Assembly: GCA_024653775.1 (NCBI GenBank) | Contig: JANLHZ010000185.1 | Coordinates: 1 to 57,935, forward strand | Source of the DNA: Planctomycetota bacterium | Lineage (GTDB): Bacteria; Planctomycetota; UBA8742; JACQVU01; JANLHZ01 | Reading direction: 5' to 3' | DNA length: 57,935 nt | Part shown: positions 1 through 57,935 of the stretch, piece by piece | Numbering within the stretch: the stretch's first letter is position 1 | Layout: the number at the start of each line of letters is the position of its first letter | Notes under the pieces: generated by a model | Seen by the model: the letters and a program-made list of their open reading frames with translations, nothing else | The model's database searches: none | What the model was told of the DNA's origin: nothing | Position numbers and translations under genes: made by a program

Positions 1-116
1 TCGAACCTCCAATCTCTGTCTCTTCTTCCTGCAGAAATATTTGGTGAGACATTTACTAAGCGTGGATTTTTATTTTTTTCCGATCGGGAGGCTGAAAAGA
101 TAGCCGTCAACTTGAG

Positions 117-157
117 GAATTCCTAATTTCTCACCACTCACCACTGATTCCTCACCC
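117..157. repeat. Imperfect 7-nt-period array beside the stop codon of the anchored metallopeptidase-like gene
   Basis: The stretch reads as successive heptamers (TAATTTC, TCACCAC, TCACCAC, TGATTCC) that run into the stop codon (minus strand, 152-154). The units are only partly conserved but keep the period of seven. It belongs to the set of heptamer arrays seen at 3539, 14081, 15056, 25933, 35228 and 42502. The bases to its left (1-116) show no gene that I can support. Confidence 0.5.
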
Positions 158-2413
158 TCCCTGCTGCGCCGCCTGGGCCTGCATTTTGTCGCGGAAGCGA
201 GTCAGCGCTCCCTGAAGACCGCCCTGCTGCTCGAACAGAGTCTCGACGTAGTCTTTCCACTCGCGATTTATGGGGTCGAGGTCGCTTTCCCGCGTTGCGC
301 CGAACGCTCGGAGGAAACTTTGCCTGCCGGGAAGTCCGTCGAGTTCGAGCTTCACGTACGCGTCCATCTTGCTTTTGTATTTTCCGCCCTGATAGGTGTA
401 GCAGAAGTAGATGAAGCTCCACGAGGCCGCGTAAATGCCGCTTTCGTAAATGGAGGAGAGGAAGCCGCCCACGTTTCGCGGGTTCGTCTGGAATCCCGCG
501 CTCGCATACGCGCTGCCGGGAATCGCTTCCGCGAGCCTCGCGACCTCTCCCGCCTTCTCCCTGTGTCCCGCAATCCGGATCAGCGCGGTAAGATCGAGAT
601 CGATGTTCTGTCCGTCAGGCACCGGGCAGTTGTCCGCACGGACGACCTGAATCTTCTGCTGATCGTTTCTCGCGCCGGGGACTTGCAGGTTCACTGCGAC
701 GGTGTTCCAGAACTCCGTGTAGTGGCGGATGCGGAAGTATTCGTCGAGCCTCGATTCCGAAATCTGCGCGAGTTCCCAGGCGGGGCTATCCTCAGAACCG
801 ACGCGCTTGATCGTCCCGACGTATTCCGCGAGTCCTTCCTGGAACCAGAGCGAGCTGACGGAGCCGCCTTCGCGACGATACGCGTCGAAGAGCTGGTGTG
901 TGCCTTCGTGGAACACGACGCCTTCGTTCTGCTCCTGGGAAAGCCTTCGTTCGCCCTCGTAGAGCACGATGTACTCCGCGAGCCTGTGGTAGTACGCGAT
1001 CGTCCCGGGCGAGAGTCCGTGTGTGTTCGCGCCCTCGCTGAAACTCTCGAAACTCTGACGATCCGCGAGCACGAGCGCCGTCATAGGCCACGGGTGGGAA
1101 CGTTCGGTCCTTCCGGAGGGAACCGCGAACCTTTCGTAGAAGAAGTCGCGCACGGTGCTGAACATAGCCTCGCGAACGGCGAGCACTTTATCGATCTCCG
1201 CCTTCGAAAGCTTCTCTTCGAGCTTTTTATCGACCGCGATCACGTAGTTCGGGTTGTCGAAATTGAACATGAACTGATAGTTGCTAAAGATCGAGTGCGT
1301 GCGGATGTTGTTCTCGATCTGCTCCTGCCACTTGAGATTCGGATTGTTCGCCCACGCCTCCTGCTTGCCCTGCATTTCGCCGAGGAGTCTCCCCGCGACT
1401 TCAGTCGCCTCCGCGTGCTTGTCCGGAGGCATCAGGAACTGCTGCCCGTCCTTGAATGGATCGATCACTGCGTAGAGATCGTCGACGTTGACGTCGAACG
1501 CCTCGCGAAGGTCAGCCGGCACGATGAAATACTGCCAGCCTATTTCGATCTTCGCGGCGCGGTTCCTCGGATCGACCTCGTGGGCCGCCTGGAACGCCTC
1601 CAGCGCGAGGCTCCGATCGCGCTCCTTCCACGAGGTTCCGAGCTGGACGAGCAGCGTCGCGTCCTTCGCTGCCTTGTACTGCGCGAGGTCTGCCCGAAAC
1701 TTCGCGACGTCGTCCTGGTTGACGGGGGCCTGCTGGTTTCCGCCGCTTCCCGATCCCTGGCCCTGCCCGCTCGATATGACGACTCCGCCGCTGCCAGAAT
1801 TCGGAACGTCCGGACCGGACGAAAGCACGACGATCAGGACGACAATGATGACGATGAGCAGCCCGCCGCCTCCCGCGGCCCCGATGACGATCAGTTTCTT
1901 GTTTGCGTCCGGCGTGCTCGAAGCCTTGCCGCCTCTTCCTTTCGCTTTCGCCTCGCCTCGCGATTTTCCACGATCCCTCGAATCCCTGGACGAACCTCGG
2001 TCTCTTGACGACCCTCGCTCCTTCGACGTCGAACGATCCTTCGAAGGCGCGGATTTCTGGACGGTGGTTTTCCCGCCTTTGCGCGCGGGTTTCTTTTCTT
2101 CCTTCTCCACGGTGAAAAGCTCTTCGTCCTCGCCATCGACCACGATCACCGCCGCGTATGAATCGCCGTCATCGACGAGTTTCGCGCTGGCGAGGTCCGC
2201 CTCGTCGGCCTCGTCCAGAATTCTCCTCAGCGCATCAGCCTCGACCTTGGTGCAGAACTGGCATTCGAGCATCGCCTCCAGCGCATCGATCGCCTCGCCT
2301 TCGTCCTTCGCTTCCTTGATCAGATCCTGCGCCTCGCGGATGTCGTCCTTCGTGACGATCTTGCTGCGGTGAGCGATTCTGAATATGAATTCGTCGACCT
2401 TTTTTGGTGACAT
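152..2413 (-). CDS. Membrane-anchored DUF1570-like metallopeptidase-family protein
   Basis: A protein of about 753 aa. The ATG at 2413 is chosen because AAGAAGG lies about 9 nt upstream; the frame is open further up but has no good ribosome site. The order is: an N-terminal helical part of about 100 aa; a Lys/Arg/Ser-rich low-complexity linker; one transmembrane helix (about residues 173-198); a Gly/Ser/Gln linker; a TPR-like stretch; and a C-terminal domain with HEGTH (about 502-506) and a second Glu in QEGLAEY about 20 residues later. That is the zinc-binding layout of gluzincin-type proteins and resembles the DUF1570 family common in Planctomycetota. Topology would place the HExxH domain outside the cytoplasm. 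No substrate can be named and proteolytic activity is unproven. It is divergent from tRNA-Ser and lplA. Confidence 0.75.
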   Translation of the reverse strand: MSPKKVDEFIFRIAHRSKIVTKDDIREAQDLIKEAKDEGEAIDALEAMLECQFCTKVEADALRRILDEADEADLASAKLVDDGDSYAAVIVVDGEDEELFTVEKEEKKPARKGGKTTVQKSAPSKDRSTSKERGSSRDRGSSRDSRDRGKSRGEAKAKGRGGKASSTPDANKKLIVIGAAGGGGLLIVIIVVLIVVLSSGPDVPNSGSGGVVISSGQGQGSGSGGNQQAPVNQDDVAKFRADLAQYKAAKDATLLVQLGTSWKERDRSLALEAFQAAHEVDPRNRAAKIEIGWQYFIVPADLREAFDVNVDDLYAVIDPFKDGQQFLMPPDKHAEATEVAGRLLGEMQGKQEAWANNPNLKWQEQIENNIRTHSIFSNYQFMFNFDNPNYVIAVDKKLEEKLSKAEIDKVLAVREAMFSTVRDFFYERFAVPSGRTERSHPWPMTALVLADRQSFESFSEGANTHGLSPGTIAYYHRLAEYIVLYEGERRLSQEQNEGVVFHEGTHQLFDAYRREGGSVSSLWFQEGLAEYVGTIKRVGSEDSPAWELAQISESRLDEYFRIRHYTEFWNTVAVNLQVPGARNDQQKIQVVRADNCPVPDGQNIDLDLTALIRIAGHREKAGEVARLAEAIPGSAYASAGFQTNPRNVGGFLSSIYESGIYAASWSFIYFCYTYQGGKYKSKMDAYVKLELDGLPGRQSFLRAFGATRESDLDPINREWKDYVETLFEQQGGLQGALTRFRDKMQAQAAQQGG

Positions 2414-2596
2414 TGCTGTAGACCTTCTTTGAACTTCGGCCGATACTTCGCTGTATATTCGAGCGAAGCTGTAAAGTGTAAACTCAAACGCAATTAATTC
2501 AACAACCATTCGTTAACTTAGATTGAACTTTGATGTTGACCTTTGGAGATAATAATCTTCAACTACTCGGGCAAAATTGCGCTCGCGGACTTCCAC

Positions 2597-2683
2597 GGAG
2601 GGATGGCAGAGTGGTCGATTGCGACGGTCTTGAAAACCGTTGTGCCCTAACGGGTACCGGGGGTTCGAATCCCTTTCCCTCCG
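2597..2683 (+). tRNA. tRNA-Ser (UGA)
   Basis: The acceptor stem GGAGGGA (2597-2603) pairs with TCCCTCC (2676-2682), with discriminator G2683. The anticodon stem is ACGGT/ACCGT with loop CTTGAAA and anticodon TGA at 2631-2633. A long variable arm (GTGCCC...GGGTAC) and the T-arm motif GGTTCGAATCC are present, as expected for a class II serine tRNA. CCA is not encoded. Confidence 0.95.
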
Positions 2684-2710
2684 CTTATTCTTATTTTCGA
2701 AACCTGACAA

Positions 2711-3442
2711 ATGAAATATTACATCATCGAGGATTTCGGGAAACACCCCGCCTGGAACATGGCCGTGGATGAATTTTTCCTCCGCGAGGCGCGGGACGCG
2801 TTCATACTAAGACTATACACCTTCACCCCGGCGGGGCTTTCGATCGGACACTCCCAGGGATACGACGGCGCGATGAAACTCGCAATCGGAATGCCGGACG
2901 TGTTCGTCGTACGCAGACTCACTGGCGGCGGAGCTATCCTTCACGAAAACGATCTGACATACAGCATCGTCTGTCCGCTGGACTCGCCTTTCCTGTCGAA
3001 GAACTTCGAACTTTCGTTTTTCGATCTGTGCTCGCCGCTCGTCAACGCGCTCGAATCCGTCGGCGTACAGGCAGACTTCCGCGGCGGACTCTCCCGCGAC
3101 GACATTTCCGTCGACTCCTGCTTCGACCGCGAGACCTCCTTCGACATCGTTCATCATGACCGGAAAGTCATCGGAAGCGCGCAGCGCAGGACGAATGAGG
3201 CGATACTCCAGCACGGAAGCATACTCCTAAGGTCGAACCGCGTGATGGCGGACAGCGTAGCGCTCGAAAAAGTCAGTTCGAACGCGAATATCTCCACGCT
3301 CGGAACGAACATCGTCGCCGCCTACGCCGCCAAGTTCGGGATGCACCCGACCCCCGCGGCGCTCGACGCGGGCGAGATCGCAAAAGTCGAGGAACTCGCA
3401 AGAACGAAGTACCTCTCTCCGGAATGGAACAAAGGCGAATGA
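2711..3442 (+). CDS. lplA: Lipoate-protein ligase A family protein
   Basis: A 243-aa protein of the biotin/lipoate ligase fold. It should attach lipoate (or octanoate) to the lipoyl domains of 2-oxoacid dehydrogenases or of the glycine-cleavage H protein in the cytoplasm. The family fingerprint is clear: RRLTGGGAILHE at about residues 68-79 (ligand-binding loop) and RKVIGSAQRR at about 151-160, carrying the conserved Lys152. The length fits a single-domain LplA/LipM-type enzyme without the extra C-terminal domain of E. coli LplA. It starts 27 bp after tRNA-Ser, so the two may share a transcript. Whether it is a ligase (LplA) or an octanoyltransferase (LipM) cannot be settled by eye. Confidence 0.88.
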   Translation: MKYYIIEDFGKHPAWNMAVDEFFLREARDAFILRLYTFTPAGLSIGHSQGYDGAMKLAIGMPDVFVVRRLTGGGAILHENDLTYSIVCPLDSPFLSKNFELSFFDLCSPLVNALESVGVQADFRGGLSRDDISVDSCFDRETSFDIVHHDRKVIGSAQRRTNEAILQHGSILLRSNRVMADSVALEKVSSNANISTLGTNIVAAYAAKFGMHPTPAALDAGEIAKVEELARTKYLSPEWNKGE

Positions 3443-3538
3443 ACAAGGGCACGGAAAACGTCGGTCCGGGGAACGCCACTGCGCGACGGAATCCAGGCCG
3501 GATGTTTCGCGCGCGGTTCGCCATAGGCTCTCGCTTCT

Positions 3539-3580
3539 TAACTCTTAATTATTAATTATTAACTCTTAACTCTTAACTCC
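3539..3580. repeat. Six-unit heptamer array (TAACTCT/TAATTAT)
   Basis: Six consecutive 7-nt units: TAACTCT, TAATTAT, TAATTAT, TAACTCT, TAACTCT, TAACTCC. It lies in the gap between lplA and the next lipoprotein gene. Confidence 0.85.
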
Positions 3581-3632
3581 CCGCCGCGGTTTGACTACCT
3601 TGAACGTCTACATTTCGTGTCAGGGGACTAAA

Positions 3633-5576
3633 ATGCTCCGTTCAAATTCCAAGCGCGTTATTCTCTGGATTTCCGTTGTCGCGACGATTTTCGCCTGCCG
3701 GGGAGGATCGAACGAGTATTCCCCGATCGTCCTGAACACGCCGGTTATCAGCATCGAAACCCCCGCGGCGCTCACGGTGAACTCGACGATCGTTTCCGTC
3801 CGCGGAACAGTCGAGAGTCTCTACCCGATCGCAAGCGTCAAGGTAGGCGAAGTCAGCGCGACCGCGCTTTCGAGCGATTTCAAATCATTCGAGGCCACGG
3901 TCCAGTTGTTCGAGGATGACGAAACGGACGAAATCGAAATCGTCGCGACGGACACCCGCGGATTCGTTGGAACCCGCACCCTCTCGCTCACCCTCGACGC
4001 CAAGCGCCCGACCGTTTCCCAGATGACCCCAACGGACGGAGTGGTCGGAGTGACGCAGAGCCTTCTCGATTTCTCGGTGACGTTCTCGGAACCGATGAAC
4101 CGCGATACGATCGAATCCGGCGGAATCGTGCTGAAGAACGAAGCGTCCGGACTCGAAATCGCGGGCGCGATCAGTTACGAGGACAACGATATCCATGTGG
4201 TATTCACTCCCGCGGGAAACCTCCCGAGCGGGACGCAGATCAGCTTCACAGCGACAACCGCCGCGGAGGACCTCGCGGGAAACGGACTCGCCAGCGACGT
4301 TCGAATCGAGTTCACCACAGGCGTTAGCGAATACTTCAGCAAGGCGACGCTTACGGGGACTCTCACGGTCAAGGTCCACGACGCCTTTACCGGAGCCGCG
4401 ATCGCGGGCGCTATCGTCAGCATAGGAGACCTCGGAACGCTTTCGGGTACGACCCTCGCGAACGGCAGCGTGAAAATCGACGACACTTCGCTGTTCGGAA
4501 CCCAGTCCATCACAGTCGCGAAAAGCGGATACGTTACACGCACGATCCTGGGCGTTACCACGGACGAAGTCACGCTCGCGCTCCGGCCAAACGCAGTGAG
4601 CGAGATCGCAGTCAGCGGAACCATCTCCGGCCTCGCGAGCCATTCGAGTCCCGCGAGCGACGTCGTACTGATCTCCCACAACCTTGGCGACGAAATACTG
4701 CCGGAGTTCGACACGATGACGCCGGGGTCGGGAAGTTCGACCGTTCCATATTCGCTGAACGTTCAGACCGGGAAAACCTGGAGCTTAACCGCGGTCGAAA
4801 CCGACGATCTCGGCGTGACGACAAACCTCGCGGCGATGGAAAATCTGAACGCGCTTTCCGGGACGTCGCCGCTGACGCAGGATTTGGCGTTCCCGAACAC
4901 GAGCGTCGTTACCGCAGGGATCAAGACGATCGCCGGTGTCAAGTTCCAGAGCGCGCCGGGGTTCAGTTCCCTGGACAAAATTACGCTGATCGCGGGAGCG
5001 TACCCGAAATACCTTCCCGGAAGCGGCGTCGTCACCGGATTCCGGATTCCCGGTACCTCCTCGACTCAAACCGACCTGAGCTACATCGAGATCGACGGCG
5101 CAACTGGTTATTTCGTTGCAATGATTTTTGAAGACTCGTCGGGCGGAAAAAGCGTCATCGTTGACCGTGGCACGTCGTCTTCGGATTTCACGTACAGTAT
5201 GGCAAACGTAGCAATGAATCCCGCGACCCGCGATTCTCCCGCCGATTCGGCGGTCGGCGTCGGCGCGAATCCTCAGTTCGATTTTTCCGGCGCGCCGGAC
5301 TCGGGATTCGTCATGATCGAAATCGAAAAAACCGACGGCACTCCGGTGTGGGAGATAATGATCCCCGCGTTTCTGGATATCGACTCTTTCACCATTCCGA
5401 TGCTGCCGGGTGACGTCGGCGCGGACTCTCAACTAGAGGTCGGAACGACGTACAATTGGTACGTGAAATCGTTCGAAGTTTCGCTTCCGGACCTGAGCGG
5501 CAAGCGCACCGACAACATCTCAAGGACCGTCAGTCGTTACGCGGTAGACACTGCCGCGAGTTCGTTCACGCCGTGA
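3633..5576 (+). CDS. Surface lipoprotein with Ig-like domains
   Basis: A 647-aa predicted lipoprotein. The ATG at 3633 follows CAGGGGAC; an upstream in-frame start at 3591 lacks a ribosome site. A hydrophobic signal ends in the lipobox-like IFAC. The order is: a beta-rich domain like bacterial Ig folds (about 40-130); an SbsA-type Ig domain (about 130-230) with the typical phrases FSEPMN, GTQISFTATTAAEDLAGN and IEFTTG; a carboxypeptidase-regulatory-like domain (about 240-315, DAFTGAAIAGAIVSIG); and a C-terminal beta-sandwich region with a second fibronectin-like part (about 540-640, YNWYVKSF). It is probably exposed on the outer membrane as an adhesive or structural protein. No enzyme motif is visible. 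A 61-bp palindrome follows downstream. Confidence 0.7.
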   Translation: MLRSNSKRVILWISVVATIFACRGGSNEYSPIVLNTPVISIETPAALTVNSTIVSVRGTVESLYPIASVKVGEVSATALSSDFKSFEATVQLFEDDETDEIEIVATDTRGFVGTRTLSLTLDAKRPTVSQMTPTDGVVGVTQSLLDFSVTFSEPMNRDTIESGGIVLKNEASGLEIAGAISYEDNDIHVVFTPAGNLPSGTQISFTATTAAEDLAGNGLASDVRIEFTTGVSEYFSKATLTGTLTVKVHDAFTGAAIAGAIVSIGDLGTLSGTTLANGSVKIDDTSLFGTQSITVAKSGYVTRTILGVTTDEVTLALRPNAVSEIAVSGTISGLASHSSPASDVVLISHNLGDEILPEFDTMTPGSGSSTVPYSLNVQTGKTWSLTAVETDDLGVTTNLAAMENLNALSGTSPLTQDLAFPNTSVVTAGIKTIAGVKFQSAPGFSSLDKITLIAGAYPKYLPGSGVVTGFRIPGTSSTQTDLSYIEIDGATGYFVAMIFEDSSGGKSVIVDRGTSSSDFTYSMANVAMNPATRDSPADSAVGVGANPQFDFSGAPDSGFVMIEIEKTDGTPVWEIMIPAFLDIDSFTIPMLPGDVGADSQLEVGTTYNWYVKSFEVSLPDLSGKRTDNISRTVSRYAVDTAASSFTP

Positions 5577-5720
5577 TAGCGTTCGACCTTATCCGGATGC
5601 GTTTTTGGTGCTCGGAACGAACCGTCGCTTAAACTTTTCGGTCCAGACGTATTCGCATACTCTGGGAACAATTTACCATAATTTAATATTCAATTATCAT
5701 GATTTAGCTATTAAACTTAT

Positions 5721-5781
5721 TATAAATTATCTTTTGTTAATCCAATTCATAATGAATTGGATTAACAAAAGATAATTTATA
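5721..5781. repeat. 61-bp near-perfect palindrome, AT-rich
   Basis: The left arm 5721-5750 and right arm 5752-5781 are exact reverse complements of 30 nt around a single A at 5751. There is no T-tract on either side, so it is not a standard intrinsic terminator, although a transcript could fold into a 30-bp stem. AT content is far above the neighbouring DNA. Confidence 0.9.
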
Positions 5782-5799
5782 GAACATGTATCGACGCGA

Positions 5800-5895
5800 T
5801 GGGGTTTCCCCAGAAAGCCCAACGGCTCGTCAAGCAAAGTTGAAAATACAGGCTAAAGGACGGTTCCGCGAAATCCGATAACCCTGTCGGCAAAT
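5800..5895 (+). promoter_or_regulatory. Structured leader, possible c-di-GMP-I-like (GEMM) riboswitch
   Basis: This lies upstream of the small zinc-binding protein. A hairpin AGCC-CAAC-GGCT is followed by CGTCAAGCAAAG; then ACAGG (5849-5853) pairs with CCTGT (5883-5887), enclosing CTAAAGGA, a GGA/TCC hairpin and GATAA. The order (hairpin, GACGCAAAG-like box, GGCCUAAGG-like box, closing stem) loosely recalls GEMM-I RNAs, but several consensus bases are missing. Treat it as an unassigned structured leader with a weak family suggestion. Confidence 0.25.
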
Positions 5896-5969
5896 TCGAT
5901 TGCTCTTCCGATCATCCACACTCATACCGCTCAATCCCACCACATCTTAATTCCAACCCGGAGGAGACC

Positions 5970-6146
5970 ATGTCCCTGCACAATTGCGATCGTTGCAGAA
6001 AGGCGGAGTACATTCCGACCTTCCAGTACGTGAAATTCGACCTAAAGGTTTTCTACCTTTGCTGCGAATGCTGGAACTCGTTCAAAAGCTGGATGAATAA
6101 CCCTTCCTTCCAGGCTATGAGCGGCAGGCTGAAACAAGCTCAGTAG
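5970..6146 (+). CDS. Small zinc-binding (CxxC...CCxC) protein
   Basis: A 58-aa ORF with a textbook ribosome site (GGAGGAGA) ending 2 nt before the ATG. The protein opens MSLHNCDRCRKAEY and carries CDRC at residues 6-9 and CCEC at 31-34. These look like the two knuckles of a zinc ribbon, followed by a Trp-rich helix. An intrinsic terminator follows about 70 nt after the stop, so it is probably a monocistronic unit with its own leader. I do not recognise the family. A regulatory or RNA/protein-binding role is possible but unsupported. The small size, the good signals and the Cys spacing argue that it is real. Confidence 0.7.
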   Translation: MSLHNCDRCRKAEYIPTFQYVKFDLKVFYLCCECWNSFKSWMNNPSFQAMSGRLKQAQ

Positions 6147-6213
6147 CAAATCGGAGCAGTCAGGGTGAACCCTGTGTAGATAGATTGGGCATTTCCGCCC
6201 ACCAAGTTCAAAG

Positions 6214-6241
6214 GACTCGCATTCGTGCGGGTCTTTTTTTT
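6214..6241 (+). terminator. Intrinsic terminator of the small zinc-protein gene
   Basis: GACTCGCA (6214-6221) and TGCGGGTC (6226-6233) form an 8-bp stem with one G-T pair and a TTCG tetraloop, followed directly by eight T (6234-6241). Confidence 0.9.
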
Positions 6242-6258
6242 GTATTTGTTCTAACGTG

Positions 6259-6287
6259 TTTACAGCCGATATTTTATACAGTATACA
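6259..6287 (+). promoter_or_regulatory. Sigma-70-type promoter of tRNA-Leu
   Basis: A -35 box TTTACA (6259-6264), a 17-nt spacer and a -10 box TATACA (6282-6287). The tRNA starts 18 nt after the -10 box, which suits a tRNA promoter. Confidence 0.7.
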
Positions 6288-6305
6288 TGTCGCTTCCAAC
6301 TCCGG

Positions 6306-6390
6306 GCGGAAGTGGCGGAATTGGCAGACGCGCTAGGTTCAGGTCCTAGTGCCCGTAAAGGGCATAGGGGTTCGACTCCCCTCTTCCGCA
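6306..6390 (+). tRNA. tRNA-Leu (CAG)
   Basis: The acceptor GCGGAAG (6306-6312) pairs with CTTCCGC (6383-6389), with discriminator A6390. The anticodon stem CTAGG/CCTAG encloses TTCAGGT with anticodon CAG at 6340-6342. The long variable arm TGCCCGTAAAGGGCA and T-loop GGTTCGACTCC fit a class II leucine tRNA. Confidence 0.95.
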
Positions 6391-6422
6391 GTATCAGTTC
6401 TCAGGAATCTTTGTCAGAATCA

Positions 6423-7295
6423 ATGAGCATTGTTATGAAGAGAATACCGGTTATTATCTCTCTGGTGGCGTCAATCTATATTTTTACCGGCTGCTACACG
6501 ACCCTCACAAGCTCCCCATACGACAGAACCTACGCTGAAATCGTGGGAAGCATCGTGAATCAGTTTCCGGTGGCGCTTCCGTCCGGCGCGCTCGTGATGA
6601 CCGCCGAATACTACCAGAACCGCCGGGCGGAGAGGGAGCGCAACGTCGACTCCTTCATCATCGGCCCGGGCACGCCGCTCCGGATCGTGTTCGCCCAAGA
6701 GGATATTTCAGAGACGAAACTCGTAAGTCCGAACAACACCATCAGTTTCGACCTCGTCGAGAACATTCCGACCCAGGGAAAAACTCTTACAGAGCTCGAA
6801 GACAGAATCGAGGCCGAACTCAGCAGGTTTTACATCAATCCGGACATCCGGATCGAAATCCCGGAGAACGCCGGCGAAGGAGTACAGGCGGGCAGCGTCA
6901 AAGTAATCAATATGGGAGGAAGCAGCGTCATCTCCGCGCTCTCGGGAGACCCCGACCGCGACCTTCTCGATACCGTCCTCATCAAAAACGGCTGGGTAGG
7001 CGCAGGCGACTGGAACGAAGTCGCTGTCCACCGAACGAGGGAAGTCGTCGTAGGCAGGGAGGGAGAATCGGAGACCATCAAGTACATCATCCTCTGCGAT
7101 CTGGAGAAGCTGATTTACGAATTCGACACGAGGCAGAACATTCCGATCTACGACAAGGACCTCATCTATATCCATCTCTCGGAAGCGCCGATTCTGAACG
7201 AGATGCTTGCGGTGCTCAACATAGCGGCGAACAGCTTCTTCCTGAACGTTCGAAGGTACTATGACTTCACCGATCTGATACAGTCGCGGTTCTAA
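6423..7295 (+). CDS. Polysaccharide biosynthesis/export lipoprotein (Wza-like domain)
   Basis: About 290 aa. The reading frame is open back into tRNA-Leu, so the start must be later; ATG 6423 or ATG 6435 are both possible and ribosome sites are weak. The signal peptide ends in the lipobox IFTGC. Residues about 75-145 (GPGTPLRIVF, VSPNNTISFDLV, ELEDRIEAELSRFYINPDIRIEI) match the polysaccharide-export domain found in outer-membrane exporters such as Wza. A second beta-rich part (about 165-255) could hold an SLBB-like unit. No polymerase or tyrosine kinase lies beside it, so the exported polymer is unknown. Its stop overlaps the stop of the convergent binding-protein gene by 4 nt. Confidence 0.72.
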   Translation: MSIVMKRIPVIISLVASIYIFTGCYTTLTSSPYDRTYAEIVGSIVNQFPVALPSGALVMTAEYYQNRRAERERNVDSFIIGPGTPLRIVFAQEDISETKLVSPNNTISFDLVENIPTQGKTLTELEDRIEAELSRFYINPDIRIEIPENAGEGVQAGSVKVINMGGSSVISALSGDPDRDLLDTVLIKNGWVGAGDWNEVAVHRTREVVVGREGESETIKYIILCDLEKLIYEFDTRQNIPIYDKDLIYIHLSEAPILNEMLAVLNIAANSFFLNVRRYYDFTDLIQSRF

Positions 7296-8326
7296 CCCGG
7301 GACGTTCCAGATTGCGCGCGCGACCGCGAGGTAAAGATCCCCAACCCAGTGCGACACCGAATAATACAAATTCGGCGCGATCACTATCACTCTTCCATCC
7401 CTCCCCGCGTTCGTCGAAAGAACCGCTTCGTTCGCGAGGAGTTCCGCGCGGACGTCGCTGGAATTCTCGTTCGACGCGGACGTCAGGATTATGTCCGGAT
7501 TGAAGCTGACGATCTGCTCGTCCGAAATTCCGGGATACTCCCGAAGACCCTGTTCGGCGCATACGTTTACAGCGCCGAGGGTGGTTATGAGTTCGTCGAA
7601 AAGCGTTCCGCTTCCGACGGAGAACGCTCCGATGAGGGACAGGATCCGCGGGGTCTTCGCGCCTACCGGTTTCATCAATCTCGCCCGGTCGATCTTCGCC
7701 TGCATTTCCGCGATGAGCATTTCCGCCTTCGCGTCCTCGCCCACAAGCTTTGCGAGAGTCCTGATATTCGTCTGAATTTCCAGGACCGTATCGAACTGCG
7801 AGAACTGAAAGAGCGGAATATCGAGCGACGTCAGCATTCTCAGCATATCGGGCTGGGTGTAATGAGTCACGATAACGAGATCCGGTTCCATACTCACGAT
7901 CTGCTCCGCGTTTTCCGCGCAGAACCGGCCGACCTTGCGCGCCTCGTCCACGCAGTTCGAATATTGCGGAGACGCGGCTTCCTTGCTAAGCGCATAGATC
8001 CTTTCGAGATCGCAAATCGCTGTAAGAACGTGATCGCTGAACATTGTCTGCGAAACGATCTTAGTCGGCGGCTTATCGAGCGTGAGATTCGAGCTACCAA
8101 GTTCGACGGCGCGCGGATAAAGGTGCGCGAGCTTCGAAACGTCCGGAGAATTCCAGTTGTTCGAGATTGCGCCGCCCGACGCGGAATCGTCCGCTGGTTT
8201 TGACACAGCTTCGTTCGAGACGTATAGAAAGCCTGCAAGCGCGACCAGGACTATAGCAAGCGCGACGACTTTCGAACTTACGCGCCGATCCGCTACCGGA
8301 GGGCCAGAATTTTCAGCGGTTCGCAT
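7292..8326 (-). CDS. ABC-type metal-chelate/cobalamin substrate-binding protein (BtuF/FepB-like)
   Basis: A 344-aa protein with an N-terminal hydrophobic helix (about 18-38) that may be a signal anchor, since no lipobox Cys is visible. The two-lobed periplasmic-binding fold of class III is suggested by KIVSQTMFSDHVLTAI near the start, EQIVSMEPDLVIVTH in the middle and EQIVSFNPDIILTS plus a long backbone helix. Such proteins deliver siderophore-iron, haem or cobalamin to ABC importers. No permease or ATPase is nearby, so the ligand cannot be assigned. It overlaps the upstream receiver gene by 14 nt (8313-8326), implying translational coupling, an unusual pairing for a transport protein. Confidence 0.72.
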   Translation of the reverse strand: MRTAENSGPPVADRRVSSKVVALAIVLVALAGFLYVSNEAVSKPADDSASGGAISNNWNSPDVSKLAHLYPRAVELGSSNLTLDKPPTKIVSQTMFSDHVLTAICDLERIYALSKEAASPQYSNCVDEARKVGRFCAENAEQIVSMEPDLVIVTHYTQPDMLRMLTSLDIPLFQFSQFDTVLEIQTNIRTLAKLVGEDAKAEMLIAEMQAKIDRARLMKPVGAKTPRILSLIGAFSVGSGTLFDELITTLGAVNVCAEQGLREYPGISDEQIVSFNPDIILTSASNENSSDVRAELLANEAVLSTNAGRDGRVIVIAPNLYYSVSHWVGDLYLAVARAIWNVPG

Positions 8327-8777
8327 CGCTCAGATCCTCGCAGGATTCACCCTTCTCGAGACGATCGACTATCGCGGCGAGTCTTTCCTGCGTGAACGGC
8401 TTTTCGACCCAGCACTTGACGTTCGGAATCTGCGAAACCTGGTGTTTGATCCTGCCGTCGCGAACGCCCGAGATGACGATGAAGATGGTATCCGGGCACA
8501 TTCGCAGAATCGCGTTGATCGCGGTCACGCCGTCCCAGTTCGGCATCATCATATCCATCGTGATGAGATCGTAGTTCGGCGCGATGATCGTGCTCGTGCC
8601 TCTGCGGCCCTTGCTCGTCTTCATGAACGCCGCACGGCCGCTCCCGGCCTGATGGACCTCGACGCCGCGTTTTTCGAAGAATTTTCGGAGCACTAGCGCG
8701 ATGCCGGGGTCGTCCTCGACCACGAGAACTTTCCTCACGGGTTTCACTATCGGTTTTTCTTCCTGAGCATCGCTCAC
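8313..8777 (-). CDS. Single-domain response regulator (CheY-like)
   Basis: I choose the GTG at 8777 because GGGAGG sits about 6 nt before it; an ATG at 8801 has no ribosome site. The resulting 154 aa form one receiver domain. VLVVEDD (18-23) gives the acidic pair, MDMMMPNWDG contains the phosphoacceptor Asp at about residue 75, VISG gives the switch Ser, and EKPF carries the conserved Lys. There is no output domain, so it should act through protein contacts. No kinase lies next to it. It is coupled with the following binding-protein gene, which suggests joint expression, though not necessarily joint function. Confidence 0.88.
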   Translation of the reverse strand: MSDAQEEKPIVKPVRKVLVVEDDPGIALVLRKFFEKRGVEVHQAGSGRAAFMKTSKGRRGTSTIIAPNYDLITMDMMMPNWDGVTAINAILRMCPDTIFIVISGVRDGRIKHQVSQIPNVKCWVEKPFTQERLAAIVDRLEKGESCEDLSDANR

Positions 8778-8957
8778 GTCACGCCTCCCGAATGAACTCA
8801 TTCGCGGCCATATTAGCGACAATCCACATGCTGGCAAAATTGTATTCGAAGAATTTCGGACTATCAATAACATTGTGGGTAGAGAATCCCGCCAGTCGCT
8901 GGAGGTTCCCGCGGCGCTCTGCTATGCTCTGGAAGTCATCGTCAGACGGAGCGGAAA

Positions 8958-10340
8958 ATGCACCTTTCAAGTGAAACCGAGGTCAGTTCGGACCTTCTTC
9001 TCGCCTACGACAAGCCGGGTCCGCGGTATACAAGCTATCCGACCGCTCCCGTGTGGAAGGATGAGTTCGGGCCGTCGGATTTCAGGAAGGCGCTCCGCCT
9101 CGCGTCTGAGACTCCGGACGTCCCGCTTTCGATGTACCTGCACATTCCGTTCTGCCCGGAGCGCTGCACGTACTGCGCGTGCAACGTCATCATCACGAAA
9201 AAGGAAGACGTAGTCCAGAACTACACCGAGACTCTGAAAAAGGAAATCTCGATGGCCGCGGAGGCGCTCGGCGCGCGCAGGAAGATCGTGCAACTCCACC
9301 TCGGCGGCGGCACACCGACTTACCTCACCATCTCTCAGCTCGAGGAACTATGCGGGCATATCGCTAATCTTTTCACGATCGACGAAAACGCGGAAATGGC
9401 GCTCGAGGCCGATCCGTGCGTCACAAGCCACGAACAGATTCGCGTGCTCCGCAGCATCGGCTTCAATCGCATCAGCCTCGGCGTGCAGGACCTCGATCCG
9501 AAGGTCCAGGATCTGATCGGCAGGCAGCAGACCGTTGCGATCACCGAGGACATTTTCGGAGAATGCCGGGAGCAGGGGTACAGCGGCATCAATATGGACC
9601 TGATTTTTGGGCTGCCGGGGCAGACTGCTTCCGGGTTCGCGAAAACCGTCGAGGAGGTCATCCGCATCCGCCCGGATCGGCTCGCGGTGTACAGTTACGC
9701 GCACGTTCCTTGGATGCGCGTTCAGCAGAAACAGTTCGATGCCGCGTCGATCCCGGAGGGGAAGACGAAGTACGAAATCTTCGCGAACGCGCGCAGGATG
9801 CTTATCGATGCGGGCTACCGCGCAATCGGGATGGATCACTTTTCGCTCCCGGAGGATGAGCTTTCGCGCGCGCTCGAAACGGGCGAGCTGAGCCGGAATT
9901 TCATGGGCTACACCGTCACGAAGACGAAAGACGTCGTCGGCCTTGGAACGAGCGGCATCAGCGAAGTCGCGGGCTGTTACGCGCAGAACACGACGAAACT
10001 CTCTGTGTACCACGAGGCGATCGAAGGAGGCGAATTTGCAACCGAAAAGGGAATCTGGCTGACCCGCGACGACGTCATCCGCCGCAGGACCCTCCGGCTT
10101 TTGATGTGCACCTTCGAAATCGACTTCGAAACGCTTCGCTCGGAGTTCGAAATCGAGTTTTCGTCTTACTTCGCGGAAGAGATGAAGACGCTTGGCGACT
10201 ACGAGCGGGAGGGGTTCCTCGAAATTTCAGCCGACCGTCTGACGGTTCTCCCGCTCGGAAAAGTCTTCATCCGCAACGTCGGGATGGTGTTCGACAAATA
10301 CCTTTCGAGCGTCAAGCGCGGATTTTCGCGAACAATCTAA
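8958..10340 (+). CDS. hemN: Oxygen-independent coproporphyrinogen III oxidase
   Basis: A 460-aa radical SAM enzyme that converts coproporphyrinogen III to protoporphyrinogen IX without oxygen in haem synthesis. The cluster motif C-x3-C-x2-C-x-C is at Cys66, Cys70, Cys73 and Cys75 (CPERCTYCAC), the four-Cys form typical of true HemN rather than the HemW look-alikes. YLHIPFCP precedes it and LHLGGGTPTYL (about 113-123) binds SAM. Length equals the E. coli enzyme. The start is supported by GGAGCGG just upstream. It is transcribed divergently from the receiver gene and supports growth under low oxygen. Confidence 0.95.
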   Translation: MHLSSETEVSSDLLLAYDKPGPRYTSYPTAPVWKDEFGPSDFRKALRLASETPDVPLSMYLHIPFCPERCTYCACNVIITKKEDVVQNYTETLKKEISMAAEALGARRKIVQLHLGGGTPTYLTISQLEELCGHIANLFTIDENAEMALEADPCVTSHEQIRVLRSIGFNRISLGVQDLDPKVQDLIGRQQTVAITEDIFGECREQGYSGINMDLIFGLPGQTASGFAKTVEEVIRIRPDRLAVYSYAHVPWMRVQQKQFDAASIPEGKTKYEIFANARRMLIDAGYRAIGMDHFSLPEDELSRALETGELSRNFMGYTVTKTKDVVGLGTSGISEVAGCYAQNTTKLSVYHEAIEGGEFATEKGIWLTRDDVIRRRTLRLLMCTFEIDFETLRSEFEIEFSSYFAEEMKTLGDYEREGFLEISADRLTVLPLGKVFIRNVGMVFDKYLSSVKRGFSRTI

Positions 10341-10392
10341 CTTTTGTTTTTTGATTTTTGAAGTGACGCATTTAGATGCATCTTCAAAATTT

Positions 10393-10427
10393 TTCAGCAC
10401 AGAGACGCTGTGTGCCTCCGTGCTGAA
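10393..10427. repeat. Hairpin unit between hemN and the glycosyltransferase gene
   Basis: TTCAGCAC (10393-10400) and GTGCTGAA (10420-10427) pair perfectly; outer bases (CTTCAAAA against TTTTCGAAG) extend the stem imperfectly to about 60 nt. There is no T-tract, so it is called a REP-like hairpin rather than a terminator. Confidence 0.65.
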
Positions 10428-10465
10428 GGTTTTCGAAGGCGTATCTTTGTTCAATCTGAAATTCG

Positions 10466-11641
10466 ATGCCCCTGAGTCATCCACTAATTGTAACCTCGGC
10501 GCTTTCGCTGCTGATCCTCCTCGCGTACTACGCGCGCACGATGTGGATCCGCCGAAACGACGCGTATCTCTCGCCTACGGAAGCGGACGAGAGGGCACTC
10601 GTGAGCGTTCTGATCCCGGCGCGGGACGAGGCGCAGAACATCGCTCCGTGCGTGCGAAGTTTTCTCGCGCAGACCCACCGGAACCTCGAAATCATCGTGA
10701 TCGACGACCACTCGACCGATGGAACCTTCGATGTCGCGCAGACGGCGGGCGCGGGCGATCCCCGGCTGAAGGTCATCCGCGCGGACCCGCTCCCGGAGGG
10801 CTGGGCGGGAAAGAGCCACGCGCTCGTCTGCGGCGAACGCCACGCGTCGGGAGATTTCCTGCTGCTGACCGACGCGGACACGGTTCACCACCCTGCGGGG
10901 GTCGCGAGCGTTCTTGCGTACCTTCGCAGAGAAAACGCCGACATGGTTTCCGTCGCCGCGGAGCAGGAATGCAGTAGCATCGGGGAGGCGATCGTGCAGC
11001 CGATGGTGATTACGCTGCTCGATCAACGGCACAGTTTCGCCGAGGTCGCGCGGATTGGCGAAGGCGCGCCGCTTTCGTGTAACGGGCAGTTGATGCTGGT
11101 CCGCCGCGATGCGTACGATCGCGCGGGCGGCTACTGCGCCTTGCGCGCGGAAGTCCCAACGGACTACGCGCTCGCGGCTCTTGTGAAACGAAGCGGACTC
11201 GAATACCGCTTCGCGTTCGCGCCGGGGATCGTGCGCACGCGGATGTACGATTCCCTGCGCGCGTCGATTGACGGCTGGTCGAAGAACCTCTATCAGATCG
11301 TCTGCCGTCCAGAGTCGCGAGGGGCGCTTGCGAAGTTGTTCGCGCTGACGTTCGCGATTCCCGCGGTGACGACGCTTCCCTTCGTCTGCGCAGTCATGCT
11401 TTGCCTCGCGGACGCGAGCATAGCCGGCACGGGCGCGAGCACCCTCGCTCCCGGATCGCTGCTGCTTGCGCTTTACGTTTTCATCGCGGGGGAAATCTAC
11501 CGCGCGCACACGTTCACCCGCGCGCAGAGTCTGCTCGCGCCCATCGCAGGCCCAGTGGCGGTGCTGATTCTGTGGCTGTCGTTCCTGCGCTCGCGAAAAA
11601 AAAGCGCACGCCTTTGGAAGGGGCGCGCACTCCCGCGGTAA
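10466..11641 (+). CDS. Membrane glycosyltransferase, family 2 (HpnB/CrtQ-like)
   Basis: 391 aa. It has an N-terminal transmembrane helix (about 8-25), a GT-A domain with VSVLIPARDEA, VIDDHSTDGT and TDADT (the metal-binding DxD equivalent, about residue 136), and three or more C-terminal helices (about 285-385). This layout matches glycosyltransferases that act on lipid-linked acceptors, including those tied to hopanoid or carotenoid pathways. GWSKNLYQIV after the catalytic core is typical of this subgroup. The acceptor is unknown, and no hopanoid genes are in the window. Its TAA stop ends on the first base of a 182-bp repeat element. Confidence 0.85.
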   Translation: MPLSHPLIVTSALSLLILLAYYARTMWIRRNDAYLSPTEADERALVSVLIPARDEAQNIAPCVRSFLAQTHRNLEIIVIDDHSTDGTFDVAQTAGAGDPRLKVIRADPLPEGWAGKSHALVCGERHASGDFLLLTDADTVHHPAGVASVLAYLRRENADMVSVAAEQECSSIGEAIVQPMVITLLDQRHSFAEVARIGEGAPLSCNGQLMLVRRDAYDRAGGYCALRAEVPTDYALAALVKRSGLEYRFAFAPGIVRTRMYDSLRASIDGWSKNLYQIVCRPESRGALAKLFALTFAIPAVTTLPFVCAVMLCLADASIAGTGASTLAPGSLLLALYVFIAGEIYRAHTFTRAQSLLAPIAGPVAVLILWLSFLRSRKKSARLWKGRALPR

Positions 11642-11822
11642 GGAGGCGTAAAATAATAAGTTGCTTAAAATCGCGCTCAGATTTGCGTCAGGTTCGCTTT
11701 GCACGATTGAGCGAATCCGCAGTCGTAGCTGTAGTTACGTCGAGGAATTCGCGAATGAGTGCGGAGTGAAAATGAGGTGAAGATGAGATGCGAGTTAGGT
11801 AAGTTATTATTTTACGCCTCCT
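11641..11822. repeat. 182-bp terminal-inverted-repeat element, family 1, copy 1
   Basis: The terminal arms 11641-11659 and 11804-11822 are perfect 19-nt reverse complements. The core shares long stretches with copies at 23723-23904 (reverse orientation) and 53865-54047, for example AAAATCGCGCTC, CCGCAGTCGTAGC and GATGCGAG. The element begins at the last base of the glycosyltransferase stop codon. It has no coding capacity, so it would be non-autonomous (MITE-like) if mobile. Confidence 0.88.
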
Positions 11823-11927
11823 GAATCCGCGGTCCAAAAACGCAAACGGGTTGCGGCAACTCGCCCCTAAGGTGACAGATACAATATCGGGGCAAGTCAC
11901 CGCAACCGTCGTTCACGTCAGCACCGA

Positions 11928-12923
11928 TCAGTCATTCGGCATGTCCATCGGGACGTCCGTTGGCTCATCCGACGGTTCCTCCGCCGGTTCCTCTTCCGCC
12001 GGTTCCTCCTCCGGCTCTTCTACGGGTTCTTCACTGAGCCACGAGTCGACTGTCTCCTCGTTCTGCTCGATCCACTCAAGCGCGGTTTCGTACGGATCGG
12101 CTTCAGGCTCCTGATTTTTGAGCATGCACCATTCCGCATCGAAAACCGTAAACTCGAAGTTGTCGAGCAGTTTGTAAACGTCCGGATGCTCCTCGTCGAG
12201 TCCGAGGCGGACGATCGTGTGGATCTCCTCCTCACGTCCGAAGATGCCCTTCGGATCGTCCAGGTACCTCAGATCGAACTTCTGGAACATCCAGTGAGGC
12301 GTCCAGCCGGTTATGACGATGTTCCGCTGAAGGCGGATTGCCTCCTCCAGTTCCGCGATCATCGTGTCGTCCGTTCCGGTGATCAGGTCGAACCTGTCGA
12401 GACCGTACGTGTACATTGCATCGCTCGCCACACGCATTATTCCAGCGTCCGGCTCGATTCCGACGATCCTCCCGTCGAACTCACTCGAGCTCCACGCAAG
12501 TTCGGAAATCGAATCGATCGGAACGTAGCTCGGCACGACAAGCCCCGAACGCGTTCCTACAAGGTTTGCGCCGAGATCGACGACTTTGTCCTTGTTCGCT
12601 TCGAGGAACTCCGCATGCAGCGTCGGTAGCCATGCCGAAGCTGTCGCGTCGGATACGCCCTCCGCTATGGTTTGCCACATTTCGGGCGCGCTGACGGATA
12701 TTAACTCCGTCTCGTAGCCAAGTCTGGTTTCCAGAATGGCTTTCACAACGTAGGTGCTTGCCACCTCGCTGTCCCATTCGACGTATGCGAGTTTGATCGG
12801 TTCAGCCTCGCGGTTAACTCCGTCGCCCTCGTCTACGTCCTGAGCGTTCGCGTAGAACTGAACACCCGAGTAGCCGAAAGCGAGAGCGAATATTACCGCT
12901 AGAGTAATTGCAGTAATCTTCAT
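11928..12923 (-). CDS. proX: Glycine betaine-type ABC substrate-binding protein with acidic tail
   Basis: 331 aa, OpuAC/ProX family. After an N-terminal hydrophobic helix, the mature part reads KLAYVEWDSEVAST, ISVSAPEMWQTIAEG, SAWLPTLHAEFLE, LVVPSYVPIDSI, IVGIEPDAGIM and ITGWTPHWMF. These carry the Trp and Tyr positions that form the aromatic cage for quaternary ammonium ligands in this family. There is no lipobox Cys. The last 30 residues are a Glu/Pro/Asp-rich tail built from repeated EEP units, absent from its paralogue. It is the last gene of the betaine locus, 287 bp from the paralogous binding protein, so it may have its own promoter. Substrate could be betaine or another betaine-like solute. 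Confidence 0.87.
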   Translation of the reverse strand: MKITAITLAVIFALAFGYSGVQFYANAQDVDEGDGVNREAEPIKLAYVEWDSEVASTYVVKAILETRLGYETELISVSAPEMWQTIAEGVSDATASAWLPTLHAEFLEANKDKVVDLGANLVGTRSGLVVPSYVPIDSISELAWSSSEFDGRIVGIEPDAGIMRVASDAMYTYGLDRFDLITGTDDTMIAELEEAIRLQRNIVITGWTPHWMFQKFDLRYLDDPKGIFGREEEIHTIVRLGLDEEHPDVYKLLDNFEFTVFDAEWCMLKNQEPEADPYETALEWIEQNEETVDSWLSEEPVEEPEEEPAEEEPAEEPSDEPTDVPMDMPND

Positions 12924-13210
12924 TCCTACCTCCTTACTTCACAGCCAGTTCTCGGAAGCGGGGACGCGGAACATGAAGGTTCCGACCGTGAAATCCCCAC
13001 TTCCAACGTTGCCACCGATTTGAACAGCGGACACGCCGTTCCTATTCGAAATTCCACCGGAATTTTTCTCCGCGCCTATTTTTGACAATCAACTATTGAG
13101 ATCGAATTTGCGCCGCGGATTTCTTAATGCCGGAGGGAATTCACCCCGAAGGCAGACACTGGAAGGCTCGCCGCGGCGCGATTGCGAAAGGGAAAACGTT
13201 ACCCCGCTAA

Positions 13211-14068
13211 TCATTCGAGCCACTTCCTGACCTTGTCCTCGTTCTTGGCAACCCAAAGATTCGCCGCGTCGTAGGGTTCCTCGCCCTCCTGGATCATCCG
13301 CATGCAGTAGCTCATATCGTCCGTCGTCCATTCGAACTTGTCCAGGAACGCGTAGACCTTCGGCATGTCGTCTTCGAGTCCCTTGCGCACGATAGTGTGT
13401 ATTTCCTCCTCGCCGCCGTACTCGTTTTTCGAGTCAATGAGGTATTTCAGCTCGAATCTCGAGAACATCCAGTGCGGCGTCCATCCTGTGACGACCACGG
13501 GCTTTTCATACCTGATCCTGGTTTCGAGTTCCTTCGTCATAGTGGCGCTCGAACCTGAGATGAGTTGGAAGCCCTCCAGTCCGTAATTCGCGATGACGCG
13601 CTCCGTCGCCTTCATAATCCCCGCGCCCGGCTCGATGCCTATGATCCTTCCGTCGAACTCTTCCGCGCGCCCCCTCAGGTCCTCGATGGAAACGCAATCG
13701 ACGTACCCTGGCACGACGAGTCCGGACAGCGTCCCTTTAAGATTCGGGCCGAGGTCCACTACGCTGTCTTTCGTCGACTCGAGGAGGTCGGCGTGCAGGG
13801 TCGGAAGCCACGCCGCGACCATACCGTCGGCTTCGCCTTTCGCGATCGACTGCCACATCGCTGGCGCGCTCACCGCAAGGATTTCGACCTTCAGACCCAT
13901 CTTCTCCTGCAAGACGAAGCGGACGACGTTCGTGCTCGCGACCTCGCTGTCCCACTCGACGTACGCGAGCGTAACGTCCGCACGATCTGCGTCCGCATAG
14001 AACTTGTAGCCGACGTATCCGCCCACGAGAAGAATGAGTACTAGTAATGGCAGCGCTGCGTTTTTCAT
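13211..14068 (-). CDS. proX: Glycine betaine-type ABC substrate-binding protein (second paralogue)
   Basis: 285 aa, the same OpuAC/ProX fold as its neighbour. It shares LAYVEWDSEVAST, AVSAPAMWQSIAKG, AAWLPTLHADLLEST, LSGLVVPGYV, IIGIEPGAGIM and TGWTPHWMFSRFELKYL. It lacks the acidic tail and ends WVAKNEDKVRKWLE. A hydrophobic N-terminal helix (about 4-21) directs export; no lipobox is seen. GGAGC precedes the ATG. The two binding proteins differ at many positions outside the binding motifs, so they may differ in ligand or affinity while sharing one permease and ATPase. Confidence 0.88.
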   Translation of the reverse strand: MKNAALPLLVLILLVGGYVGYKFYADADRADVTLAYVEWDSEVASTNVVRFVLQEKMGLKVEILAVSAPAMWQSIAKGEADGMVAAWLPTLHADLLESTKDSVVDLGPNLKGTLSGLVVPGYVDCVSIEDLRGRAEEFDGRIIGIEPGAGIMKATERVIANYGLEGFQLISGSSATMTKELETRIRYEKPVVVTGWTPHWMFSRFELKYLIDSKNEYGGEEEIHTIVRKGLEDDMPKVYAFLDKFEWTTDDMSYCMRMIQEGEEPYDAANLWVAKNEDKVRKWLE

Positions 14069-14080
14069 TTGTTGCTCCTT

Positions 14081-14122
14081 TAGTCAGTAGTCAGTAGTCA
14101 GTAGGTTGTTAGTTGTTGGTAA
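14081..14122. repeat. Heptamer array (TAGTCAG), operon gap
   Basis: Three exact TAGTCAG units (14081-14101), followed by degenerate TAGGTTG, TTAGTTG and TTGGTAA. It lies just upstream of the start of the second binding protein. The same unit appears at 25933. Confidence 0.85.
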
Positions 14123-14134
14123 ATCTGAAATCTT

Positions 14135-14199
14135 GATAACTTTGGCGCCCTATCGGACGCGTGGCTCGATAACTTTGGCGCCCAATCTGGCGCGTGGCT
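14135..14199. repeat. Two tandem copies of a 32-nt REP-like hairpin unit
   Basis: Units at 14135-14166 and 14168-14199 both read GATAACTTTGGCGCCC then a short loop, then a complementary G/C-rich arm and GTGGCT. The central part folds as GCGCCC-loop-GGGCGC (imperfect here). A third unit lies on the opposite strand at 35159-35190, after the NtrC-type gene. It sits between the permease and binding-protein genes of the betaine locus. Confidence 0.85.
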
Positions 14200-14203
14200 G
14201 AAA

Positions 14204-15052
14204 TCACTCCCTGCGACTCGCGCGCATAATCCGGTCGAGAACGATCGCGAGGATCACGATGCCGACGCCGGCTTCGAATCCCGCGCCGAGCTGAAGGCGC
14301 TGGATCGCCTTCCACACTTCGCTACCGAGTCCGCCCGCGCCGATCATCGCTGAGATGACGACCATCGAAAGCGCGAGCATTATCGTCTGGTTGACGCCCG
14401 CCATTATCGAAGGCGTCGCGGTTGGAAGCTGTACCGTGACGAGCTTCTGCCAGCGCGTCGCGCCGAACGCGTCCGCCGCCTCGGTGAGGTCCTTAGGCGT
14501 CTGGTCGATCCCGAGCACCGTCAGCCTGATCGCGGGCGGCATAGCGAACACGACGGTCGAAAATATCGCGGACGTGTTGCCGAGTCCGAAGAACGGGATC
14601 GCGGGAATCAGATAGACGAACGCCGGGAGCGTCTGCATGAAGTCGAGCGCGGGCATCGTCACCCGACGAAATCCGACCGACAGCGCCGCCGCGATGCCGA
14701 GCGGAATTCCGAGGAGAACACAGATCGAGGTAGAAAGGAGCACGAGTACAAGCGTGGATACCGCGGGCGCGAATAGTCCGAGGTTCCAGATGAACGCGAA
14801 TCCGAAGAACGTGAAAAGCGTGACGCCAACCCTTCTCGTGAGCCACCACGCGACGAGCGCGAAAAACAGAATCACCACGATCGGCGGGAAGAATCCGATG
14901 AACCCCTCGAGTTCGCGGATGGCGCCGTCGACAACGAGCGAAAGCGATTTCGTCAGCTTCGAGAAGCTGCTCTCCAGAAAATCGATGCACCGCTCCACCG
15001 CCTCGCCGAGAGGGATTTTCGGGATTTCGATTTCTGCGGTTGTAGTATTCAT
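14204..15052 (-). CDS. proW: Glycine betaine/proline-type ABC transporter permease
   Basis: 282 aa, ProW/OpuAB family. An N-terminal amphipathic stretch is followed by about six or seven transmembrane helices. The cytoplasmic coupling segment is seen in DLTEAADAFGATRWQKLVTV (about 192-211), the EAA-type loop. PALDFMQTLPAFVYLIPAIPFFG and SMVVISAMIGAGGLGSEVW are characteristic of the family. It forms the membrane channel with the adjoining ATPase and imports betaine-type solutes. It starts 30 nt after the ATPase stop; a heptamer array fills that gap. Confidence 0.93.
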   Translation of the reverse strand: MNTTTAEIEIPKIPLGEAVERCIDFLESSFSKLTKSLSLVVDGAIRELEGFIGFFPPIVVILFFALVAWWLTRRVGVTLFTFFGFAFIWNLGLFAPAVSTLVLVLLSTSICVLLGIPLGIAAALSVGFRRVTMPALDFMQTLPAFVYLIPAIPFFGLGNTSAIFSTVVFAMPPAIRLTVLGIDQTPKDLTEAADAFGATRWQKLVTVQLPTATPSIMAGVNQTIMLALSMVVISAMIGAGGLGSEVWKAIQRLQLGAGFEAGVGIVILAIVLDRIMRASRRE

Positions 15053-15055
15053 TGG

Positions 15056-15090
15056 TAATTCGTAATTCGTAATTCCTAATTCCTAATTGC
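15056..15090. repeat. Heptamer array (TAATTCG/TAATTCC) spanning the proV stop codon
   Basis: Five 7-nt units, TAATTCG twice, TAATTCC twice, then TAATTGC, from 15056 to 15090. The minus-strand stop codon of the ATPase gene (15083-15085) lies inside the array. Related units occur at 35228 and, on the other strand, at 42502. Confidence 0.88.
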
Positions 15091-15925
15091 CACCCCGTTC
15101 CGCCCACGGCGCGACGAACCGCGCGACGTACTTCGTTGCGGGATTGTTGACGATTTCCTCCGCGGTTCCGGACTGCACGACAACGCCGTCCTTCATCAGA
15201 ATCGTGCGCGATCCTAGCGCGAAGGCTTCGTCAAGATCGTGCGTGATGAAGACGAACGTCTTCCCGAGTTTTTCGCGCAGCGCTAGGATTTCCGTCTGCA
15301 TCTCCTTGCGGATAAGCGGATCGAGAGCGCTCAGCGCTTCGTCCATCAGGATCACCTCGGGATCGAGCGCGAGCGCCCGCGCGAGGCCGACGCGCTGCTG
15401 CATCCCTCCCGAAAGCTGGCGGATTTTGCTCTTAGCCCAGCTTGCGAGTCCGACGAGGTCCAGCACTTCCATCGCCTTTTTGTTTCTGTCGACCTTCTGC
15501 ATTCCGCGGATTTCGAGTCCATACGCCGCGTTTTCGAGGACGGTCCTGTGAGGCAGCAGCGCGAACTTCTGGAACACCATCGAAATCCTGCGCCGGCGGG
15601 TTTCGCGGAGCTGCTCCGGATTCATCGCGGTGATCTCGTCATCGTCGATGAATACCTTACCCGCGGTCGGCTCGATGAGGCGGTTGATTAGCCGCGCGAG
15701 CGTGCTCTTGCCGCTGCCGGAGAGCCCCATCACGACGAGGATTTCGCCGTGGAAGACTTCGAAGCTGACCCCGGACACGCCGACAACCTGCCCCGTCTCC
15801 GCGAGGATTTCATCCTTCTCTTTTCCTTCCGCGAGCATTGCGAGAGCCGCTGAAGGATTATCGCCGAAGATCTTCGTCAGACCTTCCGTGCGGAGGATCG
15901 GCGCGGGCGGATGCGATTCGTTCAC
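15083..15925 (-). CDS. proV: Glycine betaine/proline-type ABC transporter ATP-binding protein
   Basis: 280 aa. Walker A is GLSGSGKST (67-75), the Q-loop MVFQKFALLPH, the signature LSGGMQQRVGLARAL, Walker B VILMDEALSALDP and the switch His FITHDLDEA. An N-terminal segment of about 50 residues (IFGDNPSAALAMLAEGKEKDEILAETG) is the family hallmark of ProV/OpuAA. The protein ends soon after the ATPase core, so it lacks the two C-terminal CBS domains that let OpuA sense ionic strength. Osmotic control must therefore act elsewhere, perhaps at transcription. It follows the two methyltransferase genes on the same strand. Confidence 0.94.
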   Translation of the reverse strand: MNESHPPAPILRTEGLTKIFGDNPSAALAMLAEGKEKDEILAETGQVVGVSGVSFEVFHGEILVVMGLSGSGKSTLARLINRLIEPTAGKVFIDDDEITAMNPEQLRETRRRRISMVFQKFALLPHRTVLENAAYGLEIRGMQKVDRNKKAMEVLDLVGLASWAKSKIRQLSGGMQQRVGLARALALDPEVILMDEALSALDPLIRKEMQTEILALREKLGKTFVFITHDLDEAFALGSRTILMKDGVVVQSGTAEEIVNNPATKYVARFVAPWAERGGN

Positions 15926-16046
15926 GTATTACGCTCTCCGTCGCAATTCGCCCTCACCCCGGCCCGTCACACGAGGTGTGTTCCCGGAAGGAGAGGGAGT
16001 TTGAATTGTATATGTGTCCATCTGTATCCGTCTGTGGTTTATCTTT

Positions 16047-16080
16047 GCGACAGCTCGCTCCGCTCACAGTCGCACTCCGA
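16047..16080. repeat. 34-nt dispersed repeat, copy 1
   Basis: GCGACAGCTCGCT followed by CGCTCACAGTCGC and CTCCGA; the same 34 nt occur at 47588-47621 with two substitutions. It lies in the gap between the second methyltransferase gene and proV, which otherwise shows no gene. Confidence 0.75.
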
Positions 16081-16099
16081 CGCACTCCGAAACTGCGGT

Positions 16100-16942
16100 T
16101 CAACCAGGTTTCCTGAAATGGAAAATGCCCCAGGAGAGCCAGCCCTTCTCGCCGCCTTCGATCCAGCGGCGGAGGCCTTCCTTCATCCGCTCGATGTAAT
16201 CCGCGCTGATCTTGCAACTAAGGCTCTTTTCATTTCGCTCCGTGTCGCGAAGCACCGCGCTGTAGTGATTCACAAGCTGGTGCGTGAGATCCTCGAAGGA
16301 AATCAGCTCGAGCCCGCGCTTGGCGCACTCGTTCCTGTAGAAGCCGGGAGAGCCTAGCGTCGCGAGATGAATCCGATCGAGGATCGGGTCAAGCACGCCG
16401 TCCGGGCAATCGTCGGACTGCATGGGGTCGGTGAAAATGAACTCACCGCCAGGCTTCAGGACGCGCGCGACTTCCGCGATGACCTTTTCCCGGTTCCCGC
16501 TGTGAAGGATCGCGTCCTGCGACCAGACGACGTCGAAGCTCGCATCCTCCGCGGGCACCTCCTCGAAGCTGCCGCAGGCAACGTCGATCTTTTCTTCGAG
16601 GCCGAGTTCGCCGTTCAGCTCGCGATGCCGATCGTTCTGGACCGCGCTTAGGTTCAGAGCGGTGACGTGGCAGCCGAACTTCCGCGCGAGGAACCTCGCC
16701 GCGCCGCCGTAGCCGGAGCCGAGGTCGATGACGCGGGAATCCCCGGTAACGCCTTCAATTTTCGACGCGATCCGCTCGACGGTCTTTTCGCTAGCGACTC
16801 TGATGTCGTCTTCCTTCGAATCGTAGAGTCCGATGTGAATGTCGGACCCTCCCCAGATTTCGTAATAGAAATTGTCGGCGTCGTCCGAGTTGTAGTAATC
16901 CCGCGCGCTATCGACCGCGGTGGGCTTTGCTTCTGTGGTCAT
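16100..16942 (-). CDS. sdmt: Sarcosine/dimethylglycine N-methyltransferase
   Basis: 280 aa, SAM-dependent class I methyltransferase. It should add the second and third methyl groups, sarcosine to dimethylglycine to glycine betaine. Motif I is VIDLGSGYGGAARFLA (71-86); VWSQDAILHSGNREKV and LKPGGEFIFTDPMQ follow in the expected order. The N-terminal DYYNSDDADNFYYEIWGG and the C-terminal RRWIEGGEKGWLSWGIFHFRKPG resemble the halophile enzymes described from Halorhodospira/Ectothiorhodospira and Aphanothece. GAAGGAG precedes the ATG. It lies 38 nt after the glycine/sarcosine enzyme and upstream of the betaine importer genes. The assignment relies on family resemblance plus the paired neighbour. 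Confidence 0.9.
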   Translation of the reverse strand: MTTEAKPTAVDSARDYYNSDDADNFYYEIWGGSDIHIGLYDSKEDDIRVASEKTVERIASKIEGVTGDSRVIDLGSGYGGAARFLARKFGCHVTALNLSAVQNDRHRELNGELGLEEKIDVACGSFEEVPAEDASFDVVWSQDAILHSGNREKVIAEVARVLKPGGEFIFTDPMQSDDCPDGVLDPILDRIHLATLGSPGFYRNECAKRGLELISFEDLTHQLVNHYSAVLRDTERNEKSLSCKISADYIERMKEGLRRWIEGGEKGWLSWGIFHFRKPG

Positions 16943-16980
16943 GTTTTTCTCCTTCTTATGTTTGGCACGACACCTTACTA

Positions 16981-17811
16981 TCAGTCGTTCTCGTAGGGAT
17001 TCTCGTTCTCGTGATAGAGCTTCTCCGCGACGTGGACGAAGAAATCCGGCTCGTTTTCGCGGTAGGTTTCCTGGAAATCGCCGAAGGTCTCGATATGCTG
17101 GAAGCCGACATCGTGCATCAGCCTGCGGGTGTACGCCTTGCGCAGGGGGAACATGTTCAGGTGGAAAACGCTGTCGTCCGGGAATCGGTACTCGAAGCGC
17201 GCGAGTCCGTCGTCGACGTGTACGGGTTTCGCGCTGACGTTCTCGCCGCAGTAGTAGTAGATGTGCTTGCTCGAAAAGCCGCTGTCGAGAATGGAATCGT
17301 AGTTGCGCTGGTCGAGGACGAGAACGCCGTCGTGCTTCAGCATGGCGTAGTACTCGGCGAGCGCCTTTCTGCGGTCGCGCTCCGAGAAGATGTGCGTGAA
17401 CGAGTTTCCGAGGCAGATAATCGCGTCGTATTCGCCGTGGACGTCGCGGTTCAGGAAACGCCAGTCCGCTTGCACTGTGCGAAGGATGAATCCGCGCTCC
17501 CTTGCGTTGTCGAAGGCCTTAGAAAGCATCTCCGCGCTTCCGTCCGCGCTGACGACCTCGAACCCCGCCTTCAGAAGTCGGACGGAATGGAATCCGGTGC
17601 CGGTGGCGACGTCGAGCACCTTCCGCGCGCCCTTCGCCTTCAGAAGGTCGATGAAGAACGTGCCCTCGCTTTCCGCGCGACTTTCCCAGTCGATCAGCTC
17701 GTCCCACTTATCGACGAAGCTGTGGACGTACTCGACCTTGTAATGATCGGTCTCGCGAACGTTGGTCGGATTGGGACCGAAGCTCTGACTCATCTCTTTT
17801 GTGAGCGTCAT
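16981..17811 (-). CDS. gsmt: Glycine/sarcosine N-methyltransferase
   Basis: 276 aa from the ATG at 17811, preceded by AAGGGAGA; the frame is open upstream to 17994 but without a good start. It performs the first two methylations, glycine to sarcosine to dimethylglycine. Motif I is VLDVATGTGFHSVRLL (65-80), then VSADGSAEML, AIICLGNSFTHIF, and DQRNYDSIL, which resembles the family phrase for substrate binding. The C-terminal KAYTRRLMHDVGFQHIETFGDF is typical. Length matches the roughly 265-275 aa of halophile enzymes. With the next gene it gives a complete glycine-to-betaine route using three SAM. A promoter candidate lies about 215 nt upstream. Confidence 0.9.
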   Translation of the reverse strand: MTLTKEMSQSFGPNPTNVRETDHYKVEYVHSFVDKWDELIDWESRAESEGTFFIDLLKAKGARKVLDVATGTGFHSVRLLKAGFEVVSADGSAEMLSKAFDNARERGFILRTVQADWRFLNRDVHGEYDAIICLGNSFTHIFSERDRRKALAEYYAMLKHDGVLVLDQRNYDSILDSGFSSKHIYYYCGENVSAKPVHVDDGLARFEYRFPDDSVFHLNMFPLRKAYTRRLMHDVGFQHIETFGDFQETYRENEPDFFVHVAEKLYHENENPYEND

Positions 17812-18026
17812 GGTTTCTCCCTTCGAAACAGATGCTGCGCCGGATTCGGGCGTTCCCGAATTCAGCTTTCCCAGGTGGTGACAGGACTCCGAACTCTCCG
17901 CGATCGAAACCGACGAAAAGACATCGAAATCCGTTTGGAAACCTCTCGCGCACCTTAGACACATTCCGCGAGGAATTATCGATGATCCCCGCAAACGAAC
18001 GCTAATACGTAAGAGGCAATAGTGCT

Positions 18027-18054
18027 ATTCTACCAAACCGCCGAAGGGTTTCAA
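18027..18054 (-). promoter_or_regulatory. Candidate sigma-70-type promoter of the betaine locus
   Basis: On the minus strand: TTGAAA (18054-18049), 16 nt, TAGAAT (18032-18027). It would give a 5' UTR of about 210 nt before the first methyltransferase gene. The rest of the 17812-18283 gap holds only the repeat at 18124-18263. Confidence 0.4.
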
Positions 18055-18123
18055 GGATTCCTGATTTTAATGGAATCTTCGATCGAATCGTGTAAATTCA
18101 TTTTTCATAACCGTTCGTGTGGT

Positions 18124-18263
18124 GAGCTTGGGAGTGCAGGCGTCTCGCCTGCGCATCTTCAAATCCATCATCTGCTGGTTTCAACAGACAATGCTTATCT
18201 TATCCATCAGTCGAGGACGCCTGATGGATTTTGCGGACGAGGACGTCCGCGTTCCCAGCCCGT
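18124..18263. repeat. Composite hairpin repeat upstream of cysNC
   Basis: GCAGGCGTCTCGCCTGC forms a tight hairpin on the left, and GCGGACGAGGACGTCCGC forms another on the right. GCTTGGGA near the left end and TCCCAGC at the right end are partly complementary and close the unit. The right hairpin recurs at 52743-52761. Confidence 0.65.
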
Positions 18264-18283
18264 GAACACTTCCTGATTTTCCC

Positions 18284-20149
18284 ATGGAACAAGCGGTAAG
18301 AATCGTAATCGTCGGACACGTGGACCACGGGAAGAGCACCCTTATCGGAAGGCTGTTCCTCGATACGGGACGTCTCCCGAAAGAGAAGCTCGACGCGATC
18401 GAGCGCATCGCCAAGGCCCGCGGTATGCAGGTCGAGCTTGCGAACCTGATGGACGCGTTCCAGGCCGAGCGGGACCAGAACATCACCATCGACACCGCGC
18501 AGATCTGGTTCAAGACGGATAAGCGCATGTACGTCATCATCGACGCGCCCGGCCACCGCGAGTTCGTCAAGAACATGGTCACCGGCGCGGCGAGCGCCGA
18601 CGCGGCGATCCTCGTTATCGACGCATCGGAAGGAGTGCAGGAGCAGACGCGCATGCACGCGTACATCCTGAAGCTCCTCGGGCTCTCGCAGATCATCGTC
18701 TGCGTCAACAAAATGGACCTCGTCGACCACAGCGAGAAAAGATATAACGAGGTCAAGGACGAGATTACAAACCATCTCGCAACCCTCGGCATAACGCCGA
18801 TGGCGGTAGTCCCGATTTCCGCGTTTAACGGCGACGGCGTAGCGCATCACTCGGATAAACTTTCGTGGTATCAGGGAGCCACGATGCTGGGCGGTCTCGA
18901 CGATTTCGTTACGATCGAGGCGCCCGCGGAAAAGCCGCTACGGTTCGTGCTGCAGGACGTGTATCGGTTCGACGAACGCAGAATACTTGCGGGAAGGGTC
19001 GAGAGCGGAAGGATAAGCGTAGGCGAGAAGTTGTTCTTTTCGCCTTCGAAGAAGGTCGGAATCGTGAAGAGCATCGAACGCTGGAACGCGCCGGAGTCGA
19101 ATACCGCGAACGCCGGCGAGAGCATCGGCGTGACTCTGGTGGAACAGATTTACGTCGACCGCGGCGAGTTCGCGAGCAACATGGATACCGCGCCGACTAT
19201 CGGAAGCGAGTTCCGCGCGTCGATTTTCTCGCTCAGCCCAGAAGCGATCCACGTCGGCGATCAGTTCAAGCTGAAGCTCGCGACGGAGGAAGTCACTGCC
19301 AGCGTCACCAGCATCCACGAGGTTATGGACACCTCGACGCTTCAGGTTTTCGAGAACGCGGAAAGCCGGGGAGTTCAGCGCTACGACAGCGCGGACGTGA
19401 CGTTCAGCGCTCGCCGGCCCCTGGCGTTCGATTCGTTCAGCGATCTTTCGAGCACGGGCAGGTTCGTGCTCGTGAAGGACTACCGCATCATCGCGGGCGG
19501 GATCATCAAGGGCGCGAAGATGGTCGATCGTTCCAGCTACGACGTCACCAGCCAGAACATCACCTGGTCCGCGCAGAAGATCACTGCGGACCAAAGATCG
19601 CTCCGTCACGGCTACAAGGGAGCGATAGTGTGGTTCACCGGACTCCCGGCGTCGGGCAAGTCTACGCTCGCCACCGCGCTCGAGGAAGATCTGTTCAGCG
19701 CCGGTTATAACACATACGTCCTCGACGGCGACAACGTCCGCTACGGTCTTTCTAGCGACCTCGGCTTTGCGGAGAAGGACCGCGACGAAAATATACGCCG
19801 CGTCGGGGAGGTCGCGCACCTTCTCGCGGACGCCGGGCTGATCGTTATCGTCGCGTTCATTTCGCCAATGAGGGCGCAGCGCGAACGCGCGCGGGGAAGC
19901 GCGGGAAGATATTCCTTCATCGAGGTCTTCGTCGACACCCCCGTGGATGAATGCAGACGAAGGGATCCGAAGGGTCTCTACGAAAAAGCCCGCGCGGGCG
20001 AGATAACGAATTTCACAGGGGTCGACGCCCCGTACGAACCGCCGCTCGAACCAGAAATCACCATCAGGACGGTGAGTACGAAAGTACCCGAAGCCATCGG
20101 CAGAATCCGCGCGAAGATCGAGATCGCGGTTGGCAAACCCGCGAACTGA
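18284..20149 (+). CDS. cysNC: Bifunctional sulfate adenylyltransferase large subunit / adenylylsulfate kinase
   Basis: 621 aa fusion. The N-terminal GTPase of CysN has GHVDHGKST (11-19), [12 protein letters not shown] (G3) and NKMD (G4), with two beta-barrel domains up to about residue 440. The C-terminal APS kinase (CysC) starts near residue 445 with GLPASGKST (about 452-460), [15 protein letters not shown] and [11 protein letters not shown]. Together the protein helps make APS from sulfate and ATP and then phosphorylates it to PAPS. The catalytic small subunit CysD, normally the gene just before, is not next to it or anywhere in this window. PAPS could serve sulfate assimilation or sulfation of polysaccharides. 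Its stop is immediately adjacent to that of the convergent deacetylase gene. Confidence 0.95.
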
Positions 20150-21064
20150 TCAGTCCCGCTTGCAGGAAGCTCTTTCCGCGACAGCCTTCGCCAGCTCTCG
20201 CATTGTCACGAACTGCCGACCGGCGGACGCGACCTCCGAAAGCGAGTCGTCGAGAAGCTTTTCCTTCACCGTGAGATCGAACTGCATCCGCTCGAAATTC
20301 ATCCGTCGCTCCGGCGAAATGTCCTTCGCCTCCGTCAGGTCGGCGGGGTGGAGAAGATAGTAGAAGAACTCCACGTCGTTAAGACAGGACTTGAGCAGGC
20401 GCAGATGCCACTTCCAGCCGAACATGAACGACGTCGTGTGCCAGACCGAAATTCGCCATCTGTTTGTTGGTAGAGGAAGCGAAACAAGCCGCCTTTCGCC
20501 CTTCCTGATCACCCTCGCGTTCCTGCTGGCGAGGATGGGGTAGTGCAGATCCCTCCGGTTGAGAATCTTTCTGAAGCTCGGACTTCCGAAGTGGTTTACA
20601 AGCATCTTCGCGAGAGCGGGATACATCAGGATCGACGGCCAGTCGGACGTGTCGTACTCGTAGCCGAGTTCCATCAGAACGTCCCGCAGTCTGTGCGACG
20701 TGGACCATGCCGGCGCGATGAACCCCCGCGGCTCGTATCCCACGCAGTTAGCGATGGCGTCGTGACTCCGCTTGACTTCATCGAACAGTTCCTTCTTTCG
20801 CATGGCTCCGAGGCTAAGATAATGCGACCATGAGTGGTTTCCGATCTCGTGCCCGAGCTTGGCCCAGCGACTTACCGCTTCTCGATTCTCATCTTTCTCC
20901 AGGTCTCTGCCGATTATGTAGATGCTGTATTTGAAATTGTATTTTTCAGCGAAGCGAAGAAACCTGTCCATCACCGACGTGAAAGTAGGATCGCTATAAC
21001 CATCGGGAAACCCGTATGCTTCGTTCAGCGAATCCAGATTGATATTAATTGCCGCGAATTTCAT
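20150..21064 (-). CDS. Polysaccharide deacetylase-like (NodB-fold) protein
   Basis: 304 aa. The metal-binding motif is GHEIGNHSWSHY, giving the H-x3-H pair of the NodB domain at about residue 77; the preceding FKYSIYIIGRDL strand-helix unit fits. RGFIAPAWSTSH corresponds to motif 3 (R-x-P). The catalytic Asp normally in TFDDG is not obvious: the N-terminal strand reads AININLDSLNEA, so Asp11 may replace it. It likely deacetylates an N-acetylated sugar in a cell-surface glycan or lipid-linked precursor, in the cytoplasm since no signal peptide is visible. It overlaps the formyltransferase gene by 20 nt. Base composition in this pair is more AT-rich than in neighbours. Confidence 0.8.
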   Translation of the reverse strand: MKFAAININLDSLNEAYGFPDGYSDPTFTSVMDRFLRFAEKYNFKYSIYIIGRDLEKDENREAVSRWAKLGHEIGNHSWSHYLSLGAMRKKELFDEVKRSHDAIANCVGYEPRGFIAPAWSTSHRLRDVLMELGYEYDTSDWPSILMYPALAKMLVNHFGSPSFRKILNRRDLHYPILASRNARVIRKGERRLVSLPLPTNRWRISVWHTTSFMFGWKWHLRLLKSCLNDVEFFYYLLHPADLTEAKDISPERRMNFERMQFDLTVKEKLLDDSLSEVASAGRQFVTMRELAKAVAERASCKRD

Positions 21065-21923
21065 TTAATTTCTCTGTCGGCAGATCGAATGGTTTGCGAA
21101 ACAAATCGGACAGACGGCATATCCGGAATCCTTTTTTTCTATAATTAATATAATCCTGACGCGTCGGCAGACTGTAGTAGGATTTTTCAAGTCCATTGCT
21201 ATTTATTTGAAATTTGCCAAGCAGCAGCTTTTCAATAGCGATTATCGCAATGTCGGGATACATATTGAAAACGTCGAAATAGAATCTGAGCATAGAATAA
21301 TTCTCTTCGCCGACGGATGGATAGCCGAGCTGTACGAGAACTCTTCCGGAATCTATTCCTTCGTCCACTTCGTGAAATGACACTCCGGTCGGGATTCCGT
21401 GCAGACGACCCCAGAAATACGGATAGATGCCTCCGCACGACGGGAGCAATGCCGCGTGTTTGTTTATCACGCCCACCCGCGGCGCGTCGAGTATCGGCTT
21501 CTTCAATATGTCCGACACCATTATGAATACGACGTCTATTCGATTTTCCAGGGTCCAGCCGACGACGTCCGGAGAGTTCGGGGAATTTCGCCGTATCAAT
21601 TCTATTCCGTGATGTTTGGCGAGTTTCTCGAAGCTTCCGAATTTGTGCGACCCGAATCTTGTAATTTTAAAAGAATATAATCCGAGAAGAAGACAGACCC
21701 ACAACCCGAATGTCTTCAAATACCAAAACAATATTTTTGAACCTTTGTATTTTCCAAGACGATCCGGAAACACCAATATTCCGGCGATGTCATATTTATC
21801 TAATAACAATGGAATCGTTCGCTCCCACGTCGGCAGCGCGAAGACTCTGTCATCCGAAACGAAAATCGCGACTCGCGCGCGCCCCGGCGTCTTCTCGGAT
21901 TCATTCATGCCAACCTGGTTCAT
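21045..21923 (-). CDS. Formyltransferase-family protein (Fmt/ArnA-N-like)
   Basis: 292 aa. NKHAALLPSCGGIYPYFW (about 157-174) contains the Asn and His of the formyl_trans_N active site, and GVSFHEVDEGIDSGRVL supplies the catalytic Asp. There is no C-terminal tRNA-binding domain, so it is not Fmt itself. Such stand-alone enzymes usually formylate an amino-sugar from 10-formyltetrahydrofolate. Coupled with a deacetylase (20-nt overlap), it suggests a deacetylate-then-formylate modification of a surface sugar; that is inference. Two Met codons (21923, 21908) could start it. The region is AT-richer than average, a hint of transfer. Confidence 0.78.
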   Translation of the reverse strand: MNQVGMNESEKTPGRARVAIFVSDDRVFALPTWERTIPLLLDKYDIAGILVFPDRLGKYKGSKILFWYLKTFGLWVCLLLGLYSFKITRFGSHKFGSFEKLAKHHGIELIRRNSPNSPDVVGWTLENRIDVVFIMVSDILKKPILDAPRVGVINKHAALLPSCGGIYPYFWGRLHGIPTGVSFHEVDEGIDSGRVLVQLGYPSVGEENYSMLRFYFDVFNMYPDIAIIAIEKLLLGKFQINSNGLEKSYYSLPTRQDYINYRKKGFRICRLSDLFRKPFDLPTEKLNEIRGN

Positions 21924-22035
21924 GAAGCACCTGCAATGTTCGCCGCCATCGAATTCAGGCGAGGACGTGAACGCGATTGTATCTGCGGCGCGTCCTTCGT
22001 TTTGAAAAACTTTACGTTCGTCGGCTCCGGCATGT

Positions 22036-22251
22036 CTATTTCTTTTTTTCTGGAGTCGCCGCGTCGACGTTTTCTATATCCCGTTCAAGCCACTTAGTGG
22101 CTAGTTCCTGAACGGAAATTCCGGTCAGATCTGCGAGCGCCTTCAATCGTTCATCGAGCTTCGTGTCAAGATATATCGGCGAGTAGTGCCCCGCGTCTTC
22201 GCGATAGATTTTGCCCCGAACAGCTTTAGAAAAGTTGTATCTACTTTTCAA
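22036..22251 (-). CDS. CopG/antitoxin-like small protein
   Basis: 71 aa, starting with TTG. It opens MKSRYNFSKAVRGKIYR, a phrase typical of a widespread group of short antitoxin-like proteins, and has a helical C-terminal part (LDERLKALADLTGISVQELATKWLERDIE) resembling a ribbon-helix-helix dimerisation unit. The start lies inside the end of the zinc-finger gene (11-nt overlap), so translation is coupled. No recognisable toxin (PIN, RelE, HigB, BrnT) is adjacent. Either the toxin has been lost or the upstream zinc-finger protein is the partner. Confidence 0.6.
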   Translation of the reverse strand: MKSRYNFSKAVRGKIYREDAGHYSPIYLDTKLDERLKALADLTGISVQELATKWLERDIENVDAATPEKKK

Positions 22252-22438
22252 GTTTCACCCATCCAGTTCCTTTGCAAATGGAGCAGACGACAAATTTGTC
22301 TTTATGTCTTTGTGAGTCCCCGGGGTAATCCCAGTTGTTTCTGGCTAAGCAGGTGGCACAACTATTGTTATGAGCGCCATTTTTACAAGTTCCATTACCT
22401 TGACAGTGCCCACAAGTTACGTGTGCATAATCCGACAT
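22241..22438 (-). CDS. Small DnaJ-type zinc-finger protein
   Basis: 65 aa with CGHCQGNGTC, CATC and CSICKGTGW, i.e. CxxCxGxG knuckles as in the DnaJ central domain but without a J-domain. About four zinc ligand pairs suggest two small zinc sites. GGAG lies about 7 nt before the ATG. It is followed by the antitoxin-like gene with overlap. I do not recognise a named family; small CxxCxGxG proteins often act as chaperone-like or RNA-binding accessory factors. Confidence 0.65.
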   Translation of the reverse strand: MSDYAHVTCGHCQGNGTCKNGAHNNSCATCLARNNWDYPGDSQRHKDKFVVCSICKGTGWVKLEK

Positions 22439-22469
22439 TTTTTTCTCCGACGAGTATGCAATATTTCAA

Positions 22470-23708
22470 CTATGTATTGTACTGCCTTTTCGGTTCAAGG
22501 CTTCCGAGAACGCTCGTCGCCACGCTGAGCGCCATCCTGGTGCTCGTAACGTCGTGGGTGCGAATGATGCTCGCGCCGTGCATCACCGCGAGAGTCTCCG
22601 CGGCGATGGTGCCCATGAGACGATTTTCGACCCCCTGGCTCGTAATCGCGCCGATGAAGCTTTTCCGGCTGACGCCCACCGCTATGGGCGCGGACAGGCA
22701 CCGGAGTTCTCCGAGCCGCGCGATCAGAATCCGGTTGTGCTCTAGAGTCTTCGAGAACCCAATTCCGGGATCCACTATGATGCGGTCGAATTGCACGCCC
22801 GCTTCGATCGCGTCCAGAATTCGTATCCGAAGTTCGCGCACGACCTCCGCAATCACGCAGGCGTAGTACGGGTCTTTCTGCATCGTCTCCGGCGTTTCGC
22901 GCATATGCATTATGATGCAGAGCGCTCCTGTCTCGGCGACGACGCGTTTCATCTCCGGATCGAATGCGAGGCCGCTGACGTCGTTTATAATCTTTGCGCC
23001 CGCTTCGACGCAGGCCCTGGCGACGCTCGCCTTCCTGGTATCGATGGACACGGGAACGTCGCTGTGCATCGTTACGCCTCGAACGACCTCGACAACGCGT
23101 CGCAACTCTTCGTCCTGATCGACCTCTCCCGCGCCGGGTCTTGTGGACTCGCCTCCGATGTCGATTATGTCCGCTCCCGCGGCAGCGAGGGTAAGCGCGT
23201 GCTCGATGGCGACGTCGGTGTCTTCGAACTGGCCGCCGTCGCTGAAGCTATCCGGCGTGACGTTGACAATGCCCATGATCCGCGGTTTGTACATCGAAAG
23301 ATGCATCTTCGAGTCCGCGTCTCCGATCTGGAAGTGATCCCTTCTCGAAGCGAGATACGTCCGCCAGATGCTCTCCGACAATCCCGGCAGAGTCGGAGAC
23401 GCGTCAGAAAGATTTTTCAGGTAGTTCTGGAAGTCTGAAAGTCTGACAAGGAGTCCCGTTGAGACGTGGCCCTCTTCGGTAACGACTGTGTGAATGTAGG
23501 CGCGAAGGTTCTTTCCGACGTCGCCAAGAGCCGCTACCTGTTCGTCCGAAAGGCCGTCCACGAGGAACACGAGCGCTTCGTGCGCGCTCAGAATCGCCTC
23601 GCCGACCGACTCTGAGAAAAACGCCGAGAAATGCGAAAGCGACGTCGGCGGGAACATACGCACGTTGTATCGGATATCCGTCTGGAGATCGGAAATGGAG
23701 ATTTTCAT
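22470..23708 (-). CDS. folP: Dihydropteroate synthase with N-terminal extension
   Basis: 412 aa. The TIM-barrel core starts near residue 142: MGIVNVTPDSFSDGG, DIIDIGGESTRPGA, SIDTRKASVA, INDVSGL, IIVDPGIGFSK and GVSRKSFIG are all in order and complete. The enzyme joins p-aminobenzoate to the pterin pyrophosphate in folate synthesis. The first 140 residues are an extra domain not found in the 280-aa E. coli enzyme; DHPS with such extensions are known in several phyla, but I cannot assign its role. The ribosome site is weak. A 182-bp repeat element lies directly upstream. Confidence 0.93.
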   Translation of the reverse strand: MKISISDLQTDIRYNVRMFPPTSLSHFSAFFSESVGEAILSAHEALVFLVDGLSDEQVAALGDVGKNLRAYIHTVVTEEGHVSTGLLVRLSDFQNYLKNLSDASPTLPGLSESIWRTYLASRRDHFQIGDADSKMHLSMYKPRIMGIVNVTPDSFSDGGQFEDTDVAIEHALTLAAAGADIIDIGGESTRPGAGEVDQDEELRRVVEVVRGVTMHSDVPVSIDTRKASVARACVEAGAKIINDVSGLAFDPEMKRVVAETGALCIIMHMRETPETMQKDPYYACVIAEVVRELRIRILDAIEAGVQFDRIIVDPGIGFSKTLEHNRILIARLGELRCLSAPIAVGVSRKSFIGAITSQGVENRLMGTIAAETLAVMHGASIIRTHDVTSTRMALSVATSVLGSLEPKRQYNT

Positions 23709-23722
23709 CGCTTCGTGACTTT

Positions 23723-23904
23723 AGGGGCCTCAAAATAATAAGTTATACATCTCGCATCTCATATTCACGTCATCTTCACATCGCACGTGGTCGTCAAATC
23801 CTCGAAGTAACTATAGCTACGACTGCGGCTTGACGTGGTCGCGCAATGCGAATCTGCCGCAACTCTGGGCGCGATTTTGTATTACTTATTACTTTGAGGC
23901 TCCT
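23723..23904. repeat. 182-bp terminal-inverted-repeat element, family 1, copy 2 (reverse orientation)
   Basis: Arms 23723-23742 and 23885-23904 are complementary at 18 of 20 positions. Read on the minus strand, the core matches copies 1 and 3 (AAAATCGCGCCC, CCGCAGTCGTAGC, GAGATGCGAG). The arm sequence contains GCCTCAAA where copy 1 has GGCGTAAA. It lies between folP and the adaptor-protein gene; the remaining bases to 24005 show nothing else. Confidence 0.87.
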
Positions 23905-24005
23905 TAAAACAACTTTATAGCTCACCGGAATGATACTTGGAATCCAGCGTTTTGCAACTGATTGTGGCAATGAACGATTCCTTCGCCTTGCAGCACGATC
24001 CTCGA

Positions 24006-25928
24006 TCACTCGAAGAATACCTTGACGATGGCGCCGTCGGTGAGGAGTTCGTTTCCCGAGGTGAGCACGGTGTCGCCGTCTATGACGCCCTGAAGGAGGA
24101 ATTTATCGCGAAGCTCTGTCTCGACGCTCGGGATGAGTACCCGCGCCTTCGAGATTCCGTATGGAAGCGTCTCGCCGCCGCGAACCGGACTCGACGACGC
24201 GCTCACCTTGCCAGAAAGCGTCAGGCGCGTAATCTCGCGGTTGGTGTGAATGTCGATCACCGACGCCCGCGCCTCCTTCATCTCGAAGCTCTCCCACGGC
24301 TCGAGCGCGACCGCGAACGCGTCGATGGAAATCGATCCGCCAGGGCCTGCGCGCACGAATCTGAAATACGACCTGAATTTTCCGGAATTGTCCGCCGCGG
24401 GGAGCTTTTCGTCCAGCGGAGCGTAGCAGTCTACAACCGACTTTCGATCGATCGAAAGATACGAACTCGCGGCGTAGTCGCGATCCTTGTCGTCCATTCC
24501 TTCGTCTTCGATTTTGAAGGAAATCTCGTTCCACACGTTTTCGACGTCGAAAATCACAAGCTCGGGACTCTGTACGAGATCGCTCGCCGCGGTGCAGTTC
24601 GAAAATTTAACCCCGGTTCCGACCGCGATTTCGTCGCCCGCGCGAATTTCACCGACGCGAGGAAGTCCGCGGGCGCCCTTGTCATGAACCACGGCTTCTA
24701 CGCGGAACCCGCTTCCCGCGGATCGGGCGCGCTCGACGTGAGCGAAGTACGAAACCATCTCCTCCGAACTCTGCGAACCCGCGCGCTTCGCCATCAGAAG
24801 GAAGCGCTGCCGGCTCTCCGGCTTCTCGCCTAGTCCGGCGCCCAGCCATCCGCCATCGGGAACGTCGATTGCGAGCCGACCCATAGTTCTTCGGACGACG
24901 GCGTTCCTCGGCACCGCGATAGAGTTCGGGAACACGTCCGTTACGATTTCGACTCCGGCGGAAAGTCCTTCGAACAGCGCGGGAAGTTTCCGCGTCTCGA
25001 TCCCGTGCGAGCGATCCTCCTCCGAGATCAGCTCAGGCAGGACGCTTTCCTCGAAGCTGTCGCGAATCCGTAGCTGCACCTTGTACCGTCTTCCCGCGTC
25101 CGGCGCAGGCGACATCCGTAGCACGTCGGCATCGAACGTCCGGCCCTGCGAGTCCACATGGATTCTTGCGGGATCGCCGATCGCGACGCTGACCGCATCC
25201 GGTTCCGCGAGTCCGACTTCGACGAGCGCGGTCGAAAAATCCTGAAGCGTAAACAACGTCATCCCCGGCGAAACGAACTGCCCCACTTCGACGACCATGT
25301 CCGTCACGTACCCCGAAAACGGCGCCTTCAGCGTGCAGTCATCGAGACGGAGTTTTAGTCTGCCAAGTTCCGCGCTGAGTCGATCGAGTTCCGCCTTCGC
25401 GGCATTAGCATGGCCCCAAGTTTCGCGAAGCTCGACGACGCCGTAGAGTTCGCCGCCGAGGAAATCTTCTATTTTGACCTCGGGATCGTCGAACGCGCCC
25501 TCTGGCAGCCCGACCGCGCGTCGTCGCTCGTTCCAAAGACCTTCCTTGAGACCGGAATCTATTTCAGCCTTCCTGATCTGCGCTTCGATGCTCCTGACCT
25601 GCTCCGAAAGGTCGCTCGAATCGATCTCGAGAATCGTTTCGTTCTCGCCAACGTGCGCGCCGAGGTAGTGTTCGATATGAAGAATGGTCCCGGTGACCTC
25701 GGCGGAAACGACTGTCTTTCGATTCGGGATGATCTTCCCGCGCGCGCGGACCGTCTTCCGGTTGTCGCCTTCTCGAAGAGTCACCGCGGTGACGACGATA
25801 TTATCCTCCGCGGGAATCGTCTCCGGAATTACCCGCAGAGCGTAATTCACCGCGCCCGTGATCGCGCCCAGAAGGACGAGTCCTAGTGGAACGAAAACCG
25901 AAATGCGCGCTTTTGTAACTCTGTTCAT
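24006..25928 (-). CDS. Efflux RND/HlyD-type periplasmic adaptor, unusually long
   Basis: 640 aa. An N-terminal membrane anchor (about 10-30) is followed by a half lipoyl domain (VRARGKIIPNRKTVVSAEVTGTIL), a helical hairpin (about 100-200, EQVRSIEAQIRKAEI), the second half lipoyl (LKAPFSGYVTDMVVEVGQFVSPG) and a beta-barrel. This is the membrane fusion protein plan. From about residue 330 a further 300 aa of beta-rich sequence follows, where typical adaptors have only about 100 aa; it includes RIGEIRAGDEIAVGTG-like and QGVIDGDTVLTSG segments resembling duplicated membrane-proximal domains. No transporter gene is adjacent; the TolC-like gene at 48260 is 22 kb away. Confidence 0.8.
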   Translation of the reverse strand: MNRVTKARISVFVPLGLVLLGAITGAVNYALRVIPETIPAEDNIVVTAVTLREGDNRKTVRARGKIIPNRKTVVSAEVTGTILHIEHYLGAHVGENETILEIDSSDLSEQVRSIEAQIRKAEIDSGLKEGLWNERRRAVGLPEGAFDDPEVKIEDFLGGELYGVVELRETWGHANAAKAELDRLSAELGRLKLRLDDCTLKAPFSGYVTDMVVEVGQFVSPGMTLFTLQDFSTALVEVGLAEPDAVSVAIGDPARIHVDSQGRTFDADVLRMSPAPDAGRRYKVQLRIRDSFEESVLPELISEEDRSHGIETRKLPALFEGLSAGVEIVTDVFPNSIAVPRNAVVRRTMGRLAIDVPDGGWLGAGLGEKPESRQRFLLMAKRAGSQSSEEMVSYFAHVERARSAGSGFRVEAVVHDKGARGLPRVGEIRAGDEIAVGTGVKFSNCTAASDLVQSPELVIFDVENVWNEISFKIEDEGMDDKDRDYAASSYLSIDRKSVVDCYAPLDEKLPAADNSGKFRSYFRFVRAGPGGSISIDAFAVALEPWESFEMKEARASVIDIHTNREITRLTLSGKVSASSSPVRGGETLPYGISKARVLIPSVETELRDKFLLQGVIDGDTVLTSGNELLTDGAIVKVFFE

Positions 25929-25932
25929 CGAA

Positions 25933-25963
25933 TAGTAGTCAGTAGTCAGTTGTCGGTAGTCAG
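25933..25963. repeat. Heptamer array (TAGTCAG type)
   Basis: Units read TAGTCAG, TAGTCAG, TTGTCGG, TAGTCAG after a leading TAG. It lies in the short gap between the adaptor and ceramidase-like genes and shares its unit with 14081. Confidence 0.8.
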
Positions 25964-25985
25964 AAAATTCGATCCTAAAACGAAA

Positions 25986-27389
25986 CTAGAAATCCTCGCT
26001 TCCTCCGCCCGGCGCTGGCGCGGTCTCTGGAGCGTCCCGCAGGAAAGGTCTTGGACTGAAAATTTCGAAATGGATTTCGAGGAACCGATCCACGACGTCC
26101 GGGCCGTAGAAGTTGAGTCCCTTCTCGTACTGGTGGGTGCTCGCGCTCTCCGGAGCGTAGTTGTCGCGGTGGACGAAATAGCCGAGGTGGTCGAGCGCAA
26201 GTCCGAAGATGAACGCCTGTTTGAACCCGGTCTCGCGCGCCCTGCTCTTCAGATCGAGTCCGATCTGAGCGCAGGGTTCTCCGGGGATGCTCATTATCAG
26301 CGTGTCGTCGATTATAAGCTGCGAGAACCAGCTCTCGTGCAGCGCGACCGCCCACTTGAGACGGTCCGCGAATCCGCCCGAAGCTGGCATATCGAGCTTC
26401 TGCATGCTGAAGTCGATCGCCGGTCTCGAAGTCATCGCGCCGACGTGCTCCTGGACTTCATTCACCTTGCCGGCGAGGTAGAATCCCATCCGGTCGGTTT
26501 TTTCGAACGCCCCGTCGTGGGGAAGCGGGCACGTCGGACGCTGATCGCCTTCCGCACCCTGGATGAACATCGCGACGACGCCCTCTTCGTGCAGCTTCTC
26601 GAAATGGTTGCAGAACGCGCCGCAATATTCGCTGGTCACGAGCATGTTGCTTCCGCCGTGGCAGGTAGGATGGGTCGCGTAGTTTGCCATCAGTCCGATA
26701 AGCTTTCCTTCGAGGTCCGTCACCCGGATGACTCCTAGCTGCGGGTCTATTGGACCTCCGTCGACGCCGCGGTTGGTCGTCAGCTCCGGAACGTCCATGG
26801 TGCCGACGCCGATCTTCGCGGGCGCGAGATTGTTCCACGCTTCCTTGATCGATTCGACCACGTTCGCGATGGTCTCGTCAAGGAATCCCTGGTTGAACGT
26901 GCCGCAGGTCGCGCGGAACAGCGTGTCCATCGCGATCGATCCGGAAGGCGACGCCATCGCGCCGTAACTCGAATGATTGTGTGTCGCAGTGACCATGATG
27001 TCGTCGATCGTTATCGGCAGATCCGCAGGCAGCGCGTCCGCCAGCGGCTGGCGCAGAGTGTGCGAAACGCCGATGAGATCGAGGCATACTACGACCGCGA
27101 TTTCGTCCCCGGACTTCAGTATCAGCGTGCGCGCGTACACCGGATCGTGAACGCCTTCGCTTGGCGCGCCGTTACGATCTCCGTAGCCGCCGAGTGGAAG
27201 CCCTTCGTAAAGCTCGGAGACGAGGCTTTCGACGCCGAATCCGGCCTGTAGTTGCGGCGGAGGAACTTTTATCCCGCTCTTTACCGCGACTGAAGGTCCG
27301 TCCGCGGAAACCGCAACCGCGGCGCTCGCGAAAAGTATCGTCACCAGGGCGGTAAGGAACAATGCTGAGGACTTTCTGGCTTTGCGCAT
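25986..27389 (-). CDS. Secreted neutral/alkaline ceramidase-like protein
   Basis: 467 aa with a cleavable signal peptide (MRKARKSSALFL...AVAVSA). The N-terminal ceramidase domain is recognisable: AGFGVESLV, DPVYARTLIL, VVVCLDLIGV, MVTATHNHSSYG and ANYATHPTCHG, which supply the zinc-binding His residues. The family motif GDVSPN that carries the nucleophilic Ser in neutral ceramidase appears here as GAEGDQRPT, with no Ser at that place. It also lacks the C-terminal Ig-like domain of the Pseudomonas enzyme. It is therefore a family member with doubtful ceramidase activity, probably a different secreted hydrolase or a binding protein. Its leader and signal region are duplicated at 44481. Confidence 0.78.
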   Translation of the reverse strand: MRKARKSSALFLTALVTILFASAAVAVSADGPSVAVKSGIKVPPPQLQAGFGVESLVSELYEGLPLGGYGDRNGAPSEGVHDPVYARTLILKSGDEIAVVVCLDLIGVSHTLRQPLADALPADLPITIDDIMVTATHNHSSYGAMASPSGSIAMDTLFRATCGTFNQGFLDETIANVVESIKEAWNNLAPAKIGVGTMDVPELTTNRGVDGGPIDPQLGVIRVTDLEGKLIGLMANYATHPTCHGGSNMLVTSEYCGAFCNHFEKLHEEGVVAMFIQGAEGDQRPTCPLPHDGAFEKTDRMGFYLAGKVNEVQEHVGAMTSRPAIDFSMQKLDMPASGGFADRLKWAVALHESWFSQLIIDDTLIMSIPGEPCAQIGLDLKSRARETGFKQAFIFGLALDHLGYFVHRDNYAPESASTHQYEKGLNFYGPDVVDRFLEIHFEIFSPRPFLRDAPETAPAPGGGSEDF

Positions 27390-27561
27390 CTTGTCTCCGT
27401 GGCTTATCGTGCGGACCTTTCGCCCGCAACTTGCCTCCCTCTGCTTTTGGCGTAGGGCTGGGGCGAGGGTAAACTAAAAAGGGTACTCTATCACCAAGGT
27501 ACGTTCGATTAAAGCGTTTGATTGTTTGTAAAGGATCGAGGAGGTGAGGAAACCTTGGAGT

Positions 27562-27579
27562 GCTGAACGTAAGTTCAGC
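27562..27579. repeat. Short hairpin, 7-bp stem
   Basis: GCTGAAC (27562-27568), loop GTAA, GTTCAGC (27573-27579). It lies in the 27390-27767 gap, close to the 139-bp element. Confidence 0.6.
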
Positions 27580-27585
27580 TTTGGT

Positions 27586-27724
27586 AACTGTTCATGGGGT
27601 AGTTCGCAGTATATAGCGGGAATCTGTTCGTAGTGTGCTCGTGAGAGCATATTTCCAGATAGTTAGAAGATCAAAGAAACGCCTTACGGCGCCACTACGA
27701 ACGCGAACTACCCCGTGAACAGTT
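27586..27724. mobile_element. 139-bp inverted-repeat element, family 2, copy A (MITE-like)
   Basis: Terminal arms 27586-27607 and 27703-27724 (22 nt) are reverse complements with one mismatch. The whole element, read on the minus strand, matches 49659-49796 at roughly nine bases in ten. A second, inner inverted pair (GTTCGTAGTG and CACTACGAAC) nests inside. No clear target duplication is visible here, and it has no coding capacity. Confidence 0.87.
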
Positions 27725-27767
27725 TCACTTCCTGTGCGTTCCGCGATTTCCGTGGTTTAATAATCCT

Positions 27768-29270
27768 GTGGCAAGCTTTCACGAAATCAGACTCACCGAC
27801 GCCGACGGACAGACGCGCGAAACCTTCGCCGCGGGGAGTTGCGTTTCCGTCCATGTCTGGTGCGACGTCAGCGAAGACGAGAGCGTCTACCTCGAATTCG
27901 CGGTTCACCAGAGATCCCTCACCCCTGCCACTCTCCCGAAGGGAGAGGGAAAATTACTCGCCCCTCGCCCCTCGCACCTCGTTCCTATTTACGTCGTTTC
28001 CACCCGCGGCGACGGCGTCCCGCTTGCGGCTGCTCCCGGCGAGAAACTCTACCTCTGCTTCCGCCTCGAGGATTTGCCGCTGATCTCTGGCTGCTTTTTC
28101 GTTGCGGTGCGGATTCGCGACGCGAAGACCGGCGAAATTCTCGCGGAAGATAGCGAGCGCGCCGCGTTTTTCGTCCGCGCCGCAGGCGGCAGCGAAGGCG
28201 GAGTCGTTACCCTCCCCCACGGATGGTCGACTACGCCGGACGACCAGACCTGCCGGGATCAGGAGATTTCCATCGAAAATCTGCGCGCGCTGCAAATCGA
28301 GGCGTCGAGTGCCTGCGATCTCGACTGCTCCGGATGCTATCGCCAGCACTACAGCGAGGAGACCGTCAACGTGAACATGTCCGCGGAAGTTTTCGCGCGG
28401 ATCGAACCGCACCTCGCGGGCGTCGACACCGTCGATTTCTGCGGCTGGGGCGAGCCGACGCTGAACAAGAATTTGCCACGGTTCGCGATGACCGCGAAGA
28501 ACGCAAAGGTCCGCACGGTGATGTTCAGCACCCACGGCCTTCTGCTCGACGACAGACGCATCGACGAAATTCTCACGAGCGGAGTCACCGACATAAACGT
28601 CAGTATCGACGGTGCGACGGAGAAGACGTTCAAGCTCCTCCGCGACGATGCAGATTTCGAAAAGCTGCTCGCGAATCTGAAGCGGCTGACAGACGAACGC
28701 GCGCGCCGCGGGATGGCCACGCCACGGGTGTGCGGGAGCTTCGTGCTTTCGCGGACGAATCTGGACGAGCTGCCGCCGTTCGTGCGTCTGATGGCGAGCG
28801 TTGGGGTTGACGAAGTCATCGTGCGCAACGTGATTCCGCTCGAACCTGAAGACGTAAGCGAAGCGCTGTTCACGGGCTATTACGACGTGGATTTCGACCA
28901 GAGTATCGTCGACCAAAAAATCGCGGAGGCTCGCGACTCAGCGCGGGAGACGGGCGTCGTCCTCTTCATAGCGGCGGAGCGGGACGCCAGCGAGAAACAG
29001 CGAGAATGCTTCTGCAACGCCACGCGTATGACCTTCGTCCATCATAACGGCGACGTCTCTCCCTGCTGCTTCCTTGCGTATCCGGTGAATCGCATTCTCC
29101 GTAGTGGGAAGAAGATTTCGCTCCCGCCAAAAAAGTTCGGGAACGTCAAGGAGACGGATCTGATGGACGTCTGGAATTCAGACGAGTACCGCGAGTTCCG
29201 CAAACGTCACCTGGATGGCGTCGAGCCGCTCTGCTCGGGCTGCCCCGCGTACTACGTCCTCCGGCGCTGA
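27768..29270 (+). CDS. Radical SAM/SPASM protein with Wzt_C-like N-terminal domain
   Basis: 500 aa, GTG start without a strong ribosome site. Residues about 1-145 form a beta-sandwich like the carbohydrate-binding C-terminal domain of the O-antigen exporter ATPase Wzt (SVHVWCDVSEDESVYLEF, LPLISGCFFVAVRIRD, AFFVR). The radical SAM core follows with CDLDCSGCY (about residue 183) and GWGEPTLNKNL. A C-terminal SPASM-type region binds extra clusters: CFCNATRMTFVHHNGDVSPCC and CSGCPAYY. Such proteins modify peptides, sugars or lipid-linked substrates. Residues near 50-75 (LTPATLPKGEGKLLAPRPSH) are encoded by what looks like an intergenic repeat inserted in frame. Confidence 0.82.
   Translation: MASFHEIRLTDADGQTRETFAAGSCVSVHVWCDVSEDESVYLEFAVHQRSLTPATLPKGEGKLLAPRPSHLVPIYVVSTRGDGVPLAAAPGEKLYLCFRLEDLPLISGCFFVAVRIRDAKTGEILAEDSERAAFFVRAAGGSEGGVVTLPHGWSTTPDDQTCRDQEISIENLRALQIEASSACDLDCSGCYRQHYSEETVNVNMSAEVFARIEPHLAGVDTVDFCGWGEPTLNKNLPRFAMTAKNAKVRTVMFSTHGLLLDDRRIDEILTSGVTDINVSIDGATEKTFKLLRDDADFEKLLANLKRLTDERARRGMATPRVCGSFVLSRTNLDELPPFVRLMASVGVDEVIVRNVIPLEPEDVSEALFTGYYDVDFDQSIVDQKIAEARDSARETGVVLFIAAERDASEKQRECFCNATRMTFVHHNGDVSPCCFLAYPVNRILRSGKKISLPPKKFGNVKETDLMDVWNSDEYREFRKRHLDGVEPLCSGCPAYYVLRR
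27916..27990. repeat. In-frame repeat insertion inside the radical SAM gene (hairpin plus heptamer array)
   Basis: CTCTCCCGAAGGGAGAG forms a perfect small hairpin (27931-27947). It is followed by CTCGCCC twice, CTCGCAC and CTCGTTC (27957-27984), a 7-nt-period array. Both parts look like the intergenic repeats elsewhere in the window (compare CTCACCCCGGCCC... GGAGAGGGAG near 15950-16000), yet the reading frame passes through. Confidence 0.6.
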
Positions 29271-29272
29271 TG

Positions 29273-29355
29273 GGAGCGCAGACGTGGCACGGGCATCTTG
29301 CCCGTGAGTATTGTTTCCCACGGACGATGGCGAAAGTGTCACGCGTCTGCGCTCC
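29273..29355. repeat. 83-bp inverted-repeat hairpin unit
   Basis: GGAGCGCAGACG (29273-29284) and CGTCTGCGCTCC (29344-29355) are exact complements. Inside lies CACGGGCATCTTGCCCGTG, another hairpin. A related inner hairpin, CACGGTCATCCTGACCGTG, occurs at 30782-30800. Confidence 0.75.
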
Positions 29356-29376
29356 GCCATCTGCGTTCCGCTCCGT

Positions 29377-29727
29377 TCACGAAGCGCTCGCGCCGCGGAA
29401 CATGAAATACACCGCCCCGACGATGCAAAGCGCAGCCCAGAGATAATCGAGTTTCATCGGCTCTTTCATGTAAAGCGCGCAGAAACCAGCGAAGACACTC
29501 AGCGAGACAACCTCCTGGATCACCTTGAGCTGCCCGAGACTGTAGTGACCAGCGCCGAGACGGTTCGCGGGCACCTGAAGGCAGTATTCGAAGAACGCAA
29601 TCCCCCAGCTTATCATGACGACAAGCGCAAGCGCGCGACCTTTGAAATCCTTCAAATGCCCGTACCAGGCGTAAGTCATGAACAGATTTGAACCCACAAG
29701 TAGCAGGATCGGATAAATCTTGCCCAT
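29377..29727 (-). CDS. DUF486 family small membrane protein (DMT-like)
   Basis: 116 aa from ATG 29727; the frame is open upstream, but that part overlaps aqpZ. Four transmembrane helices are visible, and the phrases MTYAWYGHLK, ISWGIAFFEYCLQVPANR, QLKVIQEVVSLSVF and YLWAALCIVGAVYFMF match DUF486 proteins, a group related to drug/metabolite transporters. The physiological role of the family is unknown. It lies 14 nt after aqpZ, probably in the same transcript. Confidence 0.88.
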   Translation of the reverse strand: MGKIYPILLLVGSNLFMTYAWYGHLKDFKGRALALVVMISWGIAFFEYCLQVPANRLGAGHYSLGQLKVIQEVVSLSVFAGFCALYMKEPMKLDYLWAALCIVGAVYFMFRGASAS

Positions 29728-29741
29728 AAAGTCGTCCGGAT

Positions 29742-30500
29742 TTATGAACCTTGCGCTTCGGATTTCGCGTCGAAGAGGTACCGATAAATGAACCCAGCGA
29801 CTATCGCACCCGCGAGCGGCGCGGCCCAGAACAGCCACAGCGTGTCCCAGGCGTGGCCGTCGGCGAACACCGCCTGCGACGTGCTTCGCGCCGGATTCAC
29901 AGACGTGTTCGTTATGGGAATCCCGATCAAATGAATCAGAGTAAGCCCAAGCCCGATCGCAATCGGCGCAAGTCCCGCGGGAGCGCGTTTGTCCGTCGAG
30001 CCGAGAATGATGAGCAGGAATAGCATCGTGAGAACCACTTCCGCAACCAGGCACGCAGCGAGAGAATACCCTTCCGGCGAATATCCCTCCGGAGACGCAC
30101 CCTCCGGCCTGACGCCGAATCCGTTCGTGGCAAAACCGCCGGAAGCTTCCTGGAAAGACGTCTCGTGGACCTTGTCTACGAAGCCCTCACTCCCCATCAG
30201 AATGAAATAGAGCAGCCCACCCGCTGCGATCGCTCCAAGAACCTGCGCAAACCAGTAAGGAAGAACCTCCTTCTTGTCGAAACGACCGCCAACGGTGAGA
30301 CCGAGCGTTACCGCGGGATTCAGGTGACAGCCGGAAATGTGCCCGATCGCATAAGCCATCGTGAGCACCGTGAGTCCGAACGCAAATGAAACTCCAAGCC
30401 AGCCGACTTTGTGCCCGGCGAGCACCGCGGTTCCGCAACCGCCAAACACAAGCCAGAACGTCCCGATAAACTCGGCGACTGCACGCTTTTGAAGAGACAT
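29742..30500 (-). CDS. aqpZ: Aquaporin Z-type water channel
   Basis: 252 aa from ATG 30500, preceded by AGGGGTAA. Both NPA boxes are present (HLNPAVTLG and SVNPARS). [18 protein letters not shown] carries the His and Arg of the narrow aromatic/arginine filter of water-selective AqpZ. Six membrane helices fit. An extra loop of about 35 residues ([12 protein letters not shown], then [15 protein letters not shown]) sits between helices 3 and 5 and contains a three-fold PEGxS repeat, not found in E. coli AqpZ. It would allow fast water flow during osmotic shifts, which fits the betaine and K+ loci nearby. Confidence 0.93.
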
Positions 30501-30611
30501 GGTTACCCCTTGAAAATAAAGAGAAATGTGAAGGTGGGAATAGCGATCCTGATACAAATTTACGGACGCTCTAACGATGTGATCGATGAGGTCCGCCATT
30601 GATGGGGGCAG

Positions 30612-30641
30612 ACTATACAATATATCTCATGACAAATTCAA
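30612..30641 (-). promoter_or_regulatory. Candidate promoter of aqpZ
   Basis: Minus strand: TTGAAT (30641-30636), 18-nt spacer, TATAGT (30617-30612). The 5' UTR would be about 105 nt. Between here and 30949 I see only the hairpin at 30782-30800 and no gene. Confidence 0.5.
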
Positions 30642-30949
30642 GGGGTCAGCGATCAGAAGTTTGATCGAACATTATATTCGTACCGTCTACGAATTTAATG
30701 TAGTATTTCAAATAAGTGTTCGGTGGTGAATGTTCGGTGAACCACGTTGTTTTGGAACGTTCCAGGCGTTTGCTTTGCGTGGCACGGTCATCCTGACCGT
30801 GAAAACACGGACGAGACGGGCGTGCGACATGGGTCGCAGAACAAAATAGTATGTATAGCTACAAAATGCTGCTATTATTGAAAACTGAAGCCCAGATCGA
30901 TAAAGGCACTCTTGATAACATATTTATAATGATGCACGTTTTTTTGTTG

Positions 30950-30978
30950 TTGACGAATACGTGACTTAAGTCTATAGT
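30950..30978 (+). promoter_or_regulatory. Sigma-70-type promoter of the FG-GAP lipoprotein gene
   Basis: -35 TTGACG (30950-30955), 17-nt spacer, -10 TATAGT (30973-30978); the ATG is 73 nt further on. Confidence 0.65.
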
Positions 30979-31050
30979 TTTATAAGTTCACCTTCCCGTT
31001 TCTACTTTAGCCCAAAATGCACTTTTGGCTGGTTTTTTGGAGGACGATTC

Positions 31051-33564
31051 ATGGCATTCATCCCTATACAGTCGCGTCGATTGATCGTCGCCATACTTGT
31101 AGCGCTATGCGCTGGAACGATTTCAGCGTGCAGCGGCACCTGCGTACCGAATTCTGCGGCAAACGGGCCGAAACAGACAGCTCCCACACAAACCGCGAAC
31201 GGAAATATCGTGAGCGAAGTTGAAGCCATGCGCCGCCGGGTCGCGGACGATTCGTTTCTTGCGAAGATCAACGCGGAAGAGACCCACCTGGATAATATCG
31301 AGCGGGCGCTGATTTCGCCCTGGCAGGAAGCCTGGCGTGAACGGGACGCCGCGGCGTACGGAAGGCTGCTCAGCGCGGAATTCACGAGCATTTCCTTCGC
31401 GAATTCGGAGCGCGAACTTCGCACCGAACGCGACGGACTATGCGAGTACGACTGGAAACCGTCCGCGGCTGACACCTCCGACGCGGAAGCGTACCTTGCG
31501 CAGTTTTCGGAGATAGTGGACTTCACGGTAAAAGTCGCGTCGATGCAGATCGAGGAATCCGCTACGACTCTCGTGCTCAAGTACGACCTTCGCGGTGTGC
31601 TCGCGGACGAACGGCTCCGCACCGATCGCGGCACTCTCGTCCTCGTCGCGAGTGAGATCGAAGGAAGCTGGAAGATGACGAGCCTCGGTTTGCAGGAATT
31701 CGAGACTCTGGAAACGGTTTCCGGACGGGAACCTGCGTTTACCGATCAGACTTCTGAAATGGGACTGGGCGACTGCCCGGTGGTTTCCCGCAGCGAAGCA
31801 ATTCGCCGTGGCGGATACGCCCTCGCGGTCGCTGATTTCGACGATGACAACCGTCCCGATATTCTCGTCGGCCACTACGGTAACGCGCAGCTTCTTCGCA
31901 ACACCAAAGCCGGGTTCGAGGACGTGACTTCCGCTGCCGGTATACGCGAGGAGACTCTCGTCAAGAGCGCGGTGATCGCGGATTTCGACAACGACGGAAT
32001 GAAGGACATCGTGATGCTCCGCTTCGTGGACGTCGATCCGAGCCGCCACGACTGGACGAATCTCCGCGCGGAACATAAGGCGGGCGATGTCGTCGCTTAC
32101 CGCAACGTCGGAAACGGCAAATTCGAGTATCAGGGAAATATTCTTCCGCGCAAGCGCTTCTACGAACGCGCAATGCCGATGGCGGCGGGCGACTTCGATG
32201 GAAACGGGACGCTCGACCTCTACATCGGTTTCCCCGGCGCGCGGGACTTTACCACAAGGCTGAAGCCGGAGGGTATTCACGCCGACGTTTATTTCCAGGG
32301 CATCTGGCTGAACGACGGCAAATGGGGATTCTCGGAAACCGAGCAGGATACTTTCGTCAGCGAGTCGGTAGTTCCCCACGCGGCGCTCGTTACGGATATG
32401 AATTCCGACTCGAAACCGGATCTGATCGTCGTTGACGACGCTCTGCAGGAAAACTCGGTTTACGTCAATGACGGCGAAGCGCATTTCACCCGCATCGAAG
32501 GCGAATCCGGGCCGGATATTCCCGGCATAGGAATGTCCGCAGCGGCGGGAGATTTCGACGGCGACGGACGAATCGACCTGCTGATGACCAAGATCGATAT
32601 CACGGACTCGATTCGACTTGTCGAGTCGTGGAAAGATCGCGAAGCGGACGAGGCGCAGGCAGAAGTCATCGCAGGACTTTCAGACGCGTTCGCTCCGAAA
32701 TATCTCTTCCGTAATCTCGGGAACGGGAAATACGAAGAAGTATCGAAGGAAGCTGGTGTCGAATGGCTCGGGGACGCGCCCGGCATCGGCGATTTCCTCG
32801 ATTACAATAACGACGGCCACCTCGACATATACGTCACCAACGGACTCTGGTCCGGCGGCGATGAGGACATAACCAGCCTCTTCACGAGACTCATCATTCA
32901 GCGCGGCGCGAGATTCGACGAGAACGATCGCGACGAAGCCGACAGTCTGGAGCTCGGTCGAAACCCGGCGGAGAATCCGAATCCGCTGCTCGCCATGCTG
33001 CGCGATTTCCGCGAGGAAGGCGACGCGCTTCCTTCGCTCGGTTTCGCGGGCAACGAGCGTAATCGTCTCTTCCGCAACAACGGCGACGGCACATTCACCG
33101 AGGTCGGTTTCCTCGAAGGCGCGGACCGCATCGAGGACGGATACGTATTCGCCAAGGCGGACTTCGACGGCGACGGTCGCCAGGACATGGTTCTTCGTAA
33201 CTGCGATCCCGCGCCGGGCAGGCCATTCCCTGGAGTCGTGATGCTGCGCAACAATTGCGAAGGCGGCAATTCGCTGACTGTATATCTCGAAGGAATTGAA
33301 AGCAACCGCGACGGAATCGGCTCAACGGTTACGGCCCGCGTCGGCGATCGACTTCTCGTTCGCGAGCTGCGTTCGGTTTCGGGCGCGACCCAGAGCAACC
33401 CCGCGGCATTCTTCGGTCTCGGAGACGCCACCGCGGTCGACCGGCTCGAAGTTCGCTGGCCGTCCGGCACAGTCGAAGTCTTCGAAAACGTTTCCGCCGG
33501 CAAGCGTTCGCTTCGGGAAGGAAGCGCGACCCTCGACGCCGTCAGCATGCTGAGCGACAACTAG
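31051..33564 (+). CDS. FG-GAP/VCBS repeat lipoprotein with ASPIC/UnbV C-terminus
   Basis: 837 aa. GGAGG precedes the ATG. The signal peptide ends in TISAC, a lipobox-like site. Residues about 50-220 contain a SnoaL/DUF4440-like region (WQEAWRERDAAAYGRLLSAEF). From about 255 on come repeated calcium-binding beta-propeller blades: ADFDDDNRPDILVG, ADFDNDGMKDIV, GDFDGNGTLDLY, GDFDGDGRIDLL and ADFDGDGRQDMV. The end (GIGSTVTARV, LEVRWPSGTVEVFENV) is the ASPIC/UnbV domain. It is probably outer-membrane exposed, binding ligand or surface polymer. A strong terminator follows. Confidence 0.87.
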   Translation: MAFIPIQSRRLIVAILVALCAGTISACSGTCVPNSAANGPKQTAPTQTANGNIVSEVEAMRRRVADDSFLAKINAEETHLDNIERALISPWQEAWRERDAAAYGRLLSAEFTSISFANSERELRTERDGLCEYDWKPSAADTSDAEAYLAQFSEIVDFTVKVASMQIEESATTLVLKYDLRGVLADERLRTDRGTLVLVASEIEGSWKMTSLGLQEFETLETVSGREPAFTDQTSEMGLGDCPVVSRSEAIRRGGYALAVADFDDDNRPDILVGHYGNAQLLRNTKAGFEDVTSAAGIREETLVKSAVIADFDNDGMKDIVMLRFVDVDPSRHDWTNLRAEHKAGDVVAYRNVGNGKFEYQGNILPRKRFYERAMPMAAGDFDGNGTLDLYIGFPGARDFTTRLKPEGIHADVYFQGIWLNDGKWGFSETEQDTFVSESVVPHAALVTDMNSDSKPDLIVVDDALQENSVYVNDGEAHFTRIEGESGPDIPGIGMSAAAGDFDGDGRIDLLMTKIDITDSIRLVESWKDREADEAQAEVIAGLSDAFAPKYLFRNLGNGKYEEVSKEAGVEWLGDAPGIGDFLDYNNDGHLDIYVTNGLWSGGDEDITSLFTRLIIQRGARFDENDRDEADSLELGRNPAENPNPLLAMLRDFREEGDALPSLGFAGNERNRLFRNNGDGTFTEVGFLEGADRIEDGYVFAKADFDGDGRQDMVLRNCDPAPGRPFPGVVMLRNNCEGGNSLTVYLEGIESNRDGIGSTVTARVGDRLLVRELRSVSGATQSNPAAFFGLGDATAVDRLEVRWPSGTVEVFENVSAGKRSLREGSATLDAVSMLSDN

Positions 33565-33596
33565 ATTCCAGTCTCCGCACGCTATAAATTCGCGGC

Positions 33597-33641
33597 GCCT
33601 GTCCCTCACGCCCAGACGAGCGGGAGGGACAGGCCGTTTTT
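33597..33641 (+). terminator. Intrinsic terminator of the FG-GAP lipoprotein gene
   Basis: GCCTGTCCCTC (33597-33607) pairs fully with GAGGGACAGGC (33624-33634), followed by CG and five T. Confidence 0.85.
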
Positions 33642-33680
33642 GGAGGGCGAATCCGCGTAACGAAGGCCCTGTGGATTTGC

Positions 33681-33729
33681 GGACATAGACGACCGCGGTC
33701 CCAGGTGCCTACGATAGTTTCTAAGGAGT
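33681..33729. repeat. Single-ended copy of the 118-bp repeat (family 4)
   Basis: The sequence CGGTCCCAGGTGCCTACG followed by ATAGTTTCTAAGG is the reverse complement of the left half of the element at 52714-52831, including the CTATCGTAGG-type terminus. The opposite terminus is not present. Confidence 0.75.
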
Positions 33730-33818
33730 CGGAATGATTTTGACCGCGCATTTGCAGGGCTGTTAGAATCGATTTCGAGCATTTAAGCGGCGGGGCAACC
33801 TTCGAAAGCGAGAACGAC

Positions 33819-35147
33819 TTGAGAATTCTGATAGTTGACGACGAAGCGAACATCCGCAAAACGCTTTCATACTGCCTCGCTGCTGAAGGTCACGGGGTCA
33901 TCGCGGTTAGTAACCCCGCGGACGCGCTCGCGGAGGCGCGCGAACGGAGGTTCGATCTCGCATTCATCGATCTGAAGCTCGGCGAAGAGAACGGGATGGA
34001 CTACATTCCCGCGCTGCTTGCGAGTTCGCCCTGGATGAAGGTCGTGGTCATCACCGCGTTCGCGTCGCTCGAAACGGCGGTGGAGGCGATGAAGCGCGGC
34101 GCTTACGACTACATCGCGAAACCTTTTACGCCGGATCAGGTGAGGCTGCTGACAAGCAGGGTCGAGCGGATTCGCGATCTGGAGGACGAGAACGTCTCGC
34201 TGCGGGAAAACGCGCGGGTTCGCGAACCGCGGGTGGAATTCGCGTCGAAAAGCGCGTCAATGCAGCGCGTCATCGAAACGGCGCGAAAAGCAGCGCAGTC
34301 GGAAGCAACGATCCTGATCTACGGCGAAAGCGGCACGGGGAAATCGCTTCTCGCCCGCGGTATCCACGGGTGGAGCCCGCGCGCGCAGAAACCATTCGCG
34401 GTAGTCGCGTGCCCGTCGATTCCGTCAGAGCTGCTCGAAAGCGAACTCTTCGGCCACGGGAAAGGCGCGTTTACAGGCGCCACGAACGATTTCGAGGGAC
34501 GGATCGGAGTCTGCGACGGAGGCACGCTCTTCCTCGACGAGATCGCCGACCTCGCGCACGGAGTGCAGGCGAAGCTGCTGAGGTTTTTGCAGGACAGGGA
34601 GTACGAGCGCCTCGGCGAGTCCGTCACGAGGAAGGCGGACGTGCGCGTCATCGCGGCGACGAACGCCGATCTCGAGGCGCGGGTGAAGGACGGAAGGTTC
34701 CGCGAAGATCTTTTCTACAGATTGAACGTAATCGAGCTGGCGATGCCTTCGCTGCGCGAGCGCGCGGAGGACACGCTTACGCTTGCGGATGAATTCCTCG
34801 CGAGGTTCAGCGCGGTAAATCACAAGAACTTCCTCGGTTTCGACGATGACGCGAAAGCCGCGCTCTCGGGGTACGGATGGCCTGGAAACGTGCGGGAGCT
34901 TCAGAACGCGATCGAGCGCGCGGTAATCCTCGGGTCCGGAGAGACGATCCATGCGAGCGATCTACCCGCGAGCGTGCTTCCAGCGGAAGCCGCGCCCAGG
35001 CTCGGAGACCTGCTCACTCTTGCGGAGATCGACGAGATACATATTCGAAAGGTTATCGCGGCTACGTCGTCGCTTGCGGAAGCCGCGGAGGTGCTCGGCA
35101 TAGATCAGGCGACGCTTTGGCGCAGGCGCAAGGACTATGGAATCTGA
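33819..35147 (+). CDS. Sigma-54-dependent response regulator (NtrC family)
   Basis: 442 aa, TTG start. The receiver domain (1-115) has DDE at 7-9, phosphoacceptor Asp51 and Lys101 in KPF. The AAA+ domain has Walker A GESGTGKS (169-176), the sigma-54 contact loop GAFTGA (216-221), Walker B GGTLFLDEI and the R-finger region. The C-terminal helix-turn-helix (TSSLAEAAEVLGIDQATLWRRRKDYGI) is Fis-type. It would activate sigma-54 promoters on phosphorylation. A histidine kinase gene follows 260 bp downstream, separated by a REP-like unit and a heptamer array, and is the obvious partner candidate. Confidence 0.94.
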   Translation: MRILIVDDEANIRKTLSYCLAAEGHGVIAVSNPADALAEARERRFDLAFIDLKLGEENGMDYIPALLASSPWMKVVVITAFASLETAVEAMKRGAYDYIAKPFTPDQVRLLTSRVERIRDLEDENVSLRENARVREPRVEFASKSASMQRVIETARKAAQSEATILIYGESGTGKSLLARGIHGWSPRAQKPFAVVACPSIPSELLESELFGHGKGAFTGATNDFEGRIGVCDGGTLFLDEIADLAHGVQAKLLRFLQDREYERLGESVTRKADVRVIAATNADLEARVKDGRFREDLFYRLNVIELAMPSLRERAEDTLTLADEFLARFSAVNHKNFLGFDDDAKAALSGYGWPGNVRELQNAIERAVILGSGETIHASDLPASVLPAEAAPRLGDLLTLAEIDEIHIRKVIAATSSLAEAAEVLGIDQATLWRRRKDYGI

Positions 35148-35158
35148 GGCGGGGTTTC

Positions 35159-35190
35159 AGCCACGCGCCCGATAGGGCGCCAAAGTTATC
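35159..35190. repeat. REP-like 32-nt hairpin unit (opposite strand to 14135)
   Basis: GCGCCC-GATA-GGGCGC forms a perfect 6-bp stem within a unit otherwise identical to those at 14135-14199 read on the other strand. The flanking GAGATTTCAGATT is also shared with the 14120 region. Confidence 0.85.
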
Positions 35191-35227
35191 GAGATTTCAG
35201 ATTGAACATCCTACTTCTGACTCTACA

Positions 35228-35249
35228 TTCAATTCGTAATTCGTAATTG
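35228..35249. repeat. Short heptamer array (TAATTCG)
   Basis: About three units ending TTCGTAATTCGTAATTG, in the gap between the NtrC-type regulator and the kinase. It has the same unit as 15056. Confidence 0.7.
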
Positions 35250-35407
35250 CTCCCGTGACGGTTCGCGCCTTGCAAAATGCAATGGTCCGCGGCGGACGAT
35301 GTTGAAATCTTCAATGCATTCAGGCTCGGGAAGGTGTCAAATCGAGGATTCTCGCCTCCACCGGTCTGGCAAGGCAGTTGCTATTTATCTTTGTCGAAAG
35401 GATTCCG

Positions 35408-37252
35408 ATGGGTTCTTTATCGCTCAAGAAAAAAATTCTCGTTGGCTACGGAGTGGCGTTTCTGCTCGTCGCGTTGATCGCGTGGCTCGCGGTGACGAAT
35501 CTCGAGAAGCTCGGAGAAGCGACTGACGGCATCCTGCGCGAAAATTATCGGAGCATCCTCGCGGCGGAGAACATGATCGACGCGCTGGAACGTCAGGACA
35601 GCGGCGTGCTGATAATGTTCCTGGGCGATCGTCACAAGGGCGTGGGTCAGTTCCGCGAGGCGGAGACCGAGTTCAGATCGTGGCTTGCGAAGGCGAAGGA
35701 CAACATCACTATCGATGGCGAGCAGGAACTCGTCGAATCGATCGGGACGGAATACGCGGCCTACATCGAGCGCTTCGAGGAGCTGACGCAGGTACAAAGC
35801 GATTTGGAGCCTATGACCAGGTCGTTCATCGAGACTTACCAGATCACGGTTCATCCGCTGTTTTCGGTCGTGCGGGAGCGCTGCGTCGACCTCCGGAAGC
35901 TTAACGAAGATACGATGTATGTGGCGAGCCTCGATGCGGGCGACGTTGCGACCAGCGCGAAATGGTCCACGGTAATCTTCTCCGCCGCGCTGTCGATGGT
36001 AGCGCTTGTCTTCTGTCTGCTGCTCGCGGAGCGGATCGTACGGCCGCTCGCGAGGTTCATGGACGCATCGCGCAAGATATCGCAGGGAGACTACAGCGTC
36101 AGCATCCCCGTTTTTTCGTCGGACGAGCTTGGAACGCTCGCGGGGGAGTTCAACCATATGGCGTCGCAGCTCTCGGTTTTTCACGAACTGAACATCGACA
36201 AGATCATCGCGGAGAAGAACAAGAACGAGGCGATACTCTCGTGCATCGACGACGCAATCGTGGTGCTCGATACGCAGCTCGTCGCGATTTCGATCAACCC
36301 CGCGGCGAGGAGGGTTCTCTCACTGGAATTCGAAAACGAAAGGCGTCTCAGGCTTTACGAAATCGTTTCGGACGAAAGCGTCATTTGTCTCGTAAGCGCC
36401 GTAGTGGAGACTGGCGTCCGCCAGGAAGTCTCCGATGAGAAACGAATCCTCGTGATCGAGCTTTCAGGCGAGAAAAGGCACTACCTTTACTCCGCGACCC
36501 CCGTGTCCGGAAGGGATTCGGGCGTAATCGGCGTGATTCTGATGCTGCGCGACATAACGCGGCTTCGCGAGATCGAGAGGATGAAGAGCGAGTTCGTCAC
36601 CGCCGCGTCGCACGAGCTGAGGACTCCGCTGCAGAGCCTCGGGATGAGCGTCGATCTGCTTATCGAGCACGCGATAGAGAATCTCGCGGAGAAGGACCGT
36701 GAGCTTCTGAAAGCCGCGCACGAGGAGGTCAGCCGGATGAAGAAACTCGTGAGCGACCTTCTGGACCTTTCGAAGATCGAGGCGGGAAAGATCGACCTCG
36801 ATTTCGAGAACGTGTCCGCGACGACGCTCTTCAAAACCGCATGCAGCGTCTTCAGGAGCCAGATCGAAATGAAGGAGATCGAGTTCCGGACGGAGCTTGC
36901 GGACGATCTGCCGCAGGTGCGCGCTGACGCGAACAAGATCGCGTGGGTGCTTACGAACCTGATTTCGAACGCGATCAGATACGTTTCGCGGAAGGGCCAC
37001 ATCCGGCTGATCGCGACGAGAGTCGGCGCGAACGTCCACGTATCGGTAAAGGACGACGGGCCGGGCATCCCGGACGAGTACCACGAAAAAGTTTTCCAGA
37101 AATTCATACAGGTCAAGGGACAGGAAGGCGGCACCGGCCTAGGCCTCGCAATCTGCAAAGAGATCGTACAGGCCCATCACGGCTCGATCTGGGTCGAATC
37201 GTCCCCGACGCGGGGGAGCACGTTCACGTTTACGCTGCCAGTCGCAAGTTAG
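35408..37252 (+). CDS. Sensor histidine kinase (HAMP-PAS-HisKA-HATPase)
   Basis: 614 aa from ATG 35408 with AAAGGA upstream. Two membrane helices (about 10-27 and 180-202) enclose a helical periplasmic sensor of about 150 aa. HAMP (about 203-255), a PAS domain (about 265-380) and HisKA with SHELRTPLQ (phospho-His) follow. The ATPase has N-box NLISNAIRY, G1 DDGPGIPD, F-box and G2 GTGLGLAI. The helical sensor resembles four-helix-bundle sensors, not KdpD. It is the first gene of an operon leading through a receiver protein into K+ uptake genes, so osmotic or K+ sensing is a reasonable inference. Confidence 0.94.
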   Translation: MGSLSLKKKILVGYGVAFLLVALIAWLAVTNLEKLGEATDGILRENYRSILAAENMIDALERQDSGVLIMFLGDRHKGVGQFREAETEFRSWLAKAKDNITIDGEQELVESIGTEYAAYIERFEELTQVQSDLEPMTRSFIETYQITVHPLFSVVRERCVDLRKLNEDTMYVASLDAGDVATSAKWSTVIFSAALSMVALVFCLLLAERIVRPLARFMDASRKISQGDYSVSIPVFSSDELGTLAGEFNHMASQLSVFHELNIDKIIAEKNKNEAILSCIDDAIVVLDTQLVAISINPAARRVLSLEFENERRLRLYEIVSDESVICLVSAVVETGVRQEVSDEKRILVIELSGEKRHYLYSATPVSGRDSGVIGVILMLRDITRLREIERMKSEFVTAASHELRTPLQSLGMSVDLLIEHAIENLAEKDRELLKAAHEEVSRMKKLVSDLLDLSKIEAGKIDLDFENVSATTLFKTACSVFRSQIEMKEIEFRTELADDLPQVRADANKIAWVLTNLISNAIRYVSRKGHIRLIATRVGANVHVSVKDDGPGIPDEYHEKVFQKFIQVKGQEGGTGLGLAICKEIVQAHHGSIWVESSPTRGSTFTFTLPVAS

Positions 37253-37261
37253 GAGAGATTT

Positions 37262-37957
37262 ATGGACAAGACCCCGGTACTGATCATCGACGACGAGAAA
37301 AACATCAGGCTCACCATGTCGCACACTCTGGAGGACCTGGAGCTTGAGATCGACACCGCCGTCAACGGCGAAGAAGCCATCGAAAAGATGGACAAGCGGG
37401 ACTTCAGCCTCGTCTTCCTCGATCTCAGAATGCCGGGGATGGACGGAATGGACGTCCTGCGCGAAATAAGAAAGCATCATTCGAAAACACCTGTAGTGAT
37501 AATCACCGCGCACGGGACCGTCGATAACGCGGTGGAGGCCATGAAGCTCGGAGTTGCGGATTTCATTCAGAAGCCGTTCAGTCCCAGGGAAATCCGCGAT
37601 CTCGCCATGTCGGTGCTCAGACGCGGAGACGTGGACGAACAGAACGCGATCAGCTACGAATCGCTGATCGAGCTTGCCGCGCGGAGGATTGCGGATCGTG
37701 AGTTCCACCTTGCAATGGAAGCTGTGAAGAGAGCCATTGCGATGGAGCCATCGCAGCCGGAGGCGTACAACCTTCTCGGTGCTCTGCACGAGGTGACGGA
37801 AGACGAACTCGAAGCGCAAAGGTTCTACCGCGCGGCTCTCGACATCGACCCGACGTTCAGACCGGCGCAGTCGAATCTGGAGCGCGTGACTTCGTTTTTC
37901 CGGAACGGCGGAATCAAACTCGTTGCAGATGGCGACGAAACCGGAGAGAAGCCATGA
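37262..37957 (+). CDS. Response regulator with TPR output region
   Basis: 231 aa. The receiver domain (1-120) has DDE at 10-12, phosphoacceptor Asp54 (FLDLRMPG), Thr in ITAHG and Lys in QKPF. The rest (about 130-215) contains at least two TPR-like helix pairs (FHLAMEAVKRAIAMEPSQPEAYNLLGALHE; AQRFYRAALDIDPTFRPAQSNLERV). It has no DNA-binding domain, so signalling would run through protein contacts. It starts 9 nt after the kinase stop and overlaps the next trkA gene by 4 nt. It may be the direct phosphate acceptor for the kinase, or may compete with the NtrC-type regulator. Confidence 0.88.
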   Translation: MDKTPVLIIDDEKNIRLTMSHTLEDLELEIDTAVNGEEAIEKMDKRDFSLVFLDLRMPGMDGMDVLREIRKHHSKTPVVIITAHGTVDNAVEAMKLGVADFIQKPFSPREIRDLAMSVLRRGDVDEQNAISYESLIELAARRIADREFHLAMEAVKRAIAMEPSQPEAYNLLGALHEVTEDELEAQRFYRAALDIDPTFRPAQSNLERVTSFFRNGGIKLVADGDETGEKP

Positions 37958-38376
37958 AGAATGACAGATACATCGTGATCGTCGGTTGCGGAAGGCTCGG
38001 ATCCCATCTGGCAAACAGACTGAGCATCGAAGGCAATTCCGTCGTGGTCATCGATAACAAGGAGTCGACGTTCGAAAACCTCTCCCTCGATTTCAGCGGA
38101 TTCCGCATAGAGGGTGACGCCACTCGTCTGTCGGTTTTGAAGGAAGCGAAACTTGGGGACGCAGACGTGCTTATCGCGACGACGCGCGAGGATAACGTCA
38201 ATCTCATGGTTGCTCAGGTGGCGCATAAGCTGTTCGCGGTCCCGAAGGTCATCGCGCGGGTTTTCGATCCACGGAGGGAAGAAATGTACAAACAGCTCGG
38301 CGTAGAAACGATATGCCCGACAACCGTGGCGGCTGAACTGTTTCTTATCGAGGCCTCGAAGGGAGGAAAACGATGA
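37954..38376 (+). CDS. trkA: TrkA-N (RCK_N) subunit without C-terminal domain
   Basis: 140 aa, a single Rossmann fold: IVIVGCGRLGSHLANRL gives the nucleotide loop GxGxxG, VVVIDNKE the acidic strand end, and EGDATRLSVLKEA and ATTREDNVNLMVAQVA follow. It lacks the RCK_C domain. With the next gene it looks like a TrkA split in two proteins; E. coli TrkA has two N-C units in one chain. It regulates a Trk/Ktr channel by binding nucleotide. It overlaps genes on both sides by 4 nt (ATGA), so translation is coupled. Confidence 0.9.
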   Translation: MKNDRYIVIVGCGRLGSHLANRLSIEGNSVVVIDNKESTFENLSLDFSGFRIEGDATRLSVLKEAKLGDADVLIATTREDNVNLMVAQVAHKLFAVPKVIARVFDPRREEMYKQLGVETICPTTVAAELFLIEASKGGKR

Positions 38377-39035
38377 AAGTTCTTCTCGTTGGCGGCGGCA
38401 AGACGCTCTATTTCCTTTGCCGGAAGTTCACTTCCTCCGGGCACGACGTAATCATCGTCGATAGCGACAGGGATGAATGCGTTTCGCTGTCGAGGCAGTT
38501 GACTGCGACGGTGGTCGCGGGTGACGGAAGCGATTCCAGGATCCTCGATGAAGCCGGAGTTCGCGGGGCGGACGTGGTGCTTGCGATCACGTCGAACGAT
38601 CAGGACAACCTCGTCATCTGCCAGCTTGCGATGCGAACGTTCGGCGTGCGCCGGGCGATGGCGCTCGCGAACGACCCTGAGAATGCGACAGTTTTCAGGG
38701 ATCTTGGACTCGATGCGTTTTCGACCACTGAAATCATCGGAAGTCTGATCGAGCAGCACGCGGCTATAGATCAGGTGAGAAACCTGCTTCCGGTGGGGGA
38801 AGGCAAGGTCAACGTGACGGAAGTCTCCGTGGATACGGGATCGCCAGTCGCGGGCAAGTTGCTTAAAGATATCGAGCTGCCAGGGAACGCGCTCGTCGCG
38901 GTGATAATCCGCGAGAACGAGACAATCGTCCCCCGCGGGGGAAGCTCGATCATCGCGGGAGACAGAGTTGTTCTGATTACGCTTCCAGAGAATCACGGCA
39001 AAGTGATCGAGGCGTTTACAGGGGAGCGCGCGTAG
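38373..39035 (+). CDS. trkA: TrkA K+ uptake regulatory subunit (RCK_N + RCK_C)
   Basis: 220 aa. The RCK_N part has VLLVGGGKTLYFLCRKF, where the usual last Gly of the loop is replaced, VIIVDSDRDEC, AGDGSDSRILDEAGV and AITSNDQDNLVICQLA. The RCK_C part (about 135-215) has DTGSPVAGKLLKDIELPGNALVAVIIRE and AGDRVVLI. It should sit on the cytoplasmic face of the TrkH channel encoded next (9-nt gap) and gate it. The altered nucleotide loop suggests this half may bind nucleotide weakly, leaving that role to its partner. Confidence 0.92.
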   Translation: MKVLLVGGGKTLYFLCRKFTSSGHDVIIVDSDRDECVSLSRQLTATVVAGDGSDSRILDEAGVRGADVVLAITSNDQDNLVICQLAMRTFGVRRAMALANDPENATVFRDLGLDAFSTTEIIGSLIEQHAAIDQVRNLLPVGEGKVNVTEVSVDTGSPVAGKLLKDIELPGNALVAVIIRENETIVPRGGSSIIAGDRVVLITLPENHGKVIEAFTGERA

Positions 39036-39044
39036 GAGCGGAAG

Positions 39045-40544
39045 ATGAAAATGCGGGAGCACCTTAAACAGCGATACGGGGTCATCCTTTCCTACGTGGG
39101 ATCGATCCTGATTCTCACGTCCGTCGTTGCGCTTACGCCGCTGATTCTGCTTCTTGCGGAGCCGACGGAAGCTACCCACGCGATGGCGTTCGTACTGCCG
39201 GCGATTCTAATGGCGCTGCTTGGCATGTTGCTCTGGCTCACTCTCAGACAGAAGTCGGACGTGGCGCTATCCGTCCAGGAAGGCGGGGTAATCGTTCTGA
39301 TTAGCTGGCTCTTCGTCGTGGCGTTCTCTGCGTGGCCGTTCATAACGGTTACAGGTCTCGATTTCTCGCAGGCATTCTTCGAATCCATGAGCGGCTGGAC
39401 GACCACCGGGCTTTCCGTGGTCGACGTGACCTCCGCGCCGAAGTCGATCCTGATCTGGCGGAGCATAATCCAGCTCGCGGGCGGCGCCGGTCTTGCGATA
39501 CTGATGATGTCCGCGATCGTCGGTCCGACGGGAGCCGGGATCGCAAGCGCGGAGGGTCGCAGCGATCAGCTCGTTCCACATGTGCGCAGGTCGGCGCGAC
39601 TCGTCCTCATTATCTACGGCTGCTACGCCGCCCTTGGGACAGTAGCGTACTACCTCGCGGGCATGCCCATTTTCGACGCGGTCAACCACAGTTTCGCCGC
39701 GGTTTCCACCGGAGGGTTCTCCACGAGGACGGAAAGCATCGGCTACTATGATTCCATACTCGTCGAAGCGGTGACGTTTCCGCTGATGATCCTCGGAAAC
39801 CTAAGCTTCGTGACCGCCTGGTATCTCTGGCGCGGAAAATTCAGAACGGTGCTGAAGAACGGCGAAGTCCGTCTGATGGCTTTCGTAATTCCGATTTCCA
39901 TCGCTCTTGTGTTCTTTCTGACCTGCCAGGAACTCTACATCGGGCTTGAAAAATCCGTCCGCGTTTCGATGTTCGAAATCGTGACCGCGATCACTACGAC
40001 CGGGTTCTCGACCGTAGGCTACGGAGACTGGAACGCCTTCGGTCTGTGTCTGATGATCGCGCTGATGCTAATTGGCGGAGGGACCTGCTCCACCGCGGGC
40101 GGCATCAAGCAGTTCAGGATATACATTCTGATAAAAGCTCTGGTGTGGGACATACGCGCGCAGCTTCTTCCGCGGACGGTAGTCCAGCCTAGGCCTGTAT
40201 GGGATGGTAATCGACGGTCGTTTTTAGACGATTCGAAACTGCGCGCCATTTTCGTGTTCGTGTTTCTGTACCTCGCGACATACGGGCTAGGCGTGCTGCT
40301 TCTCTGCGCATCCGGGTACAGTCTTCCGGATTCGCTGTTCGAGTTCGCCTCCGCGCTTGGAACCGTCGGTCTTTCCGTCGGAGTCACGAGCGCGAAAATG
40401 CCCGTAGCGGCTCTATGGGCAGAAACCATCGCGATGTTCCTCGGTCGCCTGGAATTCATAGTAGTTGTAGTGAGCGTGATGAAGCTCGCGAGCGACGTCC
40501 GCGCCTCTTTCAAAACTGTTCGGAAGGAGCATCAATATGCATAA
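39045..40544 (+). CDS. trkH: TrkH-type potassium uptake protein
   Basis: 499 aa with about ten to twelve helices. The four selectivity-filter half-loops are visible: GWTTTGLS, VSTGGFST, ITTTGFST and LGTVGLS, each with the conserved Gly. The length (about 480-500) and the extra N-terminal helices place it with TrkH rather than KtrB. With the two preceding TrkA subunits it forms a complete Trk system for K+ accumulation, the first response to osmotic upshift. The next gene starts 8 nt before its stop. Confidence 0.94.
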   Translation: MKMREHLKQRYGVILSYVGSILILTSVVALTPLILLLAEPTEATHAMAFVLPAILMALLGMLLWLTLRQKSDVALSVQEGGVIVLISWLFVVAFSAWPFITVTGLDFSQAFFESMSGWTTTGLSVVDVTSAPKSILIWRSIIQLAGGAGLAILMMSAIVGPTGAGIASAEGRSDQLVPHVRRSARLVLIIYGCYAALGTVAYYLAGMPIFDAVNHSFAAVSTGGFSTRTESIGYYDSILVEAVTFPLMILGNLSFVTAWYLWRGKFRTVLKNGEVRLMAFVIPISIALVFFLTCQELYIGLEKSVRVSMFEIVTAITTTGFSTVGYGDWNAFGLCLMIALMLIGGGTCSTAGGIKQFRIYILIKALVWDIRAQLLPRTVVQPRPVWDGNRRSFLDDSKLRAIFVFVFLYLATYGLGVLLLCASGYSLPDSLFEFASALGTVGLSVGVTSAKMPVAALWAETIAMFLGRLEFIVVVVSVMKLASDVRASFKTVRKEHQYA

Positions 40545-41139
40545 GCAGGAACAAAGCTCCGATATGTACCGCAGAACTGGAAATCTGAAACTTCTCATCT
40601 GCGACCCGCTTCAAGCGAAGCCGTCAATCGAATGCGCCGGGTGGCGGTGGACCTACGGGGCGATCGACCTCTTCGATCTCGCGGTGGACGAACGCCCGGA
40701 GCTGATCGTACTCAGGTTTCCGAAAGCGCCCGGAAACGTCAGGGACGAACTGGTGGCGCTCTGCCGGGCGCTGTCCAGAAACAGCCACACGCGGGAAATT
40801 CCCGTGCTCGCGGTTCTTCACGAGAAGCACCGCTTCGTGATGGACGCGCTGAAAGACGCGGGTGTGCGCTACGTCCGGTTCGCCGACGACAGAGTGTTCC
40901 GCTCGAACCTGCTGGTCGACCTTGCCCGCAATCTGCGTCCGGAGTTCAGAGTCGCGGAGCAGCTAAAGGAGATATGCCCGTACATCCGCTACCAGCCGCT
41001 GGACGAATCCGCGGAACTGCGCGTATGCGGAGCCTACCGCAGCCGACTTGTACTAGGCGGCGAACGACTTCTCGAAACGTGCGAGTCGAAGGATCACGTC
41101 GGCTGTCCGTACTTCTTATCGCCCAGGGGGGAAACATGA
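40537..41139 (+). CDS. Receiver-like protein without the phosphoacceptor Asp, with a C-terminal Cys motif
   Basis: 200 aa, not a recognised family. Residues about 17-135 look like a CheY fold: LLICD, a helix, ELIVLRF where the strand-3 phosphoacceptor should stand, a helix, IPVLAVLHEKHR, ALKDAGVRYVRF. The Asp is missing at the expected place, so it is probably a pseudo-receiver. The C-terminal part has Cys147, Cys164, Cys182 and Cys190 and the phrase CPY twice, a possible metal or redox site. It overlaps trkH by 8 nt and the KtrB-like gene by 4 nt (ATGA), so it is translated with the two K+ channels. A role in regulating or coupling them is inferred from context only. Confidence 0.7.
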   Translation: MHKQEQSSDMYRRTGNLKLLICDPLQAKPSIECAGWRWTYGAIDLFDLAVDERPELIVLRFPKAPGNVRDELVALCRALSRNSHTREIPVLAVLHEKHRFVMDALKDAGVRYVRFADDRVFRSNLLVDLARNLRPEFRVAEQLKEICPYIRYQPLDESAELRVCGAYRSRLVLGGERLLETCESKDHVGCPYFLSPRGET

Positions 41140-42497
41140 CCTTTCGGGGCAGAGTTCTGAAGGCGCACCCGGCGAGCCTTGTGCTCGTCACGTTCCTGCT
41201 CGCGATCGCTCTCGGGACCGCGCTTCTTTGTCTCCCCGGTGCGACGACTTCTGAAAGCATCCCCGTTCTCGATGCGGCTTTCACGTCGACGAGCGCGGTT
41301 TGCGTCACCGGACTCGTCGTCGTCGACACTGGAACGTACTTCACCACCTTCGGGCAGGTCGTCATACTCGTCCTGATACAGATAGGCGGGCTTGGCGTTA
41401 TGACGATCTCCGTCGCGCTGTTCCGCTGGCTTGGAAGGAGCGTTTCCTTCCACCAGCGTATGGTGATGCAGGATCTTTTCGCTCACACTCCAAGGGAGGA
41501 CATTTACAGCCTCGTAAAGAGCGTCATCGCGTTCACGCTCAGCGCGGAAACCATCGGCGCGGCGCTGCTCGCCTTTAGGTTCGCGGACGACATGCCGCTT
41601 GCGGACGCCGTGTACTCCGGAGTCTTCCACTCGATATCCGCGTTCTGTAACGCCGGGTTCGCGCTGTTCCCGGACAGCCTCGTCAAATACCGCGGCGATC
41701 TTCTCGTCAACGGCGTGGTGTGCGGACTCATAATACTGGGCGGAATCGGGTTCCCGGTGCTCTACGACTTGCAGAGCAGGTTCCTTTCGAGGGATCGGAG
41801 GTCGCGGCTGTCCGTGCAGACGAAAACCGTGCTCGTAACTACGCTGATTCTCATCGTAGCAGGAGCGATTATGTTCGGAGTTCTGGAGCGGACCGCGCAA
41901 GAGGAAGGAGCCTCCGTGATGGAAAGCGCGCTGACTTCTGTTTTTCAGTCCGTCACATGCCGCACGGCGGGGTTCAACACCGTCGATATCGGCGCGCTCA
42001 GCCCCGGAACCATCGCCGCGATGCTGTTCCTGATGTTCTTCGGCGCGTCGCCCGGCTCGTGCGGCGGCGGAGTCAAAACGACGACGCTCGCGATCCTCGT
42101 GGCGTTCACGCTGAGCAGGCTGCGGAGAAACCGCAGAGTCAATCTCTTTCATAAAAGCGTGCCTACCGACACGGTCACGAAGAGCGCTTCGCTCGTGCTG
42201 CTTTCGCTCGCGCTCGTCGGACTTGCGCTTTTCATGATACTCGCGTTCGACTCGATATTCGCGGCGGGGGAGGAACGGCCGGAGTTCCTTGCATATCTCT
42301 TCGAGACGGTATCCGCGTTCGCGACGGTGGGACTGTCGATGGGAATCACCGCGAACCTCGGCGCGTGGGGCAAAATCTGGATCATTTTCATGATGATCGT
42401 CGGCAGAGTCGGAGTGCTGACGTTCTCGTACATCATCTTAGGTTCGGGACGAGCCACCGGAATCGAATACGCCGAGGAGAACGTGATGATCGGGTGA
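41136..42497 (+). CDS. ktrB: KtrB/TrkH-type K+ channel subunit
   Basis: 453 aa from ATG 41136, preceded by GGGGGGAAAC; the same frame is open further upstream, but that overlaps the previous gene. Filter loops: TSAVCVTGL, AFCNAGF, VTCRTAGFN and AFATVGLSM. FGASPGSCGGGVKTTT corresponds to the gating-loop region of helix D. The length and the shorter N-terminus fit KtrB (Na+-dependent K+ uptake in the Ktr system). It is followed by a KtrA gene, giving a second K+ uptake system in the same operon. Confidence 0.92.
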   Translation: MTFRGRVLKAHPASLVLVTFLLAIALGTALLCLPGATTSESIPVLDAAFTSTSAVCVTGLVVVDTGTYFTTFGQVVILVLIQIGGLGVMTISVALFRWLGRSVSFHQRMVMQDLFAHTPREDIYSLVKSVIAFTLSAETIGAALLAFRFADDMPLADAVYSGVFHSISAFCNAGFALFPDSLVKYRGDLLVNGVVCGLIILGGIGFPVLYDLQSRFLSRDRRSRLSVQTKTVLVTTLILIVAGAIMFGVLERTAQEEGASVMESALTSVFQSVTCRTAGFNTVDIGALSPGTIAAMLFLMFFGASPGSCGGGVKTTTLAILVAFTLSRLRRNRRVNLFHKSVPTDTVTKSASLVLLSLALVGLALFMILAFDSIFAAGEERPEFLAYLFETVSAFATVGLSMGITANLGAWGKIWIIFMMIVGRVGVLTFSYIILGSGRATGIEYAEENVMIG

Positions 42498-42501
42498 GTT
42501 C

Positions 42502-42529
42502 AATTACGAATTACGAATTACGAATGATG
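42502..42529. repeat. Heptamer array (AATTACG) in the ktrB-ktrA gap
   Basis: Three exact AATTACG units and a degenerate fourth (AATGATG). The unit is the reverse complement of the CGTAATT unit at 15056 and 35228. Confidence 0.85.
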
Positions 42530-42576
42530 TTGAATAGCAACGACTATAAATCGAATCACGACAGCGGAGAAAACGA

Positions 42577-43233
42577 ATGAAACGTTACGCGGTAATAGGA
42601 CTTGGGAACTTCGGTTTCTACGCGGCAAAGGCGCTGTTCGAGGACGGCTCGGAAGTGATCGCGATAGACACCGACAAGCAGCGAGTGCACCAGGTAGATC
42701 ATTACGCGACGGAGGCGATAGTGCTCGACGCGACCGACAAGGAAGCGGTCCGCAGCCTCGGTCTCGAACACATGGACGCGGTAATCGTCTCAACGGGAAC
42801 GAAAATCAGCACGAGCATCCTCGTCTGCCTGCACCTCGCTGAACTCGGCGCGAAGAAGATCGTCGCGAAGGCGCTCGATGACGACCACGCCAAAATCCTC
42901 CGAAAGGTCGGCGCCACCGAAATCATTCATCCGGAGCGCGACATGGCGATCCGGGTTTCGCGCAGTCTTTCCCGCCCGAACATTCTCGACTTCATCCCGC
43001 TCGCCGACGAGTTCGACCTGATCCAGGTGGAGACGCCTAAGGAGTTCATCGGCAAGACGCTGAAGGACCTGAACCTCCGCGCCAAATACGGAGTGCACAT
43101 TATCGCGATCAAGGAGCTTTCACCGGAAAACTTCATACTCGTGCCGCCGCCGAATCAGGAAATCAAGTCGAGCGACATTCTGGTGATGCTCGGAAGGTCC
43201 GACGATATCCGCAAGATCAAGGCGATCAAATAA
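42577..43233 (+). CDS. ktrA: KtrA K+ uptake regulatory subunit
   Basis: 218 aa, RCK_N then RCK_C. YAVIGLGNFGFYAAKALFEDG gives the full GxGxxG loop, VIAIDTDK the acidic end, LDATDKEAVRSLGLEHMDAVIVSTG and KIVAKALDDDHAKILRKVGATEIIHPERDMA the family phrases; KTLKDLNLRAKYGVHIIAI is in RCK_C. Length and sequence agree closely with KtrA, which forms an octameric nucleotide-binding ring under KtrB. It is the last gene of the kinase-to-K+ operon; an 80-nt gap with a heptamer array precedes it. Confidence 0.95.
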   Translation: MKRYAVIGLGNFGFYAAKALFEDGSEVIAIDTDKQRVHQVDHYATEAIVLDATDKEAVRSLGLEHMDAVIVSTGTKISTSILVCLHLAELGAKKIVAKALDDDHAKILRKVGATEIIHPERDMAIRVSRSLSRPNILDFIPLADEFDLIQVETPKEFIGKTLKDLNLRAKYGVHIIAIKELSPENFILVPPPNQEIKSSDILVMLGRSDDIRKIKAIK

Positions 43234-43326
43234 AACTCGACCTCGGCGTGTTCCAGCCTCCATAGCGAGAGCACGGAAGTTCGACCTTGGCTTCCGTCGG
43301 ATGTGGATTCGGAGTAACATCGATAA

Positions 43327-44352
43327 ATGCTCCATTACCTCATCCCGATTTCCATCGCGATTTTCCTCGCAATCAATATGGGAGCGAGCGGAACCTCGCC
43401 GTCGTTTTCCGCGACCTTTGGCGCTAATCTGATACGCCGCGACCTTATCCCAGGGCTTTTCGGCTTCTTCGTCCTGCTTGGCGCCGCGACGGCGGGAAGC
43501 AGAGTGGCGAAGACCCTCGGGTTCGGGATTCTTCCGGGGAACCTGATGACGACTTCGAGCGTCTGCATTATTCTGCTCGCGTGCGCTCTTTCCCTGCTAT
43601 TTGCGAACATTCTGAAGACGCCGCAGTCAACGAGTCAGTCCGCGGTGTTCGCAATATGCGGCGTCGCAATTTACAAGGATGAAATCGACTGGGATAAGGT
43701 TCTGTTCGAGATCGTGCCCACGTGGTTCATCCTGCCTGTGATTGCATTCGCGATTACATACGCCTTTGGAAAGTTCGTATACAAACGGCTGCGCGACCGA
43801 CCCATGATGAGCTTCGTTCTGACTGAAAAAAGCCGTGCGTGGAAATATCTGACGATTTTGTGTTCCTGCTACGTCGCTTACGCTATCGGTTCGAACAATG
43901 TCGCGAACGCGGCAGGTCCTCTCGCGGCAATGGTGTGCGGCGATCTCGGCATTTCGCAGGGAAGCGACGAGTCCGCGATAATAATCCTGATTTCTATGCT
44001 TCTCGTCGCGCCTTGGTTTGGAATTGGCAGTTCCCTCCTCGGCCCGAGAGTTCTTGAAACGACGGGTAAAGACATCGTGAGCATAGGACCGTTCAGCGCA
44101 GCTTTCGTCACCTTCCTTACGGCTACGCTTCTGCTTCTTGCTTCGCTGACCCGTGGAATCCCGACATCTCTCGTTCAGCTTAACACTGCGAGCATTTTTG
44201 CGCTGGCGTTGCTGAAAGTGGGGACCGGCGAATTCGTTTCCAGAAAAACGGTCTTGAAGCTATGCGGCATCTGGATCATGGCGCCGGCAATGGCATTCGC
44301 GCTCGCGCTACTGTTTTGCGCCGTTCTGGAGGGAATAGACGTTCGGCTGTAG
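43327..44352 (+). CDS. PiT-family inorganic anion permease (phosphate, or sulfate as CysP)
   Basis: 341 aa with about ten helices. The PiT signature appears twice: MGASGTSPSFSATFGA near the N-terminus (degenerate) and GSNNVANAAGPLAAM near residue 190. The compact length lacks the long cytoplasmic loop of the E. coli Pit proteins. Bacillus CysP, a sulfate permease, belongs to this group, and cysNC is in this window, but the two genes are 23 kb apart. Ion and coupling (H+ or Na+) cannot be read from the sequence. Confidence 0.82.
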   Translation: MLHYLIPISIAIFLAINMGASGTSPSFSATFGANLIRRDLIPGLFGFFVLLGAATAGSRVAKTLGFGILPGNLMTTSSVCIILLACALSLLFANILKTPQSTSQSAVFAICGVAIYKDEIDWDKVLFEIVPTWFILPVIAFAITYAFGKFVYKRLRDRPMMSFVLTEKSRAWKYLTILCSCYVAYAIGSNNVANAAGPLAAMVCGDLGISQGSDESAIIILISMLLVAPWFGIGSSLLGPRVLETTGKDIVSIGPFSAAFVTFLTATLLLLASLTRGIPTSLVQLNTASIFALALLKVGTGEFVSRKTVLKLCGIWIMAPAMAFALALLFCAVLEGIDVRL

Positions 44353-44425
44353 ATTCAATCCGGAACGCGCAAGCTTCACCTTCCTCGACCTGCTGAGCGT
44401 CCTTACGTCGATGCTTGATTCCGAT

Positions 44426-44473
44426 AGTGAACTTACCTCGTTTTTTGTGTGCCCCAAAACGGGGAAGTTCACT
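44426..44473. repeat. Long imperfect hairpin, 17-bp arms
   Basis: AGTGAACTT...CGTTTT (44426-44444) and AAAACGGGGAAGTTCACT (44456-44473) are complementary apart from two positions. It lies just before the duplicated leader at 44481; no T-tract follows in the plus direction. Confidence 0.65.
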
Positions 44474-44480
44474 CGACCCC

Positions 44481-44767
44481 TCGATCCTCATTTGCTATCA
44501 AACGCTTTAATCGAACGTACCTTGGTGATAGAGCACCCTTTTTAGTTTACCCCCGCCCCGGTCCTGATCCGCGAGCAGAGGGAGGCAAGTTGTGGGCGAA
44601 AGGTCCGCACGATAAGCCATGGAAACAAGATGCGCAAAGCCAGAAAGTCCTCAGCCTTGATTCTTTCCGTCCTGGTGACGATCCTTTTCGCGAGCGCGGC
44701 GGTTGCGGTTTCCGCGGAGGGACTCGTCGTTCCGACCATCGCCTTCGTGCTCGTGGCGCTCGATTAG
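44481..44767 (+). pseudogene. Duplicated leader and signal-peptide fragment of the ceramidase-like gene, with a 45-codon ORF
   Basis: From about 44481 to 44726 the sequence repeats, on the other strand, the leader and first ~30 codons of the gene at 25986-27389. Both copies share CTTTAATCGAACGTACCTTG, GAGGGAGGCAAGTTG and GTCCGCACGATAAGCCA. The ATG at 44630 opens a 45-codon ORF (to 44767): the same signal peptide, MRKARKSSALILSVLVTILF, then SAEGLVVPTIAFVLVALD and a stop. The ceramidase-like domain is absent. Either it is a dead fragment or it yields a short secreted or membrane peptide under a copied promoter. The remainder of the gap up to katG shows no gene. Confidence 0.75.
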
Positions 44768-45128
44768 CGATTTTTTAGCGCAATGCGACTTGCGCATTAC
44801 CGGTAAAGGACAGCGCCTGCTTTGAATCGATGAAAGATTAAAAAAGGAACCACTCTCGGTTGTCTTCCGACTCCACCGACTAACCACCGAGGAAGACAGC
44901 CACCCACAGGGACAAGCCTAAATCTGCCCCCTGTTTTTTTGCAGAATAAGTCACTATTCATTCGGGAGCCTTCAGGGAAGGCCCATTCGCCCATGCGAAT
45001 TGGGGTATAATTGAATTATTCCATAGCGGAGAAGACTCGAAGGAAAACGACGACGAAAAACTTTCTGCATTGGAAAACAGACCCGCACAATCACCCGCAT
45101 CAGGGACGGCATTAGGATTACGCGCTAA

Positions 45129-47366
<2,238 letters not shown>

Positions 47367-47822
47367 TCACGGCGCAAAATGTCATCGAAGAATTCTGACT
47401 GACCCGGCGGCGGGCACTCGGAGACAAACATCCCCGAAGGGATGGCGGACCAGCCCCGGCGTGGCGACGTGTTTGTTGCCCGCGCATACCCGTTACGCGA
47501 TCAACTCCATAGGAGCGACCTGTTTGTAGCATCGCGCAAGAAATTATCCACGAAAGCGAGCCTCTCTCCCCGGCGGAGAGAGAAGTCGCGACAGCTCGCT
47601 TCGCTCACAGTCGCGCTCCGAAATTTACTTCGGACTTCTGACCCGTGTCTTATCGTTGCGAGCACGAGTTCGTCTTTTCACGCGGGCTTTATCCGTGGGG
47701 AGGTAGAGGCCCCGCCTTGAAGCTTGTGTAAAGCGCGTCCCACACGGGAACGAGTGCATTCAAACGATCATTATCATCTTCGAATTTCCTGCAGAAGCCA
47801 TCGGTGATGATCCGCGTCGCTT
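47367..47822. other. Gene-poor gap with a dispersed repeat and decayed sequence
   Basis: No credible gene. 47588-47621 repeats 16047-16080 with two substitutions. The stretch before it (GGAGACAAACATCCCCGAAGG... CATAGGAGCGACCTGTTTG) has the look of REP-type intergenic units seen in many genomes but has no second copy here. Confidence 0.55.
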
Positions 47823-48113
47823 GTGCTCGGGCTGCTGTTCTTCGGAGTGTTCGCGCCATTAGTCAGCTATAACGATCCTCTCGAGCAGAGGATGGAACAC
47901 AGGATGGAAGGTCCGTCGCTCGAATTTCCCCTCGGTACGGATCACCTTGGCAGGTGCCTTCTGTCGCGGATTATCTGGGGAGCGCGAAGGACGCTTTTCG
48001 TCGCTCTTGGCGCTGGGCTTGTTAGCATCATCATCGGCACCGCGCCGCAGATCGCAATCGTCGCCTCCATCGCAATCGCGATCGGGGTGTTCGGCTTCAA
48101 CCTCATAGGCTAA
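47823..48113 (+). pseudogene. Internally deleted Opp/Dpp-type ABC permease fragment
   Basis: The 96-codon frame begins like a DppC/OppC permease: a membrane helix, LVSYNDPLEQRMEHR, then SLEFPLGTDHLGRCLLSRII and WGARRTLFVALGAGLVSIIIGT, which closely match the usual phrases PLGTDxLGRDxLSRxxxGAR. It then jumps to PQIAIVASIAIAIGVFGFNLIG, which corresponds to the last helix of the family (normally followed by GDxLRDxLDP). The roughly 150 central residues, including the coupling loop, are missing, and the end is lost. No other opp/dpp gene is present. It is a relic, not a functional transporter. Confidence 0.72.
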
Positions 48114-48259
48114 GACGGTAAATCGCGGCAAGGCATCTGTCCAGTTTTAGGGGGGCAGTTCACGCAGCGACTATTTTTTTTCAACGTCGCTTTCCTCATC
48201 GCCGTTCCTGATTTCTAATTTCGTGGTTCCGCTTTCCGCTGAACTCCATGAAGGGTCAG

Positions 48260-49654
48260 ATGCGCATCCATTTTCTGCTGATGATTCCGCTGCTTGCGGC
48301 ATGCAACATGTCGCCTGAGAGGATTCCCGCGGAGAGTCTCGATATCGAGGTGCCGGAGTCGTGGTACGCGTCGTACGGGGAAGGCGACGTCGATAACTCG
48401 CGATGGTGGCTTTCATTCGAAGACGAAATGCTCGCGAAGGTCGTCACGAAGGGCGTAGAGAACAGCCGGAGCCTCAAGATCGCTGCGGCGCGCGTGGAAG
48501 CGGCGGGGGCGCAACTCGAAGCGGTAACGGGTCAGATGTACCCCGCGCTCGATCTCGGAATTACAGGGACGAGGCGTGTTCAGAACTTCATAGGCTTCCC
48601 GATTCCAGGCGGAGGCAATGGCGTGCTTACGTCGCGCTCGAACACATTCGGGCTGTCGCTGAATCTCTCGTGGGAACTCGACCTCTGGGGCCGCGTGCGA
48701 TCGCAGGTCAGATCAGCCACCGCGGCGTACGAGGCGAGCGAAGCGGACGCGCTCGCGGCGCGGGAGAGCCTCGCGGCGCAAATCGTCAAGATGTGGTACT
48801 CCTGCGTCGAGGCGCGGCTCCAGACCGCCGCGGCGGAAGAAGCTCAGGGCGCGGCGAAGATGCTCGAGGACGCGCTCAGAGAGCGTTTCGAACGCGGACT
48901 CGTACCCGCGGAGGCGTACCTGAACGCGTCCATCCAGCGAAAATCGCGGGACGCGGCGCAGAGCCAGCGTCGCGACTTGCAACAGAAGCTCACTCGCCAG
49001 CTCGAGATCGTTATAGGCGACTACCCCGCGAACGCGCTCGAACTCGCGGATTCGCTCCCGGAGATTGCGAATGACGTCGCGGCGGGGATGCCCGCGCAGC
49101 TCGTGACGCGCAGGTGGGACGTCGTTCGCGCGGAAAGACAGCTCGCCGCGACGGAGATGTCAGTCAGCGCGGCGCGCGCGGCGCTTTTCCCGCGGCTTTC
49201 CCTTTCCGGAAGCGGAGGCACCTCGACGGAGAGCATCAAAGACCTCCTTGACGGCGACTTCAGCGTCTGGAACATCGCCGGGAATATCCTCCAGCCGATC
49301 TTCCACGGGGGAACGCTGCTCGCACAACTCGATGAAAGCGCGTCGAAGCGCGATCAGGCGCTCCACGGCTACGCGATAGCGGTCTTGCAGGCGTTCTACG
49401 AGGTCGAAAGCCTCATCGATGCCGACAATTATTCAAAGCAGGCGACATCGGAGCTGACATCGAGCTTCGAGGACTCTTCAGCGAATTTCGATCGCGCGAA
49501 GCAGCGCTACGAGCAAGGCGTCACGAACACGATCGATTTCCTGCAAGCGAAGCTCTCTTTCCTCGACGCGAAAAGCCGCCACTTGCAGGCGCTGAACCAG
49601 CGCATTGCAGCCCGCGTCGATCTCCACCTCTCTCTCGGCGGCGGGTTCGAGTAG
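48260..49654 (+). CDS. Outer-membrane efflux lipoprotein (TolC/OprM-NodT family)
   Basis: 464 aa from ATG 48260, which has AAGGG five bases upstream; an earlier ATG at 48248 is less well placed. The signal peptide ends in the lipobox LLAAC (Cys at about 15). Two OEP repeats follow: WWLSFEDEMLAKVVTKGVENSRSLKIAAARVEAA, then LSWELDLWGRVRSQVRSATAAYEAS; and in the second half VVRAERQLAATEMSVSAARAALFPRLSLSG and ERYEQGVTNTIDFLQA-like helices. It forms the outer-membrane exit duct of a tripartite efflux pump. No pump gene is next to it; the adaptor at 24006 could be its partner. A family 2 element is inserted at its stop codon. Confidence 0.92.
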   Translation: MRIHFLLMIPLLAACNMSPERIPAESLDIEVPESWYASYGEGDVDNSRWWLSFEDEMLAKVVTKGVENSRSLKIAAARVEAAGAQLEAVTGQMYPALDLGITGTRRVQNFIGFPIPGGGNGVLTSRSNTFGLSLNLSWELDLWGRVRSQVRSATAAYEASEADALAARESLAAQIVKMWYSCVEARLQTAAAEEAQGAAKMLEDALRERFERGLVPAEAYLNASIQRKSRDAAQSQRRDLQQKLTRQLEIVIGDYPANALELADSLPEIANDVAAGMPAQLVTRRWDVVRAERQLAATEMSVSAARAALFPRLSLSGSGGTSTESIKDLLDGDFSVWNIAGNILQPIFHGGTLLAQLDESASKRDQALHGYAIAVLQAFYEVESLIDADNYSKQATSELTSSFEDSSANFDRAKQRYEQGVTNTIDFLQAKLSFLDAKSRHLQALNQRIAARVDLHLSLGGGFE

Positions 49655-49656
49655 GC

Positions 49657-49796
49657 GTAACTGTTCACGGGGTTAAATGCGTTCGTAGTGACGCCGTAAG
49701 GCGTTTCTTTGATCCTCTACTATCTGGAAATATGCTCTCACGAGCACACTACGAACAGATTCTCGCTATAGACTGCGAACTACCCCGTGAACAGTT
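49657..49796. mobile_element. 138-bp inverted-repeat element, family 2, copy B, with 11-bp direct repeats
   Basis: The right terminus GCGAACTACCCCGTGAACAG... (49775-49796) and the left terminus AACTGTTCACGGGGT (from 49659) are complementary; the left inner arm has diverged. TTCGAGTAGGC occurs at 49646-49656 and again at 49796-49806, flanking the element as a direct repeat. The first copy includes the TAG stop of the TolC-like gene, so the insertion left the reading frame intact. The rest of the gap to 50078 shows no gene. Confidence 0.88.
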
Positions 49797-50078
49797 TCGA
49801 GTAGGCTATTCCCGCCTTTCGCCGTGGATTCGAGGTTTTAAGCGAGATGTATGTCACATCGCCGTGGCGCGACATACTGTAGAATTATTTTGCGCTGAAT
49901 GAAAATCGTAAGCTCGATTTGAAGCTGGCCCAGATAAATCTGCACAGAATTCAACTGTGTGAAAAGTGACAGATGTCCGCTTCCGGAATGTGTGCATTTT
50001 CATATCGCGAACATCGGGAACATTTGCGCTGTTAAAATTCGCGTAAGTCGAACTCGATTTCAAAAAGGAGAGAATGCT

Positions 50079-52583
50079 ATGCGTACTTTCACGATGAGAT
50101 CGACGATTGGAGTTGGTCTGCCTGGGAAATTAACCCTCGCGGCAGGCCTCATCTCCATCGCCCTATTGATCGCAGCAGGTTGCGATTCTAACTCAAGGGA
50201 CCACGGCCTTATGAGACGGCCCGACATGTCCGGTATGGCGGCCAAAGGTCCGATCGCAAACGCCGACGTTTCGGTCGACGTGAAACTCCAAAACGAAGCG
50301 ACGGTAAACTTCGCAAACGTCACCACAGACGCGAACGGTCACTTCACCGTATCCGGGGCAATTCCGGACGGAGTCGTGACGGTGAAAGCGTCTGGAGGAT
50401 CGTACGTGGATGAGTCCACCGGCACGACAGTCAATCTTACTTCGAACCAGTCGATTCGCGCAAAGGTCAACTGGAACGCGTCCACAAACGCGAACATCGC
50501 GGTTACGCCGCTGACGGAAGCCGCGGTGGTACGCGCGGAAGCCTTGGTAGACTTAGGCTGGAGCGAGGCAGACGCGGCAGCTCAGGCTAACGCGGAGATC
50601 AGCGCCTACTTTGGGGTGGACATCGTTCACACGATGCCAGCGGACCCGACGGACGCAGGTTCGAGCACTCGGGCCGAGGCTGAAATCGATTACGGCATTA
50701 TTCTTGCTGGAATCACGCAGTTGAATGTCGAACTGGGAGGCAACTCCGAGGACGCGATGCTGCTTGTGGAATTGATCGCGAAAGACATTTCCGACTCCGA
50801 AGTCGATGGCGAGGAGGACGGCGAGGTGCTGCTGTTCCTAGGCGCGAATCTGCCCTCGGATTCCGCAAGCCACGGGCTTCTTCGCGCAATCGCGAACTTC
50901 GAGGCGGGTCCGCGAAATCAGGGGTTTTCCCTTTCCGGGCAGGCGAACGCCAAGCTGAACGCGAGCGCGAACGCCGGCGGACTCGCGGATCACTTCGCCG
51001 GAATCTACGGCAAGACCGCGTTCAGCTCTGTCGCGGAGAGTTCGATACATGCTCGGGTCGTTCCTGAGGATGGAGGCGAGTCCGCCTTCTTCGGCGAGAC
51101 GCGCAGCAACGCGAAGGGATACTTCAGCATTGGCGTAACCGTCCCTGAAGGCGTCATCGAGGCAACGTCTTCCGGAGGTTTCTATATCGATCAGGCGACA
51201 AGCCAGATCGTCCAACTGGAATCCACGGATTCTCTTCGCGCGAGGCTGCGTTACGACAGCGAAACTTCCGCGGATTTGTCCGCGAGGATAATGGTAACGC
51301 CGCTGACGGAAATCGCGGTGGCGAGAGCCGACGCGCTTATCGAAGCGGGTCTTACCGCATCGGATGCTACCGTCCAGGCTAACAGCGAGGTAAGCGAATA
51401 CTTCGGAGTCGAGATAGTCGGGACGCTCCCGGCGGACACGATCCACGCGAGCACTCACAGCAGGACGGAGGCTGAAGTGGACTACGGTATGATCCTCTCG
51501 GGCTTCTCGCAGTTGAACGCCGACCTCGGCGGACAGCCGTCGGATCTGAAAGTTCTGATCGAGCTGATCGCGGAGGATTTCGCGGACGGGATGATCGACG
51601 CGAAGGCGGACGGCGAAGCCCAAATATTCCTTGGCGCTACGCTTCCTGTCGACGCGGGCGGCGAGGCGCTTATCAACGCGATCGCCACCTTCGAGGCGAG
51701 TTCACGCAACGCGGGTTTCTCGCTGTCGATGGCCACGGAAGCCGCGCTGAACGCGGGCGCGGAGGCGAACTGTCTTCCAAACGTTCACGTCTCGTTTGAA
51801 GGCGACGTGTCATTCTGCGGACCCGTGCTTGGAGCGACGGTAGACGTGCGCGTCATAAGCGGTGCGCAAACAATCACGGTCGGTACAGCTTCGACGGACT
51901 CCTCGGGGCATTTCTCCGTTCAGGGGGAATTCCCGTATGGAGTGCTTCAAGTCGAGTCTACCGGCGGTGCGTACATAGATCACGCGACTGGCGACTCGGT
52001 AGCGCTATCTCTCGTCGAATCGTTTCGCGCGGAGATAGCCTGTACCGCGTCGACGTCCACTGCGATTTCTGGCGAAATTGCGGTGACGCCTCTGACAACG
52101 TTCGCGGCGGCGAGGGCGGACGCGCTTGTGCTTCTTGGAAGCGCGCGCGCGGAAGCCGTCACCAAGGCGAACGCCGAGATCAGCGCCTACTTCGGCGTCG
52201 ACATCACAGGCGTGATGCCGGCGAATCCGACGGATTCTGGCGCGAGCGCGTCGACGCAGGCTGAGCTCGATTACGGGCTGATCATCGCCGGGATTTCGCA
52301 ACTCAACCTCGATCTCGGCGGAGACGCCGAGGATTCGAAGATGCTGGTCGGACTTATAGCGCTCGACCTCGCTGACGGTACTGTCGACGGGAAAGCGTCC
52401 GGAACTTCGTTGCCGTTCCTGGGCGTGGACCTTACGGCAGACGCGGCGGGCGAGGCGCTGATTTCGGCCATCGCCAGCTTCGAGGCGGGGACTCGCAACG
52501 CCGGGTTCTCGCTTTCAAGCGAGACAAGCGCGACGCTCAGCGCGAGTGCCGCGGCGGATGTGCTTCCGGACGTGTTTCCGTAA
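50079..52583 (+). CDS. Three-repeat surface lipoprotein
   Basis: 834 aa from ATG 50079 (AGGAG upstream); the frame is open to 49959 but without support. The signal ends in the lipobox IAAGC. The mature protein consists of three tandem repeats of about 260 aa. Each starts with a carboxypeptidase-regulatory-like beta domain (FANVTTDANGHFTVSG...VKASGGSYVDESTG) and continues with a helical part whose hallmark is VTPLTEAAVVRAEALV, then ANAEISAYFGVDIVHTMPADPTD, the matching FEAGxRNxGFSLS closing each unit. It has no enzyme motif. It probably forms an extended cell-surface protein. A strong terminator follows. Confidence 0.82.
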   Translation: MRTFTMRSTIGVGLPGKLTLAAGLISIALLIAAGCDSNSRDHGLMRRPDMSGMAAKGPIANADVSVDVKLQNEATVNFANVTTDANGHFTVSGAIPDGVVTVKASGGSYVDESTGTTVNLTSNQSIRAKVNWNASTNANIAVTPLTEAAVVRAEALVDLGWSEADAAAQANAEISAYFGVDIVHTMPADPTDAGSSTRAEAEIDYGIILAGITQLNVELGGNSEDAMLLVELIAKDISDSEVDGEEDGEVLLFLGANLPSDSASHGLLRAIANFEAGPRNQGFSLSGQANAKLNASANAGGLADHFAGIYGKTAFSSVAESSIHARVVPEDGGESAFFGETRSNAKGYFSIGVTVPEGVIEATSSGGFYIDQATSQIVQLESTDSLRARLRYDSETSADLSARIMVTPLTEIAVARADALIEAGLTASDATVQANSEVSEYFGVEIVGTLPADTIHASTHSRTEAEVDYGMILSGFSQLNADLGGQPSDLKVLIELIAEDFADGMIDAKADGEAQIFLGATLPVDAGGEALINAIATFEASSRNAGFSLSMATEAALNAGAEANCLPNVHVSFEGDVSFCGPVLGATVDVRVISGAQTITVGTASTDSSGHFSVQGEFPYGVLQVESTGGAYIDHATGDSVALSLVESFRAEIACTASTSTAISGEIAVTPLTTFAAARADALVLLGSARAEAVTKANAEISAYFGVDITGVMPANPTDSGASASTQAELDYGLIIAGISQLNLDLGGDAEDSKMLVGLIALDLADGTVDGKASGTSLPFLGVDLTADAAGEALISAIASFEAGTRNAGFSLSSETSATLSASAAADVLPDVFP

Positions 52584-52654
52584 GCGCGCCCGCGCAATTT
52601 TGACGGAGAAGGACGCCTCGGTTTTATGAGTTCGACTTACAGGCGTCATATCCG

Positions 52655-52707
52655 GGCGGTTTCAGCGGGGTTCAGCAAAATAGCTCCGCTGGAGCCGCCT
52701 TTTTTTT
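52655..52707 (+). terminator. Intrinsic terminator of the three-repeat lipoprotein gene
   Basis: GGCGGTTTCAGCGG (52655-52668) pairs with CCGCTGGAGCCGCC (52686-52699) over 14 positions including two G-T pairs, followed directly by eight T. Confidence 0.88.
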
Positions 52708-52713
52708 GCGATC

Positions 52714-52831
52714 CCTAAGAAACTATCGTGGGCACCTGGGACCGCGGACGTCCTCGTCCGCAAAAGCCGCCAAACGTCTCGTTTGACGGCTCCGAATTAT
52801 CGATGTCGCTTGCCTACGATAGTTTCTAAGG
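52714..52831. repeat. 118-bp inverted-repeat element, family 4
   Basis: Left arm 52714-52734 and right arm 52811-52831 are 21-nt complements with two mismatches. Two inner hairpins are visible: GCGGACGTCCTCGTCCGC and GCCG...GTCTCG...CGGC. A single-ended relative lies at 33681-33729, and the first inner hairpin recurs at 18232-18250. Confidence 0.85.
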
Positions 52832-52923
52832 ACGCGCATCCTAAGTTCGGAAATTGTTTCGCGATCCGAGTTCCACGAATACAATCTTTCATTCGCATTA
52901 CGTCTAAACGGGTGAACACAGAT

Positions 52924-53865
52924 ATGAACCTTAGATTCAAGCACATCGTTCTTGCGGCGCTGGTCAGCCAGATAATATTCGCGATCGTCGTCGTTCTCGG
53001 AGTCTACGCCGTCGGCGCAACCGCGCTGAAGCCCTCGGAGGAGCGAGATGAGAAACTCGAGCAAGCCGCCGACGAAACGTGGGACGAACTCTTCGAAGAG
53101 CTTGCCGCAAACCCGCCCACATCCGCTCCGGAAGCGCCGGTGGCTCGCTCAGCGCTTACGAACGAAATCTCTTCGCCTGCGGAGTTCGACGCGGAGGAAG
53201 CCTCAGCCGCGATCGCCTCCGCGGAAGAAGACGCTTCGCAGATCGAAGCGCATCCTGAGGTGGTTCCGGAGCGCATCGCTAACGCCGACCTTCGCGACGC
53301 CGCGACGCGCGATCAGATGCTGCCTTTCCTCGAGCAGGGATCCTTCGCGCAGGTCCTTCAGACAGAGAGCGAAGGCCCGGGCTACCCGGTGCGCGTTTCA
53401 ACGCTCGTCGAAGCCCCGCTCCGGCTCGTGTTCGCGTTGTTCCGCAGGATCGACCAGTGGAGCGGATTCGTGCCCAAGGTCGAAGGCAGCAAGGTCGTCG
53501 AAGGCGGAGACGCGGACCTTCGAACGGAGCTTGTCTACAATATGACGTACATGCCGCGCAGGACGGTGGTCGAGGACTGGACGATTATCGAAAATGAGAG
53601 CATGCACAGCGAAATCGTCCGCGGCGAAGTCACTGGCTGGAACCGTTACGACTTCTACGAGGCAACCGCTGAGCGAACGATTGTGGTCCACACGACGTAC
53701 ACCGTCGTCACGAACGCGCTCGCCCGGATGATCACAGGCGCGGAAAGCTCGTGGGACACGCAATTCAACCTTGCGGGCGCTATCCTCCGGATGGACGCGT
53801 TCAAGCAGCGCGGAGAGGCGATGTACAAGCGCTTCCTTGAGCAGCGCGAAGACGGAAACGAGTAA
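52924..53865 (+). CDS. Membrane-anchored SRPBCC (START-like) domain protein
   Basis: 313 aa from ATG 52924; the ribosome site is weak, and the frame upstream runs through the repeat element. One N-terminal membrane helix (about 6-30) is followed by an Ala/Glu-rich flexible linker (about 40-130). The C-terminal half (about 150-300) has the layout of the polyketide-cyclase/START-like family: RVSTLVEAPLRLVFALFRRIDQWSGFVPKV, ELVYNMTYMPRR, a central beta-sheet and a long last helix (MDAFKQRGEAMYKRFLEQ). It would bind a hydrophobic ligand at the outer face of the inner membrane. Ligand unknown. A family 1 element begins at the last base of its stop codon. Confidence 0.75.
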   Translation: MNLRFKHIVLAALVSQIIFAIVVVLGVYAVGATALKPSEERDEKLEQAADETWDELFEELAANPPTSAPEAPVARSALTNEISSPAEFDAEEASAAIASAEEDASQIEAHPEVVPERIANADLRDAATRDQMLPFLEQGSFAQVLQTESEGPGYPVRVSTLVEAPLRLVFALFRRIDQWSGFVPKVEGSKVVEGGDADLRTELVYNMTYMPRRTVVEDWTIIENESMHSEIVRGEVTGWNRYDFYEATAERTIVVHTTYTVVTNALARMITGAESSWDTQFNLAGAILRMDAFKQRGEAMYKRFLEQREDGNE

Positions 53866-54047
53866 GGACGCGTGCATTAATAACTTACCGAAAATCGCGC
53901 TCGGATTTGTGTCAGGTTCGCCTTGCGCGATAGAGTCAAACCGCAGTCGTAGCCATAGTTCCGATGAGGATTTGACGATTGAGCGCTATGTGAAAATGGC
54001 GCGAAGATGTGATGCGAGATCGGTAAGTTATTAATTGTACGTGTCCT
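53865..54047. repeat. 183-bp terminal-inverted-repeat element, family 1, copy 3
   Basis: Arms 53865-53890 and 54021-54047 are complementary except for two G-T type pairs and a one-base bulge. The core matches copies 1 and 2 (AAAATCGCGCTCGGA, CCGCAGTCGTAGCC, GATTTGACGA, GATGCGAGAT). The arm reads ACGCGTGCATTAA, unlike either other copy, yet both arms agree. It starts at the last base of the SRPBCC stop codon. Confidence 0.88.
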
Positions 54048-54177
54048 AATGTGGAACGCTTCGGAATCATAGCTTTCCAAAAGTGAGCGCGCGCCGATGG
54101 AATCGGTATAAACAGATGTGAGGTGTACGGCAGACGCGAACGAAGATGATGAAGGCGCTGCATCCGATCTACCTCCG

Positions 54178-54220
54178 CTCCCCGCGCACACCGGAGTGTT
54201 CGCGGGGAGTCTCCTTTTTT
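54178..54220 (+). terminator. Terminator-like hairpin in the rpmI-rplT leader
   Basis: CTCCCCGCG (54178-54186) pairs with CGCGGGGAG (54201-54209), followed by TCTCC and six T. It lies 80 nt before rpmI. It may end upstream transcripts or act as an attenuator of the L35/L20 operon, which in other bacteria is feedback-controlled by L20. Confidence 0.75.
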
Positions 54221-54301
54221 GGAGTTTTCCCTTGTTTTCGGTTTCCGGACGTCTAAAATTGCCTGCCTGTATTCAAAAGGCTAAGTAATTTCGAGGCGAC
54301 A

Positions 54302-54496
54302 ATGCCGAAGATGAAAACGAACAAAAGTATCGCGAAACGCTTCAAGGTGACAGGCACCGGGAAGCTCGCGAGAAGAAAATCGGGACAACGACACCTGCTT
54401 TCGACAAAATCGAAGAACAGGAAGCGCGTCAACCGCAAAGATTCACTCGCCAAGGGAAAGGTCATCAGGACCTACAAACGTCTCATGGGCGCGTAA
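54302..54496 (+). CDS. rpmI: Ribosomal protein bL35
   Basis: 64 aa, very basic: [20 protein letters not shown] and the closing [22 protein letters not shown] match L35 along its length. GAGG lies 6 nt before the ATG. It is part of the large ribosomal subunit. It is followed by rplT as usual, but the normal upstream neighbour infC is missing here; the preceding gene is unrelated. Confidence 0.97.
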
Positions 54497-54569
54497 TGCC
54501 ACCGTTTCGGAGGGGATGCTCACTTCTCCCCGGCCGGATTGACATCGAAACTGGAAAGCAGGTGAGAAT

Positions 54570-54929
54570 ATGGTGAGAGTAAAAAGAGGTAATGTAAAAA
54601 GGAAACGCCGCGCAAAAGTGATGAAGCGCGTGAAGGGCTTTTATGGCAAACGGAGCAGAAACTACCGTCAGGCCATAAGTTCAGCCAAGCGCGCGGATCG
54701 CTACAGCTTCACGGGAAGAAAGCAGCGCAAGCGCCAGTTCCGTGAGCTTTGGATTCAGCGCATCAATGCAGCGTGCAGAATAAGCGATATTTCATATAAT
54801 CGTTTCATTCATGGTCTTGCGAAGGCGAGTATCGAACTCGACCGCAAGATGCTCGCACACCTCGCGGTTGTTGATCCGTCCGGTTTTGAGCTCATCGTGA
54901 CGAAAGTAAAAGAAGCATTGAAAGCCTGA
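54570..54929 (+). CDS. rplT: Ribosomal protein bL20
   Basis: 119 aa, the standard length. [59 protein letters not shown] and [18 protein letters not shown] match L20 throughout. It binds 23S rRNA early in assembly of the large subunit and commonly represses its own operon. Gap to rpmI 73 nt. Confidence 0.98.
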
Positions 54930-54957
54930 GACTTTTGGGATAGTCTTTCATATCGCC

Positions 54958-55033
54958 CGGGGCGTAGCGCAGTTTGGTTTAGCGTGCTTGACTGGGGGTC
55001 AAGAGGTCGCAGGTTCGAATCCTGTCGCCCCGA
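54958..55033 (+). tRNA. tRNA-Pro (GGG), integration site of the downstream element
   Basis: The acceptor CGGGGCG (54958-54964) pairs with CGCCCCG (55026-55032), discriminator A55033. The anticodon stem CTTGA/TCAAG encloses CTGGGGG with anticodon GGG at 54994-54996; T-arm GGTTCGAATCC. The 3' half overlaps the end of the recombinase ORF on the other strand. Confidence 0.95.
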
Positions 55034-56945
55034 TGAACTGCCATGGACAATTTACAAAATGTTCTGATACTGGGTCGCTCAGCATGGCGAGCGCTTCGAG
55101 CAGATTCATGAACGTAACGCTCGTGCGTTCGGGCTTGAACCGGCAGCCATTGCGAGAACGTGCGGCTGAAATTTGTGCGCCTGCTTTGCCGAACCTCGCG
55201 CGGGAGTCGCGTTTGGTTTCCTTTGCGCATTCAAGCGCGCTCTTCATGAAGTTCAGCACGATCTTGTTCTTGCCACCGTCGGGATCTTGGCCCGTCCGGA
55301 ACGTGAACACGATCCGCTTCACAACCTTCTGAAGCAGCGATTTCAGCATGCCGCGATCCGCGCCATCGAGCGTGGTTTCGAGATCATCGTATCGCGCAAG
55401 CAGCCGCGCGATGTCTTTCTCCGCCGATTTCGTCTCAAACGACCGCGACTTCAGGAACTCGATCTGACTTTCCGCTTGGCGCAGATTCTTTCGCAGCTCT
55501 TTCAATCTCGTCGTGGCGATATCCTCAAAATCCGGGTTCCGCGCGACATAAGCGAAAGTATCGCTGATTTCTTTCTCCACCTCGACCTTTTGTTTTTTGA
55601 GCGCTTCGATTTCGCGCCTCGAATCATCCCCTTCGCAGAGCCTGACTTCGAGCCGATTTCTTATCATTCTTTCCACCTCGCTTCGGCTGACTTTCATAAC
55701 GTAATGCTCGCGGATTTTTTCGATCACGAGCTGCTCGACAATTTCCGCAGGCACCGAGTTGTGCGTGCAGACCGTGGTTCCCTTCACCTGATACCCGCCG
55801 CAGATATATTTTGGCCAGACATAGAAGCCGCTGCTATTTTTCTTTTTGCGCTTGATGGAGTTGCCATACATTTTCGATCCGCAGTTTCCGCAGTAGAGCA
55901 GCCCGGTGAGCAGATACCTGCTATCGCGATCGATATTACTATTTTTCTGCCCGGTATTCTTTTCACTCATTTTTCTCTGCGCCTCGAAAAACAGCGCTTT
56001 TTCGATAACAGACTCGATATCCAATCCGAGTTTTTCGTAAATGTCCTCCACAACGATATAATCGTGCGGATCGTTTTCGACAGCCTTGTCTCTCATTTTC
56101 ACGGGCTTTTTGACGGTCTTGCCTTCCGATATCCTGTGGAATTTACCGAGCGTCCGTTTGTTCCATACAAGAATCCCGGCATACCAGTGATTCGTGAGTA
56201 TCGAGCGCACCGTGCCGTCCGACCAGGTTCCGCCATTCGGCGCTGCAATCTTTTCGCAATTTAACAAATTCGCTATGCTACGAAACCCGAGGTCGCTATC
56301 GATATATGTTCTGTATATTCGCCTGACGACGCTCATTTCAAATGGATCGCCCGGGACTATCAGTATCTTATCGGAACTCGTCTTCCGGGTTTTCTCGCCG
56401 CGCTTTACGATTGCTATTATTTTTCCTGCTGCATCAATCACTGCCTTGCTGCATCCGTAGGGCGTGGTCTGACCGTTCGAATAGCCTCTGAGTGCGGTGG
56501 TTATCTGCCCGCCCGCGGTCTTTTGCGATAGCGTCGTAAGGTATTCGCCATCCTGACGCGCCTTGAGCGTGTGAATCATAATATCGAAATAGGGATCGCC
56601 GGTTTTGATCGCGGCGTTCTCGACATCCACAATCTCCTTTCCCGTGGATTCGATTTCATTCAGCAGCGCGTATAACCTTTTGGGGTCGTCGGTTTCCCGC
56701 GCAAGTCTGTCGGTGCTCTGGATATATACCCGATCAAAATCATGATTTTCATTGCAGAAGCCGACCATTCGCCTAAGACCAGGACGATCATAATCGCTTC
56801 CGGAAACCCCCGCGTCCTCAAACCACTCTATTATTATATACCCATCTTCCCGTGCGCGATCCTCGATGATACGCCTTTGATTATCGAAACTCTGCTCCTG
56901 TTTGTTGGTCGATTTCCTGAGATATGCTATCGCTTGTTTCCCCAT
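54999..56945 (-). CDS. Large serine recombinase (site-specific integrase)
   Basis: 648 aa from ATG 56945 (GGCAGG upstream). The N-terminal resolvase domain has YLRKSTNKQEQSFDNQ with the catalytic Ser, then DRLARE with its Arg. The recombinase domain follows (about 165-290, GFRSIANLLN...GGTWSDGTVRSILTNHWYAG), then a zinc ribbon (YCGNCGSKM...YICGG...C) and a long coiled coil (about 430-520). These match phage and ICE integrases. The last codons (GATGFEPATS) and the stop come from the antisense of tRNA-Pro, so the original C-terminus has probably been fused to the attachment site. The following DNA is AT-richer, in line with an inserted element whose far end is outside the window. Confidence 0.93.
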   Translation of the reverse strand: MGKQAIAYLRKSTNKQEQSFDNQRRIIEDRAREDGYIIIEWFEDAGVSGSDYDRPGLRRMVGFCNENHDFDRVYIQSTDRLARETDDPKRLYALLNEIESTGKEIVDVENAAIKTGDPYFDIMIHTLKARQDGEYLTTLSQKTAGGQITTALRGYSNGQTTPYGCSKAVIDAAGKIIAIVKRGEKTRKTSSDKILIVPGDPFEMSVVRRIYRTYIDSDLGFRSIANLLNCEKIAAPNGGTWSDGTVRSILTNHWYAGILVWNKRTLGKFHRISEGKTVKKPVKMRDKAVENDPHDYIVVEDIYEKLGLDIESVIEKALFFEAQRKMSEKNTGQKNSNIDRDSRYLLTGLLYCGNCGSKMYGNSIKRKKKNSSGFYVWPKYICGGYQVKGTTVCTHNSVPAEIVEQLVIEKIREHYVMKVSRSEVERMIRNRLEVRLCEGDDSRREIEALKKQKVEVEKEISDTFAYVARNPDFEDIATTRLKELRKNLRQAESQIEFLKSRSFETKSAEKDIARLLARYDDLETTLDGADRGMLKSLLQKVVKRIVFTFRTGQDPDGGKNKIVLNFMKSALECAKETKRDSRARFGKAGAQISAARSRNGCRFKPERTSVTFMNLLEALAMLSDPVSEHFVNCPWQFIGATGFEPATS

Positions 56946-56955
56946 GATCCTGCCC

Positions 56956-57144
56956 TCAATACGCATCGGTTTCTATCAAAAACAATGACATCGCATCCGC
57001 CAGCGCATCCTCGCGGGTTTCAATTTCGATATTTACAGGAAGAATGGGAACGAAAATTTGCTTGATATTGTCGCCATCGCTGATTAAGAGGGTATTTCCG
57101 TCATAATAAACGATATCGATTTTTCGTCCCCGCGGTCTTTGCAC
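56956..57144 (-). CDS. Small protein in the integrated element
   Basis: 62 aa, GTG start with GGGAG about 7 nt upstream. It opens MQRPRGRKIDIVYYDGNTLL, has a short beta-rich middle (ISDGDNIKQIFVPILPVNIEI) and ends with an acidic helix. It is followed 10 nt later by the recombinase start, so the two are likely co-transcribed. The family is not recognised; small genes just before serine integrases can encode directionality factors or repressors, but there is no helix-turn-helix here. Confidence 0.55.
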   Translation of the reverse strand: MQRPRGRKIDIVYYDGNTLLISDGDNIKQIFVPILPVNIEIETREDALADAMSLFLIETDAY

Positions 57145-57214
57145 TTCATTCTCCCAAATTGACTACCCACAATAATAAACGCCCCGGCTGGAAATATATT
57201 CTACATCGCTCATA

Positions 57215-57935
57215 TCAAACATCAACAATAAAATGCTCGCTATGCCAGGCGGCGGCGAATACGCCCGACGGAACGTAATTCTTTGTTATTGCTCCGCTCG
57301 GAAGTTGTCCAGGACCGACGGTCTGAGGCGATGAAGGAGTCGGCGCGTTCGGATCGCTCGGAAGTGGAACTTCCACGGGTTCCGGGTCGTCAGATTCTTC
57401 GCTCATGGTAGTCGGAGGATCGCAATCCTGCGAGCAATTCGGCACTTCCGTAACCGGGCTGACGTTTTCCGCTTCGCCTTCCTCGCCGGTTTCCGCGACC
57501 TCGGCTTCCTCGGTTGGCGCACCGTCACCTCCGGGAGGACCGGCGGCGGGGACGGTCGCGAGGGAAATTCTGCCGAATGCGTGCTGTGTGGTGTTCACGG
57601 AAATCTCGTAGTAATCGACGAATGGCACTGCTGGATTTGAGATTATCTGATTTCCGTCGATAAATCCAGTTATCCGGAGCGTGGTGTCAGATACGCGGTC
57701 GAGCCTGAGGAGGACGTTGTGAGGCTCTGTCCAGTCGATAGTGACGGGAAGCAGGCTGAGGTCGGAAGTTACGAGCGCATCTTCGATAGGAACTTCCTGG
57801 TTGGAATCGGTCTTTGTGAGAATCGCGGAGCCGATGCCCAGCACGTCAAGAATGTCCTGCAGAGTCACATTCACGGTGGGACAAATATCCGGCTTGGTCG
57901 CCTCTATCATTCTTTCGAATACGCCGCGGAATGCG
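57215..57935 (-). CDS. Element-borne hypothetical protein, 5' end outside the window
   Basis: At least 239 aa; no stop codon occurs between the Met at 57910 and the window edge, so the gene probably starts beyond it. A first globular part (TVNVTLQDILDVLGIGSAIL... DYYEISVNTTQHAFGRISLATVP) is beta-rich. It is followed by a Pro/Glu/Gly/Ser-rich linker (about 70 residues, PPGGDGAPTEEAEVAETGEE) and a short C-terminal piece ending AAAWHSEHFIVDV. It could be a phage-structural or surface protein; no family is recognised. Confidence 0.5.
   Translation of the reverse strand, partial: AFRGVFERMIEATKPDICPTVNVTLQDILDVLGIGSAILTKTDSNQEVPIEDALVTSDLSLLPVTIDWTEPHNVLLRLDRVSDTTLRITGFIDGNQIISNPAVPFVDYYEISVNTTQHAFGRISLATVPAAGPPGGDGAPTEEAEVAETGEEGEAENVSPVTEVPNCSQDCDPPTTMSEESDDPEPVEVPLPSDPNAPTPSSPQTVGPGQLPSGAITKNYVPSGVFAAAWHSEHFIVDV

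Follow-up and report, generated by a model that had tools for sequence, protein, structure and literature searches.

Long stems are found in several bacterial MITEs, i.e., Correia/NEMIS, RUP, ERIC, and YPAL, and their transcripts are predicted to form long stem-loops, as reported in PMC2229807. The hairpin element described here resembles them in that it is shorter than 200 bp, does not code for a protein, and has terminal inverted repeats and a target duplication. However, most long-stem MITEs are said to carry TA at their ends, whereas the hairpin element duplicates TWA, and, in contrast to these families as far as they are described there, its arms vary between copies and match within each copy. 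A further likeness exists to MRSC-65-2, which also has a single long covarying stem and is present in dozens of copies per genome in diverse phyla (PMC11109978). In that study it is thought to be a selfish element, with the question of an RNA or a DNA form left open, and 250 mobile or repeat candidates are counted, of which the hairpin family could be another one. The conserved UYCCGG repeat of MRSC-65-2 (at least two units) is present in 0 of 211 hairpin copies, a comparison made with the motif as stated in that study. The kind of element is already known, from bacterial MITEs and from mobile single-stem motifs such as MRSC-65-2.

Two groups of transposable elements with their own enzymes are also comparable. 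The duplication of a TWA target is shared with PIF/Harbinger (PMC4482050), but, unlike in PIF/Harbinger and the IS5 group, no linked transposase was found in searches with PF13340, PF13359, and PF01609, and the ends are fixed in sequence only at AGG and AATAA. REP/REPIN sequences with their RAYT are likewise dispersed palindromes and have been reported from Planctomycetes too; however, REPs are 20-40 bp long and have GTAG or CGTC tags, whereas the hairpin element has about 182 bp and a TWA duplication (PMC3733652). Matched hairpin arms have been reported to be caused by template switching, in which one arm serves as the template for its partner and matched multi-base changes result, as would apply to the hairpin element (PMC8794818; PMC8604942). 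The cases in the excerpts of these two sources concern rRNA, microRNA, and yeast genes, and there the process is not described as a steady feature of the ends of a mobile element.

Copies in the Window and in the Genome

The window, i.e., the whole stretch of 57,935 nucleotides that was analyzed, contains three copies of the element, at exactly the positions and in the orientations originally predicted:

11641-11822, plus strand: copy 1, 182 bp, covariance model match of 201.7 bits; its GG..CC is flanked by TAA (11639-11641) on the left and TGA (11822-11824) on the right
11641-11659, plus strand: left arm of copy 1, with AGG, variable block, and AATAA
11714-11749, plus strand: rod tip of copy 1, with a CCGNAR / YGAGGA internal loop and an end hairpin
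11804-11822, plus strand: right arm of copy 1, 19 of 19 bases complementary to the left arm
23723-23904, minus strand: copy 2, 182 bp, 186.1 bits, TAA on either side (minus strand)
23797-23832, minus strand: rod tip of copy 2
53865-54047, plus strand: copy 3, 183 bp, 193.6 bits, TAA on either side
53938-53973, plus strand: rod tip of copy 3

The claimed pairing of the arms was also confirmed, as it is perfect for the first 19 arm bases of copy 1, comprises 18 of 20 bases in copy 2, and is nearly complete in copy 3, the right arm of which has one extra base and a few mismatches. The left TAA of copy 1 doubles as the stop codon of the open reading frame 10466-11641, and the left TAA of copy 3 (53863-53865) is the stop codon of the open reading frame 52783-53865.

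A covariance model built from 31 copies yielded at least 150 matches in the genome (weakest match listed, E 1.1e-17), and 149 copies were extracted. Ten more matches were found on other stretches, eight of which are half copies at contig ends. The total is given as about 150 copies because some pieces at contig ends may be both ends of a single copy. The length is 182 bp in 95 and 197 bp in 22 of the 149 copies. The element thus has the traits of a MITE, namely, it is short, non-coding, dispersed, and present in many copies, and it has terminal inverted repeats and a target-site duplication. The flanking trinucleotides are equal in 82 of 117 copies (53 TAA, 27 TTA), and the 80 copies with equal TAA or TTA agree with the TWA/TNA duplication of PIF/Harbinger and the IS5 group. 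This shows that the element inserts at TWA with a duplication of 3 bp. Relative to the orientation of the element, TAA and TTA are unequal, with TAA being favored (p 0.005). No preference was found for the orientation toward the flanking genes (33 copies sense to both, 25 antisense to both, p 0.36). A surplus of copies in sense with the gene that follows downstream (80 to 39) was dropped, as it stems from divergent and convergent gene pairs, on which the orientation of the element has no influence.

Arm Architecture and Pairing

AGG at positions 1-3 and AATAA at positions 15-19 are nearly invariant across the copies (1.65-2.0 bits per position), whereas the 11-bp block at positions 4-14 and positions 20-26 are variable. 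The prediction that the arms differ between copies thus holds for the two variable parts and fails for AGG and AATAA. An escape of the copies from the ordinary recognition of ends need not be assumed, since a putative transposase could bind to the fixed AGG and AATAA.

Pairing of the arms was analyzed for 122 copies that have a length of 181, 182, 183, or 197 bp and GG at positions 2-3. At positions 4-15, 1304 of 1464 pairs within copies (89%) are Watson-Crick pairs, versus a mean of 815.5 (56%) after shuffling of the right arms among the copies. In 84 of the 122 copies, positions 4-14 contain one mismatch or none. The left arms comprise 82 distinct 12-mers, some of which recur in up to six copies, and 24 perfect arm types are found among the 28 perfect copies. 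In the alignment of 31 copies both sides change in 17 of the 25 pairs of the outer helix. For the whole structure 97.2% of the cells pair, versus 88.3% after shuffling (0 of 500 shuffles reached the value), and sliding of the partner by 1-3 columns lets pairing fall to 32-51%. Covariation of the arms beyond chance is strongly supported by these two comparisons, and neither many copies with invariant arms nor a lack of covariation was encountered in this genome. What is preserved at the ends seems to be their mutual match and not one fixed sequence. A second repeat family, with AGAAACTATC ends, had been intended as a control, and its ends were held to one mismatch in the search, so that it is uninformative on invariance.

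Mismatches and Mode of Arm Change

Independent mismatch groups were compiled with the omission of five of the 122 copies whose arms are chimeric or shifted by an indel, copy 3 of the window being one of them. At positions 4-12 they comprise 20 G-U versus 19 A-C, and 60 groups are private to a single copy versus 10 that are shared; positions 20-26 lean to G-U (24 versus 7). Seventeen groups at positions 4-19 are common to at least two copies. Matched double changes are more often of the transversion than of the transition type (32 versus 20), in contrast to the decay mismatches (45 versus 71, p 0.007), which argues against stepwise wobble compensation as the main path; the relaxed pairs of matched changes are not mutually independent, and the strict set has few members and does not reach significance (5 to 7, p 0.23). 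Matched single-pair differences between otherwise identical arms were found in 12 neighbor pairs, and copies with identical cores differ in both arms, as blocks. The latter pattern shows that cores are exchanged between copies, possibly by recombination or gene conversion, and this exchange exaggerates arm diversity and the apparent speed of arm change.

Selection for pairing or copying of one arm from the other had been proposed as the cause of the matched arms, and this proposal was borne out only partly. The element does behave as a folded single strand would, for which an RNA and an ssDNA form are alike possible, but the outer block (positions 4-12) has no sign of strand-specific RNA pairing. 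The balanced outer mismatches fit better to a symmetric DNA process, e.g., copying of one arm from the other, than to selection on RNA at these positions. For Selenomonas bovis, one G-U pair is common to 11 of 12 placed copies, a selected sample from a search that fixed one end, and the arms are otherwise nearly fixed; this speaks against efficient copying in that species. Together with the shared mismatch groups it indicates that arm copying is at best partial.

Structured Core and Search for a Mobilizing Enzyme

In all of 102 copies tested the plus strand has the better fold of the two strands, with a mean difference of 26.45 kcal/mol, and the tip covaries with relatives from 15 other genomes in 14 of 15 pairs (0 of 500 shuffles; alignment excluding L178, L187, and L190). 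One strand of the element thus carries a structured core in the form of a rod, conserved between phyla, as folding and covariation show.

PF13340 and PF13359 have no match in the element's own genome, and the three matches to PF01609 are unlinked and have ends that differ from those of the hairpin element. The ends of transposases from the own genome and from related ones likewise do not match, and no autonomous element with the same ends was found in 20 inspected stretches, with about 101 of 269 own-genome places with the end pattern listed. Reverse transcriptase (PF00078) is present in six and Y1 (PF01797) in eight of 11 genomes bearing the element. G313, G321, and Selenomonas bovis have no match to Y1, and the draft genome of the latter, which in contrast to REP/RAYT systems bears copies in spite of this, has no match to PF00078 either. 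Given this co-occurrence, the idea that every bearing genome needs reverse transcriptase or Y1 was rejected, with the reservation that absence from draft genomes is no proof.

Possible Explanations

The best explanation, to which we assign an even chance of being right, is a non-autonomous, MITE-like element with a TWA target and a structured core, which is moved by an enzyme in trans and combines the fixed AGG and AATAA with an arm block that is renewed as a matched pair. The enzyme would perhaps be of the PIF/Harbinger/IS5 kind, which is proposed because of the TWA target, and it would recognize the AGG end and the AATAA block one helical turn inward. The 11-bp block between them would have no required sequence; it would be kept matched by template switching within the hairpin, with one arm as the template for its partner, by a pairing requirement, or by both, and mismatched copies would spread less. 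Cores also pass from copy to copy, probably through recombination or gene conversion, which leaves the arms more different than the cores. This explanation is in agreement with the copy number, the dispersal, the TWA duplications, the fixed AGG and AATAA, the matched arms, and the private and balanced outer mismatches. Against it stand the lack of an enzyme with matching ends, the small strict set of matched changes, the shared mismatches, and the inequality of TAA and TTA by element orientation, which is unexpected if both ends are treated alike.

This last inequality would be in line with movement as a folded single strand, plus strand RNA or ssDNA, the 3' arm of which is refilled along the 5' arm and the ends of which are recognized as a structure. 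The superior plus strand fold in 102 of 102 copies (26.45 kcal/mol on average), the covariation of the tip across genomes, and the matching of outer arms while inner mismatches persist also speak for it. However, short target duplications are characteristic of DDE enzymes, the shared G-U in the Selenomonas arms does not fit, and neither PF00078 (six of 11) nor PF01797 (eight of 11) is present in all bearing genomes, Selenomonas bovis having neither, so that we regard this movement as rather unlikely. An extended version, which we consider quite unlikely, is that the ends are recognized by their mutual match, that the element travels as or through a folded single strand with one arm re-made from its partner in each round, that the freely drifting arm block is a self-address by which the two ends of one element pair among about 150 relatives, and that the rod with its conserved tip loop is the handle for an enzyme used across phyla. 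If ends can indeed persist as a matched pair whose sequence is free, transposon ends would not in every case be fixed binding sites, as the usual rule has it, and elements of this sort would go unnoticed when conserved terminal repeats are searched for.

The strand-specific fold and the covariation could also result from selection on a functional RNA hairpin, e.g., a regulator or a processed transcript, which keeps the copies matched after insertion. The preponderance of G-U at positions 20-26 (24 to 7) is as expected for this, but positions 4-12 lack it (20 to 19), no orientation to flanking genes is favored (33 versus 25, p 0.36), and the matched changes are rich in transversions; we judge such selection to be unlikely. 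If the family consisted of ordinary MITE subfamilies, each of which had a transposase of its own and fixed ends that diverged long ago, this would explain why some arm types recur (up to six copies per left 12-mer), and core exchange makes the arms look faster than they really are. On the other hand, 82 distinct left 12-mers among 122 copies, and 24 arm types among the 28 perfect copies, are too many for separate enzymes, and the matched single-pair differences in 12 neighbor pairs and the 84 of 122 copies with no more than one mismatch at positions 4-14 are also at variance with it, which makes this explanation very improbable. The about 150 copies in one genome are a natural set for separating arm copying from selection for pairing.

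Occurrence Outside the Genome

Rfam 15 contains no family that the window copies or the elements of 11 related loci match at gathering score, and when one copy from the window and one from Selenomonas were compared permissively with Rfam, all matches stayed below the threshold. Rfam thus lacks a structured mobile element that is present in several phyla. No description identifiable with this hairpin family was found in searches of open-access papers. No blastn matches were obtained for an own copy in plasmid or phage collections, for copies from Selenomonas and from Geobacteraceae in the plasmid collection, or for a Scalindua copy in the phage collection. A strict pattern search of viral sequences gave 0 stretches, while a looser pattern gave 33, three of which match the model, namely, L262 and L270 with 136.5 bits each and L293 with 65.8 bits. 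L277 has the fold of a rod and no match to the model, and the remaining ones fold differently or at the tip only. Relatives were found in Planctomycetota, Geobacter, Desulfobacterales, Fermentibacteria, and Selenomonas, and many of these foreign copies start with AGG, followed after 11 bases by AATAA or a near form of it.

Copy Number, Target Sites, and Relation to Known Elements

The three repeats of the original prediction are indeed present in the window:

11641-11822, plus strand, element copy 1
23723-23904, minus strand, element copy 2
53865-54047, plus strand, element copy 3

A blastn search of the genome of the window yielded at least 45 rows, including 40 with the orientation of the element (40 of the 211 candidates scored), and a covariance model built from 31 copies retrieved at least 150 matches, the weakest among the matches listed having an E-value of 1.1e-17. 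Apart from one match on contig C142, all were extracted (149/150). Ten more model matches were found in 20 other stretches, and eight of these represent half copies cut off by the end of a contig; as some contig-end pieces may be the two ends of one copy, the copy number is given as about 150. The element is 182 bp long in 95 of the 149 copies and 197 bp in 22 (including those in stretches L006, L007, and L009), the latter carrying a 15-bp insertion close to the tip, the far end of the rod-shaped core. Many contigs end within a copy (L119, L130-L135, L137, L139, L145, L149, L151, L158, L159, L161, and L163-L165), and thus the element breaks the assembly.

Among 117 copies whose termini and flanks are intact, 82 have equal flanking trinucleotides (53 TAA, 27 TTA, 1 ATA, 1 GAA), and for any other duplication length from 1 to 9 bp at most four copies have equal flanks. 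On the element strand TAA is twice as frequent as TTA (53:27, p = 0.005), which links element orientation to the target strand. The left TAA of window copies 1 and 3 doubles as the stop codon of the upstream ORF. According to our own crude gene model, 11 of the 149 copies overlap a predicted gene; the non-overlapping copies with genes on both sides include 33 that are sense and 25 that are antisense to both (p = 0.36), and 36 copies lie between divergent and nine between convergent genes. With this gene model, orientation relative to the flanking genes does not point to any consistent role in neighboring transcripts. The number of copies, the duplicated target, and the neutral orientation argue for a mobile element more than for a host RNA gene.

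The element is of the same kind as the bacterial MITEs with a long stem outlined in PMC2229807, and close in type to MRSC-65-2, the mobile single-stem motif of PMC11109978. The UYCCGG repeat given there for MRSC-65-2 sets the two apart, since two or more such words occur in none of 211 element copies; a single word is present in 36 of the 149 copies. The 250 mobile or repeat candidates counted in PMC11109978 may include this family. Searches of open-access papers returned no identifiable description of the family, and Rfam 15 had no match at the elements.

Matched but Variable Arms

The unusual trait of the element is its matched arms. The claim that the arms are complementary within a copy and different between copies was confirmed: at arm positions 4-15, counted from the outer end, 1304 of 1464 cells are Watson-Crick pairs within 122 copies, against a mean of 815.5 after shuffling of the right arms, and these copies contain 82 distinct left-arm 12-mers. 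Positions 4-14 carry 0.09-1.25 bits each and are perfectly paired in 28 copies, which form 24 types. In the 31-copy alignment 97.2% of the cells of the whole structure are paired and 143 cells are changed on both sides (42.8 after shuffling), values matched by none of 500 shuffles, and slid partners gave 32-51% pairing. As this alignment also served to predict the structure, and as related sequences can score above shuffles, the comparison within and between copies is the stronger control. The wider interpretation, that pairing or a copying mechanism shapes the arms, was borne out in part: the arms covary beyond shuffles, but AGG (positions 1-3) and AATAA (15-19) are nearly invariant across the copies of this genome.

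Selection of an RNA hairpin at its base should lead to more G-U than A-C mismatches on the transcribed strand. Mismatches were grouped for 117 copies (five were left out, among them window copy 3), resulting in 20 independent G-U and 19 A-C groups at positions 4-12, 11 and 7 at positions 13-19, and 24 and 7 at positions 20-26 (p = 0.003); the balance differs between positions 4-12 and 20-26 (p = 0.03). G-U is no more frequent than A-C at positions 4-12, and it is rather improbable that selection on an RNA keeps the arms matched. At the same positions 60 mismatch groups are private to a single copy and 10 occur in more than one, a pattern that would follow from mismatches that appear after insertion and are rarely inherited. 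Copying of one arm from the other has been reported for hairpins and short inverted repeats (in parts of PMC8794818 and PMC8604942), and would leave no bias towards transitions, which stepwise compensation via wobble pairs would favor. Matched double changes between neighboring arms comprise 20 transitions and 32 transversions, compared to 71 and 45 for mismatches (p = 0.007, for pairs that are not independent); a strict set comprises 5 and 7 (p = 0.23, not significant). Against copying count 17 mismatch groups at positions 4-19 common to at least two copies, and also arm position 7 in Selenomonas bovis, where the same G-T (G-U) pair is found in 11 of 12 placed copies and G-G in the remaining one, in a sample for which the search fixed one end; the separate copy in L250 has G-C. 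On balance, we give roughly an even chance to a trans-mobilised MITE with a sequence-free arm block that is kept matched mainly by copying. Old subfamilies seem very improbable as an explanation.

Near-identical cores were found with quite different arms in this genome: L002 and L033 have 20 differences within positions 5-26 and 157-178 and three between them, and L004 and L039 have 15 within 4-31 and 154-179 and two between them. Such pairs are what recombination or gene conversion among cores would produce. Part of the arm diversity is consequently old, and it does not serve as a clock. Two arm types within one copy were observed in L143:1217-1413, L146:1221-1417, and L103:291-472, which are recombinants or assembly errors.

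The Folded Core and the Possible Mode of Transposition

In 102 of 102 copies of 181-183 bp the fold of the plus strand, i.e., the element's own orientation, is more stable than that of the complement (mean difference 26.45 kcal/mol). The same architecture was found in 14 other genomes (392 of the phylum searched) and, with milder settings applied to 41 relatives, also in G002 and G038. A tip alignment of 37 sequences (9 from this genome and 28 from 15 others) has covariation at 14 of 15 predicted pairs and 88% paired cells versus 70% after shuffling, a value reached by none of 500 shuffles, for a structure predicted on the same alignment; 12 of the 15 pairs were unpaired in the model that found the sequences. 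The internal loop of the tip, CCGNAR / YGAGGA, is almost constant. The folded core would act as RNA or as single-stranded DNA, the sequence data fitting both alike. That the element moves as a folded single strand is conceivable, albeit unlikely.

A TWA duplication is described as a trait of PIF/Harbinger in a part of PMC4482050, which favors a DDE enzyme acting in trans, the gene of which might be located elsewhere or be lost. No mobiliser was found among the enzyme families examined. This genome has no match to PF13340 or PF13359, three to PF01609 with ends unlike those of the element, one to reverse transcriptase, and five to Y1. In 11 element-bearing genomes reverse transcriptase matches are present in six and Y1 matches in eight; S. 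bovis has neither, and two PF01609 matches. An S. bovis arm word has an inverted partner within 200 bp in 27 of 30 inspected places (41 in total), and these 30 places revealed no clear case of a longer element ending in it; in L250 an end-like word with two mismatches is 1.3 kb away.

Distribution in Other Genomes and a Second Repeat Family

A tip pattern search of named genomes yielded 31 stretches.

Stretches with the tip pattern, by taxon
Geobacter and Geobacteraceae: 6
Candidatus Scalindua: 6
Selenomonas bovis: 5
Desulfobacterales: 4
Candidatus Fermentibacteria: 4
One each: another planctomycete, Saprospiraceae, Maribacter, a deltaproteobacterial MAG, Rhizobium sp. L1K21, Nitrospira

The best matches of 15 foreign copies in the genome of the window have 66-76% identity. 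The copies in the Maribacter and Nitrospira MAGs resemble a Scalindua copy at 90-91% and may result from misbinning. The element queries tried had no match in plasmid and phage collections; likely copies are present on three predicted viral sequences of IMG/VR (L262:10864-11044, L270:3755-3935, and L293:7160-7322), and a further one at L277:2337, also filed as viral. In Saprospiraceae MAG-151 (L203:3554-4282) a likely copy (4044-4210) is flanked on one side by a GOLLD RNA (3554-4024, score exactly at the gathering threshold) and on the other by a tRNA-Gly that belongs to an array of 16 tRNAs. Two element or motif copies are close together in L210:1324-1599 (deltaproteobacterial MAG) and L223:7357-7539 (Desulfobacterales MAG). 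The cultured S. bovis DSM 23594 (L227-L256), with its 41 matches to one arm word and the nearly fixed arms of this relative, is a possible experimental host.

Another repeat family, about 110 bp long, was noticed at five sites:

Window 52718-52827
L064:1905-2014
L103:474-583
L155:3009-3118
L138:311-420

Its ends, AGAAACTATC and GATAGTTTCT, also adjoin TTA or TAA, and in L155 and L138 it lies within or abuts a copy of the studied element.

Follow-up and report, generated by a model that had tools for sequence, protein, structure and literature searches.

The DNA analysed here, referred to as the window, is one entire contig of 57,935 nt from a 5.4-Mb genome assembled in 331 contigs. Between a gene for a PiT-type phosphate permease (43327-44352) and katG (45171-47366) lies a gap of 0.8 kb, which holds a second copy of the leader that precedes a ceramidase-like gene and of this gene's export signal. 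A repeat search aligned positions 44497-44723 of the forward strand with positions 27296-27522 of the reverse strand over 227 nt with 91% identity, forming an inverted repeat with arms that are 16,974 nt apart. Base-by-base comparison of the pair revealed 21 substitutions, namely 12 transitions and 9 transversions, and no indels. In a search of the organism's own genome the 227-nt repeat reached an E-value of 2e-86, thus the match is not a product of chance. Weaker homology was found by nhmmer profile search to continue on the left to 44465, corresponding to about 27555 in the other arm. This extension (44465-44496, beginning with CTCGACCCCTCGATCCT) contributed a further 9.4 bits and was equalled by 2 of 700 random left flanks. 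Including it, the duplicated piece comprises about 260 bases. The start at 44481 given in the preliminary description falls within this homology, outside the strong match, which has its left edge at 44497. The piece is present twice in the genome and a third copy was not found there, which argues against a dispersed repeat family.

The source (or sister) copy at 27296-27554 on the reverse strand consists of the leader and the first 31 codons of an intact gene of 467 amino acids (25986-27389, reverse strand). Its product matches PF04734, the neutral/alkaline ceramidase family, with an E-value of 1.2e-21 and a score of 77.5 bits compared with a curated cut-off of 32.1. By this profile match the protein is a member of the family, which does not imply the substrate of a true neutral ceramidase; its score is far below the NCBIfam equivalog cut-off for neutral ceramidases. 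The first 31 codons encode a typical signal peptide (MRKARKSSALFLTALVTILFASAAVAVSADG). Ceramidase homologues share none of the N-terminal 43 residues, and alignments with them begin at residue 44-46. A homologue from the same order carries its own, unrelated signal peptide, and close relatives of the protein were not found in named genomes. The next gene behind the ceramidase stop is HlyD-like with its ATG at 25928, and short ACTGACTAC-type repeats in the gap between the two (25931-25985) are found again elsewhere in the genome (window 14122-13971, L068).

Other repeats are also found in the window, one of them beside the ceramidase leader. A MITE-like element of 138-139 nt with the terminal inverted repeats GTAACTGTTCACGGGGTAGTTCGC is present at 27586-27724 and 49659-49796. 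At least 40 near-full-length matches in the genome (87-100%; e.g. L056-L084) were scored out of 223 candidates, thus the true number is probably higher. Most inspected copies are flanked by target duplications of 8-9 bp, such as GCCTACTCG at 49659-49796. The GTAA ends and 8-bp duplications presumably recall IS66-type elements. The copy beside the ceramidase leader (27572-27738) differs from most copies in having no target duplication and in reading TT/TC instead of TT/AC at its right end, and the site looks as if it had been rearranged. Further short inverted repeat pairs in the window with 84-92% identity (14117-14210 and 35148-35208; 33676-33734, 18216-18258 and 52706-52778) probably represent other intergenic repeat families.

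Within the permease/katG gap, the copy of the untranslated leader (44497-44629) differs from the ceramidase leader at 13 of 133 nt, with 8 of these differences clustered at 44560-44573. It is followed by an open reading frame that starts with ATG at 44630, ends with its stop codon at 44767 and encodes the product MRKARKSSALILSVLVTILFASAAVAVSAEGLVVPTIAFVLVALD. The frame is composed of 31 copied signal-peptide codons (44630-44722, MRKARKSSALILSVLVTILFASAAVAVSAEG), 14 foreign codons (44723-44764, LVVPTIAFVLVALD) and TAG. Four of the 31 copied residues are changed, all conservatively, and the signal peptide is intact. These data agree with the preliminary description, which had reported a leader and signal peptide duplicated 17 kb away from a ceramidase-like gene, a new frame of 45 codons and its continuation past the signal peptide into unrelated sequence. 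Just 31 of the 467 codons of the parent gene are retained, and no match to the rest of the ceramidase body was found near the copy. The locus therefore shows two hallmarks of a truncated duplicate: clear homology to part of a gene that is intact elsewhere in the genome, and the absence of most of that gene.

The same early account had credited the frame with a ready-made promoter and ribosome site, and neither could be confirmed. The Shine-Dalgarno motif before the ceramidase ATG is GGAG, whereas a substitution at 44624 turned it into GGAA in the copy (44621-44624). The calculated duplex energy with the anti-Shine-Dalgarno sequence is −6.6 kcal/mol for the ceramidase gene versus −3.3 kcal/mol for the copy, which is close to the background of random 20-mers from the window (median −2.8). 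In addition, a C to T change at 44620 created a competing out-of-frame ATG (44619-44621; ACG in the ceramidase leader), located 11 nt upstream of the ATG of the frame. About half of the genes in the window likewise lack a clear Shine-Dalgarno motif, therefore the weak motif is no proof of silence. No sigma-70-like consensus promoter was recognisable in either copy of the leader, where a promoter of another type may be present. Of the three signals that a capture of expression and export functions should deliver intact, namely promoter, ribosome site and signal peptide, the signal peptide is intact, the ribosome site is weakened and the promoter is not recognisable. An alternative start at TTG (44590), behind GAGGGAGG, is not supported because the changes at 44593, 44620 and 44624, up to the ATG, would all alter amino acids. 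The leader matched no known RNA family at gathering score, gave nothing credible at E-values up to 10 and folded no better than shuffled sequences.

Divergence between the two copies is equal in the leader (13/133) and in the coding part (8/94). Four of the eight substitutions in the coding part change an amino acid, compared with a neutral expectation of 5.4 (P 0.24), and the absence of a stop codon is expected in 86% of neutral cases. The substitution data hence have little power. No constraint could be detected in the coding part, which favours decay. At 72% of random positions, a frame would be expected to stay open for at least 14 codons. The DNA of the copy was found neither in 60 relatives nor among 392 genomes of the phylum, a comparison in which the nearest genome belongs to the same order; no sister species or strain carrying the locus was found. 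The peptide has no homologue among the 392 genomes and belongs to no Pfam or NCBIfam family, and the neighbouring permease has no counterpart within the class. The leader was not found in viral contigs. Conservation of a leader motif in the phylum was considered as well: short matches occurred at positions 61-97 and 197-230 of the query, and the inspected ones fall within sequence that is unrelated and for the most part coding.

On the right of the copy, positions 44771-44871 align in the same orientation with the sequence that directly follows the ceramidase stop and runs into the start of the HlyD-like gene, and may be a remnant of both. In Smith-Waterman alignments with four scorings this match was equalled by 0-2 of 2000 dinucleotide shuffles and by 0-2 of 1010 genomic segments. 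In a stricter test by profile extension, with arbitrary tails placed behind the same core, 7 of 700 genomic tails and 11 of 500 shuffles did equally well. In a search with a profile of the ceramidase 3' flank alone, positions 44771-44871 were not among the best matches listed. The homology is thus suggestive, with a probability of about 1-2% of arising by chance. If it is real, the duplication originally took in the complete ceramidase gene and the copy then lost about 1.3 kb from its body, in which case the small frame would be a deletion product and not a captured leader. It would also follow that the core has changed far less than the flank, due either to gene conversion between the inverted copies or to constraint. 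On the left, just outside the strong match and behind the permease gene, a strong, near-perfect hairpin of 48 nt is present (44426-44473; −20.8 kcal/mol, z −4.2). The TTTTTTGTGTGCC..AAAA loop of this hairpin has one further occurrence in the genome (C104:14215), likewise in a hairpin-like setting; with just one other, partial instance, the hairpin does not qualify as a dispersed element.

Taking these data together, we consider it probable that the locus is a truncated, decaying and non-functional duplicate from the ceramidase gene, comprising the leader and signal peptide at its 5' end. We infer that the copying proceeded from the ceramidase gene, as that copy is an intact gene of a known family. 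The 5' end would have been copied into, or left behind in, the gap between permease and katG, either by duplication of the 5' end alone or by duplication of the whole gene and subsequent deletion of its body. The frame would then close by chance at the next in-frame stop, 14 codons on. Any remaining transcript would be poorly translated, since the ribosome site has decayed to background level, and a short export-signal peptide would be useless. Neutral decay alone does not predict a core that is less changed than its flank, should the right-flank homology be real, and both the absence of indels and stops over 227 nt at 9% divergence and the character of the tail speak against it. Thus, of the two outcomes proposed earlier, decaying fragment or gene birth, the near-neutral substitutions favour the former, while the hydrophobic and coding-like tail keeps the latter alive.

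This tail is a real oddity. The Kyte-Doolittle mean of LVVPTIAFVLVALD is 2.38, a value matched by 0 of 585 chance tails of equal length. It was reached by 0.17% of stop-free stretches in general, by 0.02% of those read off-frame and by 0.2% of those in unassigned DNA. In the frame of the ORF, the codon use of the tail resembles that of coding sequence (P 0.001 versus off-frame sequence, 0.012 versus unassigned DNA). Both tests were made after the tail had been seen and are correlated with each other. The tail may have come from within a coding sequence; a search of the genome found no source. No significant match was obtained with the body or C-terminus of the ceramidase. The last helix of the neighbouring permease shows a similar P-x-x-A-F pattern, but this origin was rejected: the DNA comparison gave P 0.03, the fit to the permease family is equalled by 5% of other hydrophobic 14-mers and the best-fitting position is in another helix.

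Based on the tail, the locus might encode an expressed small membrane protein, in which the helix of the copied signal peptide and a hydrophobic stretch of 13 residues form two membrane segments. Such a protein could have originated from fusion of the copied 5' end with another coding piece, born either by deletion or by duplication. Besides hydropathy and codon use, the intact frame, the conservative changes in the signal peptide and terminator-like structures downstream are consistent with this possibility. The latter consist of an 11-bp hairpin and an ACAGGG/CCCTGT hairpin with seven T (44858-44942, z −3.2); a consensus scan for terminators with a loop limit of 8 missed them. However, the weakened ribosome site with its competing ATG, the neutral substitution pattern, the lack of homologues in 392 genomes of the phylum and the post hoc nature of the tail statistics make this protein unlikely. 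The full proposal, that the leader and export signal were fused to the tail by deletion or insertion and that the two-segment product is expressed and kept by selection, is more doubtful still.

The two inverted copies could also have been kept alike in leader and signal peptide by gene conversion or recombination, whether or not the intervening 17 kb were inverted in the process, and their similarity would then say little about the age or function of the small ORF. The two copies lie inverted in one replicon and share identical runs of more than 30 nt, the 91% block is sharp-edged with much weaker similarity outside, and the MITE beside the ceramidase leader lacks its target duplication. Yet the alternative orientation of the 17 kb was not seen in the single assembly, and we regard this process as improbable. 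It is very improbable that the small gene came first and passed its leader and export signal on to the ceramidase gene. In favour of this order, there is no outgroup to polarise the event and ceramidase homologues do not share the N-terminus. Against it, the ribosome site of the ceramidase copy is the better one, its gene is intact and belongs to a known exported family, and a same-order homologue bears an unrelated signal peptide.

Truncated duplicates of gene 5' ends are ordinary in bacterial genomes. Like other such duplicates and pseudogene fragments, the locus lies between genes, repeats only part of a gene that is intact elsewhere and has decayed start signals; it differs from them in retaining exactly the leader and signal peptide and in its coding-like run-on tail. 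In deletion-born fusions (Kaul et al. 2026, preprint, PMC12803068), two existing genes are joined by deletion. The present case would be alike, provided that the body of the ceramidase gene was deleted, in that the 5' end of a gene was joined to foreign sequence in a new frame. In contrast to those fusions, only the left partner is known here, the right one has no match in the genome and the deletion itself is putative. In the proto-genes of the E. coli LTEE, existing promoters were recruited by rearrangement (uz-Zaman et al. 2024, PMC11101190), and here, too, a rearrangement places existing regulatory sequence before a non-genic stretch. Expression was measured in that study, whereas the present locus is known from sequence alone, and the copied piece adds a signal peptide.

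Should the frame be expressed, it would provide a natural case of a gene gaining start, expression and export signals in one duplication step, a process known mostly from laboratory evolution. As a relic, the more likely alternative, it shows how readily the decaying 5' fragment of a gene may mimic a newborn small secreted protein in genome scans.
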